From contig NZ_SNZP01000006.1 in assembly GCF_004363805.1 (NCBI RefSeq), forward strand, positions 124,001 to 188,000: a stretch of DNA of 64,000 nt. The letters are read 5' to 3'. A program made the position numbers and the translations under genes. This document shows, piece after piece, positions 1 to 64,000 of this stretch. Numbering within the stretch: position 1 is the first letter of the stretch; each line of letters starts with the position of its first letter. Below the pieces are notes generated by a model. That model was not told the DNA's origin and did not search any database. It was given only the letters and a program-made list of their open reading frames with translations. Source of the DNA: Paludibacterium purpuratum. GTDB taxonomy: Bacteria; Pseudomonadota; Gammaproteobacteria; Burkholderiales; Chromobacteriaceae.

Positions 1-292
1 AGGCTACCTAGTGGCGCGCGCTTGGAACATGCCGGAACAGTTCTGCTGCGCGATTCTGTTGCAATTCGATCCCATGGTGTACGACCTGCAGATCGAACAG
101 CCGATCAGTAGCGAAACACGACAGTCGATGGCCGTCACCCGCGCCGCGACCTATGTCTGGCGCACGCTGACACCCGGCAATATCGACGCCGGCTGGAATG
201 AAATCAAAGCGGACATACTCAGGACAATCGGTCTGGACGAAAACGAGTTCGAGGACTGGACCGATCATATGCACCACCAATTGGAGGTGTGA
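1..292 (+). CDS. HDOD-domain protein, C-terminal fragment
   Basis: Open reading frame already open at the left edge of the window (frame from base 2) and closed by TGA at 290-292. About 96 residues are visible. The stretch ARAWNMPEQFCCAILL matches the late part of HDOD domains, where a Trp-Asn-x-Pro segment precedes a helix that normally carries a His pair; the equivalent here is LLQFDP, without that pair. HDOD proteins are signalling output proteins related to HD phosphohydrolases, often lacking catalysis. The remainder is acidic and helical. The N-terminus lies outside the window, so full domain content cannot be judged. It ends 34 bases before the convergent chemoreceptor gene. Confidence 0.6.
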   Translation, partial: GYLVARAWNMPEQFCCAILLQFDPMVYDLQIEQPISSETRQSMAVTRAATYVWRTLTPGNIDAGWNEIKADILRTIGLDENEFEDWTDHMHHQLEV

Positions 293-325
293 TCGATCGC
301 GCGGCGGGCGCCCTGCCCGCCGCGG

Positions 326-2131
326 TTACTGCCCGCTTTGCTGCAACAGCGCCATCGGGTCGAAGCCTAGGCGCAAACCGCCCCAGTGCTTGCCGTTGAC
401 GTGGACCGGCAGCGATATTTCCGCCAGCACTTCCCCGGTATCGCGGCAGTAGGTGTGCAGCAGGAATGGCCGGGTGTTGCGCGCCGACTTAAGGCCGGCC
501 GGGTCGTTGAAAATACGCTTGTCGCGGCTATTGACGAGATCCGCCTCGGGTTTGCCGGTCAGGGGCTGCGAAGCCTTGCTCATATGTGTCGGCGCATAGC
601 CGTTGGTATCGGTCATCACGCAGAAGCGACTGGCGGGAACATCGCCTGCGCAGCCATCGTAAATCCCCTGTAGTGCACGCTCCAACTGCTTATCGTATCG
701 GGTCGCATACTTTTGCGGCACGGTGTCGGGAATCGGCTGATAACGTTGATCGAAGACATCGATGCCGCTGGCCTGGCTTTGCGCCAACAGCCGCTGCAAC
801 TCTTCGCGGGCGTGGCGTGCGCGATTGACCATCTGGTCGAACGGCCCTTCTCCCACCACAAAACGCGACACCAGCTCCTGCACCTGCTCGGTATCGCCGG
901 CCAGTTCGTTGGCGGCGTGCTGAGTGAGATCCAAGCGCTGTTTGACATCCTGTCCCAGCGAATGGATCTCGCTGACATGGCTGTTGATCTGCCGATTGGA
1001 ATCGGCCAGATTATCCAGCGTCCCCACCATATGGTTCAGGCTATCGGCCGTCCGCTCGAAGTCGCCGATCATGGCATTGAAGTTCTGCGAGGCGCGCGCC
1101 ACCACCTGGCTCGCTTCGGTGGTGCCGGCGCGGATCTCGCCGGTCTCGACCTCGGTATTGCCCACCAAGGTCAACATGCCTTCGATGTTGCCGGAAATCT
1201 CGTTGGTCGCGACCTTGACCCGTTCGGCCAATTTGCGCACTTCGTCGGCCACCACGGCGAAACCGCGGCCGGCCTCGCCGGCCCGTGCGGCCTCGATGGC
1301 GGCATTGAGCGCCAGCAGATTGGTTTGGTCCGAAATGGCCTGGATCAGATCGACGATGGATTTGATGCTGGCCGAACGCTGGCTCAGGTCTTCCACCGTG
1401 GTATTGAAATGCTGCACCTGTTCGCTGATGACGCCGATACGCTCGGCGACCAGATTGAGCTCGTCGAAGGAGGCGCGCGCCACGGCGAGATTGCTCTGCG
1501 TGGTATCGGAAATACTGTGCGCCTGTACCGTCAATTGCTCGACGCCGCGTGTCGATTCGTCGCTGGTCTCGTGCACGCGGGTCGCGCACAAGTCCTGCTC
1601 CTTGGCCATGCCGAGCGATTCGGCCACGTTTTTACCCGTGCGCGCCGAGTCGAGCGCGATGCGCACCGACATCAACCTAACATGGCTGATGATCTCGCGC
1701 ATCTTGGTGACGAAACGATTGTAGGACAACGATAGATCGCGGATTTCGTCGAAAGTGACGGTCGGGATGTTGCGCGACAGATCGCCCTCGCCGTCGCCGA
1801 TCTCGTTGAAAATGGTGATGATCATGCGGATCGGCCGCACGATCAAAAAACGCAGATACCAGATCTGGGCGACGATAAAAACCAAACAGAACAGCCAGAA
1901 ACCCCAAGTCCAGAACAGCACCGAATCCACCGTGCCCGCCAGGGTCTGCCGTGCCGCTTCGCCAATCGGGCCGGCGCGCAACGCGCTACGCACACTGTCG
2001 AGCTGCCAGTACAGATACAGCGTCAGCAGCAACTGAAACAGGCTAATGAACAAAAAGCTGGCCAGCTTCTTGCCCAAACTGTTCCAGAAGGTTTTTTCGA
2101 TAAATTGATAGACGCGCCAGAACCATGCCAT
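326..2131 (-). CDS. Methyl-accepting chemotaxis protein with C-terminal sensor domain
   Basis: 601 aa chemoreceptor. Two membrane segments lie near residues 24-44 and 70-93 with only about 25 residues between them, so there is almost no periplasmic sensor. A HAMP region follows (about 95-150), then the long helical signalling domain with the conserved hairpin tip containing [19 protein letters not shown] around residues 285-305, which contacts CheA/CheW. After the signalling domain, residues about 470-601 form a separate globular domain ([17 protein letters not shown], later [17 protein letters not shown]) that looks like a Cache/PAS-type ligand or redox sensor and would be cytoplasmic. ATG start at 2131. 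No che genes are adjacent, so it is an orphan receptor locus. Family assignment is firm; the C-terminal domain role is inference. Confidence 0.93.
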
Positions 2132-2427
2132 TCGTTTCTCCCCCCATCCATTCCCACTGTCTTATCTGCGAGAATTTTTTATCTAGCGAGAGATTGTCAC
2201 CCAAATTTCATTAAATGACTAGTGCATTAAAAACAACAAACGTCATATTAAGAAATTGTTTTACAACTAGTTGTTGCCAAAACAAGAGAACGCTAATTTT
2301 GACATGAATCAACAATAGCCCACTGGCATAGCACGCCCACCCTTTTTTACAATCGTCAGTCGGATCTTCCAAGGCGTTGGTTTTCGGATCGGGCGCACAT
2401 ACGCGCGCCCGATGGGGGACAAAAGCA

Positions 2428-2679
2428 ATGAGACAGAAGCTACTGTCACTGGGCCGAGTCGGCCGATTGTTACGCGTCACGGTGCGCTGCCCGCATGGCG
2501 TCAGTGTGGATTTCGAGTATTCGGTACCGCTAAAAGGCCAAGCGGCGGAGGCCAGGCGCCGGCTATTGGCCGACACCATCCGCCAGCACCGCCACACTTG
2601 GCGGCGGATCGAACAAGGCCAAAGCATCTTCGGCCGCTGCCGGCTTTGCATGGCCGCCAACGCGGGCCAAGCCGCCTAA
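2428..2679 (+). CDS. Hypothetical small basic protein
   Basis: 83 aa if started at ATG 2428, preceded by a purine-rich stretch (GGGGGA at about 2414-2419). An upstream in-frame ATG at 2377 would add 17 poorly structured residues and has no better ribosome site. The product is basic, with an HTWRRIEQGQSIFGRC segment and two Cys near the C-terminus (CRLC). I do not recognise a family. Coding potential is supported by its position between two real genes and codon bias rich in G/C at third positions, but it could be spurious. Confidence 0.45.
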   Translation: MRQKLLSLGRVGRLLRVTVRCPHGVSVDFEYSVPLKGQAAEARRRLLADTIRQHRHTWRRIEQGQSIFGRCRLCMAANAGQAA

Positions 2680-2721
2680 GTTCGCCAAACCGGTCTGCGC
2701 CGTGCATGTCATAATTCACCC

Positions 2722-3159
2722 ATGTGTGCCGGCATCGAATACGCAGGTGTACGCCTGTACTTCAAAGACACCCCCACCCTCCCCATCCTGCGCCGCGACG
2801 GCGGGGTCGACTGGGTGCAATGGGGCGTCCCTTACGGCAGGGACATGCCCGGCTTGTGGGCTGGCGCCTGCGCTCGGCGCGAGAGCCTGCTGGCCGGCAA
2901 ATGGCACCGACTGCAGCCCAGGCCGGTCAAGATTCCCTGCAGCGCGTACATGGAACGCGACCCGCACAAGCAGGCCGTCTGGTTTCCCGTGCCGGCCCGA
3001 CACGCCATTCAAGGCGCCCTGGTGCGGGTCGACCCCGAGATGCTGAGCGTGGCACGCAGCGACCATCGCGCCATCGTCTACGTCGTCACCGAGCCGGCCG
3101 AGGGCGAGGTCGCCCTGATCCACGACCGCATGCCAAGGCTGATTTCGCTAGACGACTGA
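2722..3159 (+). CDS. Compact SRAP-like protein (YedK/HMCES family, divergent)
   Basis: 145 aa. Begins Met-Cys-Ala, placing Cys at position 2 as in SRAP proteins, where Cys2 (exposed after Met removal) forms a thiazolidine crosslink with abasic sites in single-stranded DNA. The C-terminal IHDRMPRLI matches the SRAP His motif (HxRMP), and YMERD lies where the family has the catalytic Glu. The usual Asn of the NARxET motif appears replaced: the aligned stretch reads GACARRESL. At 145 aa it is far shorter than canonical SRAP proteins (about 210-230), with the middle region compressed. Family membership is my reading of three motifs; activity is unproven. It lies 31 bases upstream of the DUF2288 gene and could be cotranscribed with it. 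Confidence 0.6.
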   Translation: MCAGIEYAGVRLYFKDTPTLPILRRDGGVDWVQWGVPYGRDMPGLWAGACARRESLLAGKWHRLQPRPVKIPCSAYMERDPHKQAVWFPVPARHAIQGALVRVDPEMLSVARSDHRAIVYVVTEPAEGEVALIHDRMPRLISLDD

Positions 3160-3190
3160 ACCCCGACCAACTTTCACACACCGAACAATC

Positions 3191-3496
3191 ATGACACCCG
3201 ATACCCCTAACCCGCTCTACGTCAAACTGCTCGGCGAGACCGCCCAGATCGACTGGCCGGCACTCGAACGCTTCTTCGCGCAAGGCAAACTGCTCTGGGT
3301 GGCCCCCGCCCTGGATCTGGTGCAAGCCGCCGCAGCCATCGCCAACGACGATCAGCCCCAGGTGGCGGCGTGGCTCACATCGGGCGAGGTCGAACGCATG
3401 TCGGCAGAAACCGCCGCCGACCTGGCCGCGCGTCAGCCGGCATTGTGGGCCGTGGTGGTCTCGCCGTGGGTGTGCGTGCAGGAACGCATCGGGTAA
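3191..3496 (+). CDS. DUF2288 family protein
   Basis: 101 aa. The sequence follows the DUF2288 pattern closely: LYVKLLGETAQIDWPALERF, then FFAQGKLLWVAPALDLV, a DD pair, and the C-terminal VVVSPWVCVQE. Proteins of this family are small, soluble and uncharacterised, common in gamma- and betaproteobacteria. ATG start at 3191. It is co-directional with the SRAP-like gene 31 bases upstream. No function should be assigned beyond the family name. Confidence 0.85.
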   Translation: MTPDTPNPLYVKLLGETAQIDWPALERFFAQGKLLWVAPALDLVQAAAAIANDDQPQVAAWLTSGEVERMSAETAADLAARQPALWAVVVSPWVCVQERIG

Positions 3497-3560
3497 GGTG
3501 CGTCTGGTAGTGTGCGTTCGCGAAGCAACGCACAACCACCATGGCACAAGGCCTGAGCGC

Positions 3561-3881
3561 TTAGATCAACGCGGCCAGACGGCCATGTTGAGCACGCAAA
3601 CGCTGGAATGGCCGATCCAAGAGCAGGTACAGCTGATCGGCTGGCAACGGTTGCGTTCCCGCGTCGTGCAAACGACTCAAGACCTGGCGCATATCGTACG
3701 TGGCGTCGCCAAGTTCGTCCGTTACGCGGTACAGGGTAGGCAGGGTGTCGGTGAGGCGGTCCAGCGCCGGCAAGACTTCGTCGAGCCCGGTAGCCAGCAA
3801 CAACTCGGCATTGGAATGGCGCATGCGTGTCAGACGCGCGCACAGCATGGATAGATGGGTGAGATTGAGTTCAGCGTTCAT
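3561..3881 (-). CDS. Small helical protein, DUF1484-like
   Basis: 106 aa, almost entirely predicted helical, Leu-rich (LTRMRHSNAELLLATGLDEV, then DRLTDTLPTLYRVTDELGDA). Size and pattern resemble DUF1484, a family of about 110 residues described from Chromobacterium and Ralstonia; that link is from memory and moderate. ATG at 3881 is preceded on the minus strand by CTTGGAGGCTTGTC-type purine-rich sequence (GGAGG at about 3888-3892). It converges on the DUF2288 gene and is the last chromosomal gene before the tail locus on this side. Confidence 0.6.
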   Translation of the reverse strand: MNAELNLTHLSMLCARLTRMRHSNAELLLATGLDEVLPALDRLTDTLPTLYRVTDELGDATYDMRQVLSRLHDAGTQPLPADQLYLLLDRPFQRLRAQHGRLAALI

Positions 3882-4224
3882 GACAAGCCTCCAGGATATG
3901 GCAATCCGCCCGATACAGGGGCGGGGGCTGTCCTACGCTTTGTATCCCAACAGCGCCGAGTCCTTGCGGATACTCGCAGCCCCCATAGAAGACATGTCGC
4001 GACCACGGGAAAGCCATGAGCCGAGGCTCATGGCGATTGGGACACAAATTTAGGAGCCGTCAGCGTAGGCGGCACCTGAGGCGACGTCGAGCTTACGCGG
4101 TTGCTGTACTCTTTTGGTTTTGTTCATGTTTTTGTCGTAGCGACGAAAATGCGTAAACAGCCATGATGCCGTGGCGGCGAGCGGAAATCTTGATGCCAAT
4201 CTCGCAAAGCCATCAGCAATGGCA
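3882..4224. other. Non-coding stretch at the left border of the tail locus
   Basis: 343 bases without a credible gene. It contains a perfect 9-bp hairpin with a CGAG loop at 4013-4034 (GCCATGAGC / GCTCATGGC), flanked by a longer-range complementarity between TGTATCCCAA (about 3941-3950) and TTGGGACACA (about 4037-4046), so bases 3941-4046 could fold as one unit. A second imperfect stem lies near 4128-4152 (TTTTGTCG / CGACGAAAA). No T-tract makes these clear terminators. No integrase or tRNA is present, and I could not identify an attachment repeat. Confidence 0.4.
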
Positions 4225-4488
4225 TCAGTCCTTCCGAGACATGGCGGCCACCCAGGCCTGCAAGCCGGCCAACCTATCGGCGGTCGCCTTGCAGGCGCCG
4301 TAGTTATCGGCGATGACGACCAGCGCCTGGCTGGCGTCGACCCGTTTGCCGATCGCCATCAGCTTAGGGGCGGCTTGCATCAACTGTGCCGGAGGCATCG
4401 GGAACGATGCCGTTGGCGGCGGCATCGTGGAGCCGCACCCAGCCAAGATCAAGCATGCAGCTAGCGCTGCTGTCTTTGCGGTCGACAT
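4225..4488 (-). CDS. Rz1-like outer-membrane spanin lipoprotein
   Basis: 87 aa with a lipoprotein signal: ALAACLILAGCGS places the lipobox Cys at residue 18, followed by a Pro-rich stretch (MPPPTASFPMPP), as in Rz1 outer spanins. It starts inside the preceding i-spanin gene in another frame (overlap 4364-4488) and runs past its end, the nested Rz/Rz1 arrangement of phage lysis cassettes. Rz and Rz1 span the periplasm and fuse the inner and outer membranes in the last step of lysis. Identification rests on lipobox plus nested position, since Rz1 sequences are poorly conserved. Confidence 0.75.
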   Translation of the reverse strand: MSTAKTAALAACLILAGCGSTMPPPTASFPMPPAQLMQAAPKLMAIGKRVDASQALVVIADNYGACKATADRLAGLQAWVAAMSRKD

Positions 4489-4756
4489 ACTGGATCACCT
4501 CGTCGTGAAGGGTTCGATAAACGGTTTGCGTGTGCTCAGCCGTGGCCGTGGCGCTGGCATCGATGCGCTGCGTGACCGCGTCTTGCCGCTGGATCTGCGC
4601 CAGCCGCGCCTTGTCCTGCAAGTCGGCCTGGCGCGCCGTATCGCGCTCGGCGGCGATGCCGCGCAACGACCAGCCGATCAGCAACACCCCGATCACCACC
4701 AGTAGCAGCACGACTTCACGCCAATAACGGCGCAGCAAAGTCATGAGCGCGATCAT
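4364..4756 (-). CDS. Rz-like inner-membrane spanin
   Basis: 130 aa from ATG 4756, whose ATGA overlaps the stop of the holin-like gene. One N-terminal membrane anchor (about residues 15-34, EVVLLLVVIGVLLIGWSL) is followed by an Ala/Gln/Arg-rich coiled coil (ERDTARQADLQDKARLAQIQ), the layout of Rz i-spanins. The C-terminal part (VIQYVDRKDSSASCMLDLGW) is typical of phage spanins of the P2/R-pyocin type. A longer frame reaching 4906 is only read-through of the opposite reading frame of the upstream gene. Rz1 is nested at its 3' end. Confidence 0.8.
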   Translation of the reverse strand: MIALMTLLRRYWREVVLLLVVIGVLLIGWSLRGIAAERDTARQADLQDKARLAQIQRQDAVTQRIDASATATAEHTQTVYRTLHDEVIQYVDRKDSSASCMLDLGWVRLHDAAANGIVPDASGTVDASRP

Positions 4757-4980
4757 TGCCCGCTCCCCAACTTCTTGCCGAGCCCCAGCCCGGCCAGCAA
4801 GGCCCCTGCCCCAATGCCGTAACCCTGCAGGTCGAAAGCCTTGCCGGTCACGCTGCAGTAGATCTGCAAACCGAGACCGGCCAAGGCGAACACCGCACCC
4901 CAACAATACGAGGGCTCCAGCGTCTGGTTATCGTCGCCGGTCACCGCTTCAAGCCATTTGTGCATAACGATTTCCTCCAT
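4753..4980 (-). CDS. Holin-like small membrane protein
   Basis: 75 aa with two hydrophobic stretches (CWGAVFALAGLGLQIYCSV and GYGIGAGALLAGLGLGKKLG) joined by a short loop, ending in a charged tail, consistent with a small phage holin or holin-associated protein. Two in-frame ATGs (4980 and 4965); the first is preceded by weak, the second by purine-rich sequence. Lies between the endolysin gene, whose end it overlaps by 32 bases, and the Rz spanin gene, with which it shares an ATGA junction. Holin function is inferred from size, topology and context. Confidence 0.65.
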   Translation of the reverse strand: MEEIVMHKWLEAVTGDDNQTLEPSYCWGAVFALAGLGLQIYCSVTGKAFDLQGYGIGAGALLAGLGLGKKLGSGQ

Positions 4981-5584
4981 TCAAAACGCGCTCGGCGGCG
5001 CCGAATAGCGCCAGCCGCTCCGCATAGCCATTGAGCCCGCCGTTGATCGCACGCGTGACGCCGCGCAGGTCGCCGGCATCGGCCAGCGCCAAGCAGCCAT
5101 GGCCGGCGAAATACCAGGCGGCCGACAACGCCGCGTTGGCCGGCAGCTCCAGCCACTCGGGGTGCGCCAGCAGATCCAGCCCCAGCGCTTTGCCGCAGGC
5201 GGCATAACCCGCACAGCCGGTGATCTGCAGCAAACCGCGCCCTCGATAGACCCAGCCATCGCCGCTGGCCTCGTCGCCATTGCCCATGCGGCCGGCGTAC
5301 ACCCGGTTGGCGATCTTCTGCGGCGCCCGGGCGTATTGCGCCGCCAGCGCGGCATCGAAATGCGTCGGAAACGTCGCCAACAGGCCGTCGGCCGAGTAGT
5401 TCAAGTTCTCGACCAAGGCCGACAACCCGGCCGACTCGACGCCCACCTGAGACAAAAACGCCGCGATGCGACGCGGCGTGTTGATCAGGTATTTAGCGCA
5501 AGCGGTCGACAACGACGCCTGCCAGCGCAAGGCCCGCGTCGGCGGACAACCGGTGGCGGTGGAAATCAAGGCGACATCGATCAT
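4949..5584 (-). CDS. Glycoside hydrolase family 19 endolysin
   Basis: 211 aa from ATG 5584 (MIDVALISTATG). Contains the GH19 lysozyme/chitinase-like core: RIAAFLSQVGVESAG with the catalytic Glu, then WVYRGRGLLQITG and the substrate-binding loop, and ITRAINGGLNG near the end. It would cleave peptidoglycan glycan strands after holin opening. No signal peptide. A longer frame to 5764 comes from reading the upstream gene out of frame and was rejected. Start overlaps the stop of the small membrane protein gene (ATGA), so the cassette is translationally coupled. Confidence 0.9.
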   Translation of the reverse strand: MIDVALISTATGCPPTRALRWQASLSTACAKYLINTPRRIAAFLSQVGVESAGLSALVENLNYSADGLLATFPTHFDAALAAQYARAPQKIANRVYAGRMGNGDEASGDGWVYRGRGLLQITGCAGYAACGKALGLDLLAHPEWLELPANAALSAAWYFAGHGCLALADAGDLRGVTRAINGGLNGYAERLALFGAAERVLNGGNRYAQMA

Positions 5585-5760
5585 TGCGGCCCCTTTCCAT
5601 GCAGCGCGCCCCACAACATCGCCAGGCTCGCCGCCAGGCCGACAATCCACTTCAACACGCGGCCGATGAAATTCAACATGCGGATGGCGCGATGCGCCGA
5701 ATCCCAGGTGTCGAGAATCTCCTCCAACCGCCGCTTTTGTTCTTCGGTCAGCTCGGTCAC
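5581..5760 (-). CDS. Small membrane protein of the lysis cassette
   Basis: 59 aa from GTG 5760 (VTELTEEQKRRLEEILDTW). The start is chosen because a strong AAAGGAGG ribosome site on the minus strand (about 5767-5774) sits 6 bases upstream of this GTG; an upstream in-frame ATG (5781) lies before the ribosome site. A charged N-terminal helix is followed by one membrane segment (VLKWIVGLAASLAMLWGAL). It could be a pinholin-type or antiholin partner of the 75-aa protein, or a generic phage membrane protein. It couples to the endolysin by an ATGA overlap and follows an intrinsic terminator at 5783-5805. Confidence 0.65.
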   Translation of the reverse strand: MTELTEEQKRRLEEILDTWDSAHRAIRMLNFIGRVLKWIVGLAASLAMLWGALHGKGPQ

Positions 5761-5782
5761 CCATCGCCTCCTTTCAGGCATG

Positions 5783-5805
5783 AAAAAAGCCGCCCGGGGG
5801 CGGCT
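5783..5805 (-). terminator. Intrinsic terminator before the lysis cassette
   Basis: On the minus strand, AGCCGCCC / GGGCGGCT arms (5788-5795, 5798-5805; effectively 7 bp with a 4-base loop) are followed by six T. Lies between the fibre-accessory gene and the lysis genes. Confidence 0.75.
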
Positions 5806-5825
5806 GGTTGATTGGCCCAAAAGGG

Positions 5826-6206
5826 CTAGGTGTTAGCCGGGTATGGCGGCTTCACCGGTAGCGTGCTCGGAATCGTCTTCGGCTGCGGCTGATTGACGAT
5901 CGACCGCAACGCTGCACGGTATTCCATGAACGTCACCACGTCGGCGGTAGTCAGCGTGGTCTTGCCGAGCGAGACGGCCTCGATGATGCGCTCGACTGTG
6001 ACGCTGGTGTCGGCGAGTGCGGCTTTGGCAGCGGCTTGGTAGCTTGTCCACTGGTCAGCGGCGGTCGGCGCCGGGGGCCAGTCACCAGAAACCCTCTCCC
6101 AGCCTTGTGCAATGGCAAGGCTGCTCATCAACGCCACTTGCGCAGGGTCGGTGTCGTCGAAGCCGTGAATGGCATCGATCGCATCTTTGTAATATTGCAT
6201 AGTCAT
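5826..6206 (-). CDS. Tail-fibre assembly-like protein
   Basis: 126 aa, soluble. The Ala-rich TSYQAAAKAALADTSVTVER region, the LTTADVVTFMEYRAALR segment and the Pro-rich end (LPVKPPYP) match the general build of phage tail-fibre assembly and fibre-accessory proteins, which are encoded directly downstream of fibre genes and help fold or attach the fibre. It lies 5 bases downstream of a fibre gene and is followed by an intrinsic terminator. The role is inferred mainly from position and pattern. Confidence 0.55.
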   Translation of the reverse strand: MTMQYYKDAIDAIHGFDDTDPAQVALMSSLAIAQGWERVSGDWPPAPTAADQWTSYQAAAKAALADTSVTVERIIEAVSLGKTTLTTADVVTFMEYRAALRSIVNQPQPKTIPSTLPVKPPYPANT

Positions 6207-6211
6207 TTTGA

Positions 6212-7057
6212 TTACCTCAGCTCAGCCCACACACTAATCCCGGACACCCCGTTGGACGATAACGAATACCATGCTCCCGGAGGGATCAGCCAAGTGCCGC
6301 CAATGGTAGCGGTTGCAAGGGTCGCCCCTTGGAGAAGGAGCGTCCCGTTGATCGTCATTGCGATGCCAACGGCGGATGTAAGCGTCGCAGCCACATTCGC
6401 AATAATGGGTCTGCCAGTGGTGTTGTAATAAATGGCACCCGCAACTCGACTCGCCACAACATTCTGCCAGGTCTGCCCAACGCCCAGCCCGATCAGGTTT
6501 TCACCAGCAAAGCCACCAACACCGCTACCAACTGTCGGCGCACTGGCCCAAGCCCCTGCCGTTACCTGCGTAACCGTCGTCATGCCGACGATCTTGAATG
6601 CCGCATTGGTTAACGCAGCACTGCTGTACACCACACCAGCACTGTTGGCACCGGTACCGATCGCCGTCGTGCTGATAAGCAACGATTCGTCCAGATTGAT
6701 CGACCCGCTGGTAATATTGACCACACCTAGCGACTCGGTCGCGCCATTCCACAGCGACAACCACACCAGCATGCTCGGATTGCCATTGGTGCTACCCAGC
6801 GTCGCGCCGCTCGGCACGGTCAACCACAAACTAGCGGTGTTGGTCGTTTGAGTGGATGGCCCGCCGCTTTGCGCCAAGCTGCGGTAAACCTTCGGGTACG
6901 GCGCGAGCACCCCGGTGATGGCATTCGCGTTCACGCTGGCGGTGAAGGGCGAGATCGATCCGGACGAGCCGTTGTTGGTGAACTGCATGACATCCGCGCC
7001 GCCGATTTGCAGAGCCCCCATGACGCCGGAGGCGTCACTTCTGATTCCAGTAGTCAT
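6212..7057 (-). CDS. Phage tail fibre / receptor-binding protein
   Basis: 281 aa, Gly/Ser/Thr/Asn-rich, low in charged residues, as in trimeric beta-structured fibres. N-terminus MTTGIRSDASGVMGALQIGG resembles short phage fibre subunits. Sections such as AIGTGANSAGVVYSSAALTN suggest beta-sandwich repeats, and the C-terminal half (GGTWLIPPGAWYSLSSNGV) may be a head domain. Probable receptor-binding or auxiliary fibre of the tail particle. Base composition is noticeably more A/T-rich than the flanking structural genes, suggesting exchange of this module. Confidence 0.65.
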   Translation of the reverse strand: MTTGIRSDASGVMGALQIGGADVMQFTNNGSSGSISPFTASVNANAITGVLAPYPKVYRSLAQSGGPSTQTTNTASLWLTVPSGATLGSTNGNPSMLVWLSLWNGATESLGVVNITSGSINLDESLLISTTAIGTGANSAGVVYSSAALTNAAFKIVGMTTVTQVTAGAWASAPTVGSGVGGFAGENLIGLGVGQTWQNVVASRVAGAIYYNTTGRPIIANVAATLTSAVGIAMTINGTLLLQGATLATATIGGTWLIPPGAWYSLSSNGVSGISVWAELR

Positions 7058-7066
7058 CGTTGCCCC

Positions 7067-7534
7067 TTAATTACCAATAGCAAACCAGAAGTAATAGCCA
7101 CTAGCAGCGGTATTACTAAATAAAGTCATCTGAGTTTTGGTTGGATTTCCAATATTTGCTCCTCTGGCGGAATTGTCACTACCACTGCAGGAGGACACTC
7201 CTGCGACAAAGGCAGTAGGAAATGGCGTAGGGAACGTGATCGTGGTCGAGCTATTCCCCGCTATCAAAGCAGATGTGCAAAACTGCAAAATGAACCCACC
7301 CGGCAATTGAATAGCCGTGCCATTTGCGTTGGTGACCACGCCCGACCCCGCCCCGAGCGAGCCTAGGCCGAGCTGCCCGAGTGAGTTAATCATGGCAACG
7401 GGTACTGACGGCGTACCCGGCGCCCCCATGTAAAGGCTGGCCGTGCCATTATTGGCACTAGCGTCAAGCACCAGATTATTCGCGGCGGTACCGCTGGCGC
7501 CGACCTGGATTTGAGAACCGAGGACTTTGCTCAT
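7067..7534 (-). CDS. Short tail fibre with gp53-like C-terminal domain
   Basis: 155 aa. N-terminus MSKVLGSQIQVGASGTAANN is of the short-fibre type; the C-terminal half (GTAIQLPGGFILQFCTSALI to SGYYFWFAIGN) matches the gp53-like tail-fibre C-terminal domain, a receptor-binding fold with a LPxGxIxQ opening strand and a closing FWxAIG strand. Its ATG abuts the stop codon of the upstream fibre gene. A/T-richer than the neighbouring tail genes. Likely a target-binding subunit. Confidence 0.7.
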   Translation of the reverse strand: MSKVLGSQIQVGASGTAANNLVLDASANNGTASLYMGAPGTPSVPVAMINSLGQLGLGSLGAGSGVVTNANGTAIQLPGGFILQFCTSALIAGNSSTTITFPTPFPTAFVAGVSSCSGSDNSARGANIGNPTKTQMTLFSNTAASGYYFWFAIGN

Positions 7535-8053
7535 TTATGCGACCCTCGCGATGGTGAACTGACAGCATTGGGTAAATGTGCCGCTTACGGCCCCATTGTT
7601 ATGGGCACGGATCACTGCCCCTACCGGTAGCCAGCCAGTCCATCCACAACTCATTGGCGTGTTGGTGGAGTAAACCGTATTTGCCGCTAACATATTTGCG
7701 GCATTGAGCAGGTAAATCGGCGTCGTCAACTGACTGGAGTTCAGTGAAAGTCCCATGTTTGCATTCGTGCCACTGAATTGATCCGTATAACTAATTGAAT
7801 AAACCCCTGCCGTGTTGATCGAGAAAGACGCCCCATTAACCGTGCTGTCGATATAAGAAATATCTGTCCCTTGGTTTACCTGCATGTTCGAGAACCGCCT
7901 GATCATGACGTTGGTCGAGCCATAGCCGTTCGCTGTATTTAACTGCACCATGCTTTGCGGCGTGGTCACATTCGGGGTACTGCCAAACGTCGCCGTCCCC
8001 GACACGTTCAATTGCGGCGTGCTCACGCCGCTACCGGTCACAATCGTCGCCAT
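7535..8053 (-). CDS. Short tail-fibre protein
   Basis: 172 aa, beta-rich, with few charges. N-terminus MATIVTGSGVSTPQLNVSG; the rest (VYSISYTDQFSGTNANMGLS, later VGAVIRAHNNGAVSGTF) looks like a jelly-roll, perhaps C1q/TNF-like, often seen at phage fibre tips. Directly abuts both the 325-aa fibre gene upstream and the 155-aa fibre gene downstream. Function inferred from composition and cluster position. Confidence 0.6.
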   Translation of the reverse strand: MATIVTGSGVSTPQLNVSGTATFGSTPNVTTPQSMVQLNTANGYGSTNVMIRRFSNMQVNQGTDISYIDSTVNGASFSINTAGVYSISYTDQFSGTNANMGLSLNSSQLTTPIYLLNAANMLAANTVYSTNTPMSCGWTGWLPVGAVIRAHNNGAVSGTFTQCCQFTIARVA

Positions 8054-9031
8054 TTAGTTCACCACCCATACGGAGCCGGACGGGATCGTCACCGTCACGC
8101 CATTGTTGATCGAAATCGGCCCGGCGCTTTGTGCGTTGCTATTGGCCGGGATGCTGTAGTTGGTCGTGACCACCTGACCGTTCAATTCGAAAATCTGGTC
8201 GTTGCCGCCGCCGGTTGCGCCGCCGCCGATGTTGCCCCAGTTCATCGCGTTCGGATAAAAGCCTTCGAACTGATTGGTATCGGTATTGAAACGAACCGCC
8301 GGTCCGGCCGGCGCCGACGTGCGCTGCGCGCTATTGCCGGCGGGAAGCTGTGCGGAACCGGTCGGCGCGTCACGAGAGACAGCGTTCGGCAACGTGGCAA
8401 AGAAAGGCGCAGCGGGATAGATAGCGATATTCGCCGCCGTGATCTGCGTCTGGCCATAAGCCACCGTCACCACATAGGCACCGGCAAAACCACTATCCGG
8501 CGCCGGCGTGGTCTGCGTGCCGGTACTGGCCGCCGTGCCGGCCTTGGCCTGCACCAGCGCCACGCCTTTGCGCACGGTGTTTTGCGCCTGGCTGTTGTTG
8601 CCCTGCCCGGCGAACTGCTGCGCCGGGTTGGCGCTGTTGTAGTACGGCAGCATGGTGGCGTTGCTGTCGCTGTCCTGATAGCCGATCTGGATCAGGTAGT
8701 TGGCCGACTGACCGCTGACGGTCGGCGCGGCCAGCGTCAGCGCGCTGGCGTCGAGTGCCATGCCCTGCTTGACGATTTGGTGCGCGGTGTCGGCGCCAAG
8801 GGTGGAGAAAGCAGTCGAGTCGACGTTCTGCAAGCTATAGATCTCGCCCGGCGCCACGTTGACTTGCAGCGAAGCCGGACTGGTCGGCGCGACGGCGAAG
8901 CCGTTGATCAAAGTGTTGGAACCCAACACCGCGGCAGACAGCTTGGACAGGCCGAGCATGGCGTCCTTGCTCATCTGCAGCAGCGTGGTTTCAGGCAGGA
9001 TCTGCCCGGGATAGACGATTTGACGGTCCAT
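8054..9031 (-). CDS. Tail fibre with baseplate-attachment N-terminus (short paralogue)
   Basis: 325 aa. The first about 210 residues (MDRQIVYPGQILPETTLLQM, later GQITAANIA-type strands) are clearly paralogous to the N-terminal part of the 685-aa fibre encoded upstream; by eye about two thirds or more of the positions are identical. That shared part is probably the baseplate-docking and shaft-proximal region. The remaining about 115 residues are different and end in NGVTVTIPSGSVWVVN, so this protein may be a short or alternative fibre. It follows an intrinsic terminator (9045-9067) and is abutted by two short-fibre genes. Confidence 0.75.
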   Translation of the reverse strand: MDRQIVYPGQILPETTLLQMSKDAMLGLSKLSAAVLGSNTLINGFAVAPTSPASLQVNVAPGEIYSLQNVDSTAFSTLGADTAHQIVKQGMALDASALTLAAPTVSGQSANYLIQIGYQDSDSNATMLPYYNSANPAQQFAGQGNNSQAQNTVRKGVALVQAKAGTAASTGTQTTPAPDSGFAGAYVVTVAYGQTQITAANIAIYPAAPFFATLPNAVSRDAPTGSAQLPAGNSAQRTSAPAGPAVRFNTDTNQFEGFYPNAMNWGNIGGGATGGGNDQIFELNGQVVTTNYSIPANSNAQSAGPISINNGVTVTIPSGSVWVVN

Positions 9032-9044
9032 GGAAACCTCAAAT

Positions 9045-9067
9045 AAAAAAGCCGCCCGTGGGCGGCT
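9045..9067 (-). terminator. Intrinsic terminator between fibre modules
   Basis: Minus-strand hairpin AGCCGCCC / GGGCGGCT (arms 9060-9067 and 9050-9057) followed by six T. Same stem as the terminator at 5783-5805, suggesting module duplication together with the terminator. Confidence 0.78.
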
Positions 9068-9089
9068 GGATGATCAATTCTGGCAGCGT

Positions 9090-9257
9090 TTAATTGCTGG
9101 TCGGTACCGGCTGAATGGTATTGCCCGCTTTGACCCATGCGGCCACGTCGGCGCGGGTGGCGAGGCACGATTCCATCGAGCCGTCAGGATAGGTACGTAT
9201 GACCACAGCTTTCGTCGTGTCGGTGTACTGCCATGCGGTTGGTGTGCCTTGCATCAT
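9090..9257 (-). CDS. 55-aa fibre-associated protein
   Basis: Short gene found by reading between the two large fibre genes: MMQGTPTAWQYTDTTKAVVI start, then RTYPDGSMESCLATRADVAA and the end AGNTIQPVPTSN. Its ATG overlaps the stop of the 685-aa fibre gene (CTATGATG junction), so translation is coupled. The WVKAGNTIQP ending resembles the N-terminal element of tail-fibre assembly proteins. It is followed by the terminator at 9045-9067. Probably a fibre accessory or chaperone fragment; a second in-frame ATG at 9254 is equally possible. Confidence 0.6.
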   Translation of the reverse strand: MMQGTPTAWQYTDTTKAVVIRTYPDGSMESCLATRADVAAWVKAGNTIQPVPTSN

Positions 9258-11311
9258 AGTTGGGCCCCCGTGAAAACGATTTTGCCGGATACGCTGTTGA
9301 AGTAAGTGTAGGACGACATTCCAGTGGAGGAATTTAATCCACCTCCGGTAAATGTAATCAATGCAGCATCGACACCTGCGAATGAAAAGCCAGCGACTGC
9401 AGGAGATACAGCCGCTGACTGGGTAAAGGTAAAGTGAGACGGAGAGGATATAACGGCTCCCGTAACGGGTATACGCGTCTGCACTTTAAAAATACACGCC
9501 ATGTTGACCGTGTTTGTCAGCGTGTACAGCACAGACGGCAACGTAGATGTCGCGTTACTAGCGGCCAGACATGGCAAATACCGCTGACACCGCGCCAGTT
9601 CCGCTTCCGGCGTCGGCCGCTCGAATGCCGTGCAGAACGGCCCGACTTCAAGTTGTACGCCAGTTACTTTGAACGTTGCCCCGGCCATCTGCGCGATCTG
9701 GGTCGTGCCGCTGGCGCCAACGATATTACCGTTTGACCAAGCACCCGGCGTCGCGACGGTGGCACTGCCTTGGCCCAAACCGAAAATCACTTGTAAGCCC
9801 CCACCCGTACCCGTCAATATCCAACTACCCGTTGTATCGCCGGGAATATTGGGGATTTGGATCAGCGTATCCGCGCCAGCTACCGGAATGTTGAATGCAA
9901 CAGGATAGGAACGGGTTCCCATCGGGTTACGCAGACAGACGGAATACAACCCAGCCACCGAGGCGTTGACGACAAACTGCAGGCTAACCGGCTTCGCGTT
10001 CGACGTGCCCCAGGCAAGCGCAGTTAAATTTTGTGACTCGATATCCTGTGTCAGGTTGATGTTGTCTGACGCAACCAGGGTGACGGCCGATGCCACGGTG
10101 AACTGAGCATAGGCGTCAAAGCCCATGGAGGTCGGACCGGCCACTTGCTGGAAGTTAATCTTGCCCGCCTGTGTTGCGCCAAATTGCCACTGATCGAGAA
10201 CAAATGTGCCGCTAGCCGGCGTTTGGCTAGCATTCCCATACTGCTGCGCCACGCGCATCGCACCATTCACCAACAAGTTACGGAACGACAGCGGCTCGGA
10301 GGTGAACTGCCCAAGCTGCATAGCCTGCTGACTCTGCGTCGCAGGCGCCACCTGCTCCGCCCCGCCGGTACAGAACAGCAGGATGTACCCGCCCGTGCTG
10401 CCGATCGAGCTATTCCACTGCGCCCAGCAGTCGCCGTTGGCGATGATTTCCCCGCCCTGCAGCGCCGCGTGTGCGCCGCCAACCAGCTGTGCGGCACCCA
10501 GTCCGTCGTTGAGCGTGGCCGGGCCGGTGTTGGCGTTTTTAGCCTTGAAGCGCAGCACCTGGCCTTCGGCGCGCGCTGTCAACGCGGGCGACAGGTTCAC
10601 GGCGTAGGCATTGGCGCTGCCGCTATCGAGGCCGAACGACAAGCCTTCGGTCTGGATGGCTTGCAGAAGGCCGCAAGGTAGCAACGGCGCCCCGGCAAAA
10701 GGCGCGATGTTGGCCGCGGTGATCTGGCTCTGCCCATAGTTCAGCGTCACCACATAGGCACCGACGAAGCCGGCGTCGGGTGCCGGGGTGCTTTGGCTGC
10801 CGCTGGCGGCGGCGATGCCGGCCTTGGCCTGCACCAGCGCCAGGTCTTTGCGCGCGGTGTATTGCGGCAGGTTGTTGTTGCCCTGGCCGGACAGCGGCTG
10901 TTGCGGGTTGGCGATGTTGAAGTACGGCAGCACCGCGGCGTTGACGTCTTGTTCCTGAAAGCCGATCTGAATCAAATAGTTGACCGACTGGCCGTAGGCG
11001 GTGGGCGCGGTGAGCGTCAGCGAGACGGCGTCGAGCGCCAGGCCCTGCTTCATCACGCTGTGCGCGCTGTCGGCGCCAAGGCTGCCGAAGGCGTTGTTGT
11101 CGAGGTTCTGCCAGCTGTAGATTTCGCCCGGCGCGACCACCACCTGCAGCGAGGCGGGGTTGCTCGGCGCGGTGGCGAAGCCGTTGATCAGGGTGTTGCC
11201 GCCGAACAGCGCGGAAGACAGTTTGGCCAGGCCGAGCATGGCGTCCTTGCTCATTTGCAGCAAGGTGGTGTCGGGCAGGATCTGGCCCGGATAGATAAGT
11301 TGGCGGTCCAT
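9254..11311 (-). CDS. Large tail fibre protein
   Basis: 685 aa, the main candidate receptor-binding fibre. N-terminus (MDRQLIYPGQILPDTTLLQM) is shared with the 325-aa paralogue and should dock to the baseplate. After about residue 340 comes a phage structural module opening SFRNLLVNGAMRVAQQYGNA and containing FVLDQWQF, typical of fibre or capsid-decoration carbohydrate-binding domains, with the conserved FERPTPEAELARCQRYLP near residue 585 and a beta-rich C-terminus. Only gene of this cluster long enough for a full R-type fibre. Preceded by a terminator at 11323-11342. Confidence 0.82.
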   Translation of the reverse strand: MDRQLIYPGQILPDTTLLQMSKDAMLGLAKLSSALFGGNTLINGFATAPSNPASLQVVVAPGEIYSWQNLDNNAFGSLGADSAHSVMKQGLALDAVSLTLTAPTAYGQSVNYLIQIGFQEQDVNAAVLPYFNIANPQQPLSGQGNNNLPQYTARKDLALVQAKAGIAAASGSQSTPAPDAGFVGAYVVTLNYGQSQITAANIAPFAGAPLLPCGLLQAIQTEGLSFGLDSGSANAYAVNLSPALTARAEGQVLRFKAKNANTGPATLNDGLGAAQLVGGAHAALQGGEIIANGDCWAQWNSSIGSTGGYILLFCTGGAEQVAPATQSQQAMQLGQFTSEPLSFRNLLVNGAMRVAQQYGNASQTPASGTFVLDQWQFGATQAGKINFQQVAGPTSMGFDAYAQFTVASAVTLVASDNINLTQDIESQNLTALAWGTSNAKPVSLQFVVNASVAGLYSVCLRNPMGTRSYPVAFNIPVAGADTLIQIPNIPGDTTGSWILTGTGGGLQVIFGLGQGSATVATPGAWSNGNIVGASGTTQIAQMAGATFKVTGVQLEVGPFCTAFERPTPEAELARCQRYLPCLAASNATSTLPSVLYTLTNTVNMACIFKVQTRIPVTGAVISSPSHFTFTQSAAVSPAVAGFSFAGVDAALITFTGGGLNSSTGMSSYTYFNSVSGKIVFTGAQL

Positions 11312-11322
11312 GTTGTTCCCAG

Positions 11323-11342
11323 AAAAAAGGGCCCGCGGGCCC
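11323..11342 (-). terminator. Intrinsic terminator before the large fibre gene
   Basis: Minus-strand stem GGGCCC / GGGCCC (11329-11334 and 11337-11342) followed by six T. The stem is short with a two-base centre, so a loop of four or more leaves five pairs or fewer; weaker than its neighbours. Confidence 0.6.
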
Positions 11343-11354
11343 GTTGATTGACGG

Positions 11355-12008
11355 CTAATTGGCGATGCTGAGCCAGACCACGCTGCCGGCCGGTTTGACG
11401 GCCTCCACCGCGGCGAACAGATCGGCGTCCGACACCGGCGGGGTCAGTTGCACTGGGCCTGCGACGGCGCTGGTGCCATTCATGCCGAACGACCAGCTGG
11501 CGACGCCGGGCCAGCCGGCCGGGCCACTATAGGGCGGCCGGTAGGCGGTGACGAAGGCCTGGTACGGCAGGCTGACCGAGCCGACGCGGCCGGTGGCGCC
11601 GAGCGCGAAGCCGATGCCTAAGCCGCCGACGTCGGCCGGCCGTGCCGGTTCGACCACCACCGGCGCGCGGCCGGTGAGGTCGAGCAGCACCTTGGCCACG
11701 GCGGCATGGGTGGCGCGCTCGCGGAACAGATTCGCCTGCAGGCGGTTGCGGTAGCTGTCGTCGCTTTGGTTGGCGTAGCGCGGCAGACTATTACCGAAGA
11801 AGTCGAGCCCGATCATGTCGAGCCAACCGCCGCTGGCGCTACGGATGCGCGTCTGGTCGCGGGCGAAGCGGTACAGGGTGTGGCACCAGGCCAGCATCTG
11901 GGCGCAGCCGGTCAACACGGCGTCGAGCACCGGGTTGGCGTCGCCGAACCAGCCCGGCGGCAACAGGCCGCGCAAGCGCTGCATCATGTCTTGTTGATCG
12001 CCTGTCAT
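11355..12008 (-). CDS. Baseplate wedge/tail protein, gpI- or gp48-like
   Basis: 217 aa immediately after the gpJ-type baseplate gene (stop of gpJ at 12009, start at 12008). The position, size and the N-terminal helical segment (MMQRLRGLLPPGWFGDANPV, LDAVLTGCAQMLAW) followed by GGWLDMIGLDFFG fit the gpI/YmfQ/Mu gp48 group, which completes the baseplate wedge and binds the fibre network. In P2 and Mu the order J-I-fibre is the same. Sequence identification alone is moderate. Confidence 0.7.
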   Translation of the reverse strand: MTGDQQDMMQRLRGLLPPGWFGDANPVLDAVLTGCAQMLAWCHTLYRFARDQTRIRSASGGWLDMIGLDFFGNSLPRYANQSDDSYRNRLQANLFRERATHAAVAKVLLDLTGRAPVVVEPARPADVGGLGIGFALGATGRVGSVSLPYQAFVTAYRPPYSGPAGWPGVASWSFGMNGTSAVAGPVQLTPPVSDADLFAAVEAVKPAGSVVWLSIAN

Positions 12009-13136
12009 TTAATTCACCGTGATCGTGCCAGGCCGGATGACCTGTTTTTGGTTGGCCGCCAAGTCCGCCGAGGCGCCGTTAAGCAGCACGCCGCTGACGT
12101 TGGTCACCAGGGGGCTCGCGCCATAGGCCAGCGCCACCAGCTGGGTGTACGGCAGCAGTTGGCCCAGCTTGAGTCCGGCGATGTATTTCTGCAGCGCGGC
12201 CGAGACTTGCTGCACCACGTCGTTGTGGTTGCCGCTCGGGTCGGTGGTCAGCGCCAATGCGACGTTGGCGCCGACCACTTGCGGCGGGAAGACCGCAAAG
12301 CGGCTGGTGAACGGCCGCACCGCGTCGATGGCGCTGGCCGCCGCCGACAGGAACGATGCTGGCGGGTTGCCGCTGCCGTCGTCGACCACGGCATAGAAAA
12401 AGCCGTACAGCGTGTTGCCGTTGTAGTCCTGGTTCTCGGTCAGGGTGTAGGTCACGCCCTGCTGCATGCTGGCCAGCGCGTAGCCGATGGCCGACTTGGT
12501 GGCCTTGGACAACGAGGACACCCATTGCACGAAACGGGCGCGGAAGGCGGCGTCGGTTTCCGGATCCTGACCGTTGGCGAAGGCGGCGGCGTTGCTCACC
12601 GTATCGACGCCGGCGATGCTGCCGACGATCACACCGACGGTGCCGGCCAGCGCATTGCCGGCGGCGCCGGCGGTCGAGGCCAGCACCGGCACGGTCAGCG
12701 CGGCGGTGCCGGCCGGCAGCAGATAGCCGCGGAGCGTGGCGTTGAAGGCCGGGTTATTGCTGTCGGCGATCACGTTGTACTGCTGCGAGCCGTCCATGGT
12801 GGCGACGATAGCCCCCAATGGAATCAGTGCGGCGTTACCCGGCGTGAAGCGGGCGAAGGCGACCTGGCCCGAGGCCTGTACCGCCGACAGGCGGGTGAAG
12901 CCGAAGTCGGCCATCCAACTGTCCAGATCGGCGCCGGAACAGGTGGCGGCGCGGGTGGTCGCCAGCAGATTGAGAATCAGCTGCTGCAGCCATTGCGCCA
13001 CGCTGGCGTTGGATTGGGTGATCGCCAGCATCAACGAGCCGACGGTAAAGTCGACCAGCGCGGCGGCGCGGCCCTGGATGGCCGTGACCTGGTCGCTCAC
13101 CAGGGTGGAGAAGTCTTTCAGGTTCAGCGTTGCCAT
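12009..13136 (-). CDS. Baseplate protein gpJ / Mu gp47-like
   Basis: 375 aa. Start MATLNLKDFSTLVSDQVTAI and the TVGSLMLAITQSNASVAQWL region, followed by ADLDSWMADFGFTRLSAVQA and GTVGVIVGSIAGVDTVSN, are characteristic of the Baseplate_J family, wedge proteins of contractile tails. It sits in the conserved order spike-gp25-gpJ-gpI. The C-terminal third carries the QLVALAYGASPLVTNVSGVL motif typical of gp47-like proteins. One gene of the minimal set that makes a tail but not a head. Confidence 0.9.
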   Translation of the reverse strand: MATLNLKDFSTLVSDQVTAIQGRAAALVDFTVGSLMLAITQSNASVAQWLQQLILNLLATTRAATCSGADLDSWMADFGFTRLSAVQASGQVAFARFTPGNAALIPLGAIVATMDGSQQYNVIADSNNPAFNATLRGYLLPAGTAALTVPVLASTAGAAGNALAGTVGVIVGSIAGVDTVSNAAAFANGQDPETDAAFRARFVQWVSSLSKATKSAIGYALASMQQGVTYTLTENQDYNGNTLYGFFYAVVDDGSGNPPASFLSAAASAIDAVRPFTSRFAVFPPQVVGANVALALTTDPSGNHNDVVQQVSAALQKYIAGLKLGQLLPYTQLVALAYGASPLVTNVSGVLLNGASADLAANQKQVIRPGTITVN

Positions 13137-13139
13137 GGT

Positions 13140-13502
13140 TTAACTCACATCGAAAGAAAGGGTGGTGGGCTCGCCGCTCGGCGCATCGGTGTAGCGGATG
13201 TCGACCGCCAGCGTGTCGCGTTCGGCGTGCAATTCGACTGTCGGCGGCGGATTGGCGGCCACGCAGGGCTCCAGGGCGAGCTGGCCGCGGATGGTGGCGG
13301 CTACCCGCGCCAGATTGCTGGCGGCGCCGACTTCGCGTCCGAGGCCGGCGCCGTAGTCCGGCTCGAACAGATAGTCGCCCGGGTTGGTCAAGAGCCGGCG
13401 CAGCAGACGCTGCTTGCCGCGTTCGATGCCGCTGGCCAGCGCCAGGTCGCCGGTGGGCGAGGTGGTCAGGTCGCCGCCGATGTAATGGTAGAGATCGCTC
13501 AT
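13140..13502 (-). CDS. Baseplate wedge protein, gp25/gpW (Mu gp46)-like
   Basis: 120 aa. ALASGIERGKQRLLRRLLTN followed by FEPDYGAGLG is the signature of the gp25/gpW/gp46 lysozyme-like wedge family (RLLTxPGxxxxxPxYGxGL). It nucleates wedge assembly next to the sheath. It starts 2 bases after the spike gene stop and ends 3 bases before the gpJ start. Confidence 0.85.
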   Translation of the reverse strand: MSDLYHYIGGDLTTSPTGDLALASGIERGKQRLLRRLLTNPGDYLFEPDYGAGLGREVGAASNLARVAATIRGQLALEPCVAANPPPTVELHAERDTLAVDIRYTDAPSGEPTTLSFDVS

Positions 13503-13504
13503 GC

Positions 13505-14149
13505 TCAGTTCGGGCCGCTGGTATTGCCGCCCGCTCCATTTTCGTGGTGGGTATGGTTCGCACCGCTCTTGCCGGCTGCGACGACGTCGCCGTCGGCGCT
13601 GATCTTGCCGCTCGAATGCATGTCGCCGGACACCTGCATGGCGGCGCCCGAGCCGCCGGAGACGGCCATGCCGCCCTGCCCGACGATTTGCTGCGTCACT
13701 TGCAGGGTGTTGTCCATCTGCACCGGCCCGACGAAGTGGTGCTGGCTCGCCCGGTAAGTGGCGCCGGCGGCGGCGGTCAATTCGACCGAGCCGTCGTTGT
13801 GGAACTTGAGCAGCGAGCCCGACTGGTGCATGAGCCAGAATTCGCCGGATGGCACGGCCGGCGGCGGATGGCCGTCGTTGAACAGCCGCGCCAGCACCAC
13901 GCCGCCGTTCATGTCGCCGTGCTCGAAGCCGACCATCACTTCGTCGCCGATCTGCGGCCCGGCGACGATGCCCCAGCCCTGCCCGACCGCCGGCGCGGCA
14001 AGCCGGATCCAGCCGGTTTCGAATCCTTCCGGCTGGATGCTCACTTTGACGGCGTGGTTGGCCGGGTCGTAGCTGGTCAGGGTGCCGAGGCGCTCGAAGG
14101 CGCCCTGGGTCGCCGCATGGGCCGACAGCGCCTGGATCAGTTCTCTCAT
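13505..14149 (-). CDS. Baseplate spike protein gpV / gp45-like
   Basis: 214 aa from ATG 14149, sharing ATGA with the stop of the hub gene. An OB-fold (TLTSYDPANHAVKVSIQPEG, then GIVAGPQIGDEVMVGFEHGD) is followed by a repetitive beta-helix and an apex with HTHHENG, an HxH pattern which in P2 gpV and related spikes coordinates an iron ion at the membrane-piercing tip. Longer frames to 14716 are antisense-type read-through. It pierces the outer membrane on sheath contraction. Confidence 0.88.
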   Translation of the reverse strand: MRELIQALSAHAATQGAFERLGTLTSYDPANHAVKVSIQPEGFETGWIRLAAPAVGQGWGIVAGPQIGDEVMVGFEHGDMNGGVVLARLFNDGHPPPAVPSGEFWLMHQSGSLLKFHNDGSVELTAAAGATYRASQHHFVGPVQMDNTLQVTQQIVGQGGMAVSGGSGAAMQVSGDMHSSGKISADGDVVAAGKSGANHTHHENGAGGNTSGPN

Positions 14150-15228
14150 GTCGTCTCCTTGTTGGCGGGGTTGCGGTTCGTTGCGCTCAGCGTCATGACG
14201 TAGCCGTTGTCGACACTGAGCGAGCGTTTGACGTGCTCGACGTAATACAACTGGTCGAAGCCGGCGCCGGTGCCCTGCACCCGCACCATGCAACCGGGTG
14301 TGAGCAGGTTGTCGCCGGGCAGGCTGCATTGCATGCTGACTTCGCGCACGGCGATTTGCTCGTACAGCGTCTTGGCCAGCGCCTTGGCGCGCTGCACATC
14401 GAGACTGCTGCGCACCACCTTGTACAGCTGGGCATCGGACGCCGCGTCGGGCGGCCAGGACGCCTCGACGCCCTTGCCGTTGAGCCAGCTCTGCACATGT
14501 ACTTTCACACCGCGCGCCAGCGTCATGTCCCGTTCGAACAGCAGGTCGTCGCCGACGTTGCCTTGCGGGTAGGCGAGCGCCTCGTCGGGCGGACGATAGC
14601 GGATCACGTACTGATCGGCTTTTGCGGGATCCGGCGCCGGCTCGTAGTGCAGTTCCTCGCCGAGGACGTAGACGCGAAAGCCGTCCATGCCGGCGAAATA
14701 GGTCAGCAGATCCCATTCGCAGCTGTCGCTGGAGACATGGTTTTGGTCGTGCTTGTAGATGCCGCCGACCTGGGTTTTGGTGGCCGTCACCACCGGCTTG
14801 AGGCCGCGCCGCTGGGCCAGCAGTGTCGCCACGTCGCTGGTGGTGCGGTTGGCGAATTTCTCGCTGGTTTTGTTATCGAGAAAACGCGCGGTCAAATCGC
14901 GTCCACTGATTTCGATGTCGAAGCGTGCCGGCTGGTAACGCCAATGGTCGATCTGGCCGACCAGCATGGATTGCCAGGCGACCCCGGACGGGCCTTCCAC
15001 GCCGATATCGATGGAAACGCCGATCTGCTGCTGCTTCGCCCACCAATCGGTCAGGCCCATGTCTTTGGGTAGGCAGGAAAGCGGCAGCACGGCGCTGAAG
15101 GTATCGGCGCTAAAACCGCCACTGGCCTCGATGTCGAGCGAGGCGAACGGCACCGCCTTCCCATTGAGACGTAAACGCCCGGCGACTGCCCGGGCGTTTG
15201 CGGTCTGTTGCGGGTCGTTGAGTATCAT
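14146..15228 (-). CDS. Tail hub protein, gpD / Mu gp44-like (late control protein family)
   Basis: 360 aa from ATG 15228 (ATGA overlap with the upstream stop). Features of the gpD/gp44/gp27 hub family: SDVATLLAQRRGLKPVVTAT, ISGRDLTARFLDNKTSEKFA and DLLTYFAGMDGFRVYVLGEE, ending in a beta barrel (GCMVRVQGTGAGFDQLYYVE). The hub trimer connects tube and spike. In P2 the homologue gpD is also called late control protein, but the structural role applies here. Confidence 0.88.
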   Translation of the reverse strand: MILNDPQQTANARAVAGRLRLNGKAVPFASLDIEASGGFSADTFSAVLPLSCLPKDMGLTDWWAKQQQIGVSIDIGVEGPSGVAWQSMLVGQIDHWRYQPARFDIEISGRDLTARFLDNKTSEKFANRTTSDVATLLAQRRGLKPVVTATKTQVGGIYKHDQNHVSSDSCEWDLLTYFAGMDGFRVYVLGEELHYEPAPDPAKADQYVIRYRPPDEALAYPQGNVGDDLLFERDMTLARGVKVHVQSWLNGKGVEASWPPDAASDAQLYKVVRSSLDVQRAKALAKTLYEQIAVREVSMQCSLPGDNLLTPGCMVRVQGTGAGFDQLYYVEHVKRSLSVDNGYVMTLSATNRNPANKETT

Positions 15229-16196
15229 GCCTGCTCCCTCGGGATGCGCATCTGCTGAATGCCGACGATCTGCGGGTCGTCGCGCCCGTTGGCGGTGGCG
15301 ATGCCCGGCCACTTCGCCTGGTCGCCGTAAGCATCGGCGGCCAACCGTTGCAGGCTGGTGTTGCCGGTGGTGATGGTTTGCACGCCGTTGGCTATCGGGC
15401 CGGCCGCCAGGTTCTTTTGCAGCCGGCCGAGCACGCTTTGCAGTTGGTGCACGACGGGCTGACGCGCGGCATCGTTCATCTGCGCGATCACCCGATCGAC
15501 CGCCGAGGCCACCGGATTACCCGGCAACAGGCCGCCCAAGGTGGCATAGCGTTCCAGCGGCTGCGCCTCTTGCGCCAACTTGCCCAAGGCGTGCTGCGCC
15601 GACTCGACCTTCTGCAACAGTTGCTGTGCCTGATCGATGGCTTTACCGGCCTGGGCCTTGACGGTATCGACGGTTTGGCGGACATCGTTGACGATGCCGG
15701 TCACCGTCGGATCGTTCAGTACCTGGCTCAGGCCGAGCGCCGAGGCGATGTCGTTATCGATCAGGTCGTCGGGCGAGGCAGCGGCGGGCGCGTTGCTCGG
15801 CAACGGCGCCGGGCCAATCACCAAGAGATCGATGCCGTAGCCCAGCCGGTAGGCATGCTCGAAGCGTGTGGTCACGCCGGCGATCAACACGGTCAACGCA
15901 TAGTGGTCGAGGTTGAACAGCAAGGGCTTGCCTGCGTCGCGCAAGGCTTCCAGGCGCTTGGCGCGCGTCTGGGCCGAAGCGCCGACCAGCCAGCCCGACC
16001 AGGTCAGGTTGTCGTATTCGACCCCCAGCACATCGACGATGCGGCCACCGCCCACCAATTTGTGCACCGCCGTTTGCTGTTGGGCGCCGACGGTGATGGC
16101 CTCGGGCACTTCCAGCCCCTGGAACTCGAAATCGCCCAGCGTGAGCCGGGTCAGGTTGCTCGGCCCATCGGCCGTCATTAGATCTAACAATCGCAT
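15225..16196 (-). CDS. Tail protein, Mu gp43-like
   Basis: 323 aa. N-terminal domain (NLTRLTLGDFEFQGLEVPEA ... LVGGGRIVDVLGVEYDNLTW) matches the family annotated as DNA-circulation/gp43 N-terminal domain found between tape measure and hub in Mu-like tails. A helical Ala/Gln-rich middle is followed by a short C-terminal LysM-like segment (LAADAYGDQAKWPGIATANG), similar to gpX-type tail proteins. The circularisation name is historical; a structural or hub-associated role is more likely here, where no phage DNA is packaged. Confidence 0.75.
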   Translation of the reverse strand: MRLLDLMTADGPSNLTRLTLGDFEFQGLEVPEAITVGAQQQTAVHKLVGGGRIVDVLGVEYDNLTWSGWLVGASAQTRAKRLEALRDAGKPLLFNLDHYALTVLIAGVTTRFEHAYRLGYGIDLLVIGPAPLPSNAPAAASPDDLIDNDIASALGLSQVLNDPTVTGIVNDVRQTVDTVKAQAGKAIDQAQQLLQKVESAQHALGKLAQEAQPLERYATLGGLLPGNPVASAVDRVIAQMNDAARQPVVHQLQSVLGRLQKNLAAGPIANGVQTITTGNTSLQRLAADAYGDQAKWPGIATANGRDDPQIVGIQQMRIPREQA

Positions 16197-16199
16197 GGA

Positions 16200-17873
16200 T
16201 CAACCTCCTCCATAGCCGTAGTTGGCCGCCCCGGGCCGCCGCGTCGCCCGCGTCGGATCGGCCTGTCGACCGCCGCTCGCCGGCCGGTTGGCCGCTTTGG
16301 CTTGGGCGGCGGTGACGGTGGCCGCCAGCACGGTTTTGCCCTCGTGTGTGATGTAGAGATTGGCCGGCCCGGACTGGGCGGCGCGACCGCGCGGCGGTAC
16401 CGGCGGCACCATCGGCGCGGGCGGCATCTTGGGCGCCGTCGGTACGGCGGTAGCGGCCTTCTTGCCGCTCGTGTCGTCGCCGCCCCCGCCGAAGAAGCTG
16501 ACCATCTTCTTCAGCTTCTCCCAGGCCGCCTGGATGGCATCGCCCACCCCGCCGAGCGAATTGCGGAAGTACCACAGCGCGCCGACCACCAGGGCGATCA
16601 CCAAGGTAATCCCCAAGACCACCGGGTTGGCCATCAACGTCATGCCCAAGGTCGACAAGGTTTCGCCGAACAGGGCGACCAACTTGACGCCGAAGTTGAG
16701 CGCGCTGCCGATCGGACCGCTGATCAAGCCGCCGATGGTCTTGAAGGCGTTGCCGGCCTGACCGAGCGCGCTGACGCCGCGCCCGATGGCCGGGCCGATG
16801 CCGCTGTCGATGATCCCGCGCATCTGCGTCAATCCCGAGCCCAGCGCCTGGAACTTGGCGGGCAAGCCGCTGGCGGTGAAGACCTTCGATAAGGCGCCGA
16901 AGGTCTGCGACAGCGCCGACAGCATGGCCGGATCCTTGCTGATGTTGACGGCCGCCTTGGTGATGCCGTCCATCAACGGCCCCAGGTTGGCCGGTAGCGG
17001 TTTGCCGGTCAGCTTGGGGATGGCCTGTACCAGTTGGTTGACCTTCACCAAGGTGGCGACCGGCCCTTCGAGCTTGTCGCCGCCCTTGCCCTTACCTTTG
17101 CCCTTGGCGCCGGTCTTGGCGAGATAGAAATCGGCCACGCTCTTGGCCACGGCAAAGGGGTCGAAGCCTGCGCCGCCGGCGGAGCGGTCCGAAGTACCGC
17201 TTTGTGCGCGTCGCCGTGAACGCGCGCCGCTCCGCCCGGCTGTCGAGGAATCCGCTTTGCCGCCAGCCAGTTGATCGACCAAAGGCTTGGCCGATTTGTA
17301 AATTTCTCCCGCCTGCTTGGCGGCGGCGATGAAATCGAAACCGTCTTTCTTGTCGCCCGATTTGCCGCCCGCCAGTTGGTCGACCAAAGGCTTGGCCGAT
17401 TTGTAGACTTCGCCGGCTTGCTTGGCGGCGGCCAAGAAATCGAAGCCGCCCTTCTTGCCGCCCGATTTGCCGCCGGACAACTGGTCGATCAGCGGCTTGG
17501 CCGATTTGTAGACTTCGCCCGCTTGTTTGGCGGCGGCCATGAAATCGAAACCGCCGCCCGGGCCCGCGCCACCGTCCTTGCCGCCCGCGGCGGCCTTGCC
17601 CTTGCCCCCGGTTTTCGCCCGCGCCAAGGCCTTGCCAAAGCCGCTGTCCATGGCTTCGCCGCCGCCCTGGTACAGCTGATAGAGCTTCATGCCGCCCGAG
17701 GCGATCTGGTTGATCTGCTGCGTGATCTGGTTGATTTTTTCCAGCCGGGCGGCAAAGGAGTCCGACGCCTTGTCGGCTTCCTTGACCTGCTGAATGACAG
17801 CGGCCAGTCCCACCTTGATGCCGTTGTCGAGCGACAGGGCGAGCGCAACGGAAAGAGTTGTCTCGTTAGCCAT
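16200..17873 (-). CDS. Tape measure protein with tandem 35-residue repeats
   Basis: 557 aa in the tape-measure position between tail chaperone and hub genes. N-terminus helical; residues about 108-210 hold three 35-residue repeats built on GFDFxAAAKQAGExYKSAKP; a degenerate fourth begins GFDPFAVAKSVADFY. The C-terminal part has Gly/Ala-rich hydrophobic helices (GITLVIALVVGALWYF) that may insert into the target membrane during ejection. Length sets tube length; at about 1.5 A per residue this would give a tail on the order of 80 nm, close to R-type particles. Repeat number could therefore alter length. Confidence 0.85.
   Translation of the reverse strand: MANETTLSVALALSLDNGIKVGLAAVIQQVKEADKASDSFAARLEKINQITQQINQIASGGMKLYQLYQGGGEAMDSGFGKALARAKTGGKGKAAAGGKDGGAGPGGGFDFMAAAKQAGEVYKSAKPLIDQLSGGKSGGKKGGFDFLAAAKQAGEVYKSAKPLVDQLAGGKSGDKKDGFDFIAAAKQAGEIYKSAKPLVDQLAGGKADSSTAGRSGARSRRRAQSGTSDRSAGGAGFDPFAVAKSVADFYLAKTGAKGKGKGKGGDKLEGPVATLVKVNQLVQAIPKLTGKPLPANLGPLMDGITKAAVNISKDPAMLSALSQTFGALSKVFTASGLPAKFQALGSGLTQMRGIIDSGIGPAIGRGVSALGQAGNAFKTIGGLISGPIGSALNFGVKLVALFGETLSTLGMTLMANPVVLGITLVIALVVGALWYFRNSLGGVGDAIQAAWEKLKKMVSFFGGGGDDTSGKKAATAVPTAPKMPPAPMVPPVPPRGRAAQSGPANLYITHEGKTVLAATVTAAQAKAANRPASGGRQADPTRATRRPGAANYGYGGG
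17250..17552 (-). repeat. Three tandem 105-bp coding repeats in the tape measure gene
   Basis: Encodes residues about 108-208 of the tape measure. Each unit of 35 codons gives GFDF[M/L/I]AAAKQAGE and SAKPL[I/V]DQL[S/A]GGK. Units are nearly identical at the protein level, indicating recent duplication or ongoing homogenisation. Confidence 0.9.
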
Positions 17874-17889
17874 ATGTCTTTGCCCCCGC

Positions 17890-18117
17890 TCAGTTGAAGT
17901 CGGCCAGGGTCGACTGGCTGATAGCCTGCAATAAATCGCCGGTGCTGGCGGTCAGCGCCGGCTCGTAGGTCGCGTCCGACGGCTCGGTCAAAAAGCCGCC
18001 GTAGCGTTGATCCAATAAAGCGATGCCGCGCGACACCGCTTCCTCCATGTGCTGCTCCTGGCCGTCCATGACGGCGCTCAGGTGCGCGGCCAAGGCGCCG
18101 AAACTATCCATTGGCAT
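17890..18117 (-). CDS. Small tail-locus protein of unknown function
   Basis: 75 aa (MPMDSFGALAAHLSAVMDGQ...). Starts inside the 3' end of the frameshifted chaperone extension (14-base overlap) and ends 16 bases before the tape measure gene. Helical, acidic C-terminus. I do not recognise a family; its place between chaperone and tape measure suggests an assembly or minor tail role. Confidence 0.65.
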   Translation of the reverse strand: MPMDSFGALAAHLSAVMDGQEQHMEEAVSRGIALLDQRYGGFLTEPSDATYEPALTASTGDLLQAISQSTLADFN

Positions 18118-18678
18118 GTGCTTGCTCCTTGAATTTCATCGCACTCCAGTCCCATTCGTTGCCTTCGATCTCGCTGAAGACAATCGACATCGCCACGCGC
18201 TCATGCGCGGCCAGACGCTCGCACTCGAAGACCCGATCGAAAGGAACCCCGTTTTTCAGCAGCCAACAGCGGCCGCGAAAATCGGGGTTCTGCGTCAGTT
18301 TTTTGCGGCGGCCAACTCGGCATCGCTACGCGCCTGTTCCAGCCGCGCCAACAGGTGATCGTTGACGGCGACCATGCCCTCGGTGCCGAGCTGTTTGAGC
18401 ATGTCCTCGATCTGGGCGATGCTGGCCGGGAAGCCGAAGAAATCGTCGTCGATGTGCGCCACCATGGCCGCCGGCAAGGCGAAGCCGTTCATGTACACCG
18501 CGTTGGTGGACAGCTCGCTGCCGACCGCCATGACCAACCGCGCTTGTTGCAGCGGATCGAGTTCGCGTAGTTGGATGACGCGGCCCAGGCTGTCGGTGAC
18601 ACGCTGAAATTGCGGTTGGCGGGTTTGGCGGGTGTCGGTGTTGATATCGGATTGTTCGCGCAAGGTAACGGTATTCAT
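18104..18678 (-). CDS. Tail assembly chaperone GT, -1 frameshift product
   Basis: The G frame ends GCA AAA AAC TGA. The heptamer A AAA AAC (18304 down to 18298) in the proper phase is the classic -1 slippery site. After slippage translation continues CTG ACG CAG and so on for 64 codons to TAG at 18106-18104, giving about 191 aa. The extension has no start codon of its own and has good coding features (NPDFRGRCWLLKN, FSEIEGNEWDWSAMKF). Long-tailed phages (lambda G/GT, P2 E/E+E') make such a minor fusion, which loads tube subunits on the tape measure. Not experimentally shown here. Confidence 0.8.
18295..18678 (-). CDS. Tail assembly chaperone G (zero-frame product)
   Basis: 127 aa from ATG 18678 (MNTVTLREQSDINTDTRQTR), with GAGAGGA upstream as ribosome site. 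Contains LGRVIQLRELDPLQQARLVM and a helical C-terminus (IAQIEDMLKQLGTEGMVAVN), similar to Mu-like/P2-like tail chaperone G proteins located between tube and tape measure. A frame extending to 18762 lacks support. Preceded by an intrinsic terminator (18761-18792), followed by the frameshift extension. Confidence 0.8.
   Translation of the reverse strand: MNTVTLREQSDINTDTRQTRQPQFQRVTDSLGRVIQLRELDPLQQARLVMAVGSELSTNAVYMNGFALPAAMVAHIDDDFFGFPASIAQIEDMLKQLGTEGMVAVNDHLLARLEQARSDAELAAAKN
18298..18304 (-). promoter_or_regulatory. -1 ribosomal frameshift slippery heptamer A AAA AAC
   Basis: Seven bases in exact X XXY YYZ phase relative to the G frame, one codon before its TGA. The -1 frame stays open for 64 codons downstream. 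GC-rich sequence follows, which could form the stimulatory structure, though I did not identify a defined pseudoknot. Confidence 0.8.
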
Positions 18679-18760
18679 CTCGTGGTCCTCTCGTCTCGAG
18701 TCGTCGGGAAAGGCGCGGCGGCGGGGTGACGATTTCCCGCGCCCTGCCGGGCTGCCGCGC

Positions 18761-18792
18761 AAAAAGAAAATGCCGGCCCACTCGGGCCGGCA
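18761..18792 (-). terminator. Intrinsic terminator after the tail tube gene
   Basis: Minus-strand 9-bp stem TGCCGGCCC / GGGCCGGCA (18771-18779, 18784-18792), four-base loop, then TTTTCTTTTT. Confidence 0.85.
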
Positions 18793-18818
18793 TCGGTGCC
18801 GTTCAAATCAATCGATCG

Positions 18819-19244
18819 TTACACCATCAGACGGCGGCGGGCGGTAAAGGTCACCGACTGACGGATGGTCTTGTCGCCCTCTTTCTTGCCCGCGCCTTCC
18901 AGCTTCAGGATCACGTTGGTGTAACGGAAGGTCGAAGTGCTGCCGTCGACTTCCTGGATGGTCTCGGTGATGGTGGCCGGCGGCTGCGCCACACCGTTGT
19001 AATAGTCGGACTCGAACTGCGCCCACCATTTGTCCAGGGTGGCGTCGGTACGCTCGACCTCGAAAGTACCGCTCCAGCCCTTGGGCACCAACAGCTCGTC
19101 GGTTTGGCCGTTGAGCGGGGTGATTTCGGTACTGGTCGTTTTCGGCTTGGAATCGAAGGACATGATCTTGCTGATACGCATCGGACCGTTCGGGGTATTG
19201 ATGTCCAGCGACACGTCCTTGCCGGTGTTGAATCCACCTAGCAT
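18819..19244 (-). CDS. Tail tube protein
   Basis: 141 aa directly after the sheath gene. KDVSLDINTPNGPMRISKIM, then the STEITPLNGQTDELLVPKGW segment and ATLDKWWAQFESDYYNG fit Mu gpM-like tail tube proteins; the fold is a beta sandwich that stacks as hexameric rings around the channel. The YNG and ITETIQEVDGSTSTFRYTNV sections are typical. Flanked by intrinsic terminators on both sides, which is unusual for a gene needed in high copy. Confidence 0.82.
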   Translation of the reverse strand: MLGGFNTGKDVSLDINTPNGPMRISKIMSFDSKPKTTSTEITPLNGQTDELLVPKGWSGTFEVERTDATLDKWWAQFESDYYNGVAQPPATITETIQEVDGSTSTFRYTNVILKLEGAGKKEGDKTIRQSVTFTARRRLMV

Positions 19245-19261
19245 TACTCTCTCCTCGGAAA

Positions 19262-19287
19262 TAAAAAATGCCCCGCCATGGCGGGGC
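19262..19287 (-). terminator. Intrinsic terminator between sheath and tube genes
   Basis: Minus-strand stem GCCCCGCC / GGCGGGGC (19270-19277, 19280-19287) followed by six T. Confidence 0.8.
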
Positions 19288-19301
19288 TAAAGTGGGTTCG
19301 C

Positions 19302-20870
19302 TCAGCTGCGCGGGTTGTTGGCCACGGTAATGCTGACCGACTGACCGCCTTCCAGATTGATGAGGAAGTAGCGCACCACGGACAAGTACTTCACCTGCAC
19401 GTCGGCCTGCATATAACCCAGCGCCACGCGGCTGTCCGGGTTGTTCTGCTTGTCGATCTGCACCGAGAAGGCCGGCCCGCCGTTCGGGTCGCCGATCATG
19501 TTCTGGTCGACCAGGTTCTGCAGGAAGCTTTCGATGGTCGACTTCACCTGGCGGCGCAGGTCGGCGGTATGCAATTGGCCGACCACCCAACCGAACGACG
19601 CGGCCAGCGTCAAGCTGAGGTAGTTGGTCATACGGGTGTAGTTGTCGCCGTTCTGCGCCGGGTTGCTGGCGCAGTTGAGGCCGCTGCGGTGGCCGAAGTA
19701 GCTGCCGCCCGGACACGGATTGGTGATCACATCCAGCCGCGCGGTATTGATGGCGCCGATCTCGCCGTTACTGTACGGCTGTTGCGCCAGGCTACGCTGC
19801 GTGCCGGTGGCGTTCGACAAGGACTTGTTCAACACCGACAAGTGCGGCGCCAGACCGGCAACACGCGCGGCCGAGAAGGTCGCCGGCGCCAGCATGCGGT
19901 TTTGGCCGTTGACGGTGTCGAACCAGTACACCCAGTCCCCTACCAGCACTTTGAGGCCGTAACCGTCCACGCCGGCAGTGTTGAGACTGCCGGATACCGT
20001 GGCGTAAGACGCGCCGGCTGGGCCCTGGGTGACCACGTAGGCGCCCTCGCCCTGACCATAGCTCAGCATAGCCGGCCACTGCGTCGAATCGGTCAGATCG
20101 ACCAGGTTGACCACTTGGGCGTTGGCACCGCGCAAGGCGTACATGCCCTTACGCGCCGGAGCGGTCACGCCATCGGCCCCCACCAGCATGGCATCGGTCA
20201 CGCCGGCCGCACCATCGCTGCCGCCGGTAAAGGTCACGCTTTGCGTGCCGCCGGTCAGTTGCGGCGCCAAGCTCGACGCGCCCACGGTCGCCACCACCAG
20301 TTGCGACGGGCCGCGAATACCGCTGATGCCGTTATTGACGGCATTGACCAGGCTCTGCCACAACGCCGCGCCGCTGCCGACCAGGTTGTCGAAAATTTCG
20401 GGCTGCACGCCGGGCATGGTGACAATCAGCTTGAAGCTGTTGGCCGCCGTGCCGGCAGTCAGCGCCGCCGACAGCGTGTTACCGAGCGAGCCGGTATACA
20501 TGGCGGTCAGGGTGGCACCGGTCGCCGGCGTGGCGGCCGAGTCCTTCAGCGTGGTGGTGGCCGCGGCGTCGGTGCCGTCGGTCACGCGCACCGCACGGAG
20601 ATTGGATGCGCCAAGCTGGATCGATACCGCGATGGCGGTGGCCAGGTCGTACTTGCGCACTTGCTGTACCCCCACCTTCAAGGCGGCGTCCGCCGGCGAG
20701 CCGATCAGCATCGGGCTGTTGACCGCGCCCCAGGAGGCTACGCCGACGATGCCGAGAATATCGGTCGGCACGCCGTTGATGTAGCGGGTCTTGGGCGGAA
20801 CTTGCTGTACATAGAGATCGGGCGCGGACAGCGCGGCGGTGTTCAAACTGCCTGCCGGATAAATAGGCAT
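19302..20870 (-). CDS. Contractile tail sheath protein
   Basis: 522 aa, the diagnostic gene of a contractile tail. N-terminal PDLYVQQVPPKTRYINGVPT and DILGIVGVASWGAVNSPMLI match the opening of Mu gpL-type sheath proteins, the variable middle has repeated beta strands, and the C-terminal domain (SFLQNLVDQNMIGDPNGGPA ... ALGYMQADVQVKYLSVVRYF, ending in QSVSITV) is the conserved polymerisation domain. Sheath contraction drives the tube through the envelope. Single copy, intact. Confidence 0.93.
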   Translation of the reverse strand: MPIYPAGSLNTAALSAPDLYVQQVPPKTRYINGVPTDILGIVGVASWGAVNSPMLIGSPADAALKVGVQQVRKYDLATAIAVSIQLGASNLRAVRVTDGTDAAATTTLKDSAATPATGATLTAMYTGSLGNTLSAALTAGTAANSFKLIVTMPGVQPEIFDNLVGSGAALWQSLVNAVNNGISGIRGPSQLVVATVGASSLAPQLTGGTQSVTFTGGSDGAAGVTDAMLVGADGVTAPARKGMYALRGANAQVVNLVDLTDSTQWPAMLSYGQGEGAYVVTQGPAGASYATVSGSLNTAGVDGYGLKVLVGDWVYWFDTVNGQNRMLAPATFSAARVAGLAPHLSVLNKSLSNATGTQRSLAQQPYSNGEIGAINTARLDVITNPCPGGSYFGHRSGLNCASNPAQNGDNYTRMTNYLSLTLAASFGWVVGQLHTADLRRQVKSTIESFLQNLVDQNMIGDPNGGPAFSVQIDKQNNPDSRVALGYMQADVQVKYLSVVRYFLINLEGGQSVSITVANNPRS

Positions 20871-20882
20871 GGCTTCCTCCAG

Positions 20883-20907
20883 AAAAAAGCCGCCAAAACG
20901 TGGCGGC
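20883..20907 (-). terminator. Intrinsic terminator before the sheath gene
   Basis: Minus-strand stem GCCGCCA / TGGCGGC (20889-20895, 20901-20907) with five-base loop and six T. Confidence 0.8.
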
Positions 20908-20919
20908 GGTCGGTTGCGA

Positions 20920-21066
20920 TCAATTCAGGACTTTGAGTACCTGGCCGGCGTTTTCTCCGGCCAGGATGGCGTCGACCTGTTGCGGGTCGTCGATCTTGTC
21001 GCCGATCCGATAGTCGGCGAAGGCGTGTTTGACGATGAGCGCGATCGGCGCTGGTTGATTTTCCAT
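20920..21066 (-). CDS. 48-aa tail-locus protein
   Basis: Found by reading the gap between the sheath and the upstream tail gene: MENQPAPIALIVKHAFADYR, then IGDKIDDPQQVDAILAGENA and GQVLKVLN. ATG at 21066 is preceded by GAGGACTCCC. Small proteins of this size occur at this spot (before the sheath) in Mu-like tails. Function unknown. Confidence 0.65.
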   Translation of the reverse strand: MENQPAPIALIVKHAFADYRIGDKIDDPQQVDAILAGENAGQVLKVLN

Positions 21067-21074
21067 GGGAGTCC

Positions 21075-21896
21075 TCAGTTGTTACGGGTAAACAAGGGTT
21101 GCCCGGAGAGGGCGTTACTGCCGTTGAGTTGCACGGCGACGACTTGCGTTGCGCCAGCCGTGATGGTGGTGGCGTAATCGATGTTGTATGCCAGGTCGCG
21201 GCGGTACTGATTGGCCACCGCCGGCGGCTCGGATTGGATGGTGTAGGCGTACTGCAAGATGCCGGCCGAACCATCGGGGAAAGCGATGTTGCCGATGCCG
21301 GCAAACGCGGTGTCGAGCGCCTTGGCGATCTGGTCGCGCAAGGCGGTGCTCGGCGCCCACACCGAGAGCATGAAGCGCTTCTCCTGCCGGCGAAGTTCGC
21401 TCACCACCTTACCGGCGGCGCCGACGCGCACCAGCGGATTGGCACGCGGTGGCAAGGTCACCGTCGCCCCGCTGCAGCTGGCGCCCGGAATCATGGCGGC
21501 CAGGGCAACGGCAATGCTCGCCAGCGTGTCGGCCGGCTGCACCGCATAGACATAGTCGATGCCGGCGAGCTGGATCAGCACGTTGTGCGGACCCGCACTG
21601 CCGCCCAGGGTGACGACATTGCCTTGCAAAGCGGCGGTCAGCGTCGGTGCGGGCGCTTGCTGCACGCTCCAGGCTTGGCCCAGGAAACGGCTGGATGGCC
21701 GCTCGCGCGGTAAGGAACACACCGAAACGTGCGCGACGCCCGCCGGCAGGTCGTTGGCCAGGTCGGCCGACGACGGCCAGCCGCTATAGATTTTGATGTT
21801 GGCGCCGGTCAGGCTCGGCTGGCCGCTGCCATTCGGGTACAGCACTGTGCTCGCCTGGGTGACCAGGAACGACAGCACATCCGACAAATCTGCCAT
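21075..21896 (-). CDS. Phage tail protein (possible tail terminator/completion protein)
   Basis: 273 aa. N-terminus MADLSDVLSFLVTQASTVLY, then a beta-rich region and the segment RRQEKRFMLSVWAPSTALRD, IAKALDTAFAGIGNIAFPDG and EPPAVANQYRRDLAYNIDYA, which resemble phage proteins located just before the sheath gene. Because the first genes of tail modules in Mu/P2 include the neck or tail-terminator proteins, a role in capping the sheath/tube end is plausible; without a head, such a cap is still needed. Strong AAAGGAG ribosome site precedes ATG 21896. Confidence 0.65.
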   Translation of the reverse strand: MADLSDVLSFLVTQASTVLYPNGSGQPSLTGANIKIYSGWPSSADLANDLPAGVAHVSVCSLPRERPSSRFLGQAWSVQQAPAPTLTAALQGNVVTLGGSAGPHNVLIQLAGIDYVYAVQPADTLASIAVALAAMIPGASCSGATVTLPPRANPLVRVGAAGKVVSELRRQEKRFMLSVWAPSTALRDQIAKALDTAFAGIGNIAFPDGSAGILQYAYTIQSEPPAVANQYRRDLAYNIDYATTITAGATQVVAVQLNGSNALSGQPLFTRNN

Positions 21897-22113
21897 GGGA
21901 ATCTCCTTTACGGGGTAACGCTGCGCCGGCGAGCCAGCGCACTAACAGTGCGCGATCCAGCACCAGCGCGACGCCGGTATCGGCATAGCGCAGTGCGATG
22001 TCGTGCCGCGCCAGCGCCTCGACCACCGCCGCGCGGCCAGAGGGCAAGCGCAGGCGCTGGCCAAGCCGCACCGGCAGGGCCTCCAGCCGGGGAACGCCAA
22101 ATTGGTAATGCAT
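21784..22113 (-). CDS. Small tail-locus protein of unknown function
   Basis: 109 aa if read to its stop, which lies 113 bases inside the next gene; the first about 70 residues (MHYQFGVPRLEALPVRLGQR, ... ALVLDRALLVRWLAGAALP) look coding, while the overlapping tail does not. ATG at 22113. It is the first gene after the three tandem terminators. No family recognised; the long overlap may mean the annotated stop is not the biologically important part, or that a frameshift exists. Confidence 0.45.
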   Translation of the reverse strand: MHYQFGVPRLEALPVRLGQRLRLPSGRAAVVEALARHDIALRYADTGVALVLDRALLVRWLAGAALPRKGDSHGRFVGCAVVPGHPGEHSAVPEWQRPAEPDRRQHQNL

Positions 22114-22152
22114 GACGGTTCTCGCTTCGCCCCGCGGCGGCGCGCCGGGCAT

Positions 22153-22179
22153 AAAAAAAGCCCCGCGAAAACGCGGGGC
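22153..22179 (-). terminator. Tandem terminator 3 of the leader
   Basis: Minus-strand 8-bp stem GCCCCGCG / CGCGGGGC (22160-22167, 22172-22179), AAAA-type loop, seven T. Last of three consecutive terminators between the Q-like gene and the structural operon. Confidence 0.88.
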
Positions 22180-22191
22180 CGTAGGGGAAAT

Positions 22192-22218
22192 AAAAAAACC
22201 CGGCACGGTGGCCGGGTT
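22192..22218 (-). terminator. Tandem terminator 2 of the leader
   Basis: Minus-strand 8-bp stem AACCCGGC / GCCGGGTT (22197-22204, 22211-22218) followed by a T-run of about seven. Confidence 0.85.
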
Positions 22219-22230
22219 TGTTCTGGACGC

Positions 22231-22258
22231 AAAAAACCAGCCATCCGGCTGGTTTTTT
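22231..22258. terminator. Tandem terminator 1 of the leader (bidirectional)
   Basis: Perfect 12-bp arms AAAAAACCAGCC / GGCTGGTTTTTT (22231-22242, 22247-22258) around a four-base loop. Works as a terminator on either strand; first met by polymerase coming from the Q-like gene. Confidence 0.88.
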
Positions 22259-22316
22259 ACTCGCCACTGAGGCGGAATCAAATTGTGAGTCTATTATACA
22301 TGATCTTCGGCGATTG

Positions 22317-22823
22317 TCAAGACATTTTCGTCGAAATTCGTTTTTTAGCACGATTCCATACCGCCATGGTCAATCGCGCCACTTGCGCGTCGTAATCGGC
22401 GATCGCCAAGCCCAGCTGGCGGCACACCACCCGCGGGTGACTATCGCGATAGTGGCCATCCTGGCCGCGGAAGCCGCGATAATGCGCCAGCAGCAGCGCC
22501 TGCTCCTTGCTATTGCAGCCGTCGGTGATGCGTTGCCGCCCGCCGCCCAGCGAAACCTTCATTGCGCCATAGGTGATGGCCGCCTCGACCGCCAGCGCCA
22601 GCCGTTCGTCGAGCGGCGCCGAGCTCGCACCGGCAGACCGGCAGGCCAGGCAAGGCTCAAGTGCTTCATAGCATTGCTCGCAGCGCTGGCTGCGAAAGCG
22701 CCCTTCCACGCCTTGCGCACGACCGCGCGTCGCACCTAGGCGCTGCCAGCGCCCCCACATTTCCAAAGCCTCCACCGCATCGACGCCCGCCATCCGAACC
22801 ACCGAGAGATCCGCCAGATTCAT
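22317..22823 (-). CDS. Putative Q-like antitermination protein
   Basis: 168 aa from ATG 22823, placed after GAAAGGGG. N-terminal VEALEMWGRWQRLG resembles the W-G-x-W start of phage antitermination Q and the related DUF1133 family. A CEQC...CLAC pair of CxxC motifs (about residues 54-72) could bind zinc, as in lambda Q. The C-terminal half (SKEQALLLAHYRGFRGQDGH, then VCRQLGLAIADYDAQVARLT) looks like the LLxxHY plus helix-turn-helix part of these proteins. Lying just before three tandem terminators and the late operon, it is well placed to load on RNA polymerase and allow read-through. The family call is motif-level and needs a profile search. Confidence 0.5.
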   Translation of the reverse strand: MNLADLSVVRMAGVDAVEALEMWGRWQRLGATRGRAQGVEGRFRSQRCEQCYEALEPCLACRSAGASSAPLDERLALAVEAAITYGAMKVSLGGGRQRITDGCNSKEQALLLAHYRGFRGQDGHYRDSHPRVVCRQLGLAIADYDAQVARLTMAVWNRAKKRISTKMS

Positions 22824-22987
22824 CATGCCCCTTTCCGATTTCGTGCAATATGTGGACGATGCTGCAGTTAGCACTACCAAAAAAGGCAAACTATGGTTTA
22901 ATGATAACTGCACAGCAAGTTATAAACGTTATACATATCTTAGCTGTAGTTAAGTTTTTATGCAAATACTTTCTTGTGGTTAACTTT
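22824..22987. promoter_or_regulatory. Divergent repressor/Q control region with repeated operator-like motif
   Basis: A/T-rich 164-base region between divergent genes. The octamer TGCAGTTA occurs at 22863-22870, inverted (TAACTGCA) at 22905-22912, and as variants TGTAGTTA at 22945-22952 and TGTGGTTA at 22975-22982, the last just before the repressor start. A symmetric TATAAACGTTATA lies at 22921-22933. This is what a CI/Cro-like multi-site operator looks like and suggests autoregulation plus control of the Q-like gene. No clear Shine-Dalgarno precedes the repressor start, so its mRNA may be leaderless. Confidence 0.6.
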
Positions 22988-23692
22988 ATGCAGACGCTTT
23001 CCGAACGCATCCTTTGGCGACTCGAACAAACCGGCAAAAAGAAGGCAGGGCTCGCCCGCTATGCCGGCATCGCCGCGCCATCCGTCACCAAGTGGATCAA
23101 TGGCGAAACCAAGCGACTGGAAGGCTCGAACCTGCTCAAGGCGGCCGAGTACTTGGAGTGCGATCCGGCCTGGCTTTCCACCGGCGAGGGCGACTGGCAG
23201 GTCAAGGCCTTGCTGCGGCCGATCCAGCTATGGGAACAGGAAGAGGAGTTGTCGGAAGACCAATATGTGTTCATTCCCTCACTGGAAGTGAAGCTGTCAG
23301 CCGGTGCCGGCACCGCCATCTGGCACCTGGACGAAGCCGGACAACGCCAGGCTTACACGCGCAAATGGGCATCGCGGGTCGGCATCGACCCGACCTGCGC
23401 CGCCACCATGGTGGTCAGCGGCAGCAGCATGGAGCCGCGCTATCAGGACGGCGATAGCATCGTGGTCGATTACTGCCAACGCGATACCATCATCGACGGC
23501 AAGGTGTACGCCATCGCGCTCAATGCGGAAGTGTTCATCAAACGCCTGTTCAAAGAAGTGGATGGCTCGATCCGCATCGTCAGCGACAACACGGACAAAA
23601 TCCGTTACCCGGATAAGATCGTCTCGCCGCAGTTCATGGATCGCCTGCAGATCATCGGCCGCGTGGTCGCACTGGCCGGCAGCGCGACCTAG
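22988..23692 (+). CDS. CI-like XRE-S24 repressor of the tail locus
   Basis: 234 aa from ATG 22988 (MQTLSERILWRLEQTGKKKA). N-terminal helix-turn-helix (GLARYAGIAAPSVTKWINGE) binds DNA. Middle LSAGAGTA supplies an Ala-Gly self-cleavage site; VVSGSSMEPRYQDGDSIVVD carries the nucleophile Ser and NAEVFIKRLF the catalytic Lys of the S24/LexA peptidase fold. Such repressors cut themselves when RecA is activated, so this gene should tie particle production to DNA damage, as PrtR does for pyocins. Divergent from the Q-like gene. Longer upstream starts were rejected because they run through the operator region. Confidence 0.92.
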   Translation: MQTLSERILWRLEQTGKKKAGLARYAGIAAPSVTKWINGETKRLEGSNLLKAAEYLECDPAWLSTGEGDWQVKALLRPIQLWEQEEELSEDQYVFIPSLEVKLSAGAGTAIWHLDEAGQRQAYTRKWASRVGIDPTCAATMVVSGSSMEPRYQDGDSIVVDYCQRDTIIDGKVYAIALNAEVFIKRLFKEVDGSIRIVSDNTDKIRYPDKIVSPQFMDRLQIIGRVVALAGSAT

Positions 23693-23726
23693 CCTTCGAC
23701 TTCGAACCTCATAAACCCAAGACACA

Positions 23727-23792
23727 GCGGCCGCCCGGCAAATATCATGGGAAAAGCCGAAAGCTTTTATCCCAAGATTTGCCGGGCGGCCG
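23727..23792. repeat. Long inverted repeat (31-base arms, CGAAA loop)
   Basis: Arms start and end with 17 perfectly complementary bases (GCGGCCGCCCGGCAAAT at 23727-23743, its complement at 23776-23792); the inner parts (about 14 more bases to GGGAAAAGC / GCTTTTATCCC) pair imperfectly. The element lies between the repressor and the XRE gene. No T-tract follows, so it is not a standard terminator; it could be a REP-like element, an RNA processing signal or a small mobile-element footprint. Confidence 0.75.
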
Positions 23793-23812
23793 CCCTTCCC
23801 CTTCTTCGCGTC

Positions 23813-24139
23813 ATGAGTGGCTTCCAAGACCGTTTCCGCATCGAAAAAGCAAAGCTTCGACTCTCCGCGAAAGATATCGCCCGACAAGTCGGCGTCTGCC
23901 AGCAGACCGTATACGACTGGCTAGCCGCGCGACAACACCCACGGATGCACCATCTGAGCTCGCTGGCTGCCCTGCTCAACGTATCGGCCGACTACCTGCT
24001 GTACGGCACGCACGATTCGCAGCGCCAGCAATTGCTGCAGGACCTATCCGCCACCCTCCCCCAGCTCTCGACCTATCAAATCACCATCCTGCTGCACGCC
24101 GCGCTGGAATTTCGCCGCCGCGAGCGGCAAAACCCATGA
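23813..24139 (+). CDS. XRE-family transcriptional regulator
   Basis: 108 aa from ATG 23813 (MSGFQDRFRIEKAKLRLSAK). A Cro/CI-type helix-turn-helix (DIARQVGVCQQTVYDWLAAR, then LAALLNVSADYLLYGTHDSQ) occupies the first about 65 residues, and a short helical tail follows. An upstream ATG at 23747 lies inside the inverted repeat and is unlikely. Codirectional with the repressor; may be a second regulator of the tail locus or an independent gene. Confidence 0.8.
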   Translation: MSGFQDRFRIEKAKLRLSAKDIARQVGVCQQTVYDWLAARQHPRMHHLSSLAALLNVSADYLLYGTHDSQRQQLLQDLSATLPQLSTYQITILLHAALEFRRRERQNP

Positions 24140-24251
24140 AAGCTAGGTAAGCGCAACGATAGCGAACCCACCCTCTTCGGCCTAGGCTTGACGTCCTCCG
24201 GCTGGCGCCCCGGCCACCGGATAGCGATCATGTGTAGAGAGAAAACAAACA

Positions 24252-24443
24252 ATGAACAGTAGACAAGCGCACTCGCCAGCCTCCGTCGGTCAGGAATTGG
24301 AAATCGTACTGATGAATTTGAGCGTCATGGAAAGACGCCTCGCCCATACGGTGGAAAGCATGCGCTTGGATTTGATCGTGCTACGCGAACGGATCAGGCG
24401 GGAGTCGGACAATAAAAAACCCGGTGCGATCGCGACCGGGTAA
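24252..24443 (+). CDS. Small hypothetical protein
   Basis: 63 aa, coiled-coil-like (ELEIVLMNLSVMERRLAHTV, then DLIVLRERIRRESDNK). ATG 24252 preceded by AGAGAGAAAAC. Its 3' end overlaps the terminator of the opposite brnA gene. No family recognised. Coding status uncertain. Confidence 0.4.
   Translation: MNSRQAHSPASVGQELEIVLMNLSVMERRLAHTVESMRLDLIVLRERIRRESDNKKPGAIATG
24413..24441 (-). terminator. Intrinsic terminator after brnA
   Basis: Minus-strand stem ACCCGGT / ACCGGGT (24419-24425, 24435-24441) with six T after it; located about 145 bases beyond the brnA stop. Confidence 0.65.
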
Positions 24444-24585
24444 TTCGCTACATTCACGAAATGGCATCACGCGCAGGAAAACAAAGGGCAAGAAAAACAT
24501 CAGTCAAACAGTATCCGAAATCCACCCCTTTGATTTCCTGCCCGCCGGGCCAACAACCGCCCCTTCTCTTCGAAGCAACGAAGCG

Positions 24586-24882
24586 TCATGCGGCTTTGTG
24601 AGTTTGCACATAGTCCTTCAGGATGTCATTGATGCGCGACTGCCAGCCTTCGCCGGTGGCGCGGAAGGCGTCGAGCACGTCGGCATCCAGCCTGATACTA
24701 ATGCTCTCCTTGGTCTTGTCTGCCTTGGGACGCCCTCTAGAAGGTTTCATCTTGGCGAAGTCGGCCGAACTAGCCTCGAAGGTATCCGGGTCAGCAGCAA
24801 TGCCAGCATTGATGGCCGCATCTTCTGCATCATCCGGGACAATAAGAACCCGCCCGGAGCGGGTTTTAACTGTGTTCGGCAT
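24586..24882 (-). CDS. brnA: BrnA-family antitoxin
   Basis: 98 aa from ATG 24882 (MPNTVKTRSGRVLIVPDDAE). The C-terminal RGRPKADKTKESISIRLDAD, LDAFRATGEGWQSRINDILK is the hallmark of BrnA, a ribbon-helix-helix antitoxin that neutralises the ribonuclease BrnT and represses the operon. The start overlaps the 3' end of the toxin gene by 17 bases, giving the usual brnT-brnA order. Frames from 24960 read the toxin gene out of phase. Confidence 0.85.
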   Translation of the reverse strand: MPNTVKTRSGRVLIVPDDAEDAAINAGIAADPDTFEASSADFAKMKPSRGRPKADKTKESISIRLDADVLDAFRATGEGWQSRINDILKDYVQTHKAA

Positions 24883-25125
24883 AGTAAGCCACCTCTCTTT
24901 TGTTTGCCTTGCGAAGGCTGATAACACGCCGGGAATCGCCCCTGTCCGTGTAGACCGCACAATACAGCCGGTCGGACATGATCACGAACGACACCATGCG
25001 CACTTCGCCGTATTCCTTGCGACCGTCCTCCGAGCTGAGTGCCGTATCCCATTCCAGGCCTTCGGCTTCGGACAGCGACACGCCATGTTTGCTGCGTCCT
25101 TGGCGGCGTCGTAGGTGATCTTCAT
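24866..25125 (-). pseudogene. brnT: BrnT-family toxin, 5' end frameshifted
   Basis: The expected start, ATG 25125, gives MKITYDAAKDAA, exactly the BrnT opening, but the reading frame then diverges; the conserved KHGVSLSEAEGLEWDTALSS and everything after it (YGEVRM, SRRVISLRKANKRE) is in another frame, entered only from TTG 25129. The distance between the Met and the Lys of KHG is 35 bases instead of a multiple of three, and about ten bases short of the usual BrnT spacing. Thus the ribonuclease is probably inactive, unless TTG 25129 or natural frameshifting rescues it. The rest of the domain is intact. Confidence 0.7.
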
Positions 25126-25180
25126 GCAATTATTGTATATACGACAATTATTGCAATCAAGCTATTTTTGTATATACATA
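25126..25180 (-). promoter_or_regulatory. brnTA promoter/operator region
   Basis: A/T-rich leader with two copies of TTGTATATAC on the plus strand (about 25133-25142 and 25167-25176), each part of a near-palindrome GTATATAC. BrnA represses its own operon, so these are likely operator sites; the exact promoter was not resolved. Confidence 0.45.
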
Positions 25181-25264
25181 AAATACCGACAAACGGAGTG
25201 AGCGATCATCTAGAGGAAAACCGCATGAGTCACACGAATCTCACACGCGGCAAAATGAGGGCGC

Positions 25265-25291
25265 AAAAAAAGCCCTGTGGCGACAGGGCTT
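25265..25291 (-). terminator. Intrinsic terminator after tRNA-Pro
   Basis: Minus-strand 9-bp stem AAGCCCTGT / ACAGGGCTT (25270-25278, 25283-25291), then T-run of seven (25264-25271 region). Confidence 0.85.
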
Positions 25292-25317
25292 AAATGCTTG
25301 TACGTAAGGCTTTGAAT

Positions 25318-25394
25318 TGGTCGGAGTGAAAGGATTCGAACCTTCGACCCCTTGCACCCCATGCAAGTGCGCTACCAGACTGCGCCACACTCCG
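25318..25394 (-). tRNA. proL: tRNA-Pro (anticodon GGG)
   Basis: 77 nt with encoded CCA. Acceptor CGGAGTG / CACTCCG, anticodon stem CTTGC / GCAAG with loop ATGGGGT (anticodon GGG), and TTCGAATC T-loop. Minus strand, 30 bases beyond the merR-like gene. The symbol follows E. coli usage for the GGG isoacceptor. Confidence 0.93.
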
Positions 25395-25424
25395 ACTCAA
25401 GAAGGACGCATTATAGAGGGGGAC

Positions 25425-25778
25425 TCAGCTTTTGCCAATCCCCGCACCTAAAAAATCGAGTATGGACTGCAGCTCGGCGCGCACGTCCTGGGCTGTGAGC
25501 GGCGCCTGGACTTCGCCATCCTGCCCCAGGCGCTGGCGAGCGCCCTGAATGGTAAAGCCGTCGTCGTACAAAAGCTCGCGAATGCGCCGCACCAGCAGCA
25601 CTTCGTGATGCTGGTAATAACGACGGTTACCCCGGCGCTTGACCTGGCGCAGTTGCGAAAACTCCTGCTCCCAGTAGCGCAGCACATGGGTTTTGACGCC
25701 GGCCAATTCGCTGACCTCACCGATGGTGAAGTAGCGCTTGGCCGGGATCGGCGGTAGTTCAGCCTTGCTTGTCAGCAT
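25425..25778 (-). CDS. MerR-family transcriptional regulator next to ihfA
   Basis: 117 aa from ATG 25778 ([20 protein letters not shown]). Winged-helix MerR domain: [20 protein letters not shown] and [20 protein letters not shown]. No Cys-rich effector region and a short helical C-terminus, so it is an effector-less MerR of the type conserved downstream of ihfA in beta- and gammaproteobacteria. Its start lies 20 bases inside ihfA. Target genes are unknown. Confidence 0.88.
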
Positions 25779-26061
25779 GGTGCTTCTCAACCATTCCCTT
25801 GAGTTTCTGGCTTGCATGGAACGTTACCACACGACGGGCGGTAATAGGAATTTCCTCCCCCGTCTTGGGGTTACGGCCAGGACGCTGCGGCTTGTCGCGC
25901 AACTGGAAATTACCGAAGCCGGACAGTTTGACACAGTCCCCGGACTCGAGCGCAATGCGGATCTCTTCGAAAAACGCCTCGACCATGTCCTTAGCCTCAC
26001 GCTTATTCAAGCCCACCTTGTCGAACAGCAGGTCGGCCAGCTCGGCTTTGGTTAAAGTCAT
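25759..26061 (-). CDS. ihfA: Integration host factor subunit alpha
   Basis: 100 aa, typical length. [40 protein letters not shown], and the DNA-clamping arm with [20 protein letters not shown] identify the HU/IHF family; the alpha assignment follows from its conserved place after pheT. IHF bends DNA in recombination, replication and transcription. Starts 66 bases after the pheT stop and overlaps the merR-like gene. Confidence 0.96.
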
Positions 26062-26127
26062 GACTACCCCTCATAAACAACAACGTGAAAATATTACATA
26101 TAGACCGATAGCAAGCAAGCACTCAGA

Positions 26128-28488
26128 TCAAAGTCTTAGCTGCGCACCATGCCGCTCGGCGGCGGCGTTCAACAGACGCGCAACGGCCTCTTCGATTTCT
26201 TCATCGGTCAGTGTCTTGGCCGGATCCTGCAGCTGCACGCTGAAAGCCAGGCTCTTTTTACCCGGTTCGACCCCGGTGCCGCGATAGACGTCGAACAAGG
26301 CCACCTGCTGCACGATCGGCGCCGACATGTCGGCGAAGGTCTGCAGCATGGCGCCGACTTCGATGCCTTCATCGACCAGCAAAGCCAAGTCGCGGCGCAC
26401 GGCCTGGAACTTGCTCACCGGTCGAGCGGCGATGCGCGCGGCACGGGTCAAGGCGGCGAAGTCCAGCTCGCCCAGCACCGGTGCGTTAGGCAAATCGTAG
26501 GCCTGCACCCACTGCGGATGCAGCTCGCCGAACACCCCGACCACCTCGCCGTCGATCAACACCTCGGCACAACGGCCAGGATGCAGCGCCGGATGCGTCG
26601 CCTTACGGAAGCTGGCGCGTTGCGGATGCAGCAGTGCTTCGACGTCGCCCTTGAGGTCGAAGAAATCGACGCGCTCGGTCTTGCTACCCCACTGTTCCGG
26701 CTGGCGCGAACCCCAAGCCAGCATGGCCAGCTTTTCCGGTTGCTCGACCGACTCGGCCTGCTTGAGGAAGACGCGCGCAATCTCGAATAGCCGCACGCGC
26801 GGTTGTTTGCGGTTGATATTGCCGGACAGCGTGCTGATCAGCCCACCGAACAACGTGGAGCGCATCACGCTCATCTGCGCGGCAATCGGGTTGATCAGTC
26901 GCACGGGGTCGGCATTGCCGGCCAGATCGCGCTCCCAGGCTTCGTCGACGAAGGCGTAGGAGACGATTTCCTGATAGTCGCGCAGCGCGACGCGCAGGCG
27001 CAGATCTTCGCGCGGGCGACGTTCTTCCGGCAACGGCAGCATACGCAGGCCGGAACGCGGCACTTCGGCGCCAATGGCGTCGTAGCCATGCACGCGAGCC
27101 ACTTCTTCGATCAGATCTTCTTCAATGGCGATGTCGAAACGGAACGACGGCACATTGACCGCAAAGCCATCGGCAAGCGCGGTGAAATCGAGGCCCAACC
27201 GGCGCAGGATGGCCGCGATGGCTTCAGTGCTCAGGCGAATGCCGAGCACGCGGTTGACGCGTTCGGTGCGCACACGCACGCCGCGCTCGGCCGGCAGCTT
27301 GCCGACGGCCTCCTTGACCGGGCCGGGGCGACCGCCACAGATTTCCAGCACCAACTGGGTCGCGCGCTCCATGGCGGCATGCTGCAGTTGATAGTCGACG
27401 CCGCGCTCGTAGCGATAGGACGAATCGGAGCCGAACCCTAGTTTGCGCGAACGGCCGGCGATCGCCTCGGGGGCGAAAAAGGCGCTCTCGAGGAAGATGT
27501 CGCGGGTTTGCGTATCGACGCTGCTCGCCTGGCCGCCCATCACACCGGCAATCGCCAGTGCGCGTTCGTTGTCGGCGATGACCATGAAGTCCGCATCCAG
27601 CTCGACGGTTTTTTCGTTCAGGCACTGCAGTTGCTCGCCGGGGCGAGCCATGCGCACCTGGATGCCGCCCTGGATGGCGTCGGCGTTGAAGGCATGCATC
27701 GGCTGCCCTTGCTCGAGCAGGATGTAGTTGGTGATATCGACCACGGCCGAGATCGAGCGCAGACCGGCGCGTTCCAACCGGCGCTTCATCCAGTCCGGCG
27801 TCTTGGCGGCGGCATCGATGCCGACGATCTTGCGACCGAGGTAACGGCCGCAGCTTTCGGGCGCGTCGATGCGGATCGGCAGGCTGTCGTCGTGCGCCGG
27901 CTTGACCGGGGCGATGGCGACCGGCTTGAGCTCGGCGCCGGTCAGCGCGGCCACTTCGCGCGCAATACCGCGAATCGACAGGCAGTCGGCGCGGTTGGGC
28001 GTGATCTTCAGGGTAAACAGCGTGTCGTCGAGCGACAGGTAATCGCGGATGTTGCTGCCCACCGGCGCGTCATGCGGCAAGACCAGCAGGCCGTCGACGT
28101 CGTCGGGCACGCCCAGCTCGCGACCGGAGCACAGCATGCCGTTGGAGACCTCGCCGCGCATCTTGGTCGGCTTGATCTTGAAATCGCCCGGCAACTCGGC
28201 GCCAGGCAGTGCGCACGGCACCTTGAGACCGACGGCCACGTTGGGCGCACCGCAGACGATCTGAATCAGCTCGCCGGTACCGGCATCCACCTTGGTCACG
28301 CGCAGACGGTCGGCGTTCGGGTGCGGCACCACTTCCTTGACTTCCGCGACGACGATACCGGTAAAGGCGGGCGCAGCGGCGGCGGTTTCTTCCACCTCCA
28401 GGCCGGCCATGGTCAACAAATAAGACAGTTGTTCGCTGGAGAGGGACGGATCGACCCAGCTACGCAGCCACTGTTCGGAAAATTGCAT
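26128..28488 (-). CDS. pheT: Phenylalanyl-tRNA synthetase beta subunit
   Basis: 786 aa, normal length. N-terminal EMAP/tRNA-binding region (MQFSEQWLRSWVDPSLSSEQ, VVPHPNADRLRVTKVDAGTG), B3/B4 editing domain, B5 (MFN..ADAIQGG region with MHAFNADAIQ), and C-terminal FDX-ACB anticodon-binding domain (RPVSKFQAVRRDLALLVDEG). Works with PheS as alpha2-beta2 enzyme charging tRNA-Phe. It starts 18 bases after pheS. Confidence 0.97.
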   Translation of the reverse strand: MQFSEQWLRSWVDPSLSSEQLSYLLTMAGLEVEETAAAAPAFTGIVVAEVKEVVPHPNADRLRVTKVDAGTGELIQIVCGAPNVAVGLKVPCALPGAELPGDFKIKPTKMRGEVSNGMLCSGRELGVPDDVDGLLVLPHDAPVGSNIRDYLSLDDTLFTLKITPNRADCLSIRGIAREVAALTGAELKPVAIAPVKPAHDDSLPIRIDAPESCGRYLGRKIVGIDAAAKTPDWMKRRLERAGLRSISAVVDITNYILLEQGQPMHAFNADAIQGGIQVRMARPGEQLQCLNEKTVELDADFMVIADNERALAIAGVMGGQASSVDTQTRDIFLESAFFAPEAIAGRSRKLGFGSDSSYRYERGVDYQLQHAAMERATQLVLEICGGRPGPVKEAVGKLPAERGVRVRTERVNRVLGIRLSTEAIAAILRRLGLDFTALADGFAVNVPSFRFDIAIEEDLIEEVARVHGYDAIGAEVPRSGLRMLPLPEERRPREDLRLRVALRDYQEIVSYAFVDEAWERDLAGNADPVRLINPIAAQMSVMRSTLFGGLISTLSGNINRKQPRVRLFEIARVFLKQAESVEQPEKLAMLAWGSRQPEQWGSKTERVDFFDLKGDVEALLHPQRASFRKATHPALHPGRCAEVLIDGEVVGVFGELHPQWVQAYDLPNAPVLGELDFAALTRAARIAARPVSKFQAVRRDLALLVDEGIEVGAMLQTFADMSAPIVQQVALFDVYRGTGVEPGKKSLAFSVQLQDPAKTLTDEEIEEAVARLLNAAAERHGAQLRL

Positions 28489-28506
28489 GGTTATTCTCCG
28501 CCGCGC

Positions 28507-29523
<1,017 letters not shown>

Positions 29524-29573
29524 TCACTCGCCCCGGGCGGGACAGGTCGGGTCAATCTTCTCGGCAAGAGGAT

Positions 29574-29603
29574 AAAAAAAGGGAGGCATCGTGCCTCCCT
29601 TTT
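29574..29603 (-). terminator. Hairpin terminator/attenuator between rplT and pheS
   Basis: Stem AAAGGGAGGCA / TGCCTCCCTTT (about 29578-29588, 29592-29602), three-base loop, then seven T on the minus strand. Positioned in the leader of pheST, where attenuation is known in other bacteria; no Phe-rich leader peptide was recognised here. Confidence 0.75.
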
Positions 29604-29616
29604 AACCGTCATCAGC

Positions 29617-29976
29617 TTAAGCAGCGAGGCTTGCTTTAGCCTTTTCAACGATCTGGGCAAAAGCCGGCTTGTCGAACACGGCCAGGTCGGCCAGGACCTT
29701 GCGGTCGATTTCGATCGAGGCTTTCTTCAGACCGTTCATGAACTTGCTGTAGCTCAGACCGGACAGACGCGCAGCGGCGTTGATACGGGTGATCCACAGT
29801 TGGCGGAACTGACGCTTTTTCTGACGACGGTCACGATAAGCGTACTGGCCCGCCTTCATCACCGCCTGTTTGGCGATGCGATAGACGTTCTTGCGACGGC
29901 CGCGATAGCCCTTTGCCAGGGCGAGAATCTTTTTGTGACGAGCGCGAGCGGTGACACCGCGTTTAACACGAGGCAT
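29617..29976 (-). CDS. rplT: 50S ribosomal protein L20
   Basis: 119 aa, canonical. [40 protein letters not shown] and [20 protein letters not shown] are diagnostic. L20 binds 23S rRNA early in assembly and, in other bacteria, represses the rpmI-rplT mRNA. Starts 11 bases after rpmI. Confidence 0.98.
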
Positions 29977-29987
29977 AGTTCAACTCC

Positions 29988-30185
29988 TTAAGCGTAGGGC
30001 AGCATAGCGCGAACAGAAGCCATATTGGTGGCATCGACCATGGTCGTACCGCGCAATTGGCGCTTGTTCTTGGTGGTTTTCTTAGTCAGGATGTGACGCT
30101 TGAAAGCCTTGGAACGCTTTACACCGCCGCCGCCCAAAACGTTGAGACGCTTTTTGGCGCTCGACTTGGTCTTCATTTTCGGCAT
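29988..30185 (-). CDS. rpmI: 50S ribosomal protein L35
   Basis: 65 aa. [20 protein letters not shown] and [20 protein letters not shown] identify L35. Between infC and rplT in the conserved translation operon. Very basic, ending with an MLPYA tail. Confidence 0.98.
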
Positions 30186-30342
30186 GGAAAAAAACTCCTG
30201 CGATTATTGTGTGAATCCGGCGCAGGGTGGCCATGAAGGCACTTGAAAACCGCTACGCCACGCTTTTTTAATGTGGCACTTTCGCGCCACAAAAGAACCC
30301 GGCGGAGAATCTCCGCCGCGTCAAACCGATGATTATACCCGA

Positions 30343-30861
30343 TTATTTCTTTTTCGGGGAGATCATCATAACCATCTGTCGGCCTTCCAGTCGTGGGAAC
30401 TGTTCGACCACGCCCACCTCGGCCAGATCCGACTCGACGCGCTTAAGCAGCGCCAAGCCGATGTCCTGGTGCGCCATTTCGCGACCGCGGAAGCGCAAGG
30501 TCACTTTGGCCTTGTCACCCTCGGTCAGGAAGCGGATCAGGTTACGCAGCTTGACCTGGTAGTCACCGTCATCGGTTCCGGGACGGAACTTGATTTCCTT
30601 GACCTGAATCTGCTTCTGCTTCTGCTTCGCTTCGTGACGCTTCTTCGACTGTTCGTACTTGAACTTGCCGTAGTCCATCAGTTTGCAAACCGGCGGTTGA
30701 GCGGTCGGGGAGATCTCCACCAGATCGATGTCACTCTCTTCCGCCATCGCCATGGCTTCACGCAAACTCACGATGCCGATTGCTTCGCCTTCGATACCTA
30801 CCAGACGGATTTCACGCGCCGTAATTTCGCCGTTGATCCGTGCTTCACGTTCCTGAGCTAT
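30343..30861 (-). CDS. infC: Translation initiation factor IF-3 (apparent AUA start)
   Basis: 172 aa when extended to ATA 30861. The frame upstream of the first ATG (30771) encodes [20 protein letters not shown], the normal IF-3 N-terminal domain, so the gene must start there. AAGGAGA lies 6 bases before this ATA. In E. coli infC starts at AUU, a codon IF-3 itself discriminates against, giving autoregulation; AUA here would do the same. C-terminal domain: [20 protein letters not shown] and [19 protein letters not shown]. Follows thrS by 45 bases. Confidence 0.93.
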
Positions 30862-30880
30862 GTCCGCTCTCCTTCAAAAA
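30862..30880 (-). promoter_or_regulatory. infC ribosome binding site deciding the AUA start
   Basis: AAGGAGA on the minus strand (about 30868-30874), 6 bases from ATA 30861. No ATG, GTG or TTG with comparable spacing keeps the conserved N-terminal domain. Confidence 0.75.
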
Positions 30881-30906
30881 ATTCATCACGTTTGCCGCGC
30901 GGCCTA

Positions 30907-32808
30907 TCAGTCTGCCGGCATCTCAGCCTGCAGACGGGAAACGAAATCGTCGACGGTCAATTGACCAAGATCTTCGCCTCGCGCACGCACGGCAACCAGT
31001 CCGCCAGCCTTTTCCTTGTCGCCGACAATCACTTGATACGGTAACTTCTGTAGGCTGTGCTCGCGGATTTTATAGCTGATCTTCTCGTTTCTCAAGTCGA
31101 GTTCCACGCGGAAGCCTTGTTTTTTCAGCGTTTCCGCAACCAGCGAAGCGTAATCGGCCTGCGCTTCGGTAATATTCATGACAACAATCTGCACCGGCGC
31201 GAGCCACAACGGGAAGGCGCCAGCGTGGTTTTCGATCAAGATACCGAGGAAACGCTCGAGCGAACCGAGCGCCGCCCGATGCAGCATCACCGGCCGTTTG
31301 CGGCTGTTGTCGTCAGCCACGTATTCGGCATCCAGACGTTCCGGCAGCATAAAGTCGAGCTGCAGCGTACCGCACTGCCAGGAGCGACCCAACGCGTCCT
31401 TGATGTGGTACTCGATCTTCGGGCCGTAGAACGCCCCCTCGCCCGGCAACTCTTCCCACTCGACGCCGCAGGCCATGAGCGCTTCGCGCATGCCTTGCTC
31501 CGCGCGATCCCACACTTCCTCTGCGCCAATACGCTTATCCGGGCGCAGCGCCAGCTTGATCGCCACGTTGTCGAAACCGAAGCGGTCATACACTTCCATC
31601 ACCAGGCGGTGGAAATCCTTGGCCTCCTGATTGATCTGATCTTCGGTACAGAAGATATGGCCGTCGTCCTGTACGAAACCGCGCACACGCATGATGCCGT
31701 GCAAGGCGCCGGACGGTTCGTTGCGATGGCAGGAACCGAATTCGGCATAGCGCAGCGGCAGATCGCGATAGGAACGCAACGCGCTATTGAAGATCTGGAT
31801 ATGCCCCGGGCAGTTCATCGGCTTGACAGCATAATCGCGCTTCTCCGATTCGGTGATGAACATATTCTCGCGATAGTTGGCGGCGTGGCCGGAACGCTCC
31901 CACAGATTCACGTCCATCATCATCGGCGTGCGCACTTCGCGGTAGTTTTCCTTAAGCAGCTTAGCCCGCATGTATTGCTCGACGTTCTGCCACAATTGCC
32001 AGCCCTTCGGATGCCAGAACACCATGCCCGGCGCCTCGTCCTGCAAATGGAACAGGTCGAGCTGGGTGCCGAGCTTGCGGTGATCGCGCTTTTCCGCCTC
32101 TTCCAGCATGTACAGATAGGCGTCGAGGTCTTCCTTCTTGGCCCAGGCCGTGCCGTAGATACGCTGCAGCATTTCGTTCTTGCTGTCGCCACGCCAGTAG
32201 GCGCCGGCCACTTTCATCAGCTTGAACACCTTGAGCTTGCCGGTGGACGGCACGTGCGGACCGCGGCACAAGTCGGTGAATTCGCCTTCGCGATAGAGCG
32301 ACACGACTTCGCCTTGCGGAATCGACCCGATGATTTCGGCCTTGTAGTGTTCGCCGAGCGACTTGAAGTAGGCCACCGCCTCGTCGCGCGGCAAGGTGTA
32401 GCGCTCGACCGGAACATCGCGGCGAGCCAACTCGGTCATCTTCTTCTCGATGGCCAAGAGGTCGTCCGGGGTAAACGGACGCTTGTAGCTGAAGTCGTAA
32501 TAGAAGCCGTTATCGATCGCCGGCCCGATGGTCACCTGCGCTTCGGGGAACAGCTCCTTGACGGCATATGCCAACAGGTGGGCGGTCGAGTGGCGAATGA
32601 TGTCCAAGCCGTCGGCATCGCGATCGGTGACGATCGCCAGTTCGGCGTCCCGCTCGATCAAATAGGATGTGTCGACCAGCTGACCATCGACGCGACCGGC
32701 CAATGCCGCGCGCGCCAGGCCGGCGCCGATGGAGGCGGCCACATCGTGAACCGTTACCGCGTGCTCGAAAGAGCGAATGGAACCGTCAGGCAGGCGAATG
32801 TCAGGCAT
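30907..32808 (-). CDS. thrS: Threonyl-tRNA synthetase
   Basis: 633 aa from ATG 32808 ([20 protein letters not shown]). TGS domain at the N-terminus, editing domain with [20 protein letters not shown], then the class II core ([60 protein letters not shown]) and the anticodon domain ([20 protein letters not shown]). An extension to 32883 runs into the leader hairpin and was not used. First gene of the translation operon. Confidence 0.97.
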
Positions 32809-32865
32809 GATTTCTCCAATAGTCTGGTTTCTATTTGCTTCAGCATCGCCCCGGATGCCGCGGGT

Positions 32866-32898
32866 AAAAAAAAAGTGCGGCATTCGAGCCGCACTTTT
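32866..32898 (-). terminator. Terminator/attenuator upstream of thrS
   Basis: 11-bp stem AAAAGTGCGGC / GCCGCACTTTT (32871-32881, 32888-32898), six-base loop, then nine T on the minus strand. It ends transcription from tRNA-Val or attenuates thrS. Confidence 0.85.
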
Positions 32899-32976
32899 GT
32901 TTCGATTAGGGAACGACCAGTGGCTCGACTAGATCGAGAAACCGGTTGTGGTAGTTCGTGCTGCCAACATGATTGA

Positions 32977-34314
<1,338 letters not shown>

Positions 34315-34358
34315 GTGCTCCCCGGTCTAAACGCGCTCGCTCGAGAATGGCTTAGCGG

Positions 34359-34387
34359 TTGGAAAAGCCGCGCGCGCTGGCTACAAT
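34359..34387 (+). promoter_or_regulatory. Sigma70-type promoter for yajC-secDF
   Basis: TTGGAA (34359-34364), 17-base spacer, TACAAT (34382-34387); predicted start about 34394, 35 bases before yajC. Confidence 0.65.
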
Positions 34388-34428
34388 GACCGGTTTGCGA
34401 ATACACCCCTTAACCAGGAGTTTCAACA

Positions 34429-34755
34429 ATGTTTCTGATTTCTTCCGCATTTGCCGCTGGCCCCGCCGGAGCCGCCGAATCGTCGATCATGCAATTCCTG
34501 CCGATGATCGTCATCTTCGCGCTGTTCTACCTGCTGCTGATTCGCCCGCAGCAGAAGAAGGCAAAGGAAACCAAGCAGATGTTGTCTCAGCTTTCCAAGG
34601 GGGACGAAGTGATGACGCAAGGCGGTTTCGTCGGCCGCGTCAGCAAGCTGTCCGACCAATATGTCTCGTTGGAGATCGCCTCCGGCGTTGAAATCCAGCT
34701 GGCTCGCGCCGCGATCACCGGCAAGCTGGAAAAAGGCACGATCAAGTCCCTGTAA
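34429..34755 (+). CDS. yajC: Preprotein translocase subunit YajC
   Basis: 108 aa with one membrane helix (MQFLPMIVIFALFYLLLIRP) followed by the family motif QQKKAKETKQMLSQLSKGDE and GGFVGRVSKL. Part of the SecDF-YajC accessory complex. AGGAG 14 bases upstream. A 10-bp GC hairpin follows before secD. Confidence 0.96.
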   Translation: MFLISSAFAAGPAGAAESSIMQFLPMIVIFALFYLLLIRPQQKKAKETKQMLSQLSKGDEVMTQGGFVGRVSKLSDQYVSLEIASGVEIQLARAAITGKLEKGTIKSL

Positions 34756-34776
34756 GCGCCGATTAGGGTCTGCGGC

Positions 34777-34799
34777 CCCTGCCCGCCTGGCGGGCAGGG
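34777..34799 (+). other. GC-rich hairpin between yajC and secD
   Basis: 10-bp perfect stem CCCTGCCCGC / GCGGGCAGGG with three-base loop, no T-run. Likely an mRNA-stabilising or partial attenuation element. Confidence 0.5.
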
Positions 34800-34827
34800 C
34801 CTGAACACACTTCCTTGAACCACGCAT

Positions 34828-36645
34828 ATGAATCGCTACCCACTCTGGAAGTACATCATTATCGCGGTGGCTCTCGTCATTGCGACGATCTACACCCTAC
34901 CCAATTTCTACGGTGAAACGCCGGCCGTTCAGGTCTCCAGTTCGCGCGAATCGATCCCGGTCGACGCCGCGCTGATGGGCCGCGTCGAAGGCGCGTTGCG
35001 CGCCCAGGGCATCAGCCCCGACGGCATGCTGCTCGACAACAACAGCCTGAAGGTGCGTTTCCACGACCCGGATACCCAGATCAAGGCGCGCGACGCCATC
35101 CAGCACGATCTGGGCGACAGCTACATCATTGCGCTCAACCTGTTGTCGGCCTCGCCCGACTGGCTGACGCGCATGAAGGCCTACCCGATGTTCCTCGGCC
35201 TCGACCTGCGCGGCGGGGTGCATTTCATGCTCGAAGTAGACATGAAGGCCGCCGTCGAGAAGACCATGGAACGCTACGCCGGCGACATCCGCCGCGCGCT
35301 GAAGAAGAAAGACGTGCGTTACGGCAGCGTCAAGCACATCGGCAACACCATCGAGATTCAGTTGCGCGACCAGGACACCCTGGCCGCCGCCTCCGACGTG
35401 GTGTCGCGCAACCTGACTTCGCTGACCCAGACCCGCGACAACGCCGGCTTCAAGCTGACGCTGAGCCTGTCGCAGGATGAAATGACCCGCATCCAGAACG
35501 ACGCCGTCAAGCAGAACATCACCACCCTGCACAACCGCGTCAACGAACTGGGCGTGGCCGAGCCGATCATCCAGCAGTCGGGCCCGAACCGCATCGTGGT
35601 CGAGCTGCCGGGCGTGCAGGATACCGCCAAGGCCAAGGACATTCTCGGCCGAACCGACACGCTGGAAGTCCGCATGGTCGAAGACGACCAGGCCAAGGTG
35701 AGCGCCGCGCTGGCCGGTAACGTGCCCGCCGGTTACGAACTGATGGACGAAGCCAATGCCAACGGTTCCGACAAGATCCTGGTCAAGAAGGATGTCGAAT
35801 TGACCGGCGACAACATCAACGATGCCCAACCGGGCTTCGACGAGAACGGCGCGCCGTCGGTCAACATCAATCTCGACGCCACCGGTGCCGACATCTTCCG
35901 TCAGGTGACCAGCGAAAACGTCGGCAAGCGCATGGCGATGATCCTGGTCGAGAAGAACCGCTCCGAAGTGGTGACCGCGCCGGTGATCCGCTCCGAAATC
36001 GGCGGCGGCCGCGTGCAGATTTCCGGCAGTATGAGCCCGGCGGAAGCGCGCGACGTGGCGCTACTGTTGCGTGCCGGCTCGCTGGCCGCGCCGATGAACA
36101 TCGTCGAGGAACGCACCATCGGCCCGAGCCTGGGTAAGGAAAACATCGAGAAAGGCTTCCACTCCACCCTGTGGGGCTTTGCCGCCATCGCGGTGTTCAT
36201 GCTGATCTATTACCGCGTGTTCGGCGTGATTTCGGCGATCTCGCTCGGGGTCAACCTGTTCATGCTGGTGGCGCTGTTGTCGATGATCCAAGCCACGCTG
36301 ACCCTGCCGGGTATCGCCGCCATTGCGCTGGCGCTGGGCATGGCGATCGACTCCAACGTACTGATCAACGAGCGCGTGCGCGAAGAACTTCGCAACGGCA
36401 TGCCGCCGCACTCGGCGATCCAGGCCGGCTACGAGCACGCCTGGGCGACGATTCTCGACTCCAACATCACCACGCTGATCGCCGGCCTCGCGCTGCTGAT
36501 CTTCGGCTCCGGCCCGGTTCGCGGCTTCGCCGTGGTGCACTGCCTCGGCATCATGACCTCGATGTTCTCGGCGGTGCTGGTGTCGCGCGGTCTCGTCAAC
36601 CTGTGGTACGGCCGTCGTCGCCGTCTCACTTCGATTTCGGTGTAA
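34828..36645 (+). CDS. secD: Protein translocase subunit SecD
   Basis: 605 aa. N-terminal membrane helix (KYIIIAVALVIATIYTLPNF), LGLDLRGGVHFMLEVDMKAA signature of the P1 domain, large periplasmic part, and five C-terminal membrane helices including FMLVALLSMIQATLTLPGIA and AIALALGMAIDSNVLINERV, the proton-conducting region. With SecF uses the proton-motive force to pull proteins out of SecY. Confidence 0.97.
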   Translation: MNRYPLWKYIIIAVALVIATIYTLPNFYGETPAVQVSSSRESIPVDAALMGRVEGALRAQGISPDGMLLDNNSLKVRFHDPDTQIKARDAIQHDLGDSYIIALNLLSASPDWLTRMKAYPMFLGLDLRGGVHFMLEVDMKAAVEKTMERYAGDIRRALKKKDVRYGSVKHIGNTIEIQLRDQDTLAAASDVVSRNLTSLTQTRDNAGFKLTLSLSQDEMTRIQNDAVKQNITTLHNRVNELGVAEPIIQQSGPNRIVVELPGVQDTAKAKDILGRTDTLEVRMVEDDQAKVSAALAGNVPAGYELMDEANANGSDKILVKKDVELTGDNINDAQPGFDENGAPSVNINLDATGADIFRQVTSENVGKRMAMILVEKNRSEVVTAPVIRSEIGGGRVQISGSMSPAEARDVALLLRAGSLAAPMNIVEERTIGPSLGKENIEKGFHSTLWGFAAIAVFMLIYYRVFGVISAISLGVNLFMLVALLSMIQATLTLPGIAAIALALGMAIDSNVLINERVREELRNGMPPHSAIQAGYEHAWATILDSNITTLIAGLALLIFGSGPVRGFAVVHCLGIMTSMFSAVLVSRGLVNLWYGRRRRLTSISV

Positions 36646-36656
36646 GGGACCCAGCC

Positions 36657-37592
36657 ATGGAATTCTTCCGCATCAAAAAAGACATTCCCTTCATGAGCTA
36701 CGGCCGGCTCACCACCGCGATCTCGCTGGTGACCTTCATCCTGGCCGTGGTCTTCCTCGCCACCCGCGGGCTGAACTACAGTGTCGAGTTCACCGGCGGG
36801 ACCGTGATGGAGGTGCAGTACCAGCAAGCCGCCAATCTGCCCGACGTGCGCAGCCGCGTCGAAGCGCTCAAGCTCGGCGAGTCGACCATCCAAACGCTCG
36901 GCAGCTCGCGCGACGTGATGATCCGCCTGCCCAACCTGAAGGCCAAGTCGTCGGCCCAACTGTCCAACGAGGTGCTGACCGCGCTGAAGCAGGGCGGCCA
37001 GCAAGTCGATCTGCGCCGGGTGGACTTCGTCGGCCCGCAGGTGGGCGAGGAACTGGTGCAGCACGGCCTGACCGCCATCAGCATCGTCTGCCTCGGCATC
37101 ATGCTCTACCTGGCCCTGCGCTTCGAATGGCGCTTCGCCGTATCGGCCATCATCGCCAATATGCACGACGTGGTGATCATCCTCGGCTGCTTCGCGCTGT
37201 TCCGCTGGGAGTTCTCGCTGACGGTACTGGCCGGCGTGCTGGCGGTGCTCGGCTACTCGGTCAACGAATCGGTGGTGGTGTTCGACCGGATTCGCGAAAA
37301 CTTCCGCAAGGCCAATATGCGCAACCACACGGTCGCGGAGATCATCGACAACGCCATTACCTCGACCATGAGCCGAACCATCATCACGCACGGCTCGACC
37401 GAAACCATGGTGCTGGCGATGCTGCTGTTCGGCGGGCCGGCGCTGCACGGCTTCGCAACCGCGCTGACCATCGGCATTCTGTTCGGTATCTACTCGTCGG
37501 TTCTGGTGGCAAGCCCGATCGTGCTGTGGCTCGGCGTCTCGCGCGAGAATCTGGTCAAGCCGCCCAAGCAGAAACAGGAGGCGGTGGTCTAA
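36657..37592 (+). CDS. secF: Protein translocase subunit SecF
   Basis: 311 aa from ATG 36657 (MEFFRIKKDIPFMSYGRLTT). NYSVEFTGGTVMEVQYQQAA is the SecF P1 signature; six membrane helices follow, with VLGYSVNESVVVFDRIRENF and RTIITHGSTE in the conserved core. Starts 11 bases after secD. Confidence 0.97.
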   Translation: MEFFRIKKDIPFMSYGRLTTAISLVTFILAVVFLATRGLNYSVEFTGGTVMEVQYQQAANLPDVRSRVEALKLGESTIQTLGSSRDVMIRLPNLKAKSSAQLSNEVLTALKQGGQQVDLRRVDFVGPQVGEELVQHGLTAISIVCLGIMLYLALRFEWRFAVSAIIANMHDVVIILGCFALFRWEFSLTVLAGVLAVLGYSVNESVVVFDRIRENFRKANMRNHTVAEIIDNAITSTMSRTIITHGSTETMVLAMLLFGGPALHGFATALTIGILFGIYSSVLVASPIVLWLGVSRENLVKPPKQKQEAVV

Positions 37593-37605
37593 CCACCCCG
37601 CCCCA

Positions 37606-37635
37606 CTGGCCGGCGCCTAGCGTCGGCCAGTTTTT
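37606..37635 (+). terminator. Intrinsic terminator after secF
   Basis: Stem CTGGCCG / CGGCCAG (37606-37612, 37624-37630) followed by TTTTTCTTTT. Confidence 0.8.
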
Positions 37636-37671
37636 CTTTTACGTTATGATCCGTCCGGAGTTCTGGTTCCC

Positions 37672-38310
37672 ATGCACTACGTCACCTTCTTGATTGACTT
37701 CGTCCTGCACATCGACCAGCACCTGCCGCCGCTGATCGCCGCCTACGGCCCGTTGATCTACCTGATCCTGTTCGCCATCGTGTTCAGCGAAACCGGTCTG
37801 GTGGTCATGCCTTTCCTACCCGGAGACTCGTTGCTGTTCGTCGCCGGCACCTTGGCCGCCACCGGCAACATGAGCCTGAGCTCGCTGATGGGCGTACTGG
37901 GCGTTGCCGCCATCCTCGGCAACCAGGTCAACTACCTGATCGGACGCTTTTTCGGCCATAAGCTATTCGCCAACCCGAATTCGAAGATCTTCCGCCGCGC
38001 CTATCTGGACCGCACTCATGCGTTCTATGAAAAGCATGGCGGCAAGACCCTGATCTTCGCGCGCTTCATGCCGATCGTGCGCACCTTCGCCCCCTTCGTG
38101 GCCGGTATCGGCGAGATGCCGCTGGCGCGCTTCACCCTGTTCAATATCGTCGGCAGCGTTTTGTGGGTCGGCCTGTTCTGCTTGGCCGGCTACCTGTTCG
38201 GCAATATTCCGGTGATCCGCCACAACCTGGAGCTGTTGATCATCGGCATCATCGTGGTGTCGTTCCTGCCCGGCATCATTGCCGCCTGGCGCCACCGCGC
38301 GGGGAAATGA
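37672..38310 (+). CDS. DedA-family membrane protein
   Basis: 212 aa. SNARE-associated/DedA family: [40 protein letters not shown] and [20 protein letters not shown] with the conserved Arg/Pro residues. Such proteins flip undecaprenyl phosphate or phospholipids and support envelope homeostasis. Stop overlaps the mutL start (ATGA). Confidence 0.92.
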
Positions 38311-40163
38311 CCATGCGCCCGATCCGTCGCCTGCCCGACCACCTGGTCAACCAGATCGCAGCCGGCGAGGTGGTCGAGCGACCGGCCTCGGCACTGAAGG
38401 AACTGCTGGAAAACAGTCTGGACGCCGGCGCGGATAAGATCACCGTCGATTTGGCTCAAGGCGGCATCAAGCTGATCCGCGTCACCGACAACGGCGGCGG
38501 CATTGCCGCCGACGATCTGCCGCTGGCGCTGGATCGTCACGCCACCAGCAAAATCGCCTCGCTCGACGAACTGGAGCAGGTCGGCACCTTGGGGTTTCGC
38601 GGCGAAGGCTTGGCCAGTATCGCGTCGGTCTCGCGCCTGACGCTGATCAGCCGCCAAGAAGACGCCGCGCACGCGCACCAGATATTGGCCATCGATGGCC
38701 GACTGCATCCGGTGGAACCGGCGGCGCATGCGCCCGGCACCAGCGTCGAAGCCGTCGATCTGTATTTCAATACCCCGGCGCGCCGTAAGTTTCTCAAATC
38801 CGATAACACCGAATACGCCCATTGCGCCGCGGTATTCGAGCGCATCGCGCTGGCAAGGCCGGACGTCGAGTTTCTGCTGCGGCACAACGGCAAGGTGGTT
38901 TGGCGCTTGCCGCAGGGCAGTCGCGCCGAGCGCGTCGCCGCCCTCCTCGGGCAGGATTTCATCCAAGCCTCGTTACCGCTGGAGCACGTCGCCGGCCCCT
39001 TGCAACTCACCGGTTTCATCGCCGACCCGACCTACTCCAAGGCCAGCCGCGACGCGCAATACTTTTACGTCAACGGCCGCTTCGTGCGCGAAAAAACCGC
39101 TCAACACGCATTGCGCCAAGCCTACCGCGACGTGCTGCACCACGAGCGCCACCCGGCCTATGTGCTGTTTTTGACCATGGACCCGGCCGCGGTCGACGTG
39201 AACGTCCACCCGACCAAAATCGAGGTTCGTTTCCGCGAGTCGCAGGCGGTCCATCAGTTTCTGTTCCATAGCCTGAACAAAACGCTGTCCGGCAGCGCCG
39301 GTAATCGCGCCGACGCGACGCACGAACCGACGGCGACGGCGACGGACTCGACGATGCCCTCCCCCGCCATGTCCGCCGCACGGCCATCGATGCCGCCGCC
39401 CGCCCGCGGCCAAGTGTTCGTTCAGCAAAGCATGCCGCTGCACGTCGCGGAAGGCGCGCAGTCGATCTATCAAAAACTGTTCGACGGCGTGCGCGAAGAA
39501 GAACGCGCCTTAGACCGGCAGACCGGGACGCCTCGTACCGACCTGCCGCCAGTGGCATTACCCGAAAGCGACGACGGCATCCCCCCGCTCGGTTTCGCGC
39601 TGGCTCAACTGCATGGCGTCTATATCCTGTCGCAGTGCCAGGAAGGCCTGATCGTGGTCGACATGCATGCCGCACACGAACGCATCGTCTACGAACGCCT
39701 GAAAACCGCGCTCGACCACGAAGGCATTCCCACCCAACCGCTGTTGCTGCCGGTGTCGTTTGGCGCCAGTGCGCAGGAAGTCGCGACGGTGGAAGAACAC
39801 AAGGAGGGCATGACGCGCCTGGGCCTGGAACTCGCCGCGCTGTCGCCGACCCAGATTGCCGTGCGCGCCGTGCCGCAGTGGCTATCGGATGGCAACCCGG
39901 TCGACCTGGCACGGGCGGTGCTGGCCGACGTGCGAGAATTCGGCCTGACGCGAGTGCTGACCGAACGGCGCAATGAGCTCTTGGCCACCATGGCTTGCCA
40001 TGGCGCCGTGCGCGCCAATCGCCAGCTGACGCTGGTCGAGATGAATGCGCTGTTGCGCGACATGGAAGCCACAGAGCGCTCCGGTCAATGCAACCATGGC
40101 CGCCCCACCTGGTCGCGCCTTTCCATGAAACAGCTCGACGAGCTGTTCATGCGGGGACAATGA
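38307..40163 (+). CDS. mutL: DNA mismatch repair protein MutL
   Basis: 618 aa from ATG 38307 ([20 protein letters not shown]). GHKL ATPase motifs [15 protein letters not shown] and [16 protein letters not shown]; linker of low complexity about 375-420; C-terminal dimerisation domain with [20 protein letters not shown] and CNHGRPTW. No endonuclease DQHAxxE motif is seen (the equivalent reads [12 protein letters not shown], typical of non-nicking MutL of bacteria with MutH, though MutH cannot be judged here). Coupled to dedA, followed by miaA after 4 bases. Confidence 0.96.
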
Positions 40164-40167
40164 CGGG

Positions 40168-41139
40168 ATGAAGCACGACGTACTCTTTTTGATGGGGCCG
40201 ACCGCCAGCGGCAAGACCGCGCTGACGTTCGAATTGGCGCGCCATTTCCCGATCGAGATCGTCAGCGTCGACTCGGCGCTGGTTTATCGCGACATGGATA
40301 TCGGTACTGCCAAACCGAGCCGCGAGGAGCAGGCGCTCTGCCCGCATCATCTGATCGACATCATCAGCCCGCTGGAAAGTTATTCCGCCGCACAGTTTTG
40401 CGCCGATGCCGAACGGCTGATCGACGAGATCCACGCTCGCGGGCATATTCCGTTGTTGGCAGGCGGCACCATGCTGTACTACAAGGCGCTGCTCGAAGGG
40501 CTATCCGAACTGCCGCAAGCCGATGCCGCCCTGCGCGCTCAACTGGATCGAGACGCCGCGGCGCATGGCTGGCCGGCGCTGCACGCCCGCTTGGCCGAGC
40601 TCGACCCGGTCAGCGCCGCGCGCCTCAAACCCAACGATGCGCAGCGCATCCAGCGCGCGCTGGAGGTTTGCCTGCTGGCCGGCCGGCCGATGTCCGAACT
40701 ATTCCAAGACAGCACGCGCCCAGAACGCCGCTGGCGCTCGCTCAACCTGGCGCTGGTGCCAGCCGAGCGGCGCTGGTTGCACGAGCGCATTGCGCTTCGT
40801 TTCCGCCAAATGTTGGCCGCCGGCTTCCTCGACGAGGTCAGCGCATTGCGCAGCCAGTACCCCGAGCTGGCGCCGGCCATGCCGTCGATGCGTTGCGTCG
40901 GTTATCGCCAAGCCTGGGAATACCAGGACGGCGCCTGCAGCTACGACGAGATGGTCGAGCGCGGTATCGCCGCCACCCGCCAGCTTTGCAAGCGTCAGCT
41001 CACCTGGATGCGCTCACTCGACGTGCTGCCGCTCGATGCACAGCAAGACGACGTGGCCCTACGCGCCGTTGCCTTGTGCACGGCCTTTCTCGCCGGCGAC
41101 GAACTGCCGGCGAACCTGCTCTACAGCGGCGGCTACTGA
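40168..41139 (+). CDS. miaA: tRNA dimethylallyltransferase
   Basis: 323 aa. P-loop [58 protein letters not shown] and [18 protein letters not shown] are diagnostic. Adds the isopentenyl group to A37 of UNN-reading tRNAs. mutL-miaA adjacency is conserved in proteobacteria. Confidence 0.97.
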
Positions 41140-41189
41140 GCGCAACTCCCGTCAGAAATGGGTTCGTACCACAGCCCCCACGGACGCTG

Positions 41190-41537
41190 CTATCGCGCCG
41201 CCACCAATTTGATTTCCACCTTCCATGCCGGGTTGGCCAGCTTGGCTTGCACCGTGGCGCGCGCCGGCGTATGCCCGGCCGGCACCCAGGCATCCCAGGC
41301 GACGTTCATCGCGTCGTAGTCGGCCAGGTCGGCCAGAAAGATGGTGGTATCGACAATCCGGCTCTTGTCGCTGCCGAGCTCGGCCAGCAGCTTATCGATC
41401 TGTGCCAGTACGTCGGCGGTTTGTGCCGTGGCATCGACATCGGTATTGTTCGGCACTTGGCCTGCCAGAAAAATCAGGCCATTGGCCACAACGGCTTCGG
41501 ACAGCCGGGCACCCGGTTGATGGCGGTAAATCGTCAC
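41190..41537 (-). CDS. RidA-family enamine/imine deaminase
   Basis: 115 aa. ANGLIFLAGQVPNNTD, DTTIFLADLADYDAMNVAWD and PARATVQAKLANPAWKVEIK, with the substrate-binding Arg in PARATV, fit the YjgF/RidA family. RidA proteins hydrolyse reactive enamines such as 2-aminoacrylate released by PLP enzymes. It lies 45 bases downstream of a PLP-dependent trans-sulfuration gene on the same strand, which fits that role. It converges on miaA. Confidence 0.88.
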   Translation of the reverse strand: MTIYRHQPGARLSEAVVANGLIFLAGQVPNNTDVDATAQTADVLAQIDKLLAELGSDKSRIVDTTIFLADLADYDAMNVAWDAWVPAGHTPARATVQAKLANPAWKVEIKLVAAR

Positions 41538-41582
41538 GCTTTGCTCCTGCGAAGTAAAAGAGGTTCGGTCATTCTAACGTCA

Positions 41583-42755
41583 TTACGCCGGCAAGGCAGC
41601 GTCCAGACCCGCAGCAAGATCGCGCCGCAGATCCTCCACTCCCTCGATACCCACCGACAGGCGTAACAGATTGTCGGTCAGGCCGATCTGACGCCGATGT
41701 TCGAGCGGCACCGCCGCATGCGTCATGGTCGCCGGGTGGCATACCAGGCTCTCCACGCCCCCCAGGCTTTCGGCCAGGGTAAACAGTTTCAGCGGCTGCA
41801 GGAAACGGGTGAGCGCCGCCGCATCGCCTTTCAGATAAAACGACACCACCCCGCCGTAGCCTTGCATTTGGCTTCGTGCCAGCGCGTGTTGCGGATGGCT
41901 CTCGAGCCCCGGGTACAACACGCGCTCGACCGCCGGATGCGTCTCAAGCCAATGCGCCAGCGCCAGCGCATTGGCATTGTGCCGTTCCATGCGCAAGGCC
42001 AAGGTGCGTAAGCCCCGCGTCACCAGGAAGCTCGGGAACGGGTCGAGCACCGCGCCGGTGGCGTTGTGCAGGAAGGCCAGTTTTTCCGCCAGTTCCGGCC
42101 GGTCGTGGCCGACCACCGCGACCCCGGCCACGACATCGGAATGGCCGTTCAGATACTTGGTCGCAGAGTGCAACACGATATCGAAACCATGAGCCAGCGG
42201 GCGCTGCACCACCGGCGATGCGAAAGTGTTGTCGGCCACGGCCAGAATACCGCGCTCGCGCGCGAGCCGGCCGACCGCCGCCAGATCGACCAATTGATTG
42301 AGCGGATTGGAGGGTGTCTCCACCCACAACAGCCGCGTTTCCGGCCGGATTGCCGCGGCGAGCGCCGCCAGATCGTCGGCCGCCACATAGCTGACCGTCA
42401 GATTGGCGCTGATACCGCGCACGCGCTCGAACAGACGGAAGGTACCGCCATACAGATCGTTGACGGCGACGATATGGCTGCCGGCCGGTAACAGATCCAA
42501 CACCGTGGCGATCGCCGCCAGTCCCGAAGCGAAGGCATAGCCCTGCGCCCCGCCCTCCAACTCGGCCACGGCCCGCTCCAGCACCTGGCGCGTCGGGTTT
42601 TGCGAACGCGAATATTCATAGCCGGTGTGCTCGCCCGGTGCATATTGACGGTAGGTCGAAGTCGCGTAAATCGGCGGGACCACGGCACCGTAAGGATCGG
42701 CAAACGGATCGGCCAGCAGGCCAGCGGTAATCGAAAGGGTATGGAAGTCGGTCAT
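41583..42755 (-). CDS. PLP-dependent Cys/Met metabolism enzyme (cystathionine gamma-synthase/lyase type)
   Basis: 390 aa. SRSQNPTRQVLERAVAELEG, AVNDLYGGTFRLFERV, WVETPSNPLNQLVDLAAVGR, and the Schiff-base Lys in VLHSATKYLNGHSDVVAG are classic for the Cys/Met-metabolism PLP family; the C-terminus has LGGVESLVCHPATMTHAAVP. Sequence alone does not separate cystathionine gamma-synthase (metB), gamma-lyase or beta-lyase activity. Likely cotranscribed with the RidA gene. Confidence 0.9.
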   Translation of the reverse strand: MTDFHTLSITAGLLADPFADPYGAVVPPIYATSTYRQYAPGEHTGYEYSRSQNPTRQVLERAVAELEGGAQGYAFASGLAAIATVLDLLPAGSHIVAVNDLYGGTFRLFERVRGISANLTVSYVAADDLAALAAAIRPETRLLWVETPSNPLNQLVDLAAVGRLARERGILAVADNTFASPVVQRPLAHGFDIVLHSATKYLNGHSDVVAGVAVVGHDRPELAEKLAFLHNATGAVLDPFPSFLVTRGLRTLALRMERHNANALALAHWLETHPAVERVLYPGLESHPQHALARSQMQGYGGVVSFYLKGDAAALTRFLQPLKLFTLAESLGGVESLVCHPATMTHAAVPLEHRRQIGLTDNLLRLSVGIEGVEDLRRDLAAGLDAALPA

Positions 42756-42834
42756 GGCAGTCCTTGCAGCTTGCTATTTTGTTTGAATGCAAACAAATAT
42801 AACCACAAGGAATGTAAATCGCAAATTTAATAAC

Positions 42835-42861
42835 AAAAGCCGATGCAATGCATCGGCTTTT
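42835..42861. terminator. Bidirectional terminator after the desaturase gene
   Basis: 12-bp perfect stem AAAAGCCGATGC / GCATCGGCTTTT (42835-42846, 42850-42861) with three-base loop. Serves the minus-strand desaturase gene. Confidence 0.7.
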
Positions 42862-42881
42862 GCTTTGCGAGCGTACGTCGC

Positions 42882-44072
42882 TTAGGCCAGGGCCACCCGG
42901 CGCAAGTCGAAGGCAAAACGCTCCAGCGCGGCAATGCCACTCGACTCGGCACGTGCGCACCAGTCGTGCAACTCCTGCAGCAGTTGCTCGCGCGTCAGGT
43001 TCGAACGCAGCCACACCCGGCTGAGTTCCTGGCGCATCGCGTAGACCTTGGCTGCCAGCGGACTATTTTCCAGTAGTTGCTGCAACTCGTGCCGCTCGGC
43101 TTCCGGGGTCTGCTGCGACTCCTGCTTCAGCCAGCGCTTGAATTTGGCCGGCAAATCGGGCGTGTGCACCTCGGGCAAGGCCGCGCGCACCCGAACCAGT
43201 TCCTCCTGGCAGGCATGTGCCAAATCGCGGGCGAAGCGCGCCGCCAGCGCATAGCGGTTGGCGACGATTGCCTGCAAGCGTTCGGCGTCGATGCTGAGCT
43301 TGCTGCCCGTGCACTGCAGCCTGGGCGCCACCTTGCGCACCTTGGCCATGCCGAACATCGACAAAATACGGATATACATCCAGCCGATGTCGAACTCGAA
43401 CCACTTGTGCGACAGCTTGGCCGAGGTGCCGAAGGTATGGTGATTATTGTGCAGCTCCTCGCCACCGATCAGGATGCCCCAGGGAACGATGTTGGTCGAC
43501 GCGTCCTCGCACTCGAAATTGCGATAGCCCCAATAGTGGCCGATGCCGTTGATCACGCCGGCGGCGAACAGCGGGATCCAGATCATCTGTACCCCCCAGA
43601 TCAACAGACCCGGCAAGCCGAACAACGCCAGGTCGATGGCCAGCAACAGAAAAATCCCCTTGCCGTTATGCGGGGTGTAGAGCTTGTTTTCGATCCAGTC
43701 GTCCGGCGTGGCATGGCCGAACTTCTCGATATCCTCGCGCATGGCGCAAGCGTCGCGGTACAGCCAGGTGCCCTTGAAAAACACCGTCCAGATGCCGTGC
43801 ACTTGCGGGCTGTGCGGATCGTCCTGGCGCTCACAGCGGGCATGATGTTTACGATGCACCGCCGCCCACTCCTTGGTGACCATGCCGGTGGTCAGCCACA
43901 ACCAGAAACGGAAGAAATGACTGATCAGCGGATGCAGATCGAGTGCGCGGTGCGCTTGATGACGGTGCAGAAAAATCGTGACGGACGCGATGGTCACGTG
44001 CGTCAACGCCAGGGCGGCCACCACGTAGCCCCACCACGGCAGGTCGGTCAGACCATAAAGTATTACAGACAT
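42882..44072 (-). CDS. Membrane fatty-acid (acyl-CoA delta-9) desaturase
   Basis: 396 aa from ATG 44072 (MSVILYGLTDLPWWGYVVAA). The three His boxes are present: HRHQAH, HRKHH and HNNHH, which bind the di-iron centre, with two hydrophobic hairpins between them. Residues about 270-396 form an extra soluble helical extension not needed for the desaturase core. Introduces a double bond in membrane lipid acyl chains, often cold-controlled. Divergent from the DUF945 gene. Extensions to 44201 were rejected. Confidence 0.92.
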   Translation of the reverse strand: MSVILYGLTDLPWWGYVVAALALTHVTIASVTIFLHRHQAHRALDLHPLISHFFRFWLWLTTGMVTKEWAAVHRKHHARCERQDDPHSPQVHGIWTVFFKGTWLYRDACAMREDIEKFGHATPDDWIENKLYTPHNGKGIFLLLAIDLALFGLPGLLIWGVQMIWIPLFAAGVINGIGHYWGYRNFECEDASTNIVPWGILIGGEELHNNHHTFGTSAKLSHKWFEFDIGWMYIRILSMFGMAKVRKVAPRLQCTGSKLSIDAERLQAIVANRYALAARFARDLAHACQEELVRVRAALPEVHTPDLPAKFKRWLKQESQQTPEAERHELQQLLENSPLAAKVYAMRQELSRVWLRSNLTREQLLQELHDWCARAESSGIAALERFAFDLRRVALA

Positions 44073-44271
44073 GCTTATCCGGTTCCTCGGTACAGGGATG
44101 AAAAAGAAGGACTGAGTGAAGTCCGCAGCGATAATGATTTTCGTTAGTGTTATCGCTCTATTATATAAAGGTTCGCCCTGTTTTGTCAGAACCATCGCCA
44201 CACGGGTTCATTGCATGGGCGGACATGGTGTACCATTAGCGCCTGGTCCTCATTACTTCAGAAAAGATCCT

Positions 44272-45846
44272 GTGTTGCAAAAACAACGCCTGACTTTCGC
44301 CGCAGCGGCCCTCGGCGGCCTGTTCGTTCTTTATGGCGGCGCCACTTACTGGGCCGGCGTCAAAGCCGAAGAAACCCTGGAAGAACAACACCGCATGCTG
44401 GCCAGCCTGCCCTTGTTCAAGGTCAAGTCGCACACCTACGAACGCGGATGGTTCTCGTCGCAAGAAACCACCGAGCTGGTGTTCAACCGTCGACTGATCG
44501 GCCCCTACGAAGGCATGTTGCCGGACAATATCCGTCCGCTGCTTGGCTCGACCATCCGCTTCACCAACATCGTCAAGCACGGTCCGTTCCCTGGATTCTC
44601 CAGCTTCGATTTGCGTCCGGCCCGCGCGCTGGTGACCACGCAGTTCGATATGAGCGACAGCACCAGGAAGACCTTGGCGCTGTTCTTCGGCGACAAAGAG
44701 CCGATCACCGTGATCAACCGCCTGGGCTTCGGCGGCGGCGGCGAGCTCAAGGTCAACGTTCCGGCCTTCGATTACCAAGAGGCGCTGTCCGGCGTCAAGG
44801 TCAAATGGCAGGGCTTCAATCTGGCGGTCAACTACCAACAGGGCTTCAAGCAGTACCAGACCGAGGCCGACTCGCCCTCGTTCTCGCTCGAGGCCGCCAG
44901 CAAGGGCACCGTCCATTTCGATGGCGTGCGCTACGTATCCGACATTCGGCCGGGCGCCACCGGCGTCAAGCTCGGCACCAGCGAACTGACGGTCGGCAAC
45001 GTCCAGCTCAACTGGAAGGACAGCATTCCGTACAGCATCAAGCTCAACGACTTGGTCTACCTGCTGACCCGCATGCACGTCGGCGAATTCATCAATCCGT
45101 CCGGCGAGTTCAAGCCGTCTAGCGTCACGCTCAAGGGGCTGCGCTACCAGATCGTCACCTCGGAAGAAGAGCCGTACGTCGACTCGCGCGGCAAACTCGG
45201 CTTCGACACCTTCAGCTATAACGATCAGGTCTACGGCCCGATGCGGCTGGACGTCTCGGCCAACCATCTGCACGGCCCGACGCTGGTCAAGCTCGATCAG
45301 GCCATTTCGCAATTGCCGATCGAGGGCATGGATGCCGCCACGCTGCGCAAGAGCTACATCGACACCATCAAGAAATACGGTATCCCGCTGTTGGAAAACG
45401 ATCCGCGACTGGTGGTCAACGACTTCTACCTGAAGATGCCGAGCGGCGAGGCCACCCTCAAGGGGCAGTTGGCGCTCAAGGGTTTCCGCGAGACCGATCT
45501 GAAGGATCCGTTGCTGGTACTCAAGCGCGTCCAGGTGAACGCCGCTGTCGCACTGCCGCGCCTCACGCTGGAAAACCTGGTGGTCACCCAAGCGCGTAAT
45601 CTGTTCACGGTCGACCAGAGCGCCGAGGACCAGCCCAACTTGAACGAGATCGACGACCTGGCGAAGAATCTGCTCGACAGCCAGTTGTCGCAATGGACCG
45701 AACAAGGCTACATCCAGCTCGATAAGGGGCAGATCAGCACGCGCATCAACTACCAGAACGGCGAATTGCGTGTGCGCGACAAACGCGTGTCGCTGCCATG
45801 GGAAGAAAAAGACGTCCCAGAGGGATCCGCCGGCACAGGCCAATGA
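44272..45846 (+). CDS. DUF945 (YdgA-like) protein
   Basis: 524 aa if started at GTG 44272 (VLQKQRLTFAAAALGGLFVL); TTG 44275 and ATG 44215 are alternatives, none with a strong ribosome site. A signal anchor (about 8-28) is followed by a long beta-rich periplasmic region: HTYERGWFSSQETTELVFNR, NIVKHGPFPGFSSFDLRPAR and LRYQIVTSEEEPY are typical of DUF945. Function in this family is unknown; an envelope role is likely. Confidence 0.82.
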   Translation: MLQKQRLTFAAAALGGLFVLYGGATYWAGVKAEETLEEQHRMLASLPLFKVKSHTYERGWFSSQETTELVFNRRLIGPYEGMLPDNIRPLLGSTIRFTNIVKHGPFPGFSSFDLRPARALVTTQFDMSDSTRKTLALFFGDKEPITVINRLGFGGGGELKVNVPAFDYQEALSGVKVKWQGFNLAVNYQQGFKQYQTEADSPSFSLEAASKGTVHFDGVRYVSDIRPGATGVKLGTSELTVGNVQLNWKDSIPYSIKLNDLVYLLTRMHVGEFINPSGEFKPSSVTLKGLRYQIVTSEEEPYVDSRGKLGFDTFSYNDQVYGPMRLDVSANHLHGPTLVKLDQAISQLPIEGMDAATLRKSYIDTIKKYGIPLLENDPRLVVNDFYLKMPSGEATLKGQLALKGFRETDLKDPLLVLKRVQVNAAVALPRLTLENLVVTQARNLFTVDQSAEDQPNLNEIDDLAKNLLDSQLSQWTEQGYIQLDKGQISTRINYQNGELRVRDKRVSLPWEEKDVPEGSAGTGQ

Positions 45847-45864
45847 CTGCAGGCCAATGATCGA

Positions 45865-45880
45865 GGGGGCGCAAGCCCCC
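45865..45880 (+). other. GC-rich hairpin between DUF945 gene and nudJ
   Basis: Stem GGGGGC / GCCCCC with GCAA loop; the T-run after it is interrupted, so termination would be weak. Confidence 0.4.
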
Positions 45881-45902
45881 TTGTTGCTTTTGGGAGAACA
45901 CA

Positions 45903-46346
45903 ATGGAACGCTGGAAACCCCATGTCACCGTGGCGGCGGTCATCGAGCGCGACGGCCGTTTCCTGCTGGTTCGCGAACGCACGGCTGACGGCATCCGCTA
46001 CAACCAGCCGGCCGGCCACTTGGAGCATGGCGAAACGCTGATCGACGCCGTGGCGCGCGAGGCGCTGGAGGAAACCGGCTGGCAGGTCAAACCGCAAGCG
46101 CTGCTCGGCATCTACCAAGCGGAATCCCTCGACGGCACCATCACCTACCTGCGTTTCGCCTTTATTTGCCAGGCCGAGCGGGAACAGCCAAACCACCCCT
46201 TGGACGACGGCATTCTCGACACCCATTGGCTCACGCCGACGGAAGTCCGCGAGCGCGAGCTTCGCAGCCCCACCGTACTGCGCTGCATCGACGACTACCT
46301 GGCGGGCCAACGCTATCCGCTGTCGTTGATCCAGACGCTGGCTTGA
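45903..46346 (+). CDS. nudJ: Nudix hydrolase NudJ
   Basis: 147 aa. Nudix box GHLEHGETLIDAVAREALEE plus TGW; N-terminus KPHVTVAAVIERDGRFLLVR. Located directly upstream of mnmA as in E. coli (nudJ-mnmA), where it acts on HMP-PP (thiamin precursor) and nucleoside phosphates. GGGAG ribosome site upstream. Confidence 0.9.
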   Translation: MERWKPHVTVAAVIERDGRFLLVRERTADGIRYNQPAGHLEHGETLIDAVAREALEETGWQVKPQALLGIYQAESLDGTITYLRFAFICQAEREQPNHPLDDGILDTHWLTPTEVRERELRSPTVLRCIDDYLAGQRYPLSLIQTLA

Positions 46347-46350
46347 TCCT

Positions 46351-46379
46351 TTCCGGGTCAGCCCCCATCTTGGTATAAT
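46351..46379 (+). promoter_or_regulatory. Extended -10 promoter for mnmA
   Basis: TGGTATAAT (46371-46379; TGn extended -10), weak -35 TTCCGG at 46351-46356 with 17-base spacing. Predicted start about 33 bases before the GTG of mnmA. Confidence 0.55.
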
Positions 46380-46418
46380 GTTCGGTTTTTAAACGCATTC
46401 TTGCAGGAAGGATTTCCC

Positions 46419-47483
46419 GTGACGGGCAAAAAGCGCATTGTCGTCGGCATGTCGGGCGGCGTGGACTCATCGGTGACCGCCTGGCTGCTCAAACAGCAGG
46501 GCCACGAAGTCATCGGCGTCTTCATGCAGAACTGGGAAGACGACAACGATGGCGAATACTGCTCGATCAAACAGGATTCGCTCGATGCCCTGTCCGTCGC
46601 CGACATCGTCGGCATCGACATGGAGATCGTTAATTTCGCCAAAGAATACAAGGATCGCGTGTTCTCCTACTTCCTGGCGGAATACTCGGCTGGCCGCACC
46701 CCCAATCCGGATGTGCTGTGCAACGCCGAGATCAAATTCAAGGCCTTCCTCGACTATGCCATGCAGCTGGGCGCCGACTGCATCGCCACCGGCCACTACG
46801 CGCGCAAGCTCGAACGCGACGGCCGGCACTACCTGATGAAAGCGGTCGACGACACCAAGGATCAGAGCTACTTCCTCTACCGCCTCAAACAATCGCAGCT
46901 ATCCAAGGCACTGTTCCCGCTGGGCGATATTCGCAAAAGCGAAGTGCGCCGCCTGGCGACCGAGGCCAAGCTGCCGACCGCGGCCAAGAAGGACAGCACC
47001 GGCATCTGTTTCATCGGCGAGCGTCCGTTCCGCGAATTTCTGCAGCGCTACCTACCGACCCACCCCGGCGAAATGGTGACGCCGGAAGGCCGGATCATGG
47101 GTGAACACATGGGTTTGATGTACTACACGCTGGGCCAGCGCAAGGGACTGGGTATCGGCGGCCAAGGCGAACCGTGGTTCGTCGCCGGCAAGGACATCCC
47201 GGCCAACCGCCTGATCGTGGTGCAGGGTCACGATCACCCGTTGCTGTTGAAGCACACACTGAAAATGGCCGATCTGAGCTGGACGCTCGACGCCGCGCCA
47301 GACGCGGGCGACTACAGCGCCAAGAACCGCTACCGCATGCCCGACGCCGCCTGCACGCTCACACCGGTGCGCGACGGCGCCGCCGAACTGACCTTCCGCG
47401 ACGCGCAATGGGCGGTGACGCCCGGTCAGTCTGCAGTGCTGTACGACGGCGATATTTGCCTGGGCGGCGGGGTCATCGTATAA
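46419..47483 (+). CDS. mnmA: tRNA 2-thiouridylase MnmA
   Basis: 354 aa from GTG 46419, chosen because AGGAAGGA (46405-46412) lies 6 bases upstream; TTG 46401 is in frame but precedes the ribosome site. PP-loop [31 protein letters not shown], catalytic Cys in [11 protein letters not shown] and second Cys in [11 protein letters not shown]. Thiolates U34 of Lys, Glu and Gln tRNAs with sulfur from the Tus relay. Confidence 0.95.
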
Positions 47484-47489
47484 GTCGGG

Positions 47490-47933
47490 CTAGGCCGAGG
47501 TCCTCGCCAGCTTCAACTTGCCCACCAGCCAGGTATGGTCGTAGCTGACGATTTCGAACGGATTCCCAAACGGGTCGACGAAGGAAATCGAACAGAAGAA
47601 ATGGTGATCGCACACCGAGTCGCGGGCGATGGTCACCCCCTCGCGACTCGTCACGCGCTCGCTAGCCAAGCGATCGATCCAATCCAGAAAATCTTGTCCG
47701 CTCACCACGAAGGCAATCGAGCCAGGCAGGCGGCTGGTCGCCTCCTCCTGGCTGACGGCAAACCGCACCGTGCCGCTCGGATTGGCCAGCATGGTCGTGG
47801 CATGCGGCTCGTCCTGCAGTTGACGGTAGCGCGGGTCGGGGTTGAGCCCCAATACCCGTTGGTACCAGGCGATCGCCTGGGCCGCGTCAGACACGCAAAT
47901 ATGGATGTGATCGATCTTCCCTAACGACAACAT
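47490..47933 (-). CDS. VOC-superfamily (glyoxalase/dioxygenase-like) protein
   Basis: 147 aa, one betaalphabetabetabeta pair arrangement: KIDHIHICVSDAAQAIAWYQ with the first metal His, later FVDPFGNPFEIVSYDH. Substrate unknown; some relatives are extradiol dioxygenases or resistance proteins. Converges on mnmA with 6 bases between. Confidence 0.85.
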   Translation of the reverse strand: MLSLGKIDHIHICVSDAAQAIAWYQRVLGLNPDPRYRQLQDEPHATTMLANPSGTVRFAVSQEEATSRLPGSIAFVVSGQDFLDWIDRLASERVTSREGVTIARDSVCDHHFFCSISFVDPFGNPFEIVSYDHTWLVGKLKLARTSA

Positions 47934-47984
47934 GCTGTTCCTTTATTTCTTTTCACTTTGCGCAACCGGGCACACCCTCGCCGG

Positions 47985-50801
<2,817 letters not shown>

Positions 50802-50923
50802 GCCTCACTCACAGGGTCGGAGAACCTGATAATATACCCGAGTTGTGGATGCCAACTCCACCCGCATCTTAGATGAGCATCAATTTTGTAATTCGAATAA
50901 CACGAGAACTGCCCCATTTACTC

Positions 50924-52285
50924 ATGAATCCGCTTGAACTTCGCGCCAGTCTCGGCCTCGCCGGCATTTACGCCCTGCGCATGCTCGGGATGTTCCTGAT
51001 CCTTCCCGTGTTCGCGCTCTACGCCAAGACCCTACCCGGCGCCGACAGCCCGACCTGGATCGGCATCGCTCTCGGCAGCTACGGCTTGACGCAGGCGCTG
51101 CTGCAATTGCCGTTCGGCATGTGGTCCGACCGCATCGGCCGTAAACGTGTGATCTATTTCGGCCTGATTCTGTTCGCGCTCGGTAGCTTTGTCGCCGCCG
51201 AAGCGCACAACATCGGCTGGCTGATCGCCGGCCGCGTCATCCAGGGCTCGGGCGCCGTTTCCGCCGCCGTGACCGCGCTATTGGCCGACCTGACGCGCGA
51301 GGAGAACCGCACCAAGGCGATGGCCATGATCGGTATGAGCATCGGCACCACCTTCGCCGTAAGCCTGGTCGTCGGCCCCTTGCTCGCACACTGGATCGGC
51401 GTCAACGGCATCTTCGCGCTCACTGGCGTGTTGACGTTGATGGCGCTCGTCGGCGTCAAATACATCATTCCCGACCCGGTGATCTCGCGCTTTCACTCCG
51501 ACACCGAAACCAACACCAGCCGCCTGATGGATGTTCTGAAAAACCCGCAGCTACTGCGGCTGAACTTCGGTATCTTCGCGCTGCACGGCGCGCAGATGGC
51601 GATGTTCGTGGTCATCCCGTTCGCGTTGATCAGCACCGGGCATCTCGACAAGCAGCATCACTGGCAAGTCTACCTGCCGGTCACCCTCGGCGGCTTCTTG
51701 CTGATGGTACCGGCCATCGTCTACGGCGAAACCCGGCATAAGCTCAAGCAGGTGTTCGTCGGCGCCGTGGCGCTGATGACCGTGGCGCAGTTGGGCATGG
51801 CTTTCGCACTGACCTCGTTTTGGTGGATCGTCGGCTGGCTCGGCGCCTATTTCATCGCCTTCAACATCCTGGAAGCGACTCTGCCGTCGATCATTTCCAA
51901 AATCGCTCCGGCCGATGCCAAGGGAACGGCGATTGGCGTGTATAATACCGCCCAATCTTTCGGCCTATTCCTAGGCGCCGCCGCCGGTGGGTTGCTATAT
52001 ACCCACTTCGGCAGCACCGGCGTATTCTGCTTCACCGGCCTGATGATGCTCAGTTGGCTGATCATGGCCATGACCATGGTGCCGCCTGAGCCGGTCAAGT
52101 CGATGATGTTCCACATCGGCGAGAACTGGCGCGGCAATCCGCGCGAGCTGTCGCGCATGCTGGCATTGCAGCGCGGGGTCAAGGAAGCGGTCGTCATGCT
52201 GGAAGAACGCGTGGCCTACCTCAAGGTGTCCCAAAAGGACTGGGACGAAGCCTCGGTACAACAATTGATTCAGGAGACCAACTAA
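50924..52285 (+). CDS. MFS transporter upstream of ssb
   Basis: 453 aa from ATG 50924 (MNPLELRASLGLAGIYALRM); an earlier in-frame start at 50873 was not used. Twelve membrane segments; motif A-like GMWSDRIGRKRVIYFGLILF in the loop between segments 2 and 3. C-terminal soluble region about 390-453 (ENWRGNPRELSRMLALQRGV...) resembles YajR-type MFS proteins with a cytoplasmic tail. Substrate unknown. Ends at the base before the ssb start; uvrA-MFS-ssb neighbourhood is common in betaproteobacteria. Confidence 0.88.
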   Translation: MNPLELRASLGLAGIYALRMLGMFLILPVFALYAKTLPGADSPTWIGIALGSYGLTQALLQLPFGMWSDRIGRKRVIYFGLILFALGSFVAAEAHNIGWLIAGRVIQGSGAVSAAVTALLADLTREENRTKAMAMIGMSIGTTFAVSLVVGPLLAHWIGVNGIFALTGVLTLMALVGVKYIIPDPVISRFHSDTETNTSRLMDVLKNPQLLRLNFGIFALHGAQMAMFVVIPFALISTGHLDKQHHWQVYLPVTLGGFLLMVPAIVYGETRHKLKQVFVGAVALMTVAQLGMAFALTSFWWIVGWLGAYFIAFNILEATLPSIISKIAPADAKGTAIGVYNTAQSFGLFLGAAAGGLLYTHFGSTGVFCFTGLMMLSWLIMAMTMVPPEPVKSMMFHIGENWRGNPRELSRMLALQRGVKEAVVMLEERVAYLKVSQKDWDEASVQQLIQETN

Positions 52286-52786
52286 ATGGCGTCCGTCAAC
52301 AAAGTCATTCTCGTCGGCAATCTCGGCCGCGACCCGGAAGTGCGCTACATGCCGTCCGGCGACGCGATCGCCACGCTGTCCATCGCCACCACCGATAGCT
52401 GGATGGACAAGCAGTCCGGCCAACGCCAGGAACAGACCGAATGGCACCGTGTGGTGTTTTTCGGCAAGACCGCCGAAGTCGCCGCGCAATACCTGAAGAA
52501 GGGTTCGCAAGTTTACGTCGAAGGCTCGATCCGTACCCGCAAGTGGCAGGACAAGGAAACCGGCCAGGATCGCTTCAGCACCGAAATCCGCGGCGACCGC
52601 ATGCAGATGCTGGGCGGCAAGAGCGGTGGCGGCGGCAGCGCCCCGATGGATGGCGGCGACGACTACGGCTATCAAGGCGGCCGCAACGATGCCCCGCCGC
52701 CTGCCGCCGCGCCGGCAGCACCGCGCCGTCAGGAATCGCGCCCGGCACCGAAACTGGACGATATCGACGACGATATTCCGTTCTGA
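52286..52786 (+). CDS. ssb: Single-stranded DNA-binding protein
   Basis: 166 aa. OB-fold start [40 protein letters not shown] and [20 protein letters not shown]; Gly/Pro-rich linker; acidic tip DDIDDDIPF that recruits partner proteins. Full length and typical. Followed by a strong terminator. Confidence 0.97.
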
Positions 52787-52806
52787 CCCGGAAGTTATTA
52801 CAACGT

Positions 52807-52841
52807 AAAAACCCCAGCCATTGGTTTGGCTGGGGTTTTTT
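52807..52841. terminator. Intrinsic terminator after ssb
   Basis: Stem AAAACCCCAGCC / GGCTGGGGTTTT (52807-52818, about 52828-52839) with T-tract; mirror A-run allows use on both strands. Confidence 0.88.
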
Positions 52842-52993
52842 GTATTTCGCGAATAAGGCCAGCGATCCATTTTGCCGGCCATCCGGGTCTGATCACGATC
52901 ACTGCTTAACGGGAGTGAACAAGAAATACTTTCGACTCGATCGTATCGAAATCTCCGATAGCGATTTCTTGAAAAACGAGATCGGTCGCGATC

Positions 52994-54529
52994 TCATTTC
53001 GGCAATGGCTGTCCGCTGTGATCATCCCGCTTCGCCAGCCAAATCAGTGCGGCGCCGGCGACGAAGGAAAAGCCAAGCAGCCACACGACGTGGTTGGTCG
53101 CCAACGTGACCGCCTGGTCTTGCAACAGGCGATCGAGCACGCCGCGCTGGCTATCCGGATTGCTATCCCCAGCCAGCCACTGCGGCTGCAGCCGTCCCGC
53201 CAGGGAGGCGCGAATGGCGGTGGTGTCGCTTTCCCAGAGCGTACCCAGCACCGACGCGGCCAAAGCGGCGGAAAAGGTGCGGACAAAGCTATTCAACCCG
53301 GCGGCCGAGGCGACCTCGTGTGGTTCGACACTGGAGAGCGATAGCGAGGTGAGCGGCACCACGAAAAATGGCATGCCCAGGCCGGCGAGCATGATCGGCA
53401 ACGCGATGTGCCAATAGTCCATCTGGGGCGTGGCGGCCGCCCGGGCGAAAATCGTCACCGCCGCCACCCAGGCCACCCCGCCGGAAACCAGCCAGCGGCG
53501 GTCGACCACGGCGACGATGCGCGGCATCAGCGGCGCCATGACCAGAGAGAAAATACTGCCCCACGCCGTCGCGCGCCCGGCCCAGGTGGCGGTGTAGCCC
53601 ATGCTGGTCTGCAGCCACAGAGGCACGATCACGTTGACGCCGAAAAAGGCGCCGAAGACCGCGCAGAGCGTGACGGTGGCAATGGCGAAGTTGCGGTGGC
53701 GGAAAACATGCAGGTTGATGATCGGCATCGGTTCCGTCAGCTCCCAGATCAGAAAGGCCAGAAAGCCGATGGCGGCGGCGATGGCCAAGGCGCAGATCAG
53801 GGCGGAGGCGAACCAGTTATGATCCTTGCCCAGATCCAGCATGATTTGCAGCGGCGCAACCCAGGCGACGAGCAAGCCGAAGCCGACGACATCGACTGTC
53901 CGCCGTTGGCTCGGCGTTTCGTAACGGCGCAGCGTCTTGGCGATGAGCACGGCCCCGGCGAGGCCGATCGGCACAGTGATGTAGAACAGCCAGGGCCAGG
54001 AAAGCTGGTCGCAGATCCAGCCGCCGACCATCGGCCCGGCGATGGGGGCGAGCGTGGCCGTCATGGCGAACAGGGTCATGGCGGTGTTCAGCTTGTTGCG
54101 CGGAAAAATCTGCCGTAGCAGCGTTTGCGCCATCGGAATCATCGGCCCGCCGGACAGGCCCTGCAGCACGCGGGCGCCCACCAGCATCGGCAACGACACG
54201 GACAGGCCGCAGAGCGCCGAGAAGACGGCAAAGCAGGTCATCGCGGTCACCAGCACGCGCACCGGCCCGAAACGGGCGGCAAGCCATCCCGCCAGCGGCA
54301 CGGCAATGGCTTCCGCGACACTATAGGCGGTAATCACCCAGATGCCTTGCGTCGGCGAAACGCCCAGGGCGCCGGCGATATGCGGCAATGAAACATTGGC
54401 GATGGTCATATCCATCACCGCGATAAAGTTGGCCATTGCAAGCAAGCAGGCCGCGGCCCAGAGTGCCAAGCCCTGCAGACTGCCGGCAGTCTCGTCTCGA
54501 GGCGTGTGGGCGGGCATGGCGGGCCTCAT
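52994..54529 (-). CDS. EmrB-type MFS drug efflux transporter (DHA2 family)
   Basis: 511 aa from ATG 54529 (MRPAMPAHTPRDETAGSLQG), ATGA-coupled to the emrA-like gene. Fourteen membrane segments; NFIAVMDMTIANVSLPHIAG and WVITAYSVAEAIAVPLAGWL are the DHA2/EmrB signature, and GARVLQGLSGGPMIPMAQTL the motif C/antiporter region. A proton-driven exporter for hydrophobic drugs. A frame extending to 55192 reads the upstream gene out of phase. Confidence 0.93.
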   Translation of the reverse strand: MRPAMPAHTPRDETAGSLQGLALWAAACLLAMANFIAVMDMTIANVSLPHIAGALGVSPTQGIWVITAYSVAEAIAVPLAGWLAARFGPVRVLVTAMTCFAVFSALCGLSVSLPMLVGARVLQGLSGGPMIPMAQTLLRQIFPRNKLNTAMTLFAMTATLAPIAGPMVGGWICDQLSWPWLFYITVPIGLAGAVLIAKTLRRYETPSQRRTVDVVGFGLLVAWVAPLQIMLDLGKDHNWFASALICALAIAAAIGFLAFLIWELTEPMPIINLHVFRHRNFAIATVTLCAVFGAFFGVNVIVPLWLQTSMGYTATWAGRATAWGSIFSLVMAPLMPRIVAVVDRRWLVSGGVAWVAAVTIFARAAATPQMDYWHIALPIMLAGLGMPFFVVPLTSLSLSSVEPHEVASAAGLNSFVRTFSAALAASVLGTLWESDTTAIRASLAGRLQPQWLAGDSNPDSQRGVLDRLLQDQAVTLATNHVVWLLGFSFVAGAALIWLAKRDDHSGQPLPK

Positions 54530-55659
54530 GAGCGCGAATCGATCGCGGCGGTCATCGACAGGCCGACCTGCAACGGATGGGCGGCGAGCTCCCCCACCTC
54601 TAGGCGGATACGCACTGGCAAGCGCTGCACGACTTTGATCCAGTTGCCGGTGGCGTTCTGCGCCGGAATGACGGCGAACACGGCGCCGGTGCCGCCGCTG
54701 AAGCCCTCGACATACCCGTGATAGCGCACCGCGGAGCCGTAGCGGTCCGAAGTCAGCAGCACCGATTGGCCGACATGGACGCGCGCCAGCTGCCCTTCCA
54801 TGAAATTGGCATCGACGTGGACTTGGCGCGACGGCACCACGTTGAGCAACAGGTTGCCCGCCTGCACGTATTGCCCGGGCTGGACTTGCCGCCGGGCGAC
54901 AACGCCGTCCACCGGCGCACGGATCACCGTGCGCGCCAGATCGAGCTGTGCCTTTTGCCAGTGCGCGCGCGCCAACAGCACCTCTGGGTTGTCGTCGGCC
55001 GAAGCGTGGTCGATGAGGGTGGCATTGGCCTGACGCGTGCCCACGGCGGCCGAGTAGGTCGCGTCGGCCTGTTTGGCGACAGCGCGCGCGGCGGTCAGGT
55101 TGGTTTGCGCGGTCACCATGGCGCTTTGGCTCTTGGCCAACTCTTCCACCGAGACCGCGCCCGTGGCGGCCAGCGCCTGGCGGCGTTGCCACTCGGCCGT
55201 TGCCCGCTGCGCATCCGATTGCGCCGCGGCCAGTTGCGCCACGGCGCGCCGCACTTCCGATTGGCGCGCCAGGGTTTGCGCCGCCAGCGAACTGTCGGTG
55301 GCCTGATAGCCCCTCACCCGACGCTTGGCTTGCTCCAGTTCCGCCGCCGCCGCTTCCACGGCGATACGCGCATCGCTATCGTCCAGCAGCGCCAGCACGT
55401 CGGAAGCTTTGACCACTTGCGTATCCTCCACCGGCACAGTCTTGACCACGCCGGCGGTTTGCGCCGTCACCTGGGCGATGTCCGCTGCGACATAGGCGTC
55501 GTCGGTGCCGACGTAGCGCGAGCCGACCAGACGCCAGTAGCCGTAGCCGGCTGCCGCGCCCAGCGCGACCGTGGCCGCCAGGGCGAGAAACAGTTTCTTG
55601 CGCAGCGCCTTCATGGCCGTGCCATCTTGCGGCGCCGTCGTTGGGTGTTCCTGAGGCAT
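54526..55659 (-). CDS. EmrA-type membrane fusion protein
   Basis: 377 aa from ATG 55659 with AAGGAGC upstream. One N-terminal membrane anchor (about 29-49, LFLALAATVALGAAAGYGYW), RYVGTDDAYVAADIAQVTAQ lipoyl start, a long coiled coil, and VIRAPVDGVVARRQVQPGQY plus YVQAGNLLLNVVPSRQVHVD in the barrel. Bridges EmrB to the outer-membrane channel. Confidence 0.93.
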   Translation of the reverse strand: MPQEHPTTAPQDGTAMKALRKKLFLALAATVALGAAAGYGYWRLVGSRYVGTDDAYVAADIAQVTAQTAGVVKTVPVEDTQVVKASDVLALLDDSDARIAVEAAAAELEQAKRRVRGYQATDSSLAAQTLARQSEVRRAVAQLAAAQSDAQRATAEWQRRQALAATGAVSVEELAKSQSAMVTAQTNLTAARAVAKQADATYSAAVGTRQANATLIDHASADDNPEVLLARAHWQKAQLDLARTVIRAPVDGVVARRQVQPGQYVQAGNLLLNVVPSRQVHVDANFMEGQLARVHVGQSVLLTSDRYGSAVRYHGYVEGFSGGTGAVFAVIPAQNATGNWIKVVQRLPVRIRLEVGELAAHPLQVGLSMTAAIDSRS

Positions 55660-55741
55660 GAGAAGCTCCTTTCCGTGTGCCGAGGGCACACCGATCCCGC
55701 TTTGCCGCGCGTGGCGGCAAAGTGGTCATCAATTTTTGGGA

Positions 55742-57178
55742 TTAGTTCGGCGTCGCCGGGTCGGCGTAGCCGCCGCCGAGTGCCTTTTGCAAGGCGATGT
55801 CCAATTTCAGCGCCACCGCTTCCTGCTGCGCGAGGTCGCGCTCGCTGTCGATGGCGTCCTGTTCGCTGGCGAGCACATCCAGATAGGCGTCGATGCCCAG
55901 CGCGAAGCGCTGCCGGGCGATATCGCGCGCGGCAGCCGTGGCGTTTCGCGCGGCCTGCCGTTGCGCAAGAATCCGCTGATGCGCGTTGATCTCCGCGCCC
56001 ACGTCGGCGATCACGCGCAACGCCTGCGCCACGCAGCGGTCGTAGTCCGCCACCGACTCGGCATACGACGCCTCCGCATCGCGCAGCTGAGCGCGCAATC
56101 CGTCGCGATCGAATAGCGGCAACGACACGGCGGGACCATAGCTGGCGGTCAGCGACCCGCGCTGGGTCAACACGTTCAAGCCGACCGACTGCAAGCCAAG
56201 CAGGCCCGACAGGCTGATATCGGGATAGAACGCGGCTTGGCGCTCGTCGATGTGCTGTCGGTGTGCCACCACCCTCAGCCTGGCGGCCGTCAGGTCGGGA
56301 CGCCGTCCGATCAGGTTCAGCGTGACCTGCGACGGTAACGCGTAGGCAACCAGCATGCGGGCCGAGGGGCGCCGTATCGCCTGCCCGCGGTCTGGCCCGG
56401 CACCCATCAGGGCGGCAATCTGATGCTGGGTTTCGGCGATGCCGGCATCGATGCGCGCCGTCTCCGCCTCGGCTTGCGCCAGGCGATTTTGCGTTTGCAG
56501 CATCGCCACCTGGTTATCCATGCCGGCAGAGACACGTTGCCGTTGCAGGGCCTCTTGTTGTGTCAGCACGCGAGTGCTTTGCTGTTGCGCGTCGCGCTCG
56601 GCGAAACGCTGAGCCAGATCGGCATAAGCGCTGACGATGGCGGAGGACAGGGTCAGGCTGGCCTGGGCGACTTCCGCCCGCCGCGCCTCGCGTTCGCTGA
56701 TGGCTTGCGCCAGTTGCGCACGCTGCCGGCCCCAGAAGTCGAGCTCCCAGCGGAAGTCCAGCGTGGCCTCCCCGGCGTGTTGCCAGTTGCCTGGCCGCGA
56801 GGCTGGCATATTGACGCTGGCCTTCTCGGCGCTGACGTCGGCGTTGGCGGTGACGCTGGGGTGCTGATCGGCGGCCGTCTGTCCGGCGATGGCGGCGGCT
56901 TGCGTTAGGCGGGCACGGGCGGCGGCGATATCCGGCGCATTGGCCAGCGCTTCGTCGATCAGGCCATCGAGCTGCGGATCGCCATAGCGGGTCCACCAGC
57001 GCGCACCGGGCCAGGATGAGGGCGTCGAGAGCAGGCTTTGCGTCGAGGCATAGCTGTCGACCGCCTTGGGCACGGGCAATGTCGCCGTCGCCGCCATCGT
57101 CTGGTTCAGTCCGATCGTACCGAGGCCGGCCCAGAGCAAACCGAGGATCCAGCGTCGTGGCGAGCGTGCGTCGATCAT
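55742..57178 (-). CDS. NodT-family outer-membrane efflux channel
   Basis: 478 aa. Signal peptide (about 1-30, WILGLLWAGLGTIGLNQTMA) without a clear lipobox. WWTRYGDPQLDGLIDEALAN opens the TolC/NodT helical barrel; the repeat structure (SQVTLNLIGRRPDLTAARLR, then FYPDISLSGLLGLQSVGLN) is diagnostic. Completes the tripartite pump with the EmrA/EmrB-type proteins. Start overlaps the end of the tetR-like gene. Confidence 0.92.
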   Translation of the reverse strand: MIDARSPRRWILGLLWAGLGTIGLNQTMAATATLPVPKAVDSYASTQSLLSTPSSWPGARWWTRYGDPQLDGLIDEALANAPDIAAARARLTQAAAIAGQTAADQHPSVTANADVSAEKASVNMPASRPGNWQHAGEATLDFRWELDFWGRQRAQLAQAISEREARRAEVAQASLTLSSAIVSAYADLAQRFAERDAQQQSTRVLTQQEALQRQRVSAGMDNQVAMLQTQNRLAQAEAETARIDAGIAETQHQIAALMGAGPDRGQAIRRPSARMLVAYALPSQVTLNLIGRRPDLTAARLRVVAHRQHIDERQAAFYPDISLSGLLGLQSVGLNVLTQRGSLTASYGPAVSLPLFDRDGLRAQLRDAEASYAESVADYDRCVAQALRVIADVGAEINAHQRILAQRQAARNATAAARDIARQRFALGIDAYLDVLASEQDAIDSERDLAQQEAVALKLDIALQKALGGGYADPATPN

Positions 57179-57894
57179 GAACGCCCCTTCTCTGCCGGTT
57201 GGCCTGGGAGGGTGTCCAGCGGTGGGAACGTGCAGTGGATCAGGCCGTCGATCATCACCTCGATCGCCCAGGGAGTACGGGCGAATTCGCCCGAGGTCAT
57301 GGCGTGGCGCGTGGCATGGATGTGGGGGAACTCATCCGCGGAGATGTTTCTCAGCGTTGCCTTCACGTGCGTCAGCACCTCGCTGCGGGCCTCGCGAAAG
57401 CCGCGTTCGGCCGCAATGGCGGTGACGTAGAGCGTCAGCAGGTCAAAACCCCAGGCGGCGCGCTCTTGCTCGATGCCACCCTCGCGCAGCAGCCCCAGCA
57501 TGTACTCGACCAGCCGCAGCGTGTTCTGGCCGAAGGGGATCGTTGCTTGTGCCAGCTGCGCCATGCCTGGGCGCGCCATCAGCACGTCCAGGTAGGAGAT
57601 CAGCACGCGTTTGAGCTTTTCGCGCCACGTCTCGTTGGCCGGTGCCGCCAGCGAAACCTCGCCAACCGCGGCATCGAACATCTGGCCATGCAGCTCGCTC
57701 AGATTGGCGACGTAGACATAGAGCGAGGCCGCGCCGGTATCGAGCGCCGCGGCCACCTTGCGCATGCTCAAGCCTTCCAGGCCGCCTTGGGCGAGGACGT
57801 CGAGCGCGGTCTGCACGATGATCTCGCGGCTCAGTGGCGCTTTGGCCGGCCGCGCGCGGCGGCTGACGGTAGAGGGGGAGTTTTTCTTTTCCAT
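57175..57894 (-). CDS. TetR-family repressor of the efflux operon
   Basis: 239 aa from ATG 57894 (MEKKNSPSTVSRRARPAKAP). HTH in IIVQTALDVLAQGGLEGLSM and RKVAAALDTGAASLYVYVAN (about 28-68); C-terminal region of the TetR_C type. First gene of the operon, followed by nodT, emrA, emrB; overlap of start/stop (57178/57175) supports cotranscription. Likely autoregulated via the palindrome 14 bases upstream. Confidence 0.92.
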   Translation of the reverse strand: MEKKNSPSTVSRRARPAKAPLSREIIVQTALDVLAQGGLEGLSMRKVAAALDTGAASLYVYVANLSELHGQMFDAAVGEVSLAAPANETWREKLKRVLISYLDVLMARPGMAQLAQATIPFGQNTLRLVEYMLGLLREGGIEQERAAWGFDLLTLYVTAIAAERGFREARSEVLTHVKATLRNISADEFPHIHATRHAMTSGEFARTPWAIEVMIDGLIHCTFPPLDTLPGQPAEKGRS

Positions 57895-57907
57895 TCCGGC
57901 ACAATAA

Positions 57908-57946
57908 CCAAACGAACACCGTTCGTCAAGAACAGTGTTCGTTTGG
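57908..57946. promoter_or_regulatory. Palindromic TetR operator
   Basis: 12-bp perfect arms CCAAACGAACAC / GTGTTCGTTTGG (57908-57919, 57935-57946) around 15 bases that contain an inner GTTCG...GAAC pair. Lies 13 bases before the tetR-like start. Confidence 0.8.
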
Positions 57947-58293
57947 CTTTTGACGCTTGGCAGCACGATTTCGGCCGCAGCCTTTGCAATGAGGCGTCAG
58001 CACTGGATACAGAATGGACGCTTGAAACGGAGGGACAAATACAGGCGGCCTAATCAGACGCAGCGACTGCTTTGTTACCTCATAACAACAAACTTGGTAA
58101 AAATTTCAAGATCAAAACACCACCATTGACAGATTATCAATTGGCAAGTAGAATGCCTCAGCAGGATTTTCAAGTGCCATATCTATCGATACCTCGTTGC
58201 CCACCAAGTTGGTCTTCTTTGTTTCCATATCTATTCCTTGACTATCATGCTTTCTGGCAATTGTATTGCTCTTACTGAAACAAGGAGTGCATT
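57947..58293 (+). other. Intergenic region holding the cspA promoter and long leader
   Basis: No gene seen between the operator and cspA. Contains the promoter at 58126-58154 and then about 130 bases of untranslated leader, in line with temperature-sensing cspA leaders, ending in an AAGGAG ribosome site. Confidence 0.6.
58126..58154 (+). promoter_or_regulatory. Sigma70 promoter of the cold-shock gene
   Basis: Perfect TTGACA (58126-58131), 17-base spacer, TAGAAT (58149-58154). Confidence 0.85.
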
Positions 58294-58497
58294 ATGGAAA
58301 CAGGTACCGTTAAATTTTTCAATGACGCCAAAGGTTTTGGCTTTATTACCCCGGACAATGGCGGCGATGATCTTTTCGCTCACTTCTCCGAGATTCGTGC
58401 GGATGGCTTCAAATCCCTGCATGAAGGCCAAAAAGTGAGCTTCACCAGAGCAAAGGGCCAAAAAGGCCCGGCTGCAACCGCTATCCAGCCGCTGTAA
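58294..58497 (+). CDS. cspA: Cold-shock protein, CspA family
   Basis: 67 aa. [20 protein letters not shown] with RNP1 KGFGFI and RNP2 DLFAHF motifs, typical of CspA RNA chaperones. Long leader and AAGGAG ribosome site; followed by a strong terminator. Several csp paralogues are usual, so the symbol is generic. Confidence 0.95.
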
Positions 58498-58516
58498 GCA
58501 TTGCCTCTGCAATAAT

Positions 58517-58542
58517 AAAAAGCCCCACATGGGGCTTTTTTT
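58517..58542. terminator. Intrinsic terminator between cspA and infA2
   Basis: Stem AAAAAGCCCC / GGGGCTTTTT (58517-58526, 58531-58540) with ACAT loop and T7. Confidence 0.88.
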
Positions 58543-58600
58543 ATTAATAGCGATTTATTTTCAGTTATTTACCTTATAGCCAGCACGCTGCGCGTGGCTG

Positions 58601-58858
58601 TTAACGTCTGGGCCTTCTTGGCGCCATATGCTCTAGCTTGGCTGTTGGGTGTCGGAAATTGATTCGCCCCTTGGTGAGGTCATAGGGCGACATTTCAACA
58701 GTGACACGATCCCCTGCAAGCACACGAATACGGTGCAGTTTCATTTTGCCGGAGCCATAAGCGAGAATTTCCACGTTGTTGTCTAGTCGGACTCGAAAGC
58801 GGGATTCCGGCAACATCTCGATAACGACGCCTTCCAGTTCAATCATGTCTTCTTTTGA
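58601..58858 (-). CDS. infA: Translation initiation factor IF-1 (second, extended form)
   Basis: 85 aa from GTG 58858 ([20 protein letters not shown]). OB-fold of IF-1: [47 protein letters not shown]. Canonical IF-1 is 72 aa; here an extra basic C-terminal tail ([16 protein letters not shown]) follows. Many betaproteobacteria carry such a second infA apart from the ribosomal-protein operon copy. Convergent with cspA, suggesting a cold or growth-phase role. An upstream start at 58909 is less likely. Confidence 0.9.
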
Positions 58859-58996
58859 CACAGTAGTTCCAATACGAAAAAGTAGCGAGCCAAGCGCGTA
58901 CGAACACACGCCAGCGTAGTTGATGACTTCGTAAACCTGGGCGGAAAGTGCTGTACGGAACGACAGCAGTTAAGGCGAGGCAGGCAGCGGTCGGGC

Positions 58997-59034
58997 GTGC
59001 CACCTTGAAGAGATGGTGGCATCTTGCATGCCAC
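58997..59034 (-). promoter_or_regulatory. Mutually exclusive hairpins upstream of infA2
   Basis: GTGCCACC (58997-59004) can pair with GGTGGCAT (59015-59022), but GTGGCAT (59016-59022) can instead pair with ATGCCAC (59028-59034). About 140 bases upstream of the infA GTG on the minus strand. A switch is only suggested. Confidence 0.3.
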
Positions 59035-59156
59035 ATCATTGATTTGTCAATTTTTTAAATACCGTTTAATACAGCGGGGGCAAGGCACCCACCGCTCTCC
59101 CGACCTTGAGCAAGTGCTCAACCATTTTTCATGGGCGCGCCAAACGGCGGGCCAAC

Positions 59157-59807
59157 TCACAGGAAACGCTCACGCATGGCCGCGGCAAACGCGGCCGCCT
59201 TTTCGCGGGTCTCGGCCAACGCTTGCCCCGGTCGGAAGAGCGCGCCGCCGATGCCGAAGCCATCCGCGCCGGCGGAAAGCCAAGTCGGCACGCTCTCCAA
59301 CGTCACGCCGCCCACCGGCAACATGCGCGCCTCGGCCGGCAGCACGGTGCGCAGCGCCTTGAGCGCGGACGGCGGCACCGCCTCGCCGGGAAACAGCTTG
59401 AGCCCATGCGCGCCGTGGCGCAGCGCGGTGAAGCACTCACTGGCCGTCTGCACTCCCGGCAACGTGACCAAGCCCTGGTCATGCGCTGCCGCCAGCACAT
59501 TCAAGTCCAGATTGGGCGCCACGATCAGCCGGCCACCCGCCGCCGCCACCGCCCCCACCTGAACCGCGGACAACACCGTGCCGGCGCCGATCAGCATGCG
59601 CCCGCCCCAGCGCGCGGCCAGGCGGCGGATACTCTCCAGCGGCTCGGGCGAGTTGAGCGGCACCTCGACCATGCGCCAGCCGGCCAGATACAACGCCTCG
59701 GCCACCGGCTCGACCACGTCTGGCGTGATGCCGCGCAAAATCGCCACTAGCGGCAACGCCGCCATGGCGGCCGCCAGGCTCAGCGGCGGATCGCCTACCT
59801 TGTCCAT
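59157..59807 (-). CDS. dgoA: 2-dehydro-3-deoxy-6-phosphogalactonate aldolase
   Basis: 216 aa from ATG 59807, which has AAGGGGA upstream; ATG 59822 overlapping the dgoK stop is the alternative. KDPG/KDPGal aldolase family: LPLVAILRGITPDVVEPVAE with the Glu/Arg pair, MLIGAGTVLSAVQV, GAHGLKLFPGEAVPP carrying the Schiff-base Lys, PVGGVTLESVPTWLSAGADG. Cleaves KDPGal to pyruvate and glyceraldehyde 3-phosphate. Next to dgoK. Confidence 0.93.
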   Translation of the reverse strand: MDKVGDPPLSLAAAMAALPLVAILRGITPDVVEPVAEALYLAGWRMVEVPLNSPEPLESIRRLAARWGGRMLIGAGTVLSAVQVGAVAAAGGRLIVAPNLDLNVLAAAHDQGLVTLPGVQTASECFTALRHGAHGLKLFPGEAVPPSALKALRTVLPAEARMLPVGGVTLESVPTWLSAGADGFGIGGALFRPGQALAETREKAAAFAAAMRERFL

Positions 59808-59818
59808 CGCTTTCCCCT

Positions 59819-60745
59819 TCATAACCACCCTGCCTGCCGGGCCAACGACCATAAACCGGCCGCGGCAGCCTGGTCGCCGTCGATACAGACGGCATCGACG
59901 CCGAACGACCGCAGTGCGGTGGCGTAGCAGTGCGCCAGGCGCGGCGCGGCAACGATGCCGCATAGCCGAACCGGCGTGTCGGTGGCGCGCGCGAGACCGG
60001 CCTGGATTTCATAGCCGATCAACAAGCCGGATAGCCACCACGTCAACGCCTCGGCCGGCATGGCGTCCAACACACCGCGGGCGCGCACGCCGAACAGCTG
60101 GTGCAGCCAGTCCGGGTGCGCCACCGCCGCCTCCACACCCTGCAAGAAAGGCTCGGACCGCCAGTCGCCCTCGACGATCAGCCCGGCCAGCAAGCTATGC
60201 CGGCTCAACAGCGCGTACATCTCGCCGGTCATATAGGTGGCCAACTCGGCGATGCCGCCTTGGCGTAGCCGGATCCACTTGCAGTGCGTGCCCGGCGTCA
60301 GCAGCCAATCCAGCTGTTCGAACCGCGGACAGACCGCCGGTAAGCCGGCGATCTGGGTTTCCTCGCCGCGCATGACGTCGCGGAAGCCATCGCGACGATT
60401 GTCATGGCTGATGCCCGGCACAATCGCCACCTGGCGCCCCCGCCAGTCGAAAGCGTGTAGGCTGGCGGCCAAATCGGCCAGGGAAGCCGGCGTCGGCAGA
60501 TAGCCGCATTCGCGCCAGCCGTTGCGGCTACCGACCATACCGCACAGCAATAGCGGCAGGGCGGGACAATCGTTCAGCCAATCGCCGAGCCAGTCGGCCA
60601 GCACGCCAGCACAAGCCTCGCCCTGGTGATGGGCAATGCCGATAGCGGCGGCGCGTTCCGCCAGCACGCCGCCGTCGCGACCGAACAGAAAGGCGCGGGC
60701 GTTGCTGGAGCCCCAGTCCACCCCGATCAAGGCGGCCGGCGTCAT
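59819..60745 (-). CDS. dgoK: 2-dehydro-3-deoxygalactonokinase
   Basis: 308 aa from ATG 60745 ([20 protein letters not shown]), ATGA-coupled to the permease gene. DgoK family: GMVGSRNGWRECGYLP and LLTPGTHCKWIRLRQGGIAE with TYMTGEMYALLSRHSLL. Phosphorylates 2-keto-3-deoxygalactonate; product goes to DgoA. dgoD was not found in the window. Confidence 0.93.
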   Translation of the reverse strand: MTPAALIGVDWGSSNARAFLFGRDGGVLAERAAAIGIAHHQGEACAGVLADWLGDWLNDCPALPLLLCGMVGSRNGWRECGYLPTPASLADLAASLHAFDWRGRQVAIVPGISHDNRRDGFRDVMRGEETQIAGLPAVCPRFEQLDWLLTPGTHCKWIRLRQGGIAELATYMTGEMYALLSRHSLLAGLIVEGDWRSEPFLQGVEAAVAHPDWLHQLFGVRARGVLDAMPAEALTWWLSGLLIGYEIQAGLARATDTPVRLCGIVAAPRLAHCYATALRSFGVDAVCIDGDQAAAAGLWSLARQAGWL

Positions 60746-61929
60746 TTGTTCTTGTAATACACGTCCACCCATACCGCCCCCAGCAACACGAGTCCCTTGA
60801 TCACTTGCTGGTAGTCGATACCGATGCCCAGCAGAGACATACCGTTGTTCATCACCCCCATGATGAAGGCACCGATCACCGCCCCCATCACTTTGCCCAC
60901 GCCACCCGAGGCCGAGGCGCCACCGATGAAGCAGGCGGCGATCACATCCAGCTCGAAGCCGAGCCCGGCCTTGGGCGTCGCGGTGTTCAGCCGCGCAGCG
61001 AACACCAGCCCGCCGAGCGCCGCCAGCACACCCATGTTGACGAAGGTGTAGAAGGCCAGTCGACGAGTGTCGATGCCTGACAGGCGGGTCGCCTTTTCGT
61101 TGCCGCCCAACGCGTAGACGCGTCGGCCCAAGGTGGTGTGATTAGTGACGAAGTGGTAGACCGCCACCAGCGCGCCCATGATGATCAGCACGTTTGGCAG
61201 CCCCTTGTAATCGCATAGCTTGTAGCTGAAAAACAAGATGAAGACAGTAATGGCCAGCATCTTCAGCCAGAAGAACGGCGCCGGCTCGTCTTCCATGCCA
61301 TGGCGCAGATGCGCCTGGCGGTGGCGGATGCCGCGCGCCAACAGCGAGAGCGCCACCGCGGCACCGATCAGGAGCGAGGTCAGCCGCAGCCCTTGCGGCT
61401 CGATGAACTCGGGGATGAAGCCCGAGCTGAGTTTTTGGAAAAACTCTGGGAACGGGCCGATCGACTGGCCATCCAGCAGCGTCAGCGTCAAGCCGCGGAA
61501 CACCAGCATGCCGGCCAGGGTGACAATGAAAGCGGGAATGCGGTGGTAGGCAACGAAATACCCCTGCGCCGCGCCGATCAGCGCGCCAACCAGCAGGCAC
61601 AGCACGGCGGCCAACGCGACCGGCAGCTGATACTGCACCATCAAAACCGCCGCCAGCGCGCCGATGAAGCCGGCCACCGACCCTACCGATAAATCGATGT
61701 GGCCGGCCACGATCACCAGCAGCATGGCCAGCGCCATGATGACGATGTAACTGTTCTGCAGCAGCAGATTGGTCAGGTTCAGCGGCATCATTAGCGTGCC
61801 TTCGGTCTTGACCTGGAAGAACAGCATGATCGCCAGCAACGACAGGAACATGGCGTATTCGCGCAGGTTCTTGCGCAAGAAACCGCCGTAGTGTTTTTTC
61901 TCGGCGGGCATGACAACCGTCTCATCCAT
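60742..61929 (-). CDS. mmsB: Multiple-sugar ABC transporter permease (MmsB/GguB/XylH type)
   Basis: 395 aa, about ten membrane segments. [20 protein letters not shown] and [20 protein letters not shown] are BPD-type sugar permease hallmarks; the long insert about 205-240 ([19 protein letters not shown]) is seen in the GguB/MmsB subgroup. Works with the ATPase encoded 8 bases overlapping upstream and the ChvE-type binding protein. Confidence 0.88.
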
Positions 61930-63466
61930 AGTTAGCTACTCCCGAGGCACGCACGATGGCGCCCATGATATTTTCCTGCGAGGCCTGTGCGGCGGTGAAC
62001 TCGCCCACCATCCGCCCCTCGTTCATCACATAGATGCGATCGCACATCCCCAACAGTTCCGGCATCTCCGACGAGATCATCAGCACGCATTTTCCTTCGG
62101 CGGCCAACTGGCTGATGATGGTGTAGATCTCGTACTTGGCGCCGACGTCCACTCCGCGCGTGGGCTCGTCCAGAATCAACACTTCCGGCTGCGAGAACAG
62201 CCACTTGCTCAGCACCACTTTCTGCTGGTTACCGCCGGAAAGATCCATCACCGGCTGGGTCGCGCCGGAAGAACGGATCTTCAGCTTGGCGCGAAAGTCT
62301 TCCGCCGCGCGGAACTCGCGTCCGCGGTCGATCACCGTGTGCCTCGACACCCGGTCGAGATTAGGCAAGGTGATATTGCGCACAATGTCGTCGTGCAGAA
62401 TCAGCCCCAAGGCCTTGCGATCCTCGGTGACGTAGGCGATACCGTGGTCGATGGCCTTACGCACGGTGCTGACATCCACCGCACGGCCATGCAGCCGCAC
62501 CTCGCCGCCGACATGCTTGCCGTAGGCACGGCCGAACACGCTCATGGCCAGTTCGGTGCGGCCCGCCCCCATTAAGCCGGCGATGCCGACGATCTCGCCC
62601 TTACGCACCGCCAGGTCGACACCCTTGATCGCCAGCCGATCCGGATGCGCCGGATGCTGGACGCGCCAGTCGCGCAGCTCGAACACCACGTCCCCGATCT
62701 TCGGCGTGCGGCGCGGATAGCGGTCGGACATCTCCCGCCCCACCATGCGCTGAATCACCCGGCCCTCGCTGATGTCGCCTTCCGCATAATCCATGGTCTC
62801 GATCACCGCGCCGTCGCGGATGACGGTGATGCGATCGGCCACCTTGGCGATTTCGTTGAGCTTGTGCGAGATCAGGATGCAGGTCACCCCCGACTCGCGC
62901 TGCAGCTCCAGCAGCAAGTCCAGCAAGGCGTCGCTGTCGGTTTCGTTCAGACTGGAGGTCGGCTCGTCCAAAATCAGGAGCCGCACGTTCTTGGACAGCG
63001 CCTTGGCGATTTCCACCAGTTGCTGCTTGCCCACGCCCAATTCGGATACCGGCGTGGTCGGCGACTCCCGCAACCCCACCCTGTCCAGCAAGGTCCGAGT
63101 ACGGGTATGGGCGTATGCCCAGTCGATCACGCCGCATCGCGCCGGCTCGTTACCGAGAAAAATGTTCTCGGCGATCGACAACTGCGGCACCAGCGCCAGC
63201 TCCTGGTGAATGATGATGATGCCCTGGCGCTCGGAGTCGGCGATGCCGCCAAACGCTTGCACCTGGCCATCGAATACGATATCGCCGCGATAGGAGTCGT
63301 GCGGGTAGACCCCACTGAGCACCTTCATCAAGGTCGACTTGCCCGCGCCGTTCTCGCCGACGATGGCATGAATCTCGCCGGCGCGAACATTGAGATTAAC
63401 GTGACTCAAGGCGACGACACCGGGGAATTCCTTGGTGATGTCGCGCATTTCCAGAATCGCTTCCAC
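61922..63466 (-). CDS. mmsA: Multiple-sugar ABC transporter ATPase (MmsA/GguA type)
   Basis: 514 aa from GTG 63466 ([20 protein letters not shown]), with AGGTGG just upstream; a frame to 63517 was not used. Two ABC domains: Walker [15 protein letters not shown], signature [15 protein letters not shown], Walker [12 protein letters not shown]; second half has degenerate [41 protein letters not shown]. Powers uptake with the mmsB-type permease. Confidence 0.9.
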
Positions 63467-63579
63467 TCTGCCACCTATGCGGATGGGTCCGGCCCAACCG
63501 GCCCGGATCTGCGTCAACCACCGCCGCCGGCTGCATCGTCATGACGCGGCCGGCGGCGGACCTGGGATCGCGCAAGGCG

Positions 63580-64000
63580 TCAGTGAATCTGATTTTCCCG
63601 GTAGTAACCGCTGCCGACCAGCACCGGCTTCCAGTTGCCGATATCGACGCTCACCGGCTTGAGCAGCAAGGCCGGCACCACTTTGACGCCGTTGTTGTAG
63701 GTCTTGGTATCGTTGACCGGCACCTTCTGGCCGCTCAGCATGGTGTCGATCATGCCGACGGTGTCGCGCGCCAGTTGGCGGGTGTCCTTGAACACCGTGG
63801 AGGCTTGCTCATGCGCCAGGATCGACTTGACCGAGGGCAGCTCGGCATCCTGACCGGTCACCACCGGCATCGGCTTGCCGGCGCCGCCATAGCCCACGCC
63901 CTTGAGCGAGGAAAGGATGCCGATACTGATGCCGTCGTACGGCGACAGCACGGCGTCGAGGTGGGCATTGCCGTAGTTGGCGCTGAGCAGATTGTCCATA
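63580..64000 (-). CDS. chvE: ChvE-type multiple-sugar-binding protein, C-terminal part
   Basis: About 140 residues visible, running off the right edge. [40 protein letters not shown] and the end [15 protein letters not shown] match the ChvE/GguAB-associated periplasmic sugar-binding family. First gene of the mmsAB-dgoKA operon; its start is outside the window. It is separated from the mmsA-type gene by 113 bases with no gene. Confidence 0.85.

Follow-up and report, generated by a model that had tools for sequence, protein, structure and literature searches.

The window, by which we mean the whole stretch of 64,000 nucleotides from Paludibacterium purpuratum that was analysed, contains at 4.2-24.1 kb a complete contractile-tail operon together with lysis genes and a repressor of the S24 type, and the tail, fibre and lysis genes are all on the minus strand. 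Gene content, gene order and open frames were established directly. A preliminary description had claimed a headless contractile tail locus here, and the parts that it named were found by matches to PHROG and Pfam profiles or by position, although the coordinates of the spike, the hub, the repressor and the second HTH gene had to be corrected. It lacked the 169-aa regulator, the sigma-70 promoter, the three terminators, the leader ORF and the fibre pair with a common N-terminal domain. It had named the fibres as the exception to a host-like base composition, and a lower G+C is visible in part of that region.

The first tail gene (21075-21896, 273 aa; phrog_13532, 2.6e-71, function unannotated) is tail-terminator-like by position, and is followed by the tail sheath (19302-20870, 522 aa; phrog_23, 1.8e-44) and a tail tube of 141 aa (18819-19244; phrog_12993, 7e-48, function unannotated) that was assigned by position and size. 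The tail assembly chaperone G (18295-18678; phrog_20383, function unannotated) has a canonical -1 slippery site, A AAA AAC, near 18300 and ahead of its stop codon, which would give a GT extension, and a hairpin with a z of -2.9 lies downstream of it. Between the chaperone and the tape measure there is a small minus-strand ORF of 75 aa (17890-18117) with no PHROG match. The tape measure itself (16200-17873, 557 aa) was recognised by its position, its length and a weak match to phrog_1272 (1.1e-4), and a tail protein of 323 aa (15225-16196; phrog_21362, 9e-85, function unannotated) separates it from the gpD-like baseplate hub (14146-15228, 360 aa; phrog_52, 3.2e-29; PF24032). The gpV-like spike of about 212 aa (13505-14143; phrog_9992, and PF04717 on a longer ORF) carries HTHH near its C-terminus. 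The baseplate is completed by a gp25-like wedge (13140-13502; phrog_975, phrog_120), baseplate J (12009-13136; PF04865, 1.4e-34) and a gpI-like gene (11355-12008; phrog_26379, 8.6e-71, function unannotated) whose homologue follows J in phage phiKX1. The parts of an R-type tailocin (sheath, tube, tape measure, hub and spike, baseplate, fibres) are thus all present, with the tube, chaperone and first tail gene assigned by position; F-type tailocins lack a sheath, and here there is one.

Two fibre genes follow. Fibre 1 (9254-11311, 685 aa; phrog_4492) has a conserved N-terminal part of 200 aa and a C-terminus that is replaced between species, and fibre 2 (8054-9031, 325 aa) has this N-terminal domain too, at 71% to fibre 1. 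Downstream are three small fibre-region genes (6212-8053), assigned with PHROGs and comprising 7535-8053 without a match, 7067-7534 with PF21882, and 6212-7057, and then a fibre assembly-like protein (5826-6206; phrog_188, 3e-4). The locus has its own lysis cassette, as had been claimed: a GH19-type endolysin (4949-5764; phrog_181, 7.8e-84; PF00182) and an Rz-like inner spanin (4364-4906; phrog_8821, 6e-10) overlapped by an Rz1-like lipoprotein (4225-4488; phrog_1267, 8e-10) are present, while the holin is a candidate, a hydrophobic ORF of 75 aa in holin position (4753-4980) with no family match.

The control region lies at the other end of the locus. The self-cleaving repressor of the preliminary description is there, as a CI-like gene on the plus strand (22988-23692, 234 aa) with an HTH and an S24 self-cleavage domain (phrog_4, 3e-44; phrog_6201; PF00717, 3e-18 on a longer ORF), followed on the same strand by a second HTH regulator (23747-24139, 130 aa; phrog_4/phrog_8). 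Divergent from these, on the minus strand, is the regulator p169 (22317-22826, 169 aa), with no PHROG match and, in Pfam, only a weak one below the cutoff, to a CXC domain. It matched none of the antitermination families of Pfam or PHROGs, no profile match connected it to the regulator family of the sister lineages, and its relatives were limited to the window's own IMG/VR record and the sister locus described below, with none in phages; its AlphaFold model (pLDDT 52) is too weak for use. The -35 of a perfect sigma-70 promoter, TTGACA-16-TATAAT (22293-22320, minus strand, 12/12 matches), overlaps the stop codon of p169. Ahead of the tail genes stand three tandem intrinsic terminators (22159-22254, minus strand), in a stretch (22150-22292) that folds with a z of -7.5, and then a leader ORF (21784-22113, minus strand). 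This promoter-terminator array can be read directly, and regulator, late promoter, terminators and late operon stand in the order of the lambda-Q type. The operon retains a lambda-Q-like layout, in which p169 would by its position be the analogue of the Q antiterminator.

From the sequence we infer induction, antitermination, particle formation and killing. The S24 domain suggests control linked to DNA damage: upon damage the repressor would cleave itself, p169 would be produced, and it would, in the manner of lambda Q, act on RNA polymerase at the strong 22.3 kb promoter, letting transcription pass the three terminators and enter the tail, fibre and lysis operon. Tails would then assemble to the length set by the tape measure and be released by holin, endolysin and spanins, after which the fibres would bind related bacteria, against which the tail is most likely a weapon, and the sheath would drive the tube through the envelope. 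A free contractile tail could also be an extracellular contractile injection system (eCIS) that delivers a protein toxin, and the same genome does encode an eCIS on another contig; however, the Pfam scans of locus genes found no eCIS_core or CIS_TMP domain, no AAA+ ATPase and no cargo, and the locus has fibres of phage type, a lysis cassette and the S24 repressor, which makes this explanation extremely unlikely.

No terminase, portal or capsid gene was found in the window at 4.2-24.1 kb, and no replication gene matched among the locus ORFs scanned. The portal family of the relatives, phrog_145, is absent from the host genome in a search in which the positive controls matched, and the portal and coat of one headed relative (G002) had no match anywhere in that genome, where the sole portal match (phrog_12) belongs to a different prophage, located on another contig. 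The claim that head genes are missing was therefore upheld by profile searches of both the locus and the rest of the genome. The absence is informative because headed relatives carry their heads at the same position, with terminase, portal and coat directly upstream of the same tail genes, an arrangement of the intact phages of this group that the window does not have. The phrog_145 profile finds a portal at the tail locus of G002, of Aquitalea and of P. fluorescens HK44, but none in any of the six genomes with headless loci that were searched. In the window the head module is cleanly missing, and the late-operon leader therefore runs straight into the first tail gene: the first ~46 aa of the leader ORF are homologous to an ORF that precedes the terminase or portal gene of headed relatives, directly in G004 (5e-4) and G040, and via G040 in G002, G043 and G001.

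These relatives are Komagataeibacter phage phiKX1 and prophages in Aquitalea, Pseudomonas, Burkholderiales and Acetobacteraceae. The gene matches place the ancestor of the locus in this sparsely described group of temperate myophages, and not with P2 or Mu. In 36 of the 138 loci surveyed the sequence ahead of the sheath was shorter than 5 kb; a head was nevertheless visible in 11 of these 36. Loci in Rhizobium (L027), Paraburkholderia (L059) and Ralstonia (L057) appeared headless with phiKX1 queries and were rejected, as they carry other portal types, and two more (L039 and L181), with no head match but a retained connector gene, were kept out of the headless set. The trees gave three changes to the headless state (bootstrap 5-95% range 3-3; 0 of 200 trees with a single change), and four when IMG/VR loci were added, so that headlessness appears to have arisen at least four separate times in the phiKX1 group. 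One of these lineages, in Rugamonas, retains a replication-type gene. The tape measure of the window is only modestly shorter than in its nearest headed relatives; comparing headless with headed loci, G039 and L062 left out, the lengths were 557 and 502 against 632, 631 against 656, and 613 against 633 and 641. Shortening was rejected as a mark of domestication, since it is small where measured and even shorter tape measures occur in several distant loci that do have heads.

Headless tails could instead be packaged in trans, with the element supplying tails to the heads of another prophage. A second prophage of the host genome does have a terminase, a portal and capsid-like genes, and in Rugamonas aquatica a separate siphophage-like prophage with a portal lies upstream of the headless locus, at a distance of about 25 kb. 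Yet in R. rivuli, which shares this headless locus, that neighbour is missing, the other prophages have long tape measures of their own and look unrelated, and the connector genes of the phiKX1 group itself (homologues of KX480 and KX520) are missing from the locus too, which makes such a division of labour very unlikely.

In a sister genome (G042), labelled Paludibacterium, this headless locus occurs too, and again at this tRNA-Pro site. The shared site and the selection are direct observations: the synonymous distance is 0.25-0.8, dN/dS is 0.04-0.26 in 17 of the 20 genes compared, a set without the endolysin and spanin genes, before which the G042 contig ends, and the window copies of all 20 have no internal stop. 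The repressor is 95% identical (dN/dS 0.04), p169 83% (dN/dS 0.18) and the second HTH regulator 79%, and both promoter hexamers are identical. In fibre 1 the windowed identity is about 90% over 200 aa and then 23-38%, a directly established replacement of the tip; the two species thus have the locus at a fixed chromosomal site and differ in a fibre tip. Other elements also adjoin this tRNA-Pro in relatives. A duplicated tRNA-Pro end was considered as an attachment scar and rejected, the best match of 12 bases being unconvincing.

A defective prophage remnant, whose head module was deleted and whose other genes are decaying with no function for the host, could arise readily, as one deletion removes the head, and would fit with the other elements at the tRNA-Pro and with the lack of an integrase match among the locus ORFs scanned. 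We nevertheless find it unlikely, as most genes are under purifying selection at this distance, the promoter-terminator array is conserved in G042, and the headless state is common to two species in each of three lineages. Judged by its gene content, the best reading of the locus, and a very probable one, is an R-type tailocin domesticated from a phiKX1-like temperate myophage through loss of the entire head module. The slight shortening of the tape measure, the lack of detectable kinship between p169 and a Q family, and the head genes of another prophage in the genome weigh against it. The preliminary description had arrived at a tailocin, long domesticated, in a Neisseriales host. The first is supported by the heads of the relatives, the second by the outcome of the comparison of the chromosomal site that it had proposed, with its dN/dS values, and the host fits with the label of the sister locus, Paludibacterium being a member of the Chromobacteriaceae.

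Two fibre genes are present in the headless loci of three of the four lineages, Rugamonas with one copy being the exception, and a single one in all 30 measurable headed loci (G004 and both G001 loci, where contigs end, were left out). The surprise lies in the recurrence of head loss together with a doubled fibre. We lean to the view that the phiKX1-like family is a repeated source of tailocins: its head genes would form a removable block that separates the tail from a self-sufficient late switch, and one clean deletion would give a controllable weapon, at least four times, followed by a fibre doubling that would give two target specificities per locus. Within one family, loci with and without heads can thereby be set against each other in four instances, and it becomes testable which genes are lost, whether the late switch is retained and whether fibres double when a tail turns into a weapon. 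The locus is also a pointer to tailocins in the Chromobacteriaceae, a family for which the titles and abstract openings of the literature held no report that we could find, and loci of this headless kind are entered as viral contigs in the IMG/VR virus catalogue.

The usual picture of tailocins is one of isolated cases of domestication, from phages like P2, Mu or lambda. R-type pyocins, which are P2-derived and controlled by the activator PrtN, and the Mu-like R-type syringacins are headless contractile tails, as the one encoded here is predicted to be, but their phage ancestors are other than the phiKX1 group. A review gives these two independent origins (PMC12090994). Phage phiKX1 (LC644975) has the same tail genes in the same order, with 11 of 22 locus queries matching in tblastn, but has an integrase, terminase, portal and coat, none of which was found in the window. 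Phages of acetic acid bacteria are described as mitomycin-inducible and with contractile tails in PMC8566455, which names phiKX1. Enterocoliticin of Yersinia enterocolitica is a proven R-type tailocin; in the account of PMC13030884, a CI repressor and two genes with the annotation antitermination protein Q precede the tail in its locus, so that Q-like control of a tailocin already has a precedent there. Its injection apparatus resembles phage Mu, whereas that of the window resembles phiKX1, and the available part of the same account (PMC13030884) held no comparison with headed sister loci that we could find. More than one fibre gene per tailocin is also reported for Pseudomonas chlororaphis (PMC12090994), but in the family of the window the doubling is seen in three headless lineages and in none of the 30 headed relatives.

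The contractile-tail operon is complete and lies on the minus strand at about 4.2 to 21.9 kb of the window. PHROG and Pfam scans bore out the sheath, hub, spike, gp25-like, J, fibre, endolysin and Rz/Rz1 spanin genes of the preliminary description. The claimed tube, chaperone and gpI-like genes are also present, but they match families of unknown function, as does the first tail gene, and are named from their position and the gene order of phiKX1, a temperate Komagataeibacter myophage (LC644975). The chaperone gene closes with A AAA AAC TGA, a -1 slippery site; downstream lie a stable hairpin (z -2.9; 2 of 200 shuffles equally good) and an open GT extension, and the frameshift arrangement recurs in the sister genome G042, labelled Paludibacterium. 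The DNA of this extension (about 18120-18300, minus strand) is much more conserved between species than neighbouring stretches, which the frameshift hairpin or recombination may explain. Both an HTH and an S24 domain are present in the repressor. Judged by this gene content, the locus probably functions as a tailocin. The same genome (G000:C1; L086 10263-15512 and L091 4451-11993) encodes a second contractile injection system, of the eCIS type, with sheath (PF17482/PF04984), gp19 tube, hub/spike, CIS_TMP tape measure and eCIS_core protein.

Among 50,697 phage records the sheath matched three, phiKX1 and phiKX2 at 41.6% and an Alicyclobacillus phage at 26.9%. The tail order of phiKX1 is identical to that of the window, but phiKX1 additionally has terminase, portal and coat upstream. 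One scan each gave 50 related loci in genome contigs and 323 in IMG/VR, the best 80 of the 323 being retained. One IMG/VR viral entry, IMGVR_UViG_2770939604_000002 (L103, L105; 20,857 bases), carries the headless locus of the window itself, with sheath and the 169-aa regulator p169 (22317..22826, minus strand) both 100% identical. Iterated HMMs covering several head types were used to classify 138 loci, a set that includes near-copies and the IMG/VR record of the window itself. A portal or coat was found in 92 of the 102 loci having over 5 kb of sequence ahead of the sheath, and in none of the other ten: the window, G042, G039, G040, two Rugamonas and the IMG/VR loci L154, L161, L039 and L181, the last two having a connector gene and being left unassigned. 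The portals of headed loci belong to varying families (phiKX1 type, phrog_145, phrog_2662/phrog_12), and this tail type thus occurs with several heads.

The headed loci G002, G004, G043 and G001 have a short leader ORF ahead of their terminase or portal; in the window, G042, G039 and G040 its homologue extends 8 to about 113 bases into the first tail gene. The head loss is clean. The reported absence of terminase, portal and capsid from the locus was set against whole-genome searches. The phrog_145 portal, which matched at the tail loci of the headed controls G002, Aquitalea and HK44, was found in 0 of 6 headless genomes, and the G002 portal and coat had no match in the window's genome. Terminase matches in headless genomes are on different contigs or far away from the locus, and phrog_12 portal matches are on another contig in the window's genome, 1.9 Mb distant in G039 and, in R. 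aquatica, on the contig of the headless locus, some 25 kb upstream of it. There, the portal is accompanied by ORFs whose order and length suggest terminase, capsid and a long tape measure, and these prophage-like ORFs stop before the repressor of the headless locus; in the sister R. rivuli the upstream genes are instead, by reading, folP- and glmM-like. Another prophage adjoins the headless locus of R. aquatica. The window's genome also has a separate prophage (G000:C2, about 312-325 kb; L089), in which gene order and a single phrog_12 match point to terminase-, portal-, protease- and capsid-like genes.

A carefully built tree from eight tail genes (29 rows, two unscored) requires three headed/headless changes (5-95% bootstrap range 3-3), and 0 of 200 bootstrap trees explain headlessness by one change. 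The headless lineages are Paludibacterium, Pseudogulbenkiania (sister to headed Aquitalea) and Rugamonas (sister to headed Herbaspirillum and a Burkholderiales MAG). In a quick tree of seven genes and 112 rows (103 headed, 9 headless), the IMG/VR loci L161/L162, identical across their overlap, form a fourth, and the starred branches force four changes; L161 has, by reading, host-like genes upstream. Parsimony alone cannot separate loss from gain, yet headed forms surround every headless group, and the four changes are most likely head losses. The Rugamonas loci (L061/L062) retain a phage replication-type gene (phrog_22470) beside the repressor, perhaps an earlier stage of domestication. Independent tailocin origins are already known (PMC12090994); a literature search judged by titles and abstract openings found no tailocin from the phiKX1 phage group.

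Long-term domestication had been proposed over recent decay, and comparison with G042 agrees: its locus follows the same pheS-pheT-ihfA-merR-tRNA-Pro block. The G042 contig stops within the fibre region, and the comparison covers one flank and the genes before the lysis genes. Across 20 genes the window's copies have no internal stops, and dN/dS is 0.04-0.26 in 17, with higher values in the tape measure and leader (0.37) and fibre 1 (0.57); synonymous distance is 0.25-0.8, exceeding 1.1 in three small fibre-region genes. The locus appears to be kept and not decaying. G039 and G040 have both flanks of their headless locus in common, one side being about 9.6 kb longer in G040. A BrnT/BrnA toxin-antitoxin pair (24586-25129, minus strand) lies between the tail regulators and tRNA-Pro and has no match in the G042 region compared. 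The content after tRNA-Pro(ggg) (25318-25394) differs within the genus: G041 (L099/L102) apparently has another contractile-tail prophage (ORFs read), and G039 (L101) only 1.7 kb to the next shared gene.

Between the window and G042, fibre 1 (9254..11311, minus strand) is about 90% identical over 200 aa and then 23-38%, while fibre 2 (8054..9031, minus strand) is 83% identical along its whole length. When copies of fibre 1's N-terminal 200 aa are counted across 39 genomes or records, two occur in the window, G042, G039, G040 and the record of L161, and one in each of the two headless Rugamonas. All 30 headed loci that continue for 4.1 kb or more past the fibre start have one copy (22 IMG/VR records, G002, G043, four Pseudomonas, L046 and L042; G002 spans the chromosome origin and was counted once, and G004 and two loci of G001 were left out because they lie at contig ends). 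Doubling in 3 of 4 headless lineages against 0 of 30 headed loci gives a Fisher p of 0.0007, or 0.001 against 0 of 26 headed groups at 95% identity, values that are only a guide, since headed loci are not independent. In a fibre-domain tree (28 rows, 16 headed) the copies cluster within each headless lineage, so the doublings look separate. Multi-fibre tailocins are already known (PMC12090994); the same kind of title and abstract-opening search found no headed-versus-headless comparison of fibre number.

The p169 gene is divergent from the repressor gene. A 12/12 sigma-70 promoter over its stop codon is followed by three tandem terminators and then the leader ORF. Scans found 2 promoter-like sites (at least 9 of 12) against 1.0 in shuffles and 7 terminator-like sites against 3.3; since shuffles also yield sites, the array and its conservation outweigh the raw numbers. 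Folding of the stretch gives z -7.5 (0 of 200 shuffles equally good), and G042 retains both promoter hexamers and all three hairpins. A terminator precedes the leader in 9 of 9 loci examined; in 8 of 9, the exception being G002, so does a promoter-like site with 8 to 12 matches. Late control in lambda is laid out as Q, pR' and tR', and p169, the promoter and the terminators have the same layout. One relative's regulator has a sub-cutoff match to sigma-region-4. No antitermination family matched p169, so it is from the layout that we infer that p169 may act by lambda-Q-like antitermination. Q genes ahead of a tailocin tail have a precedent in enterocoliticin: upstream of its tail genes, the annotation of the locus lists a CI repressor and two Q proteins (PMC13030884).
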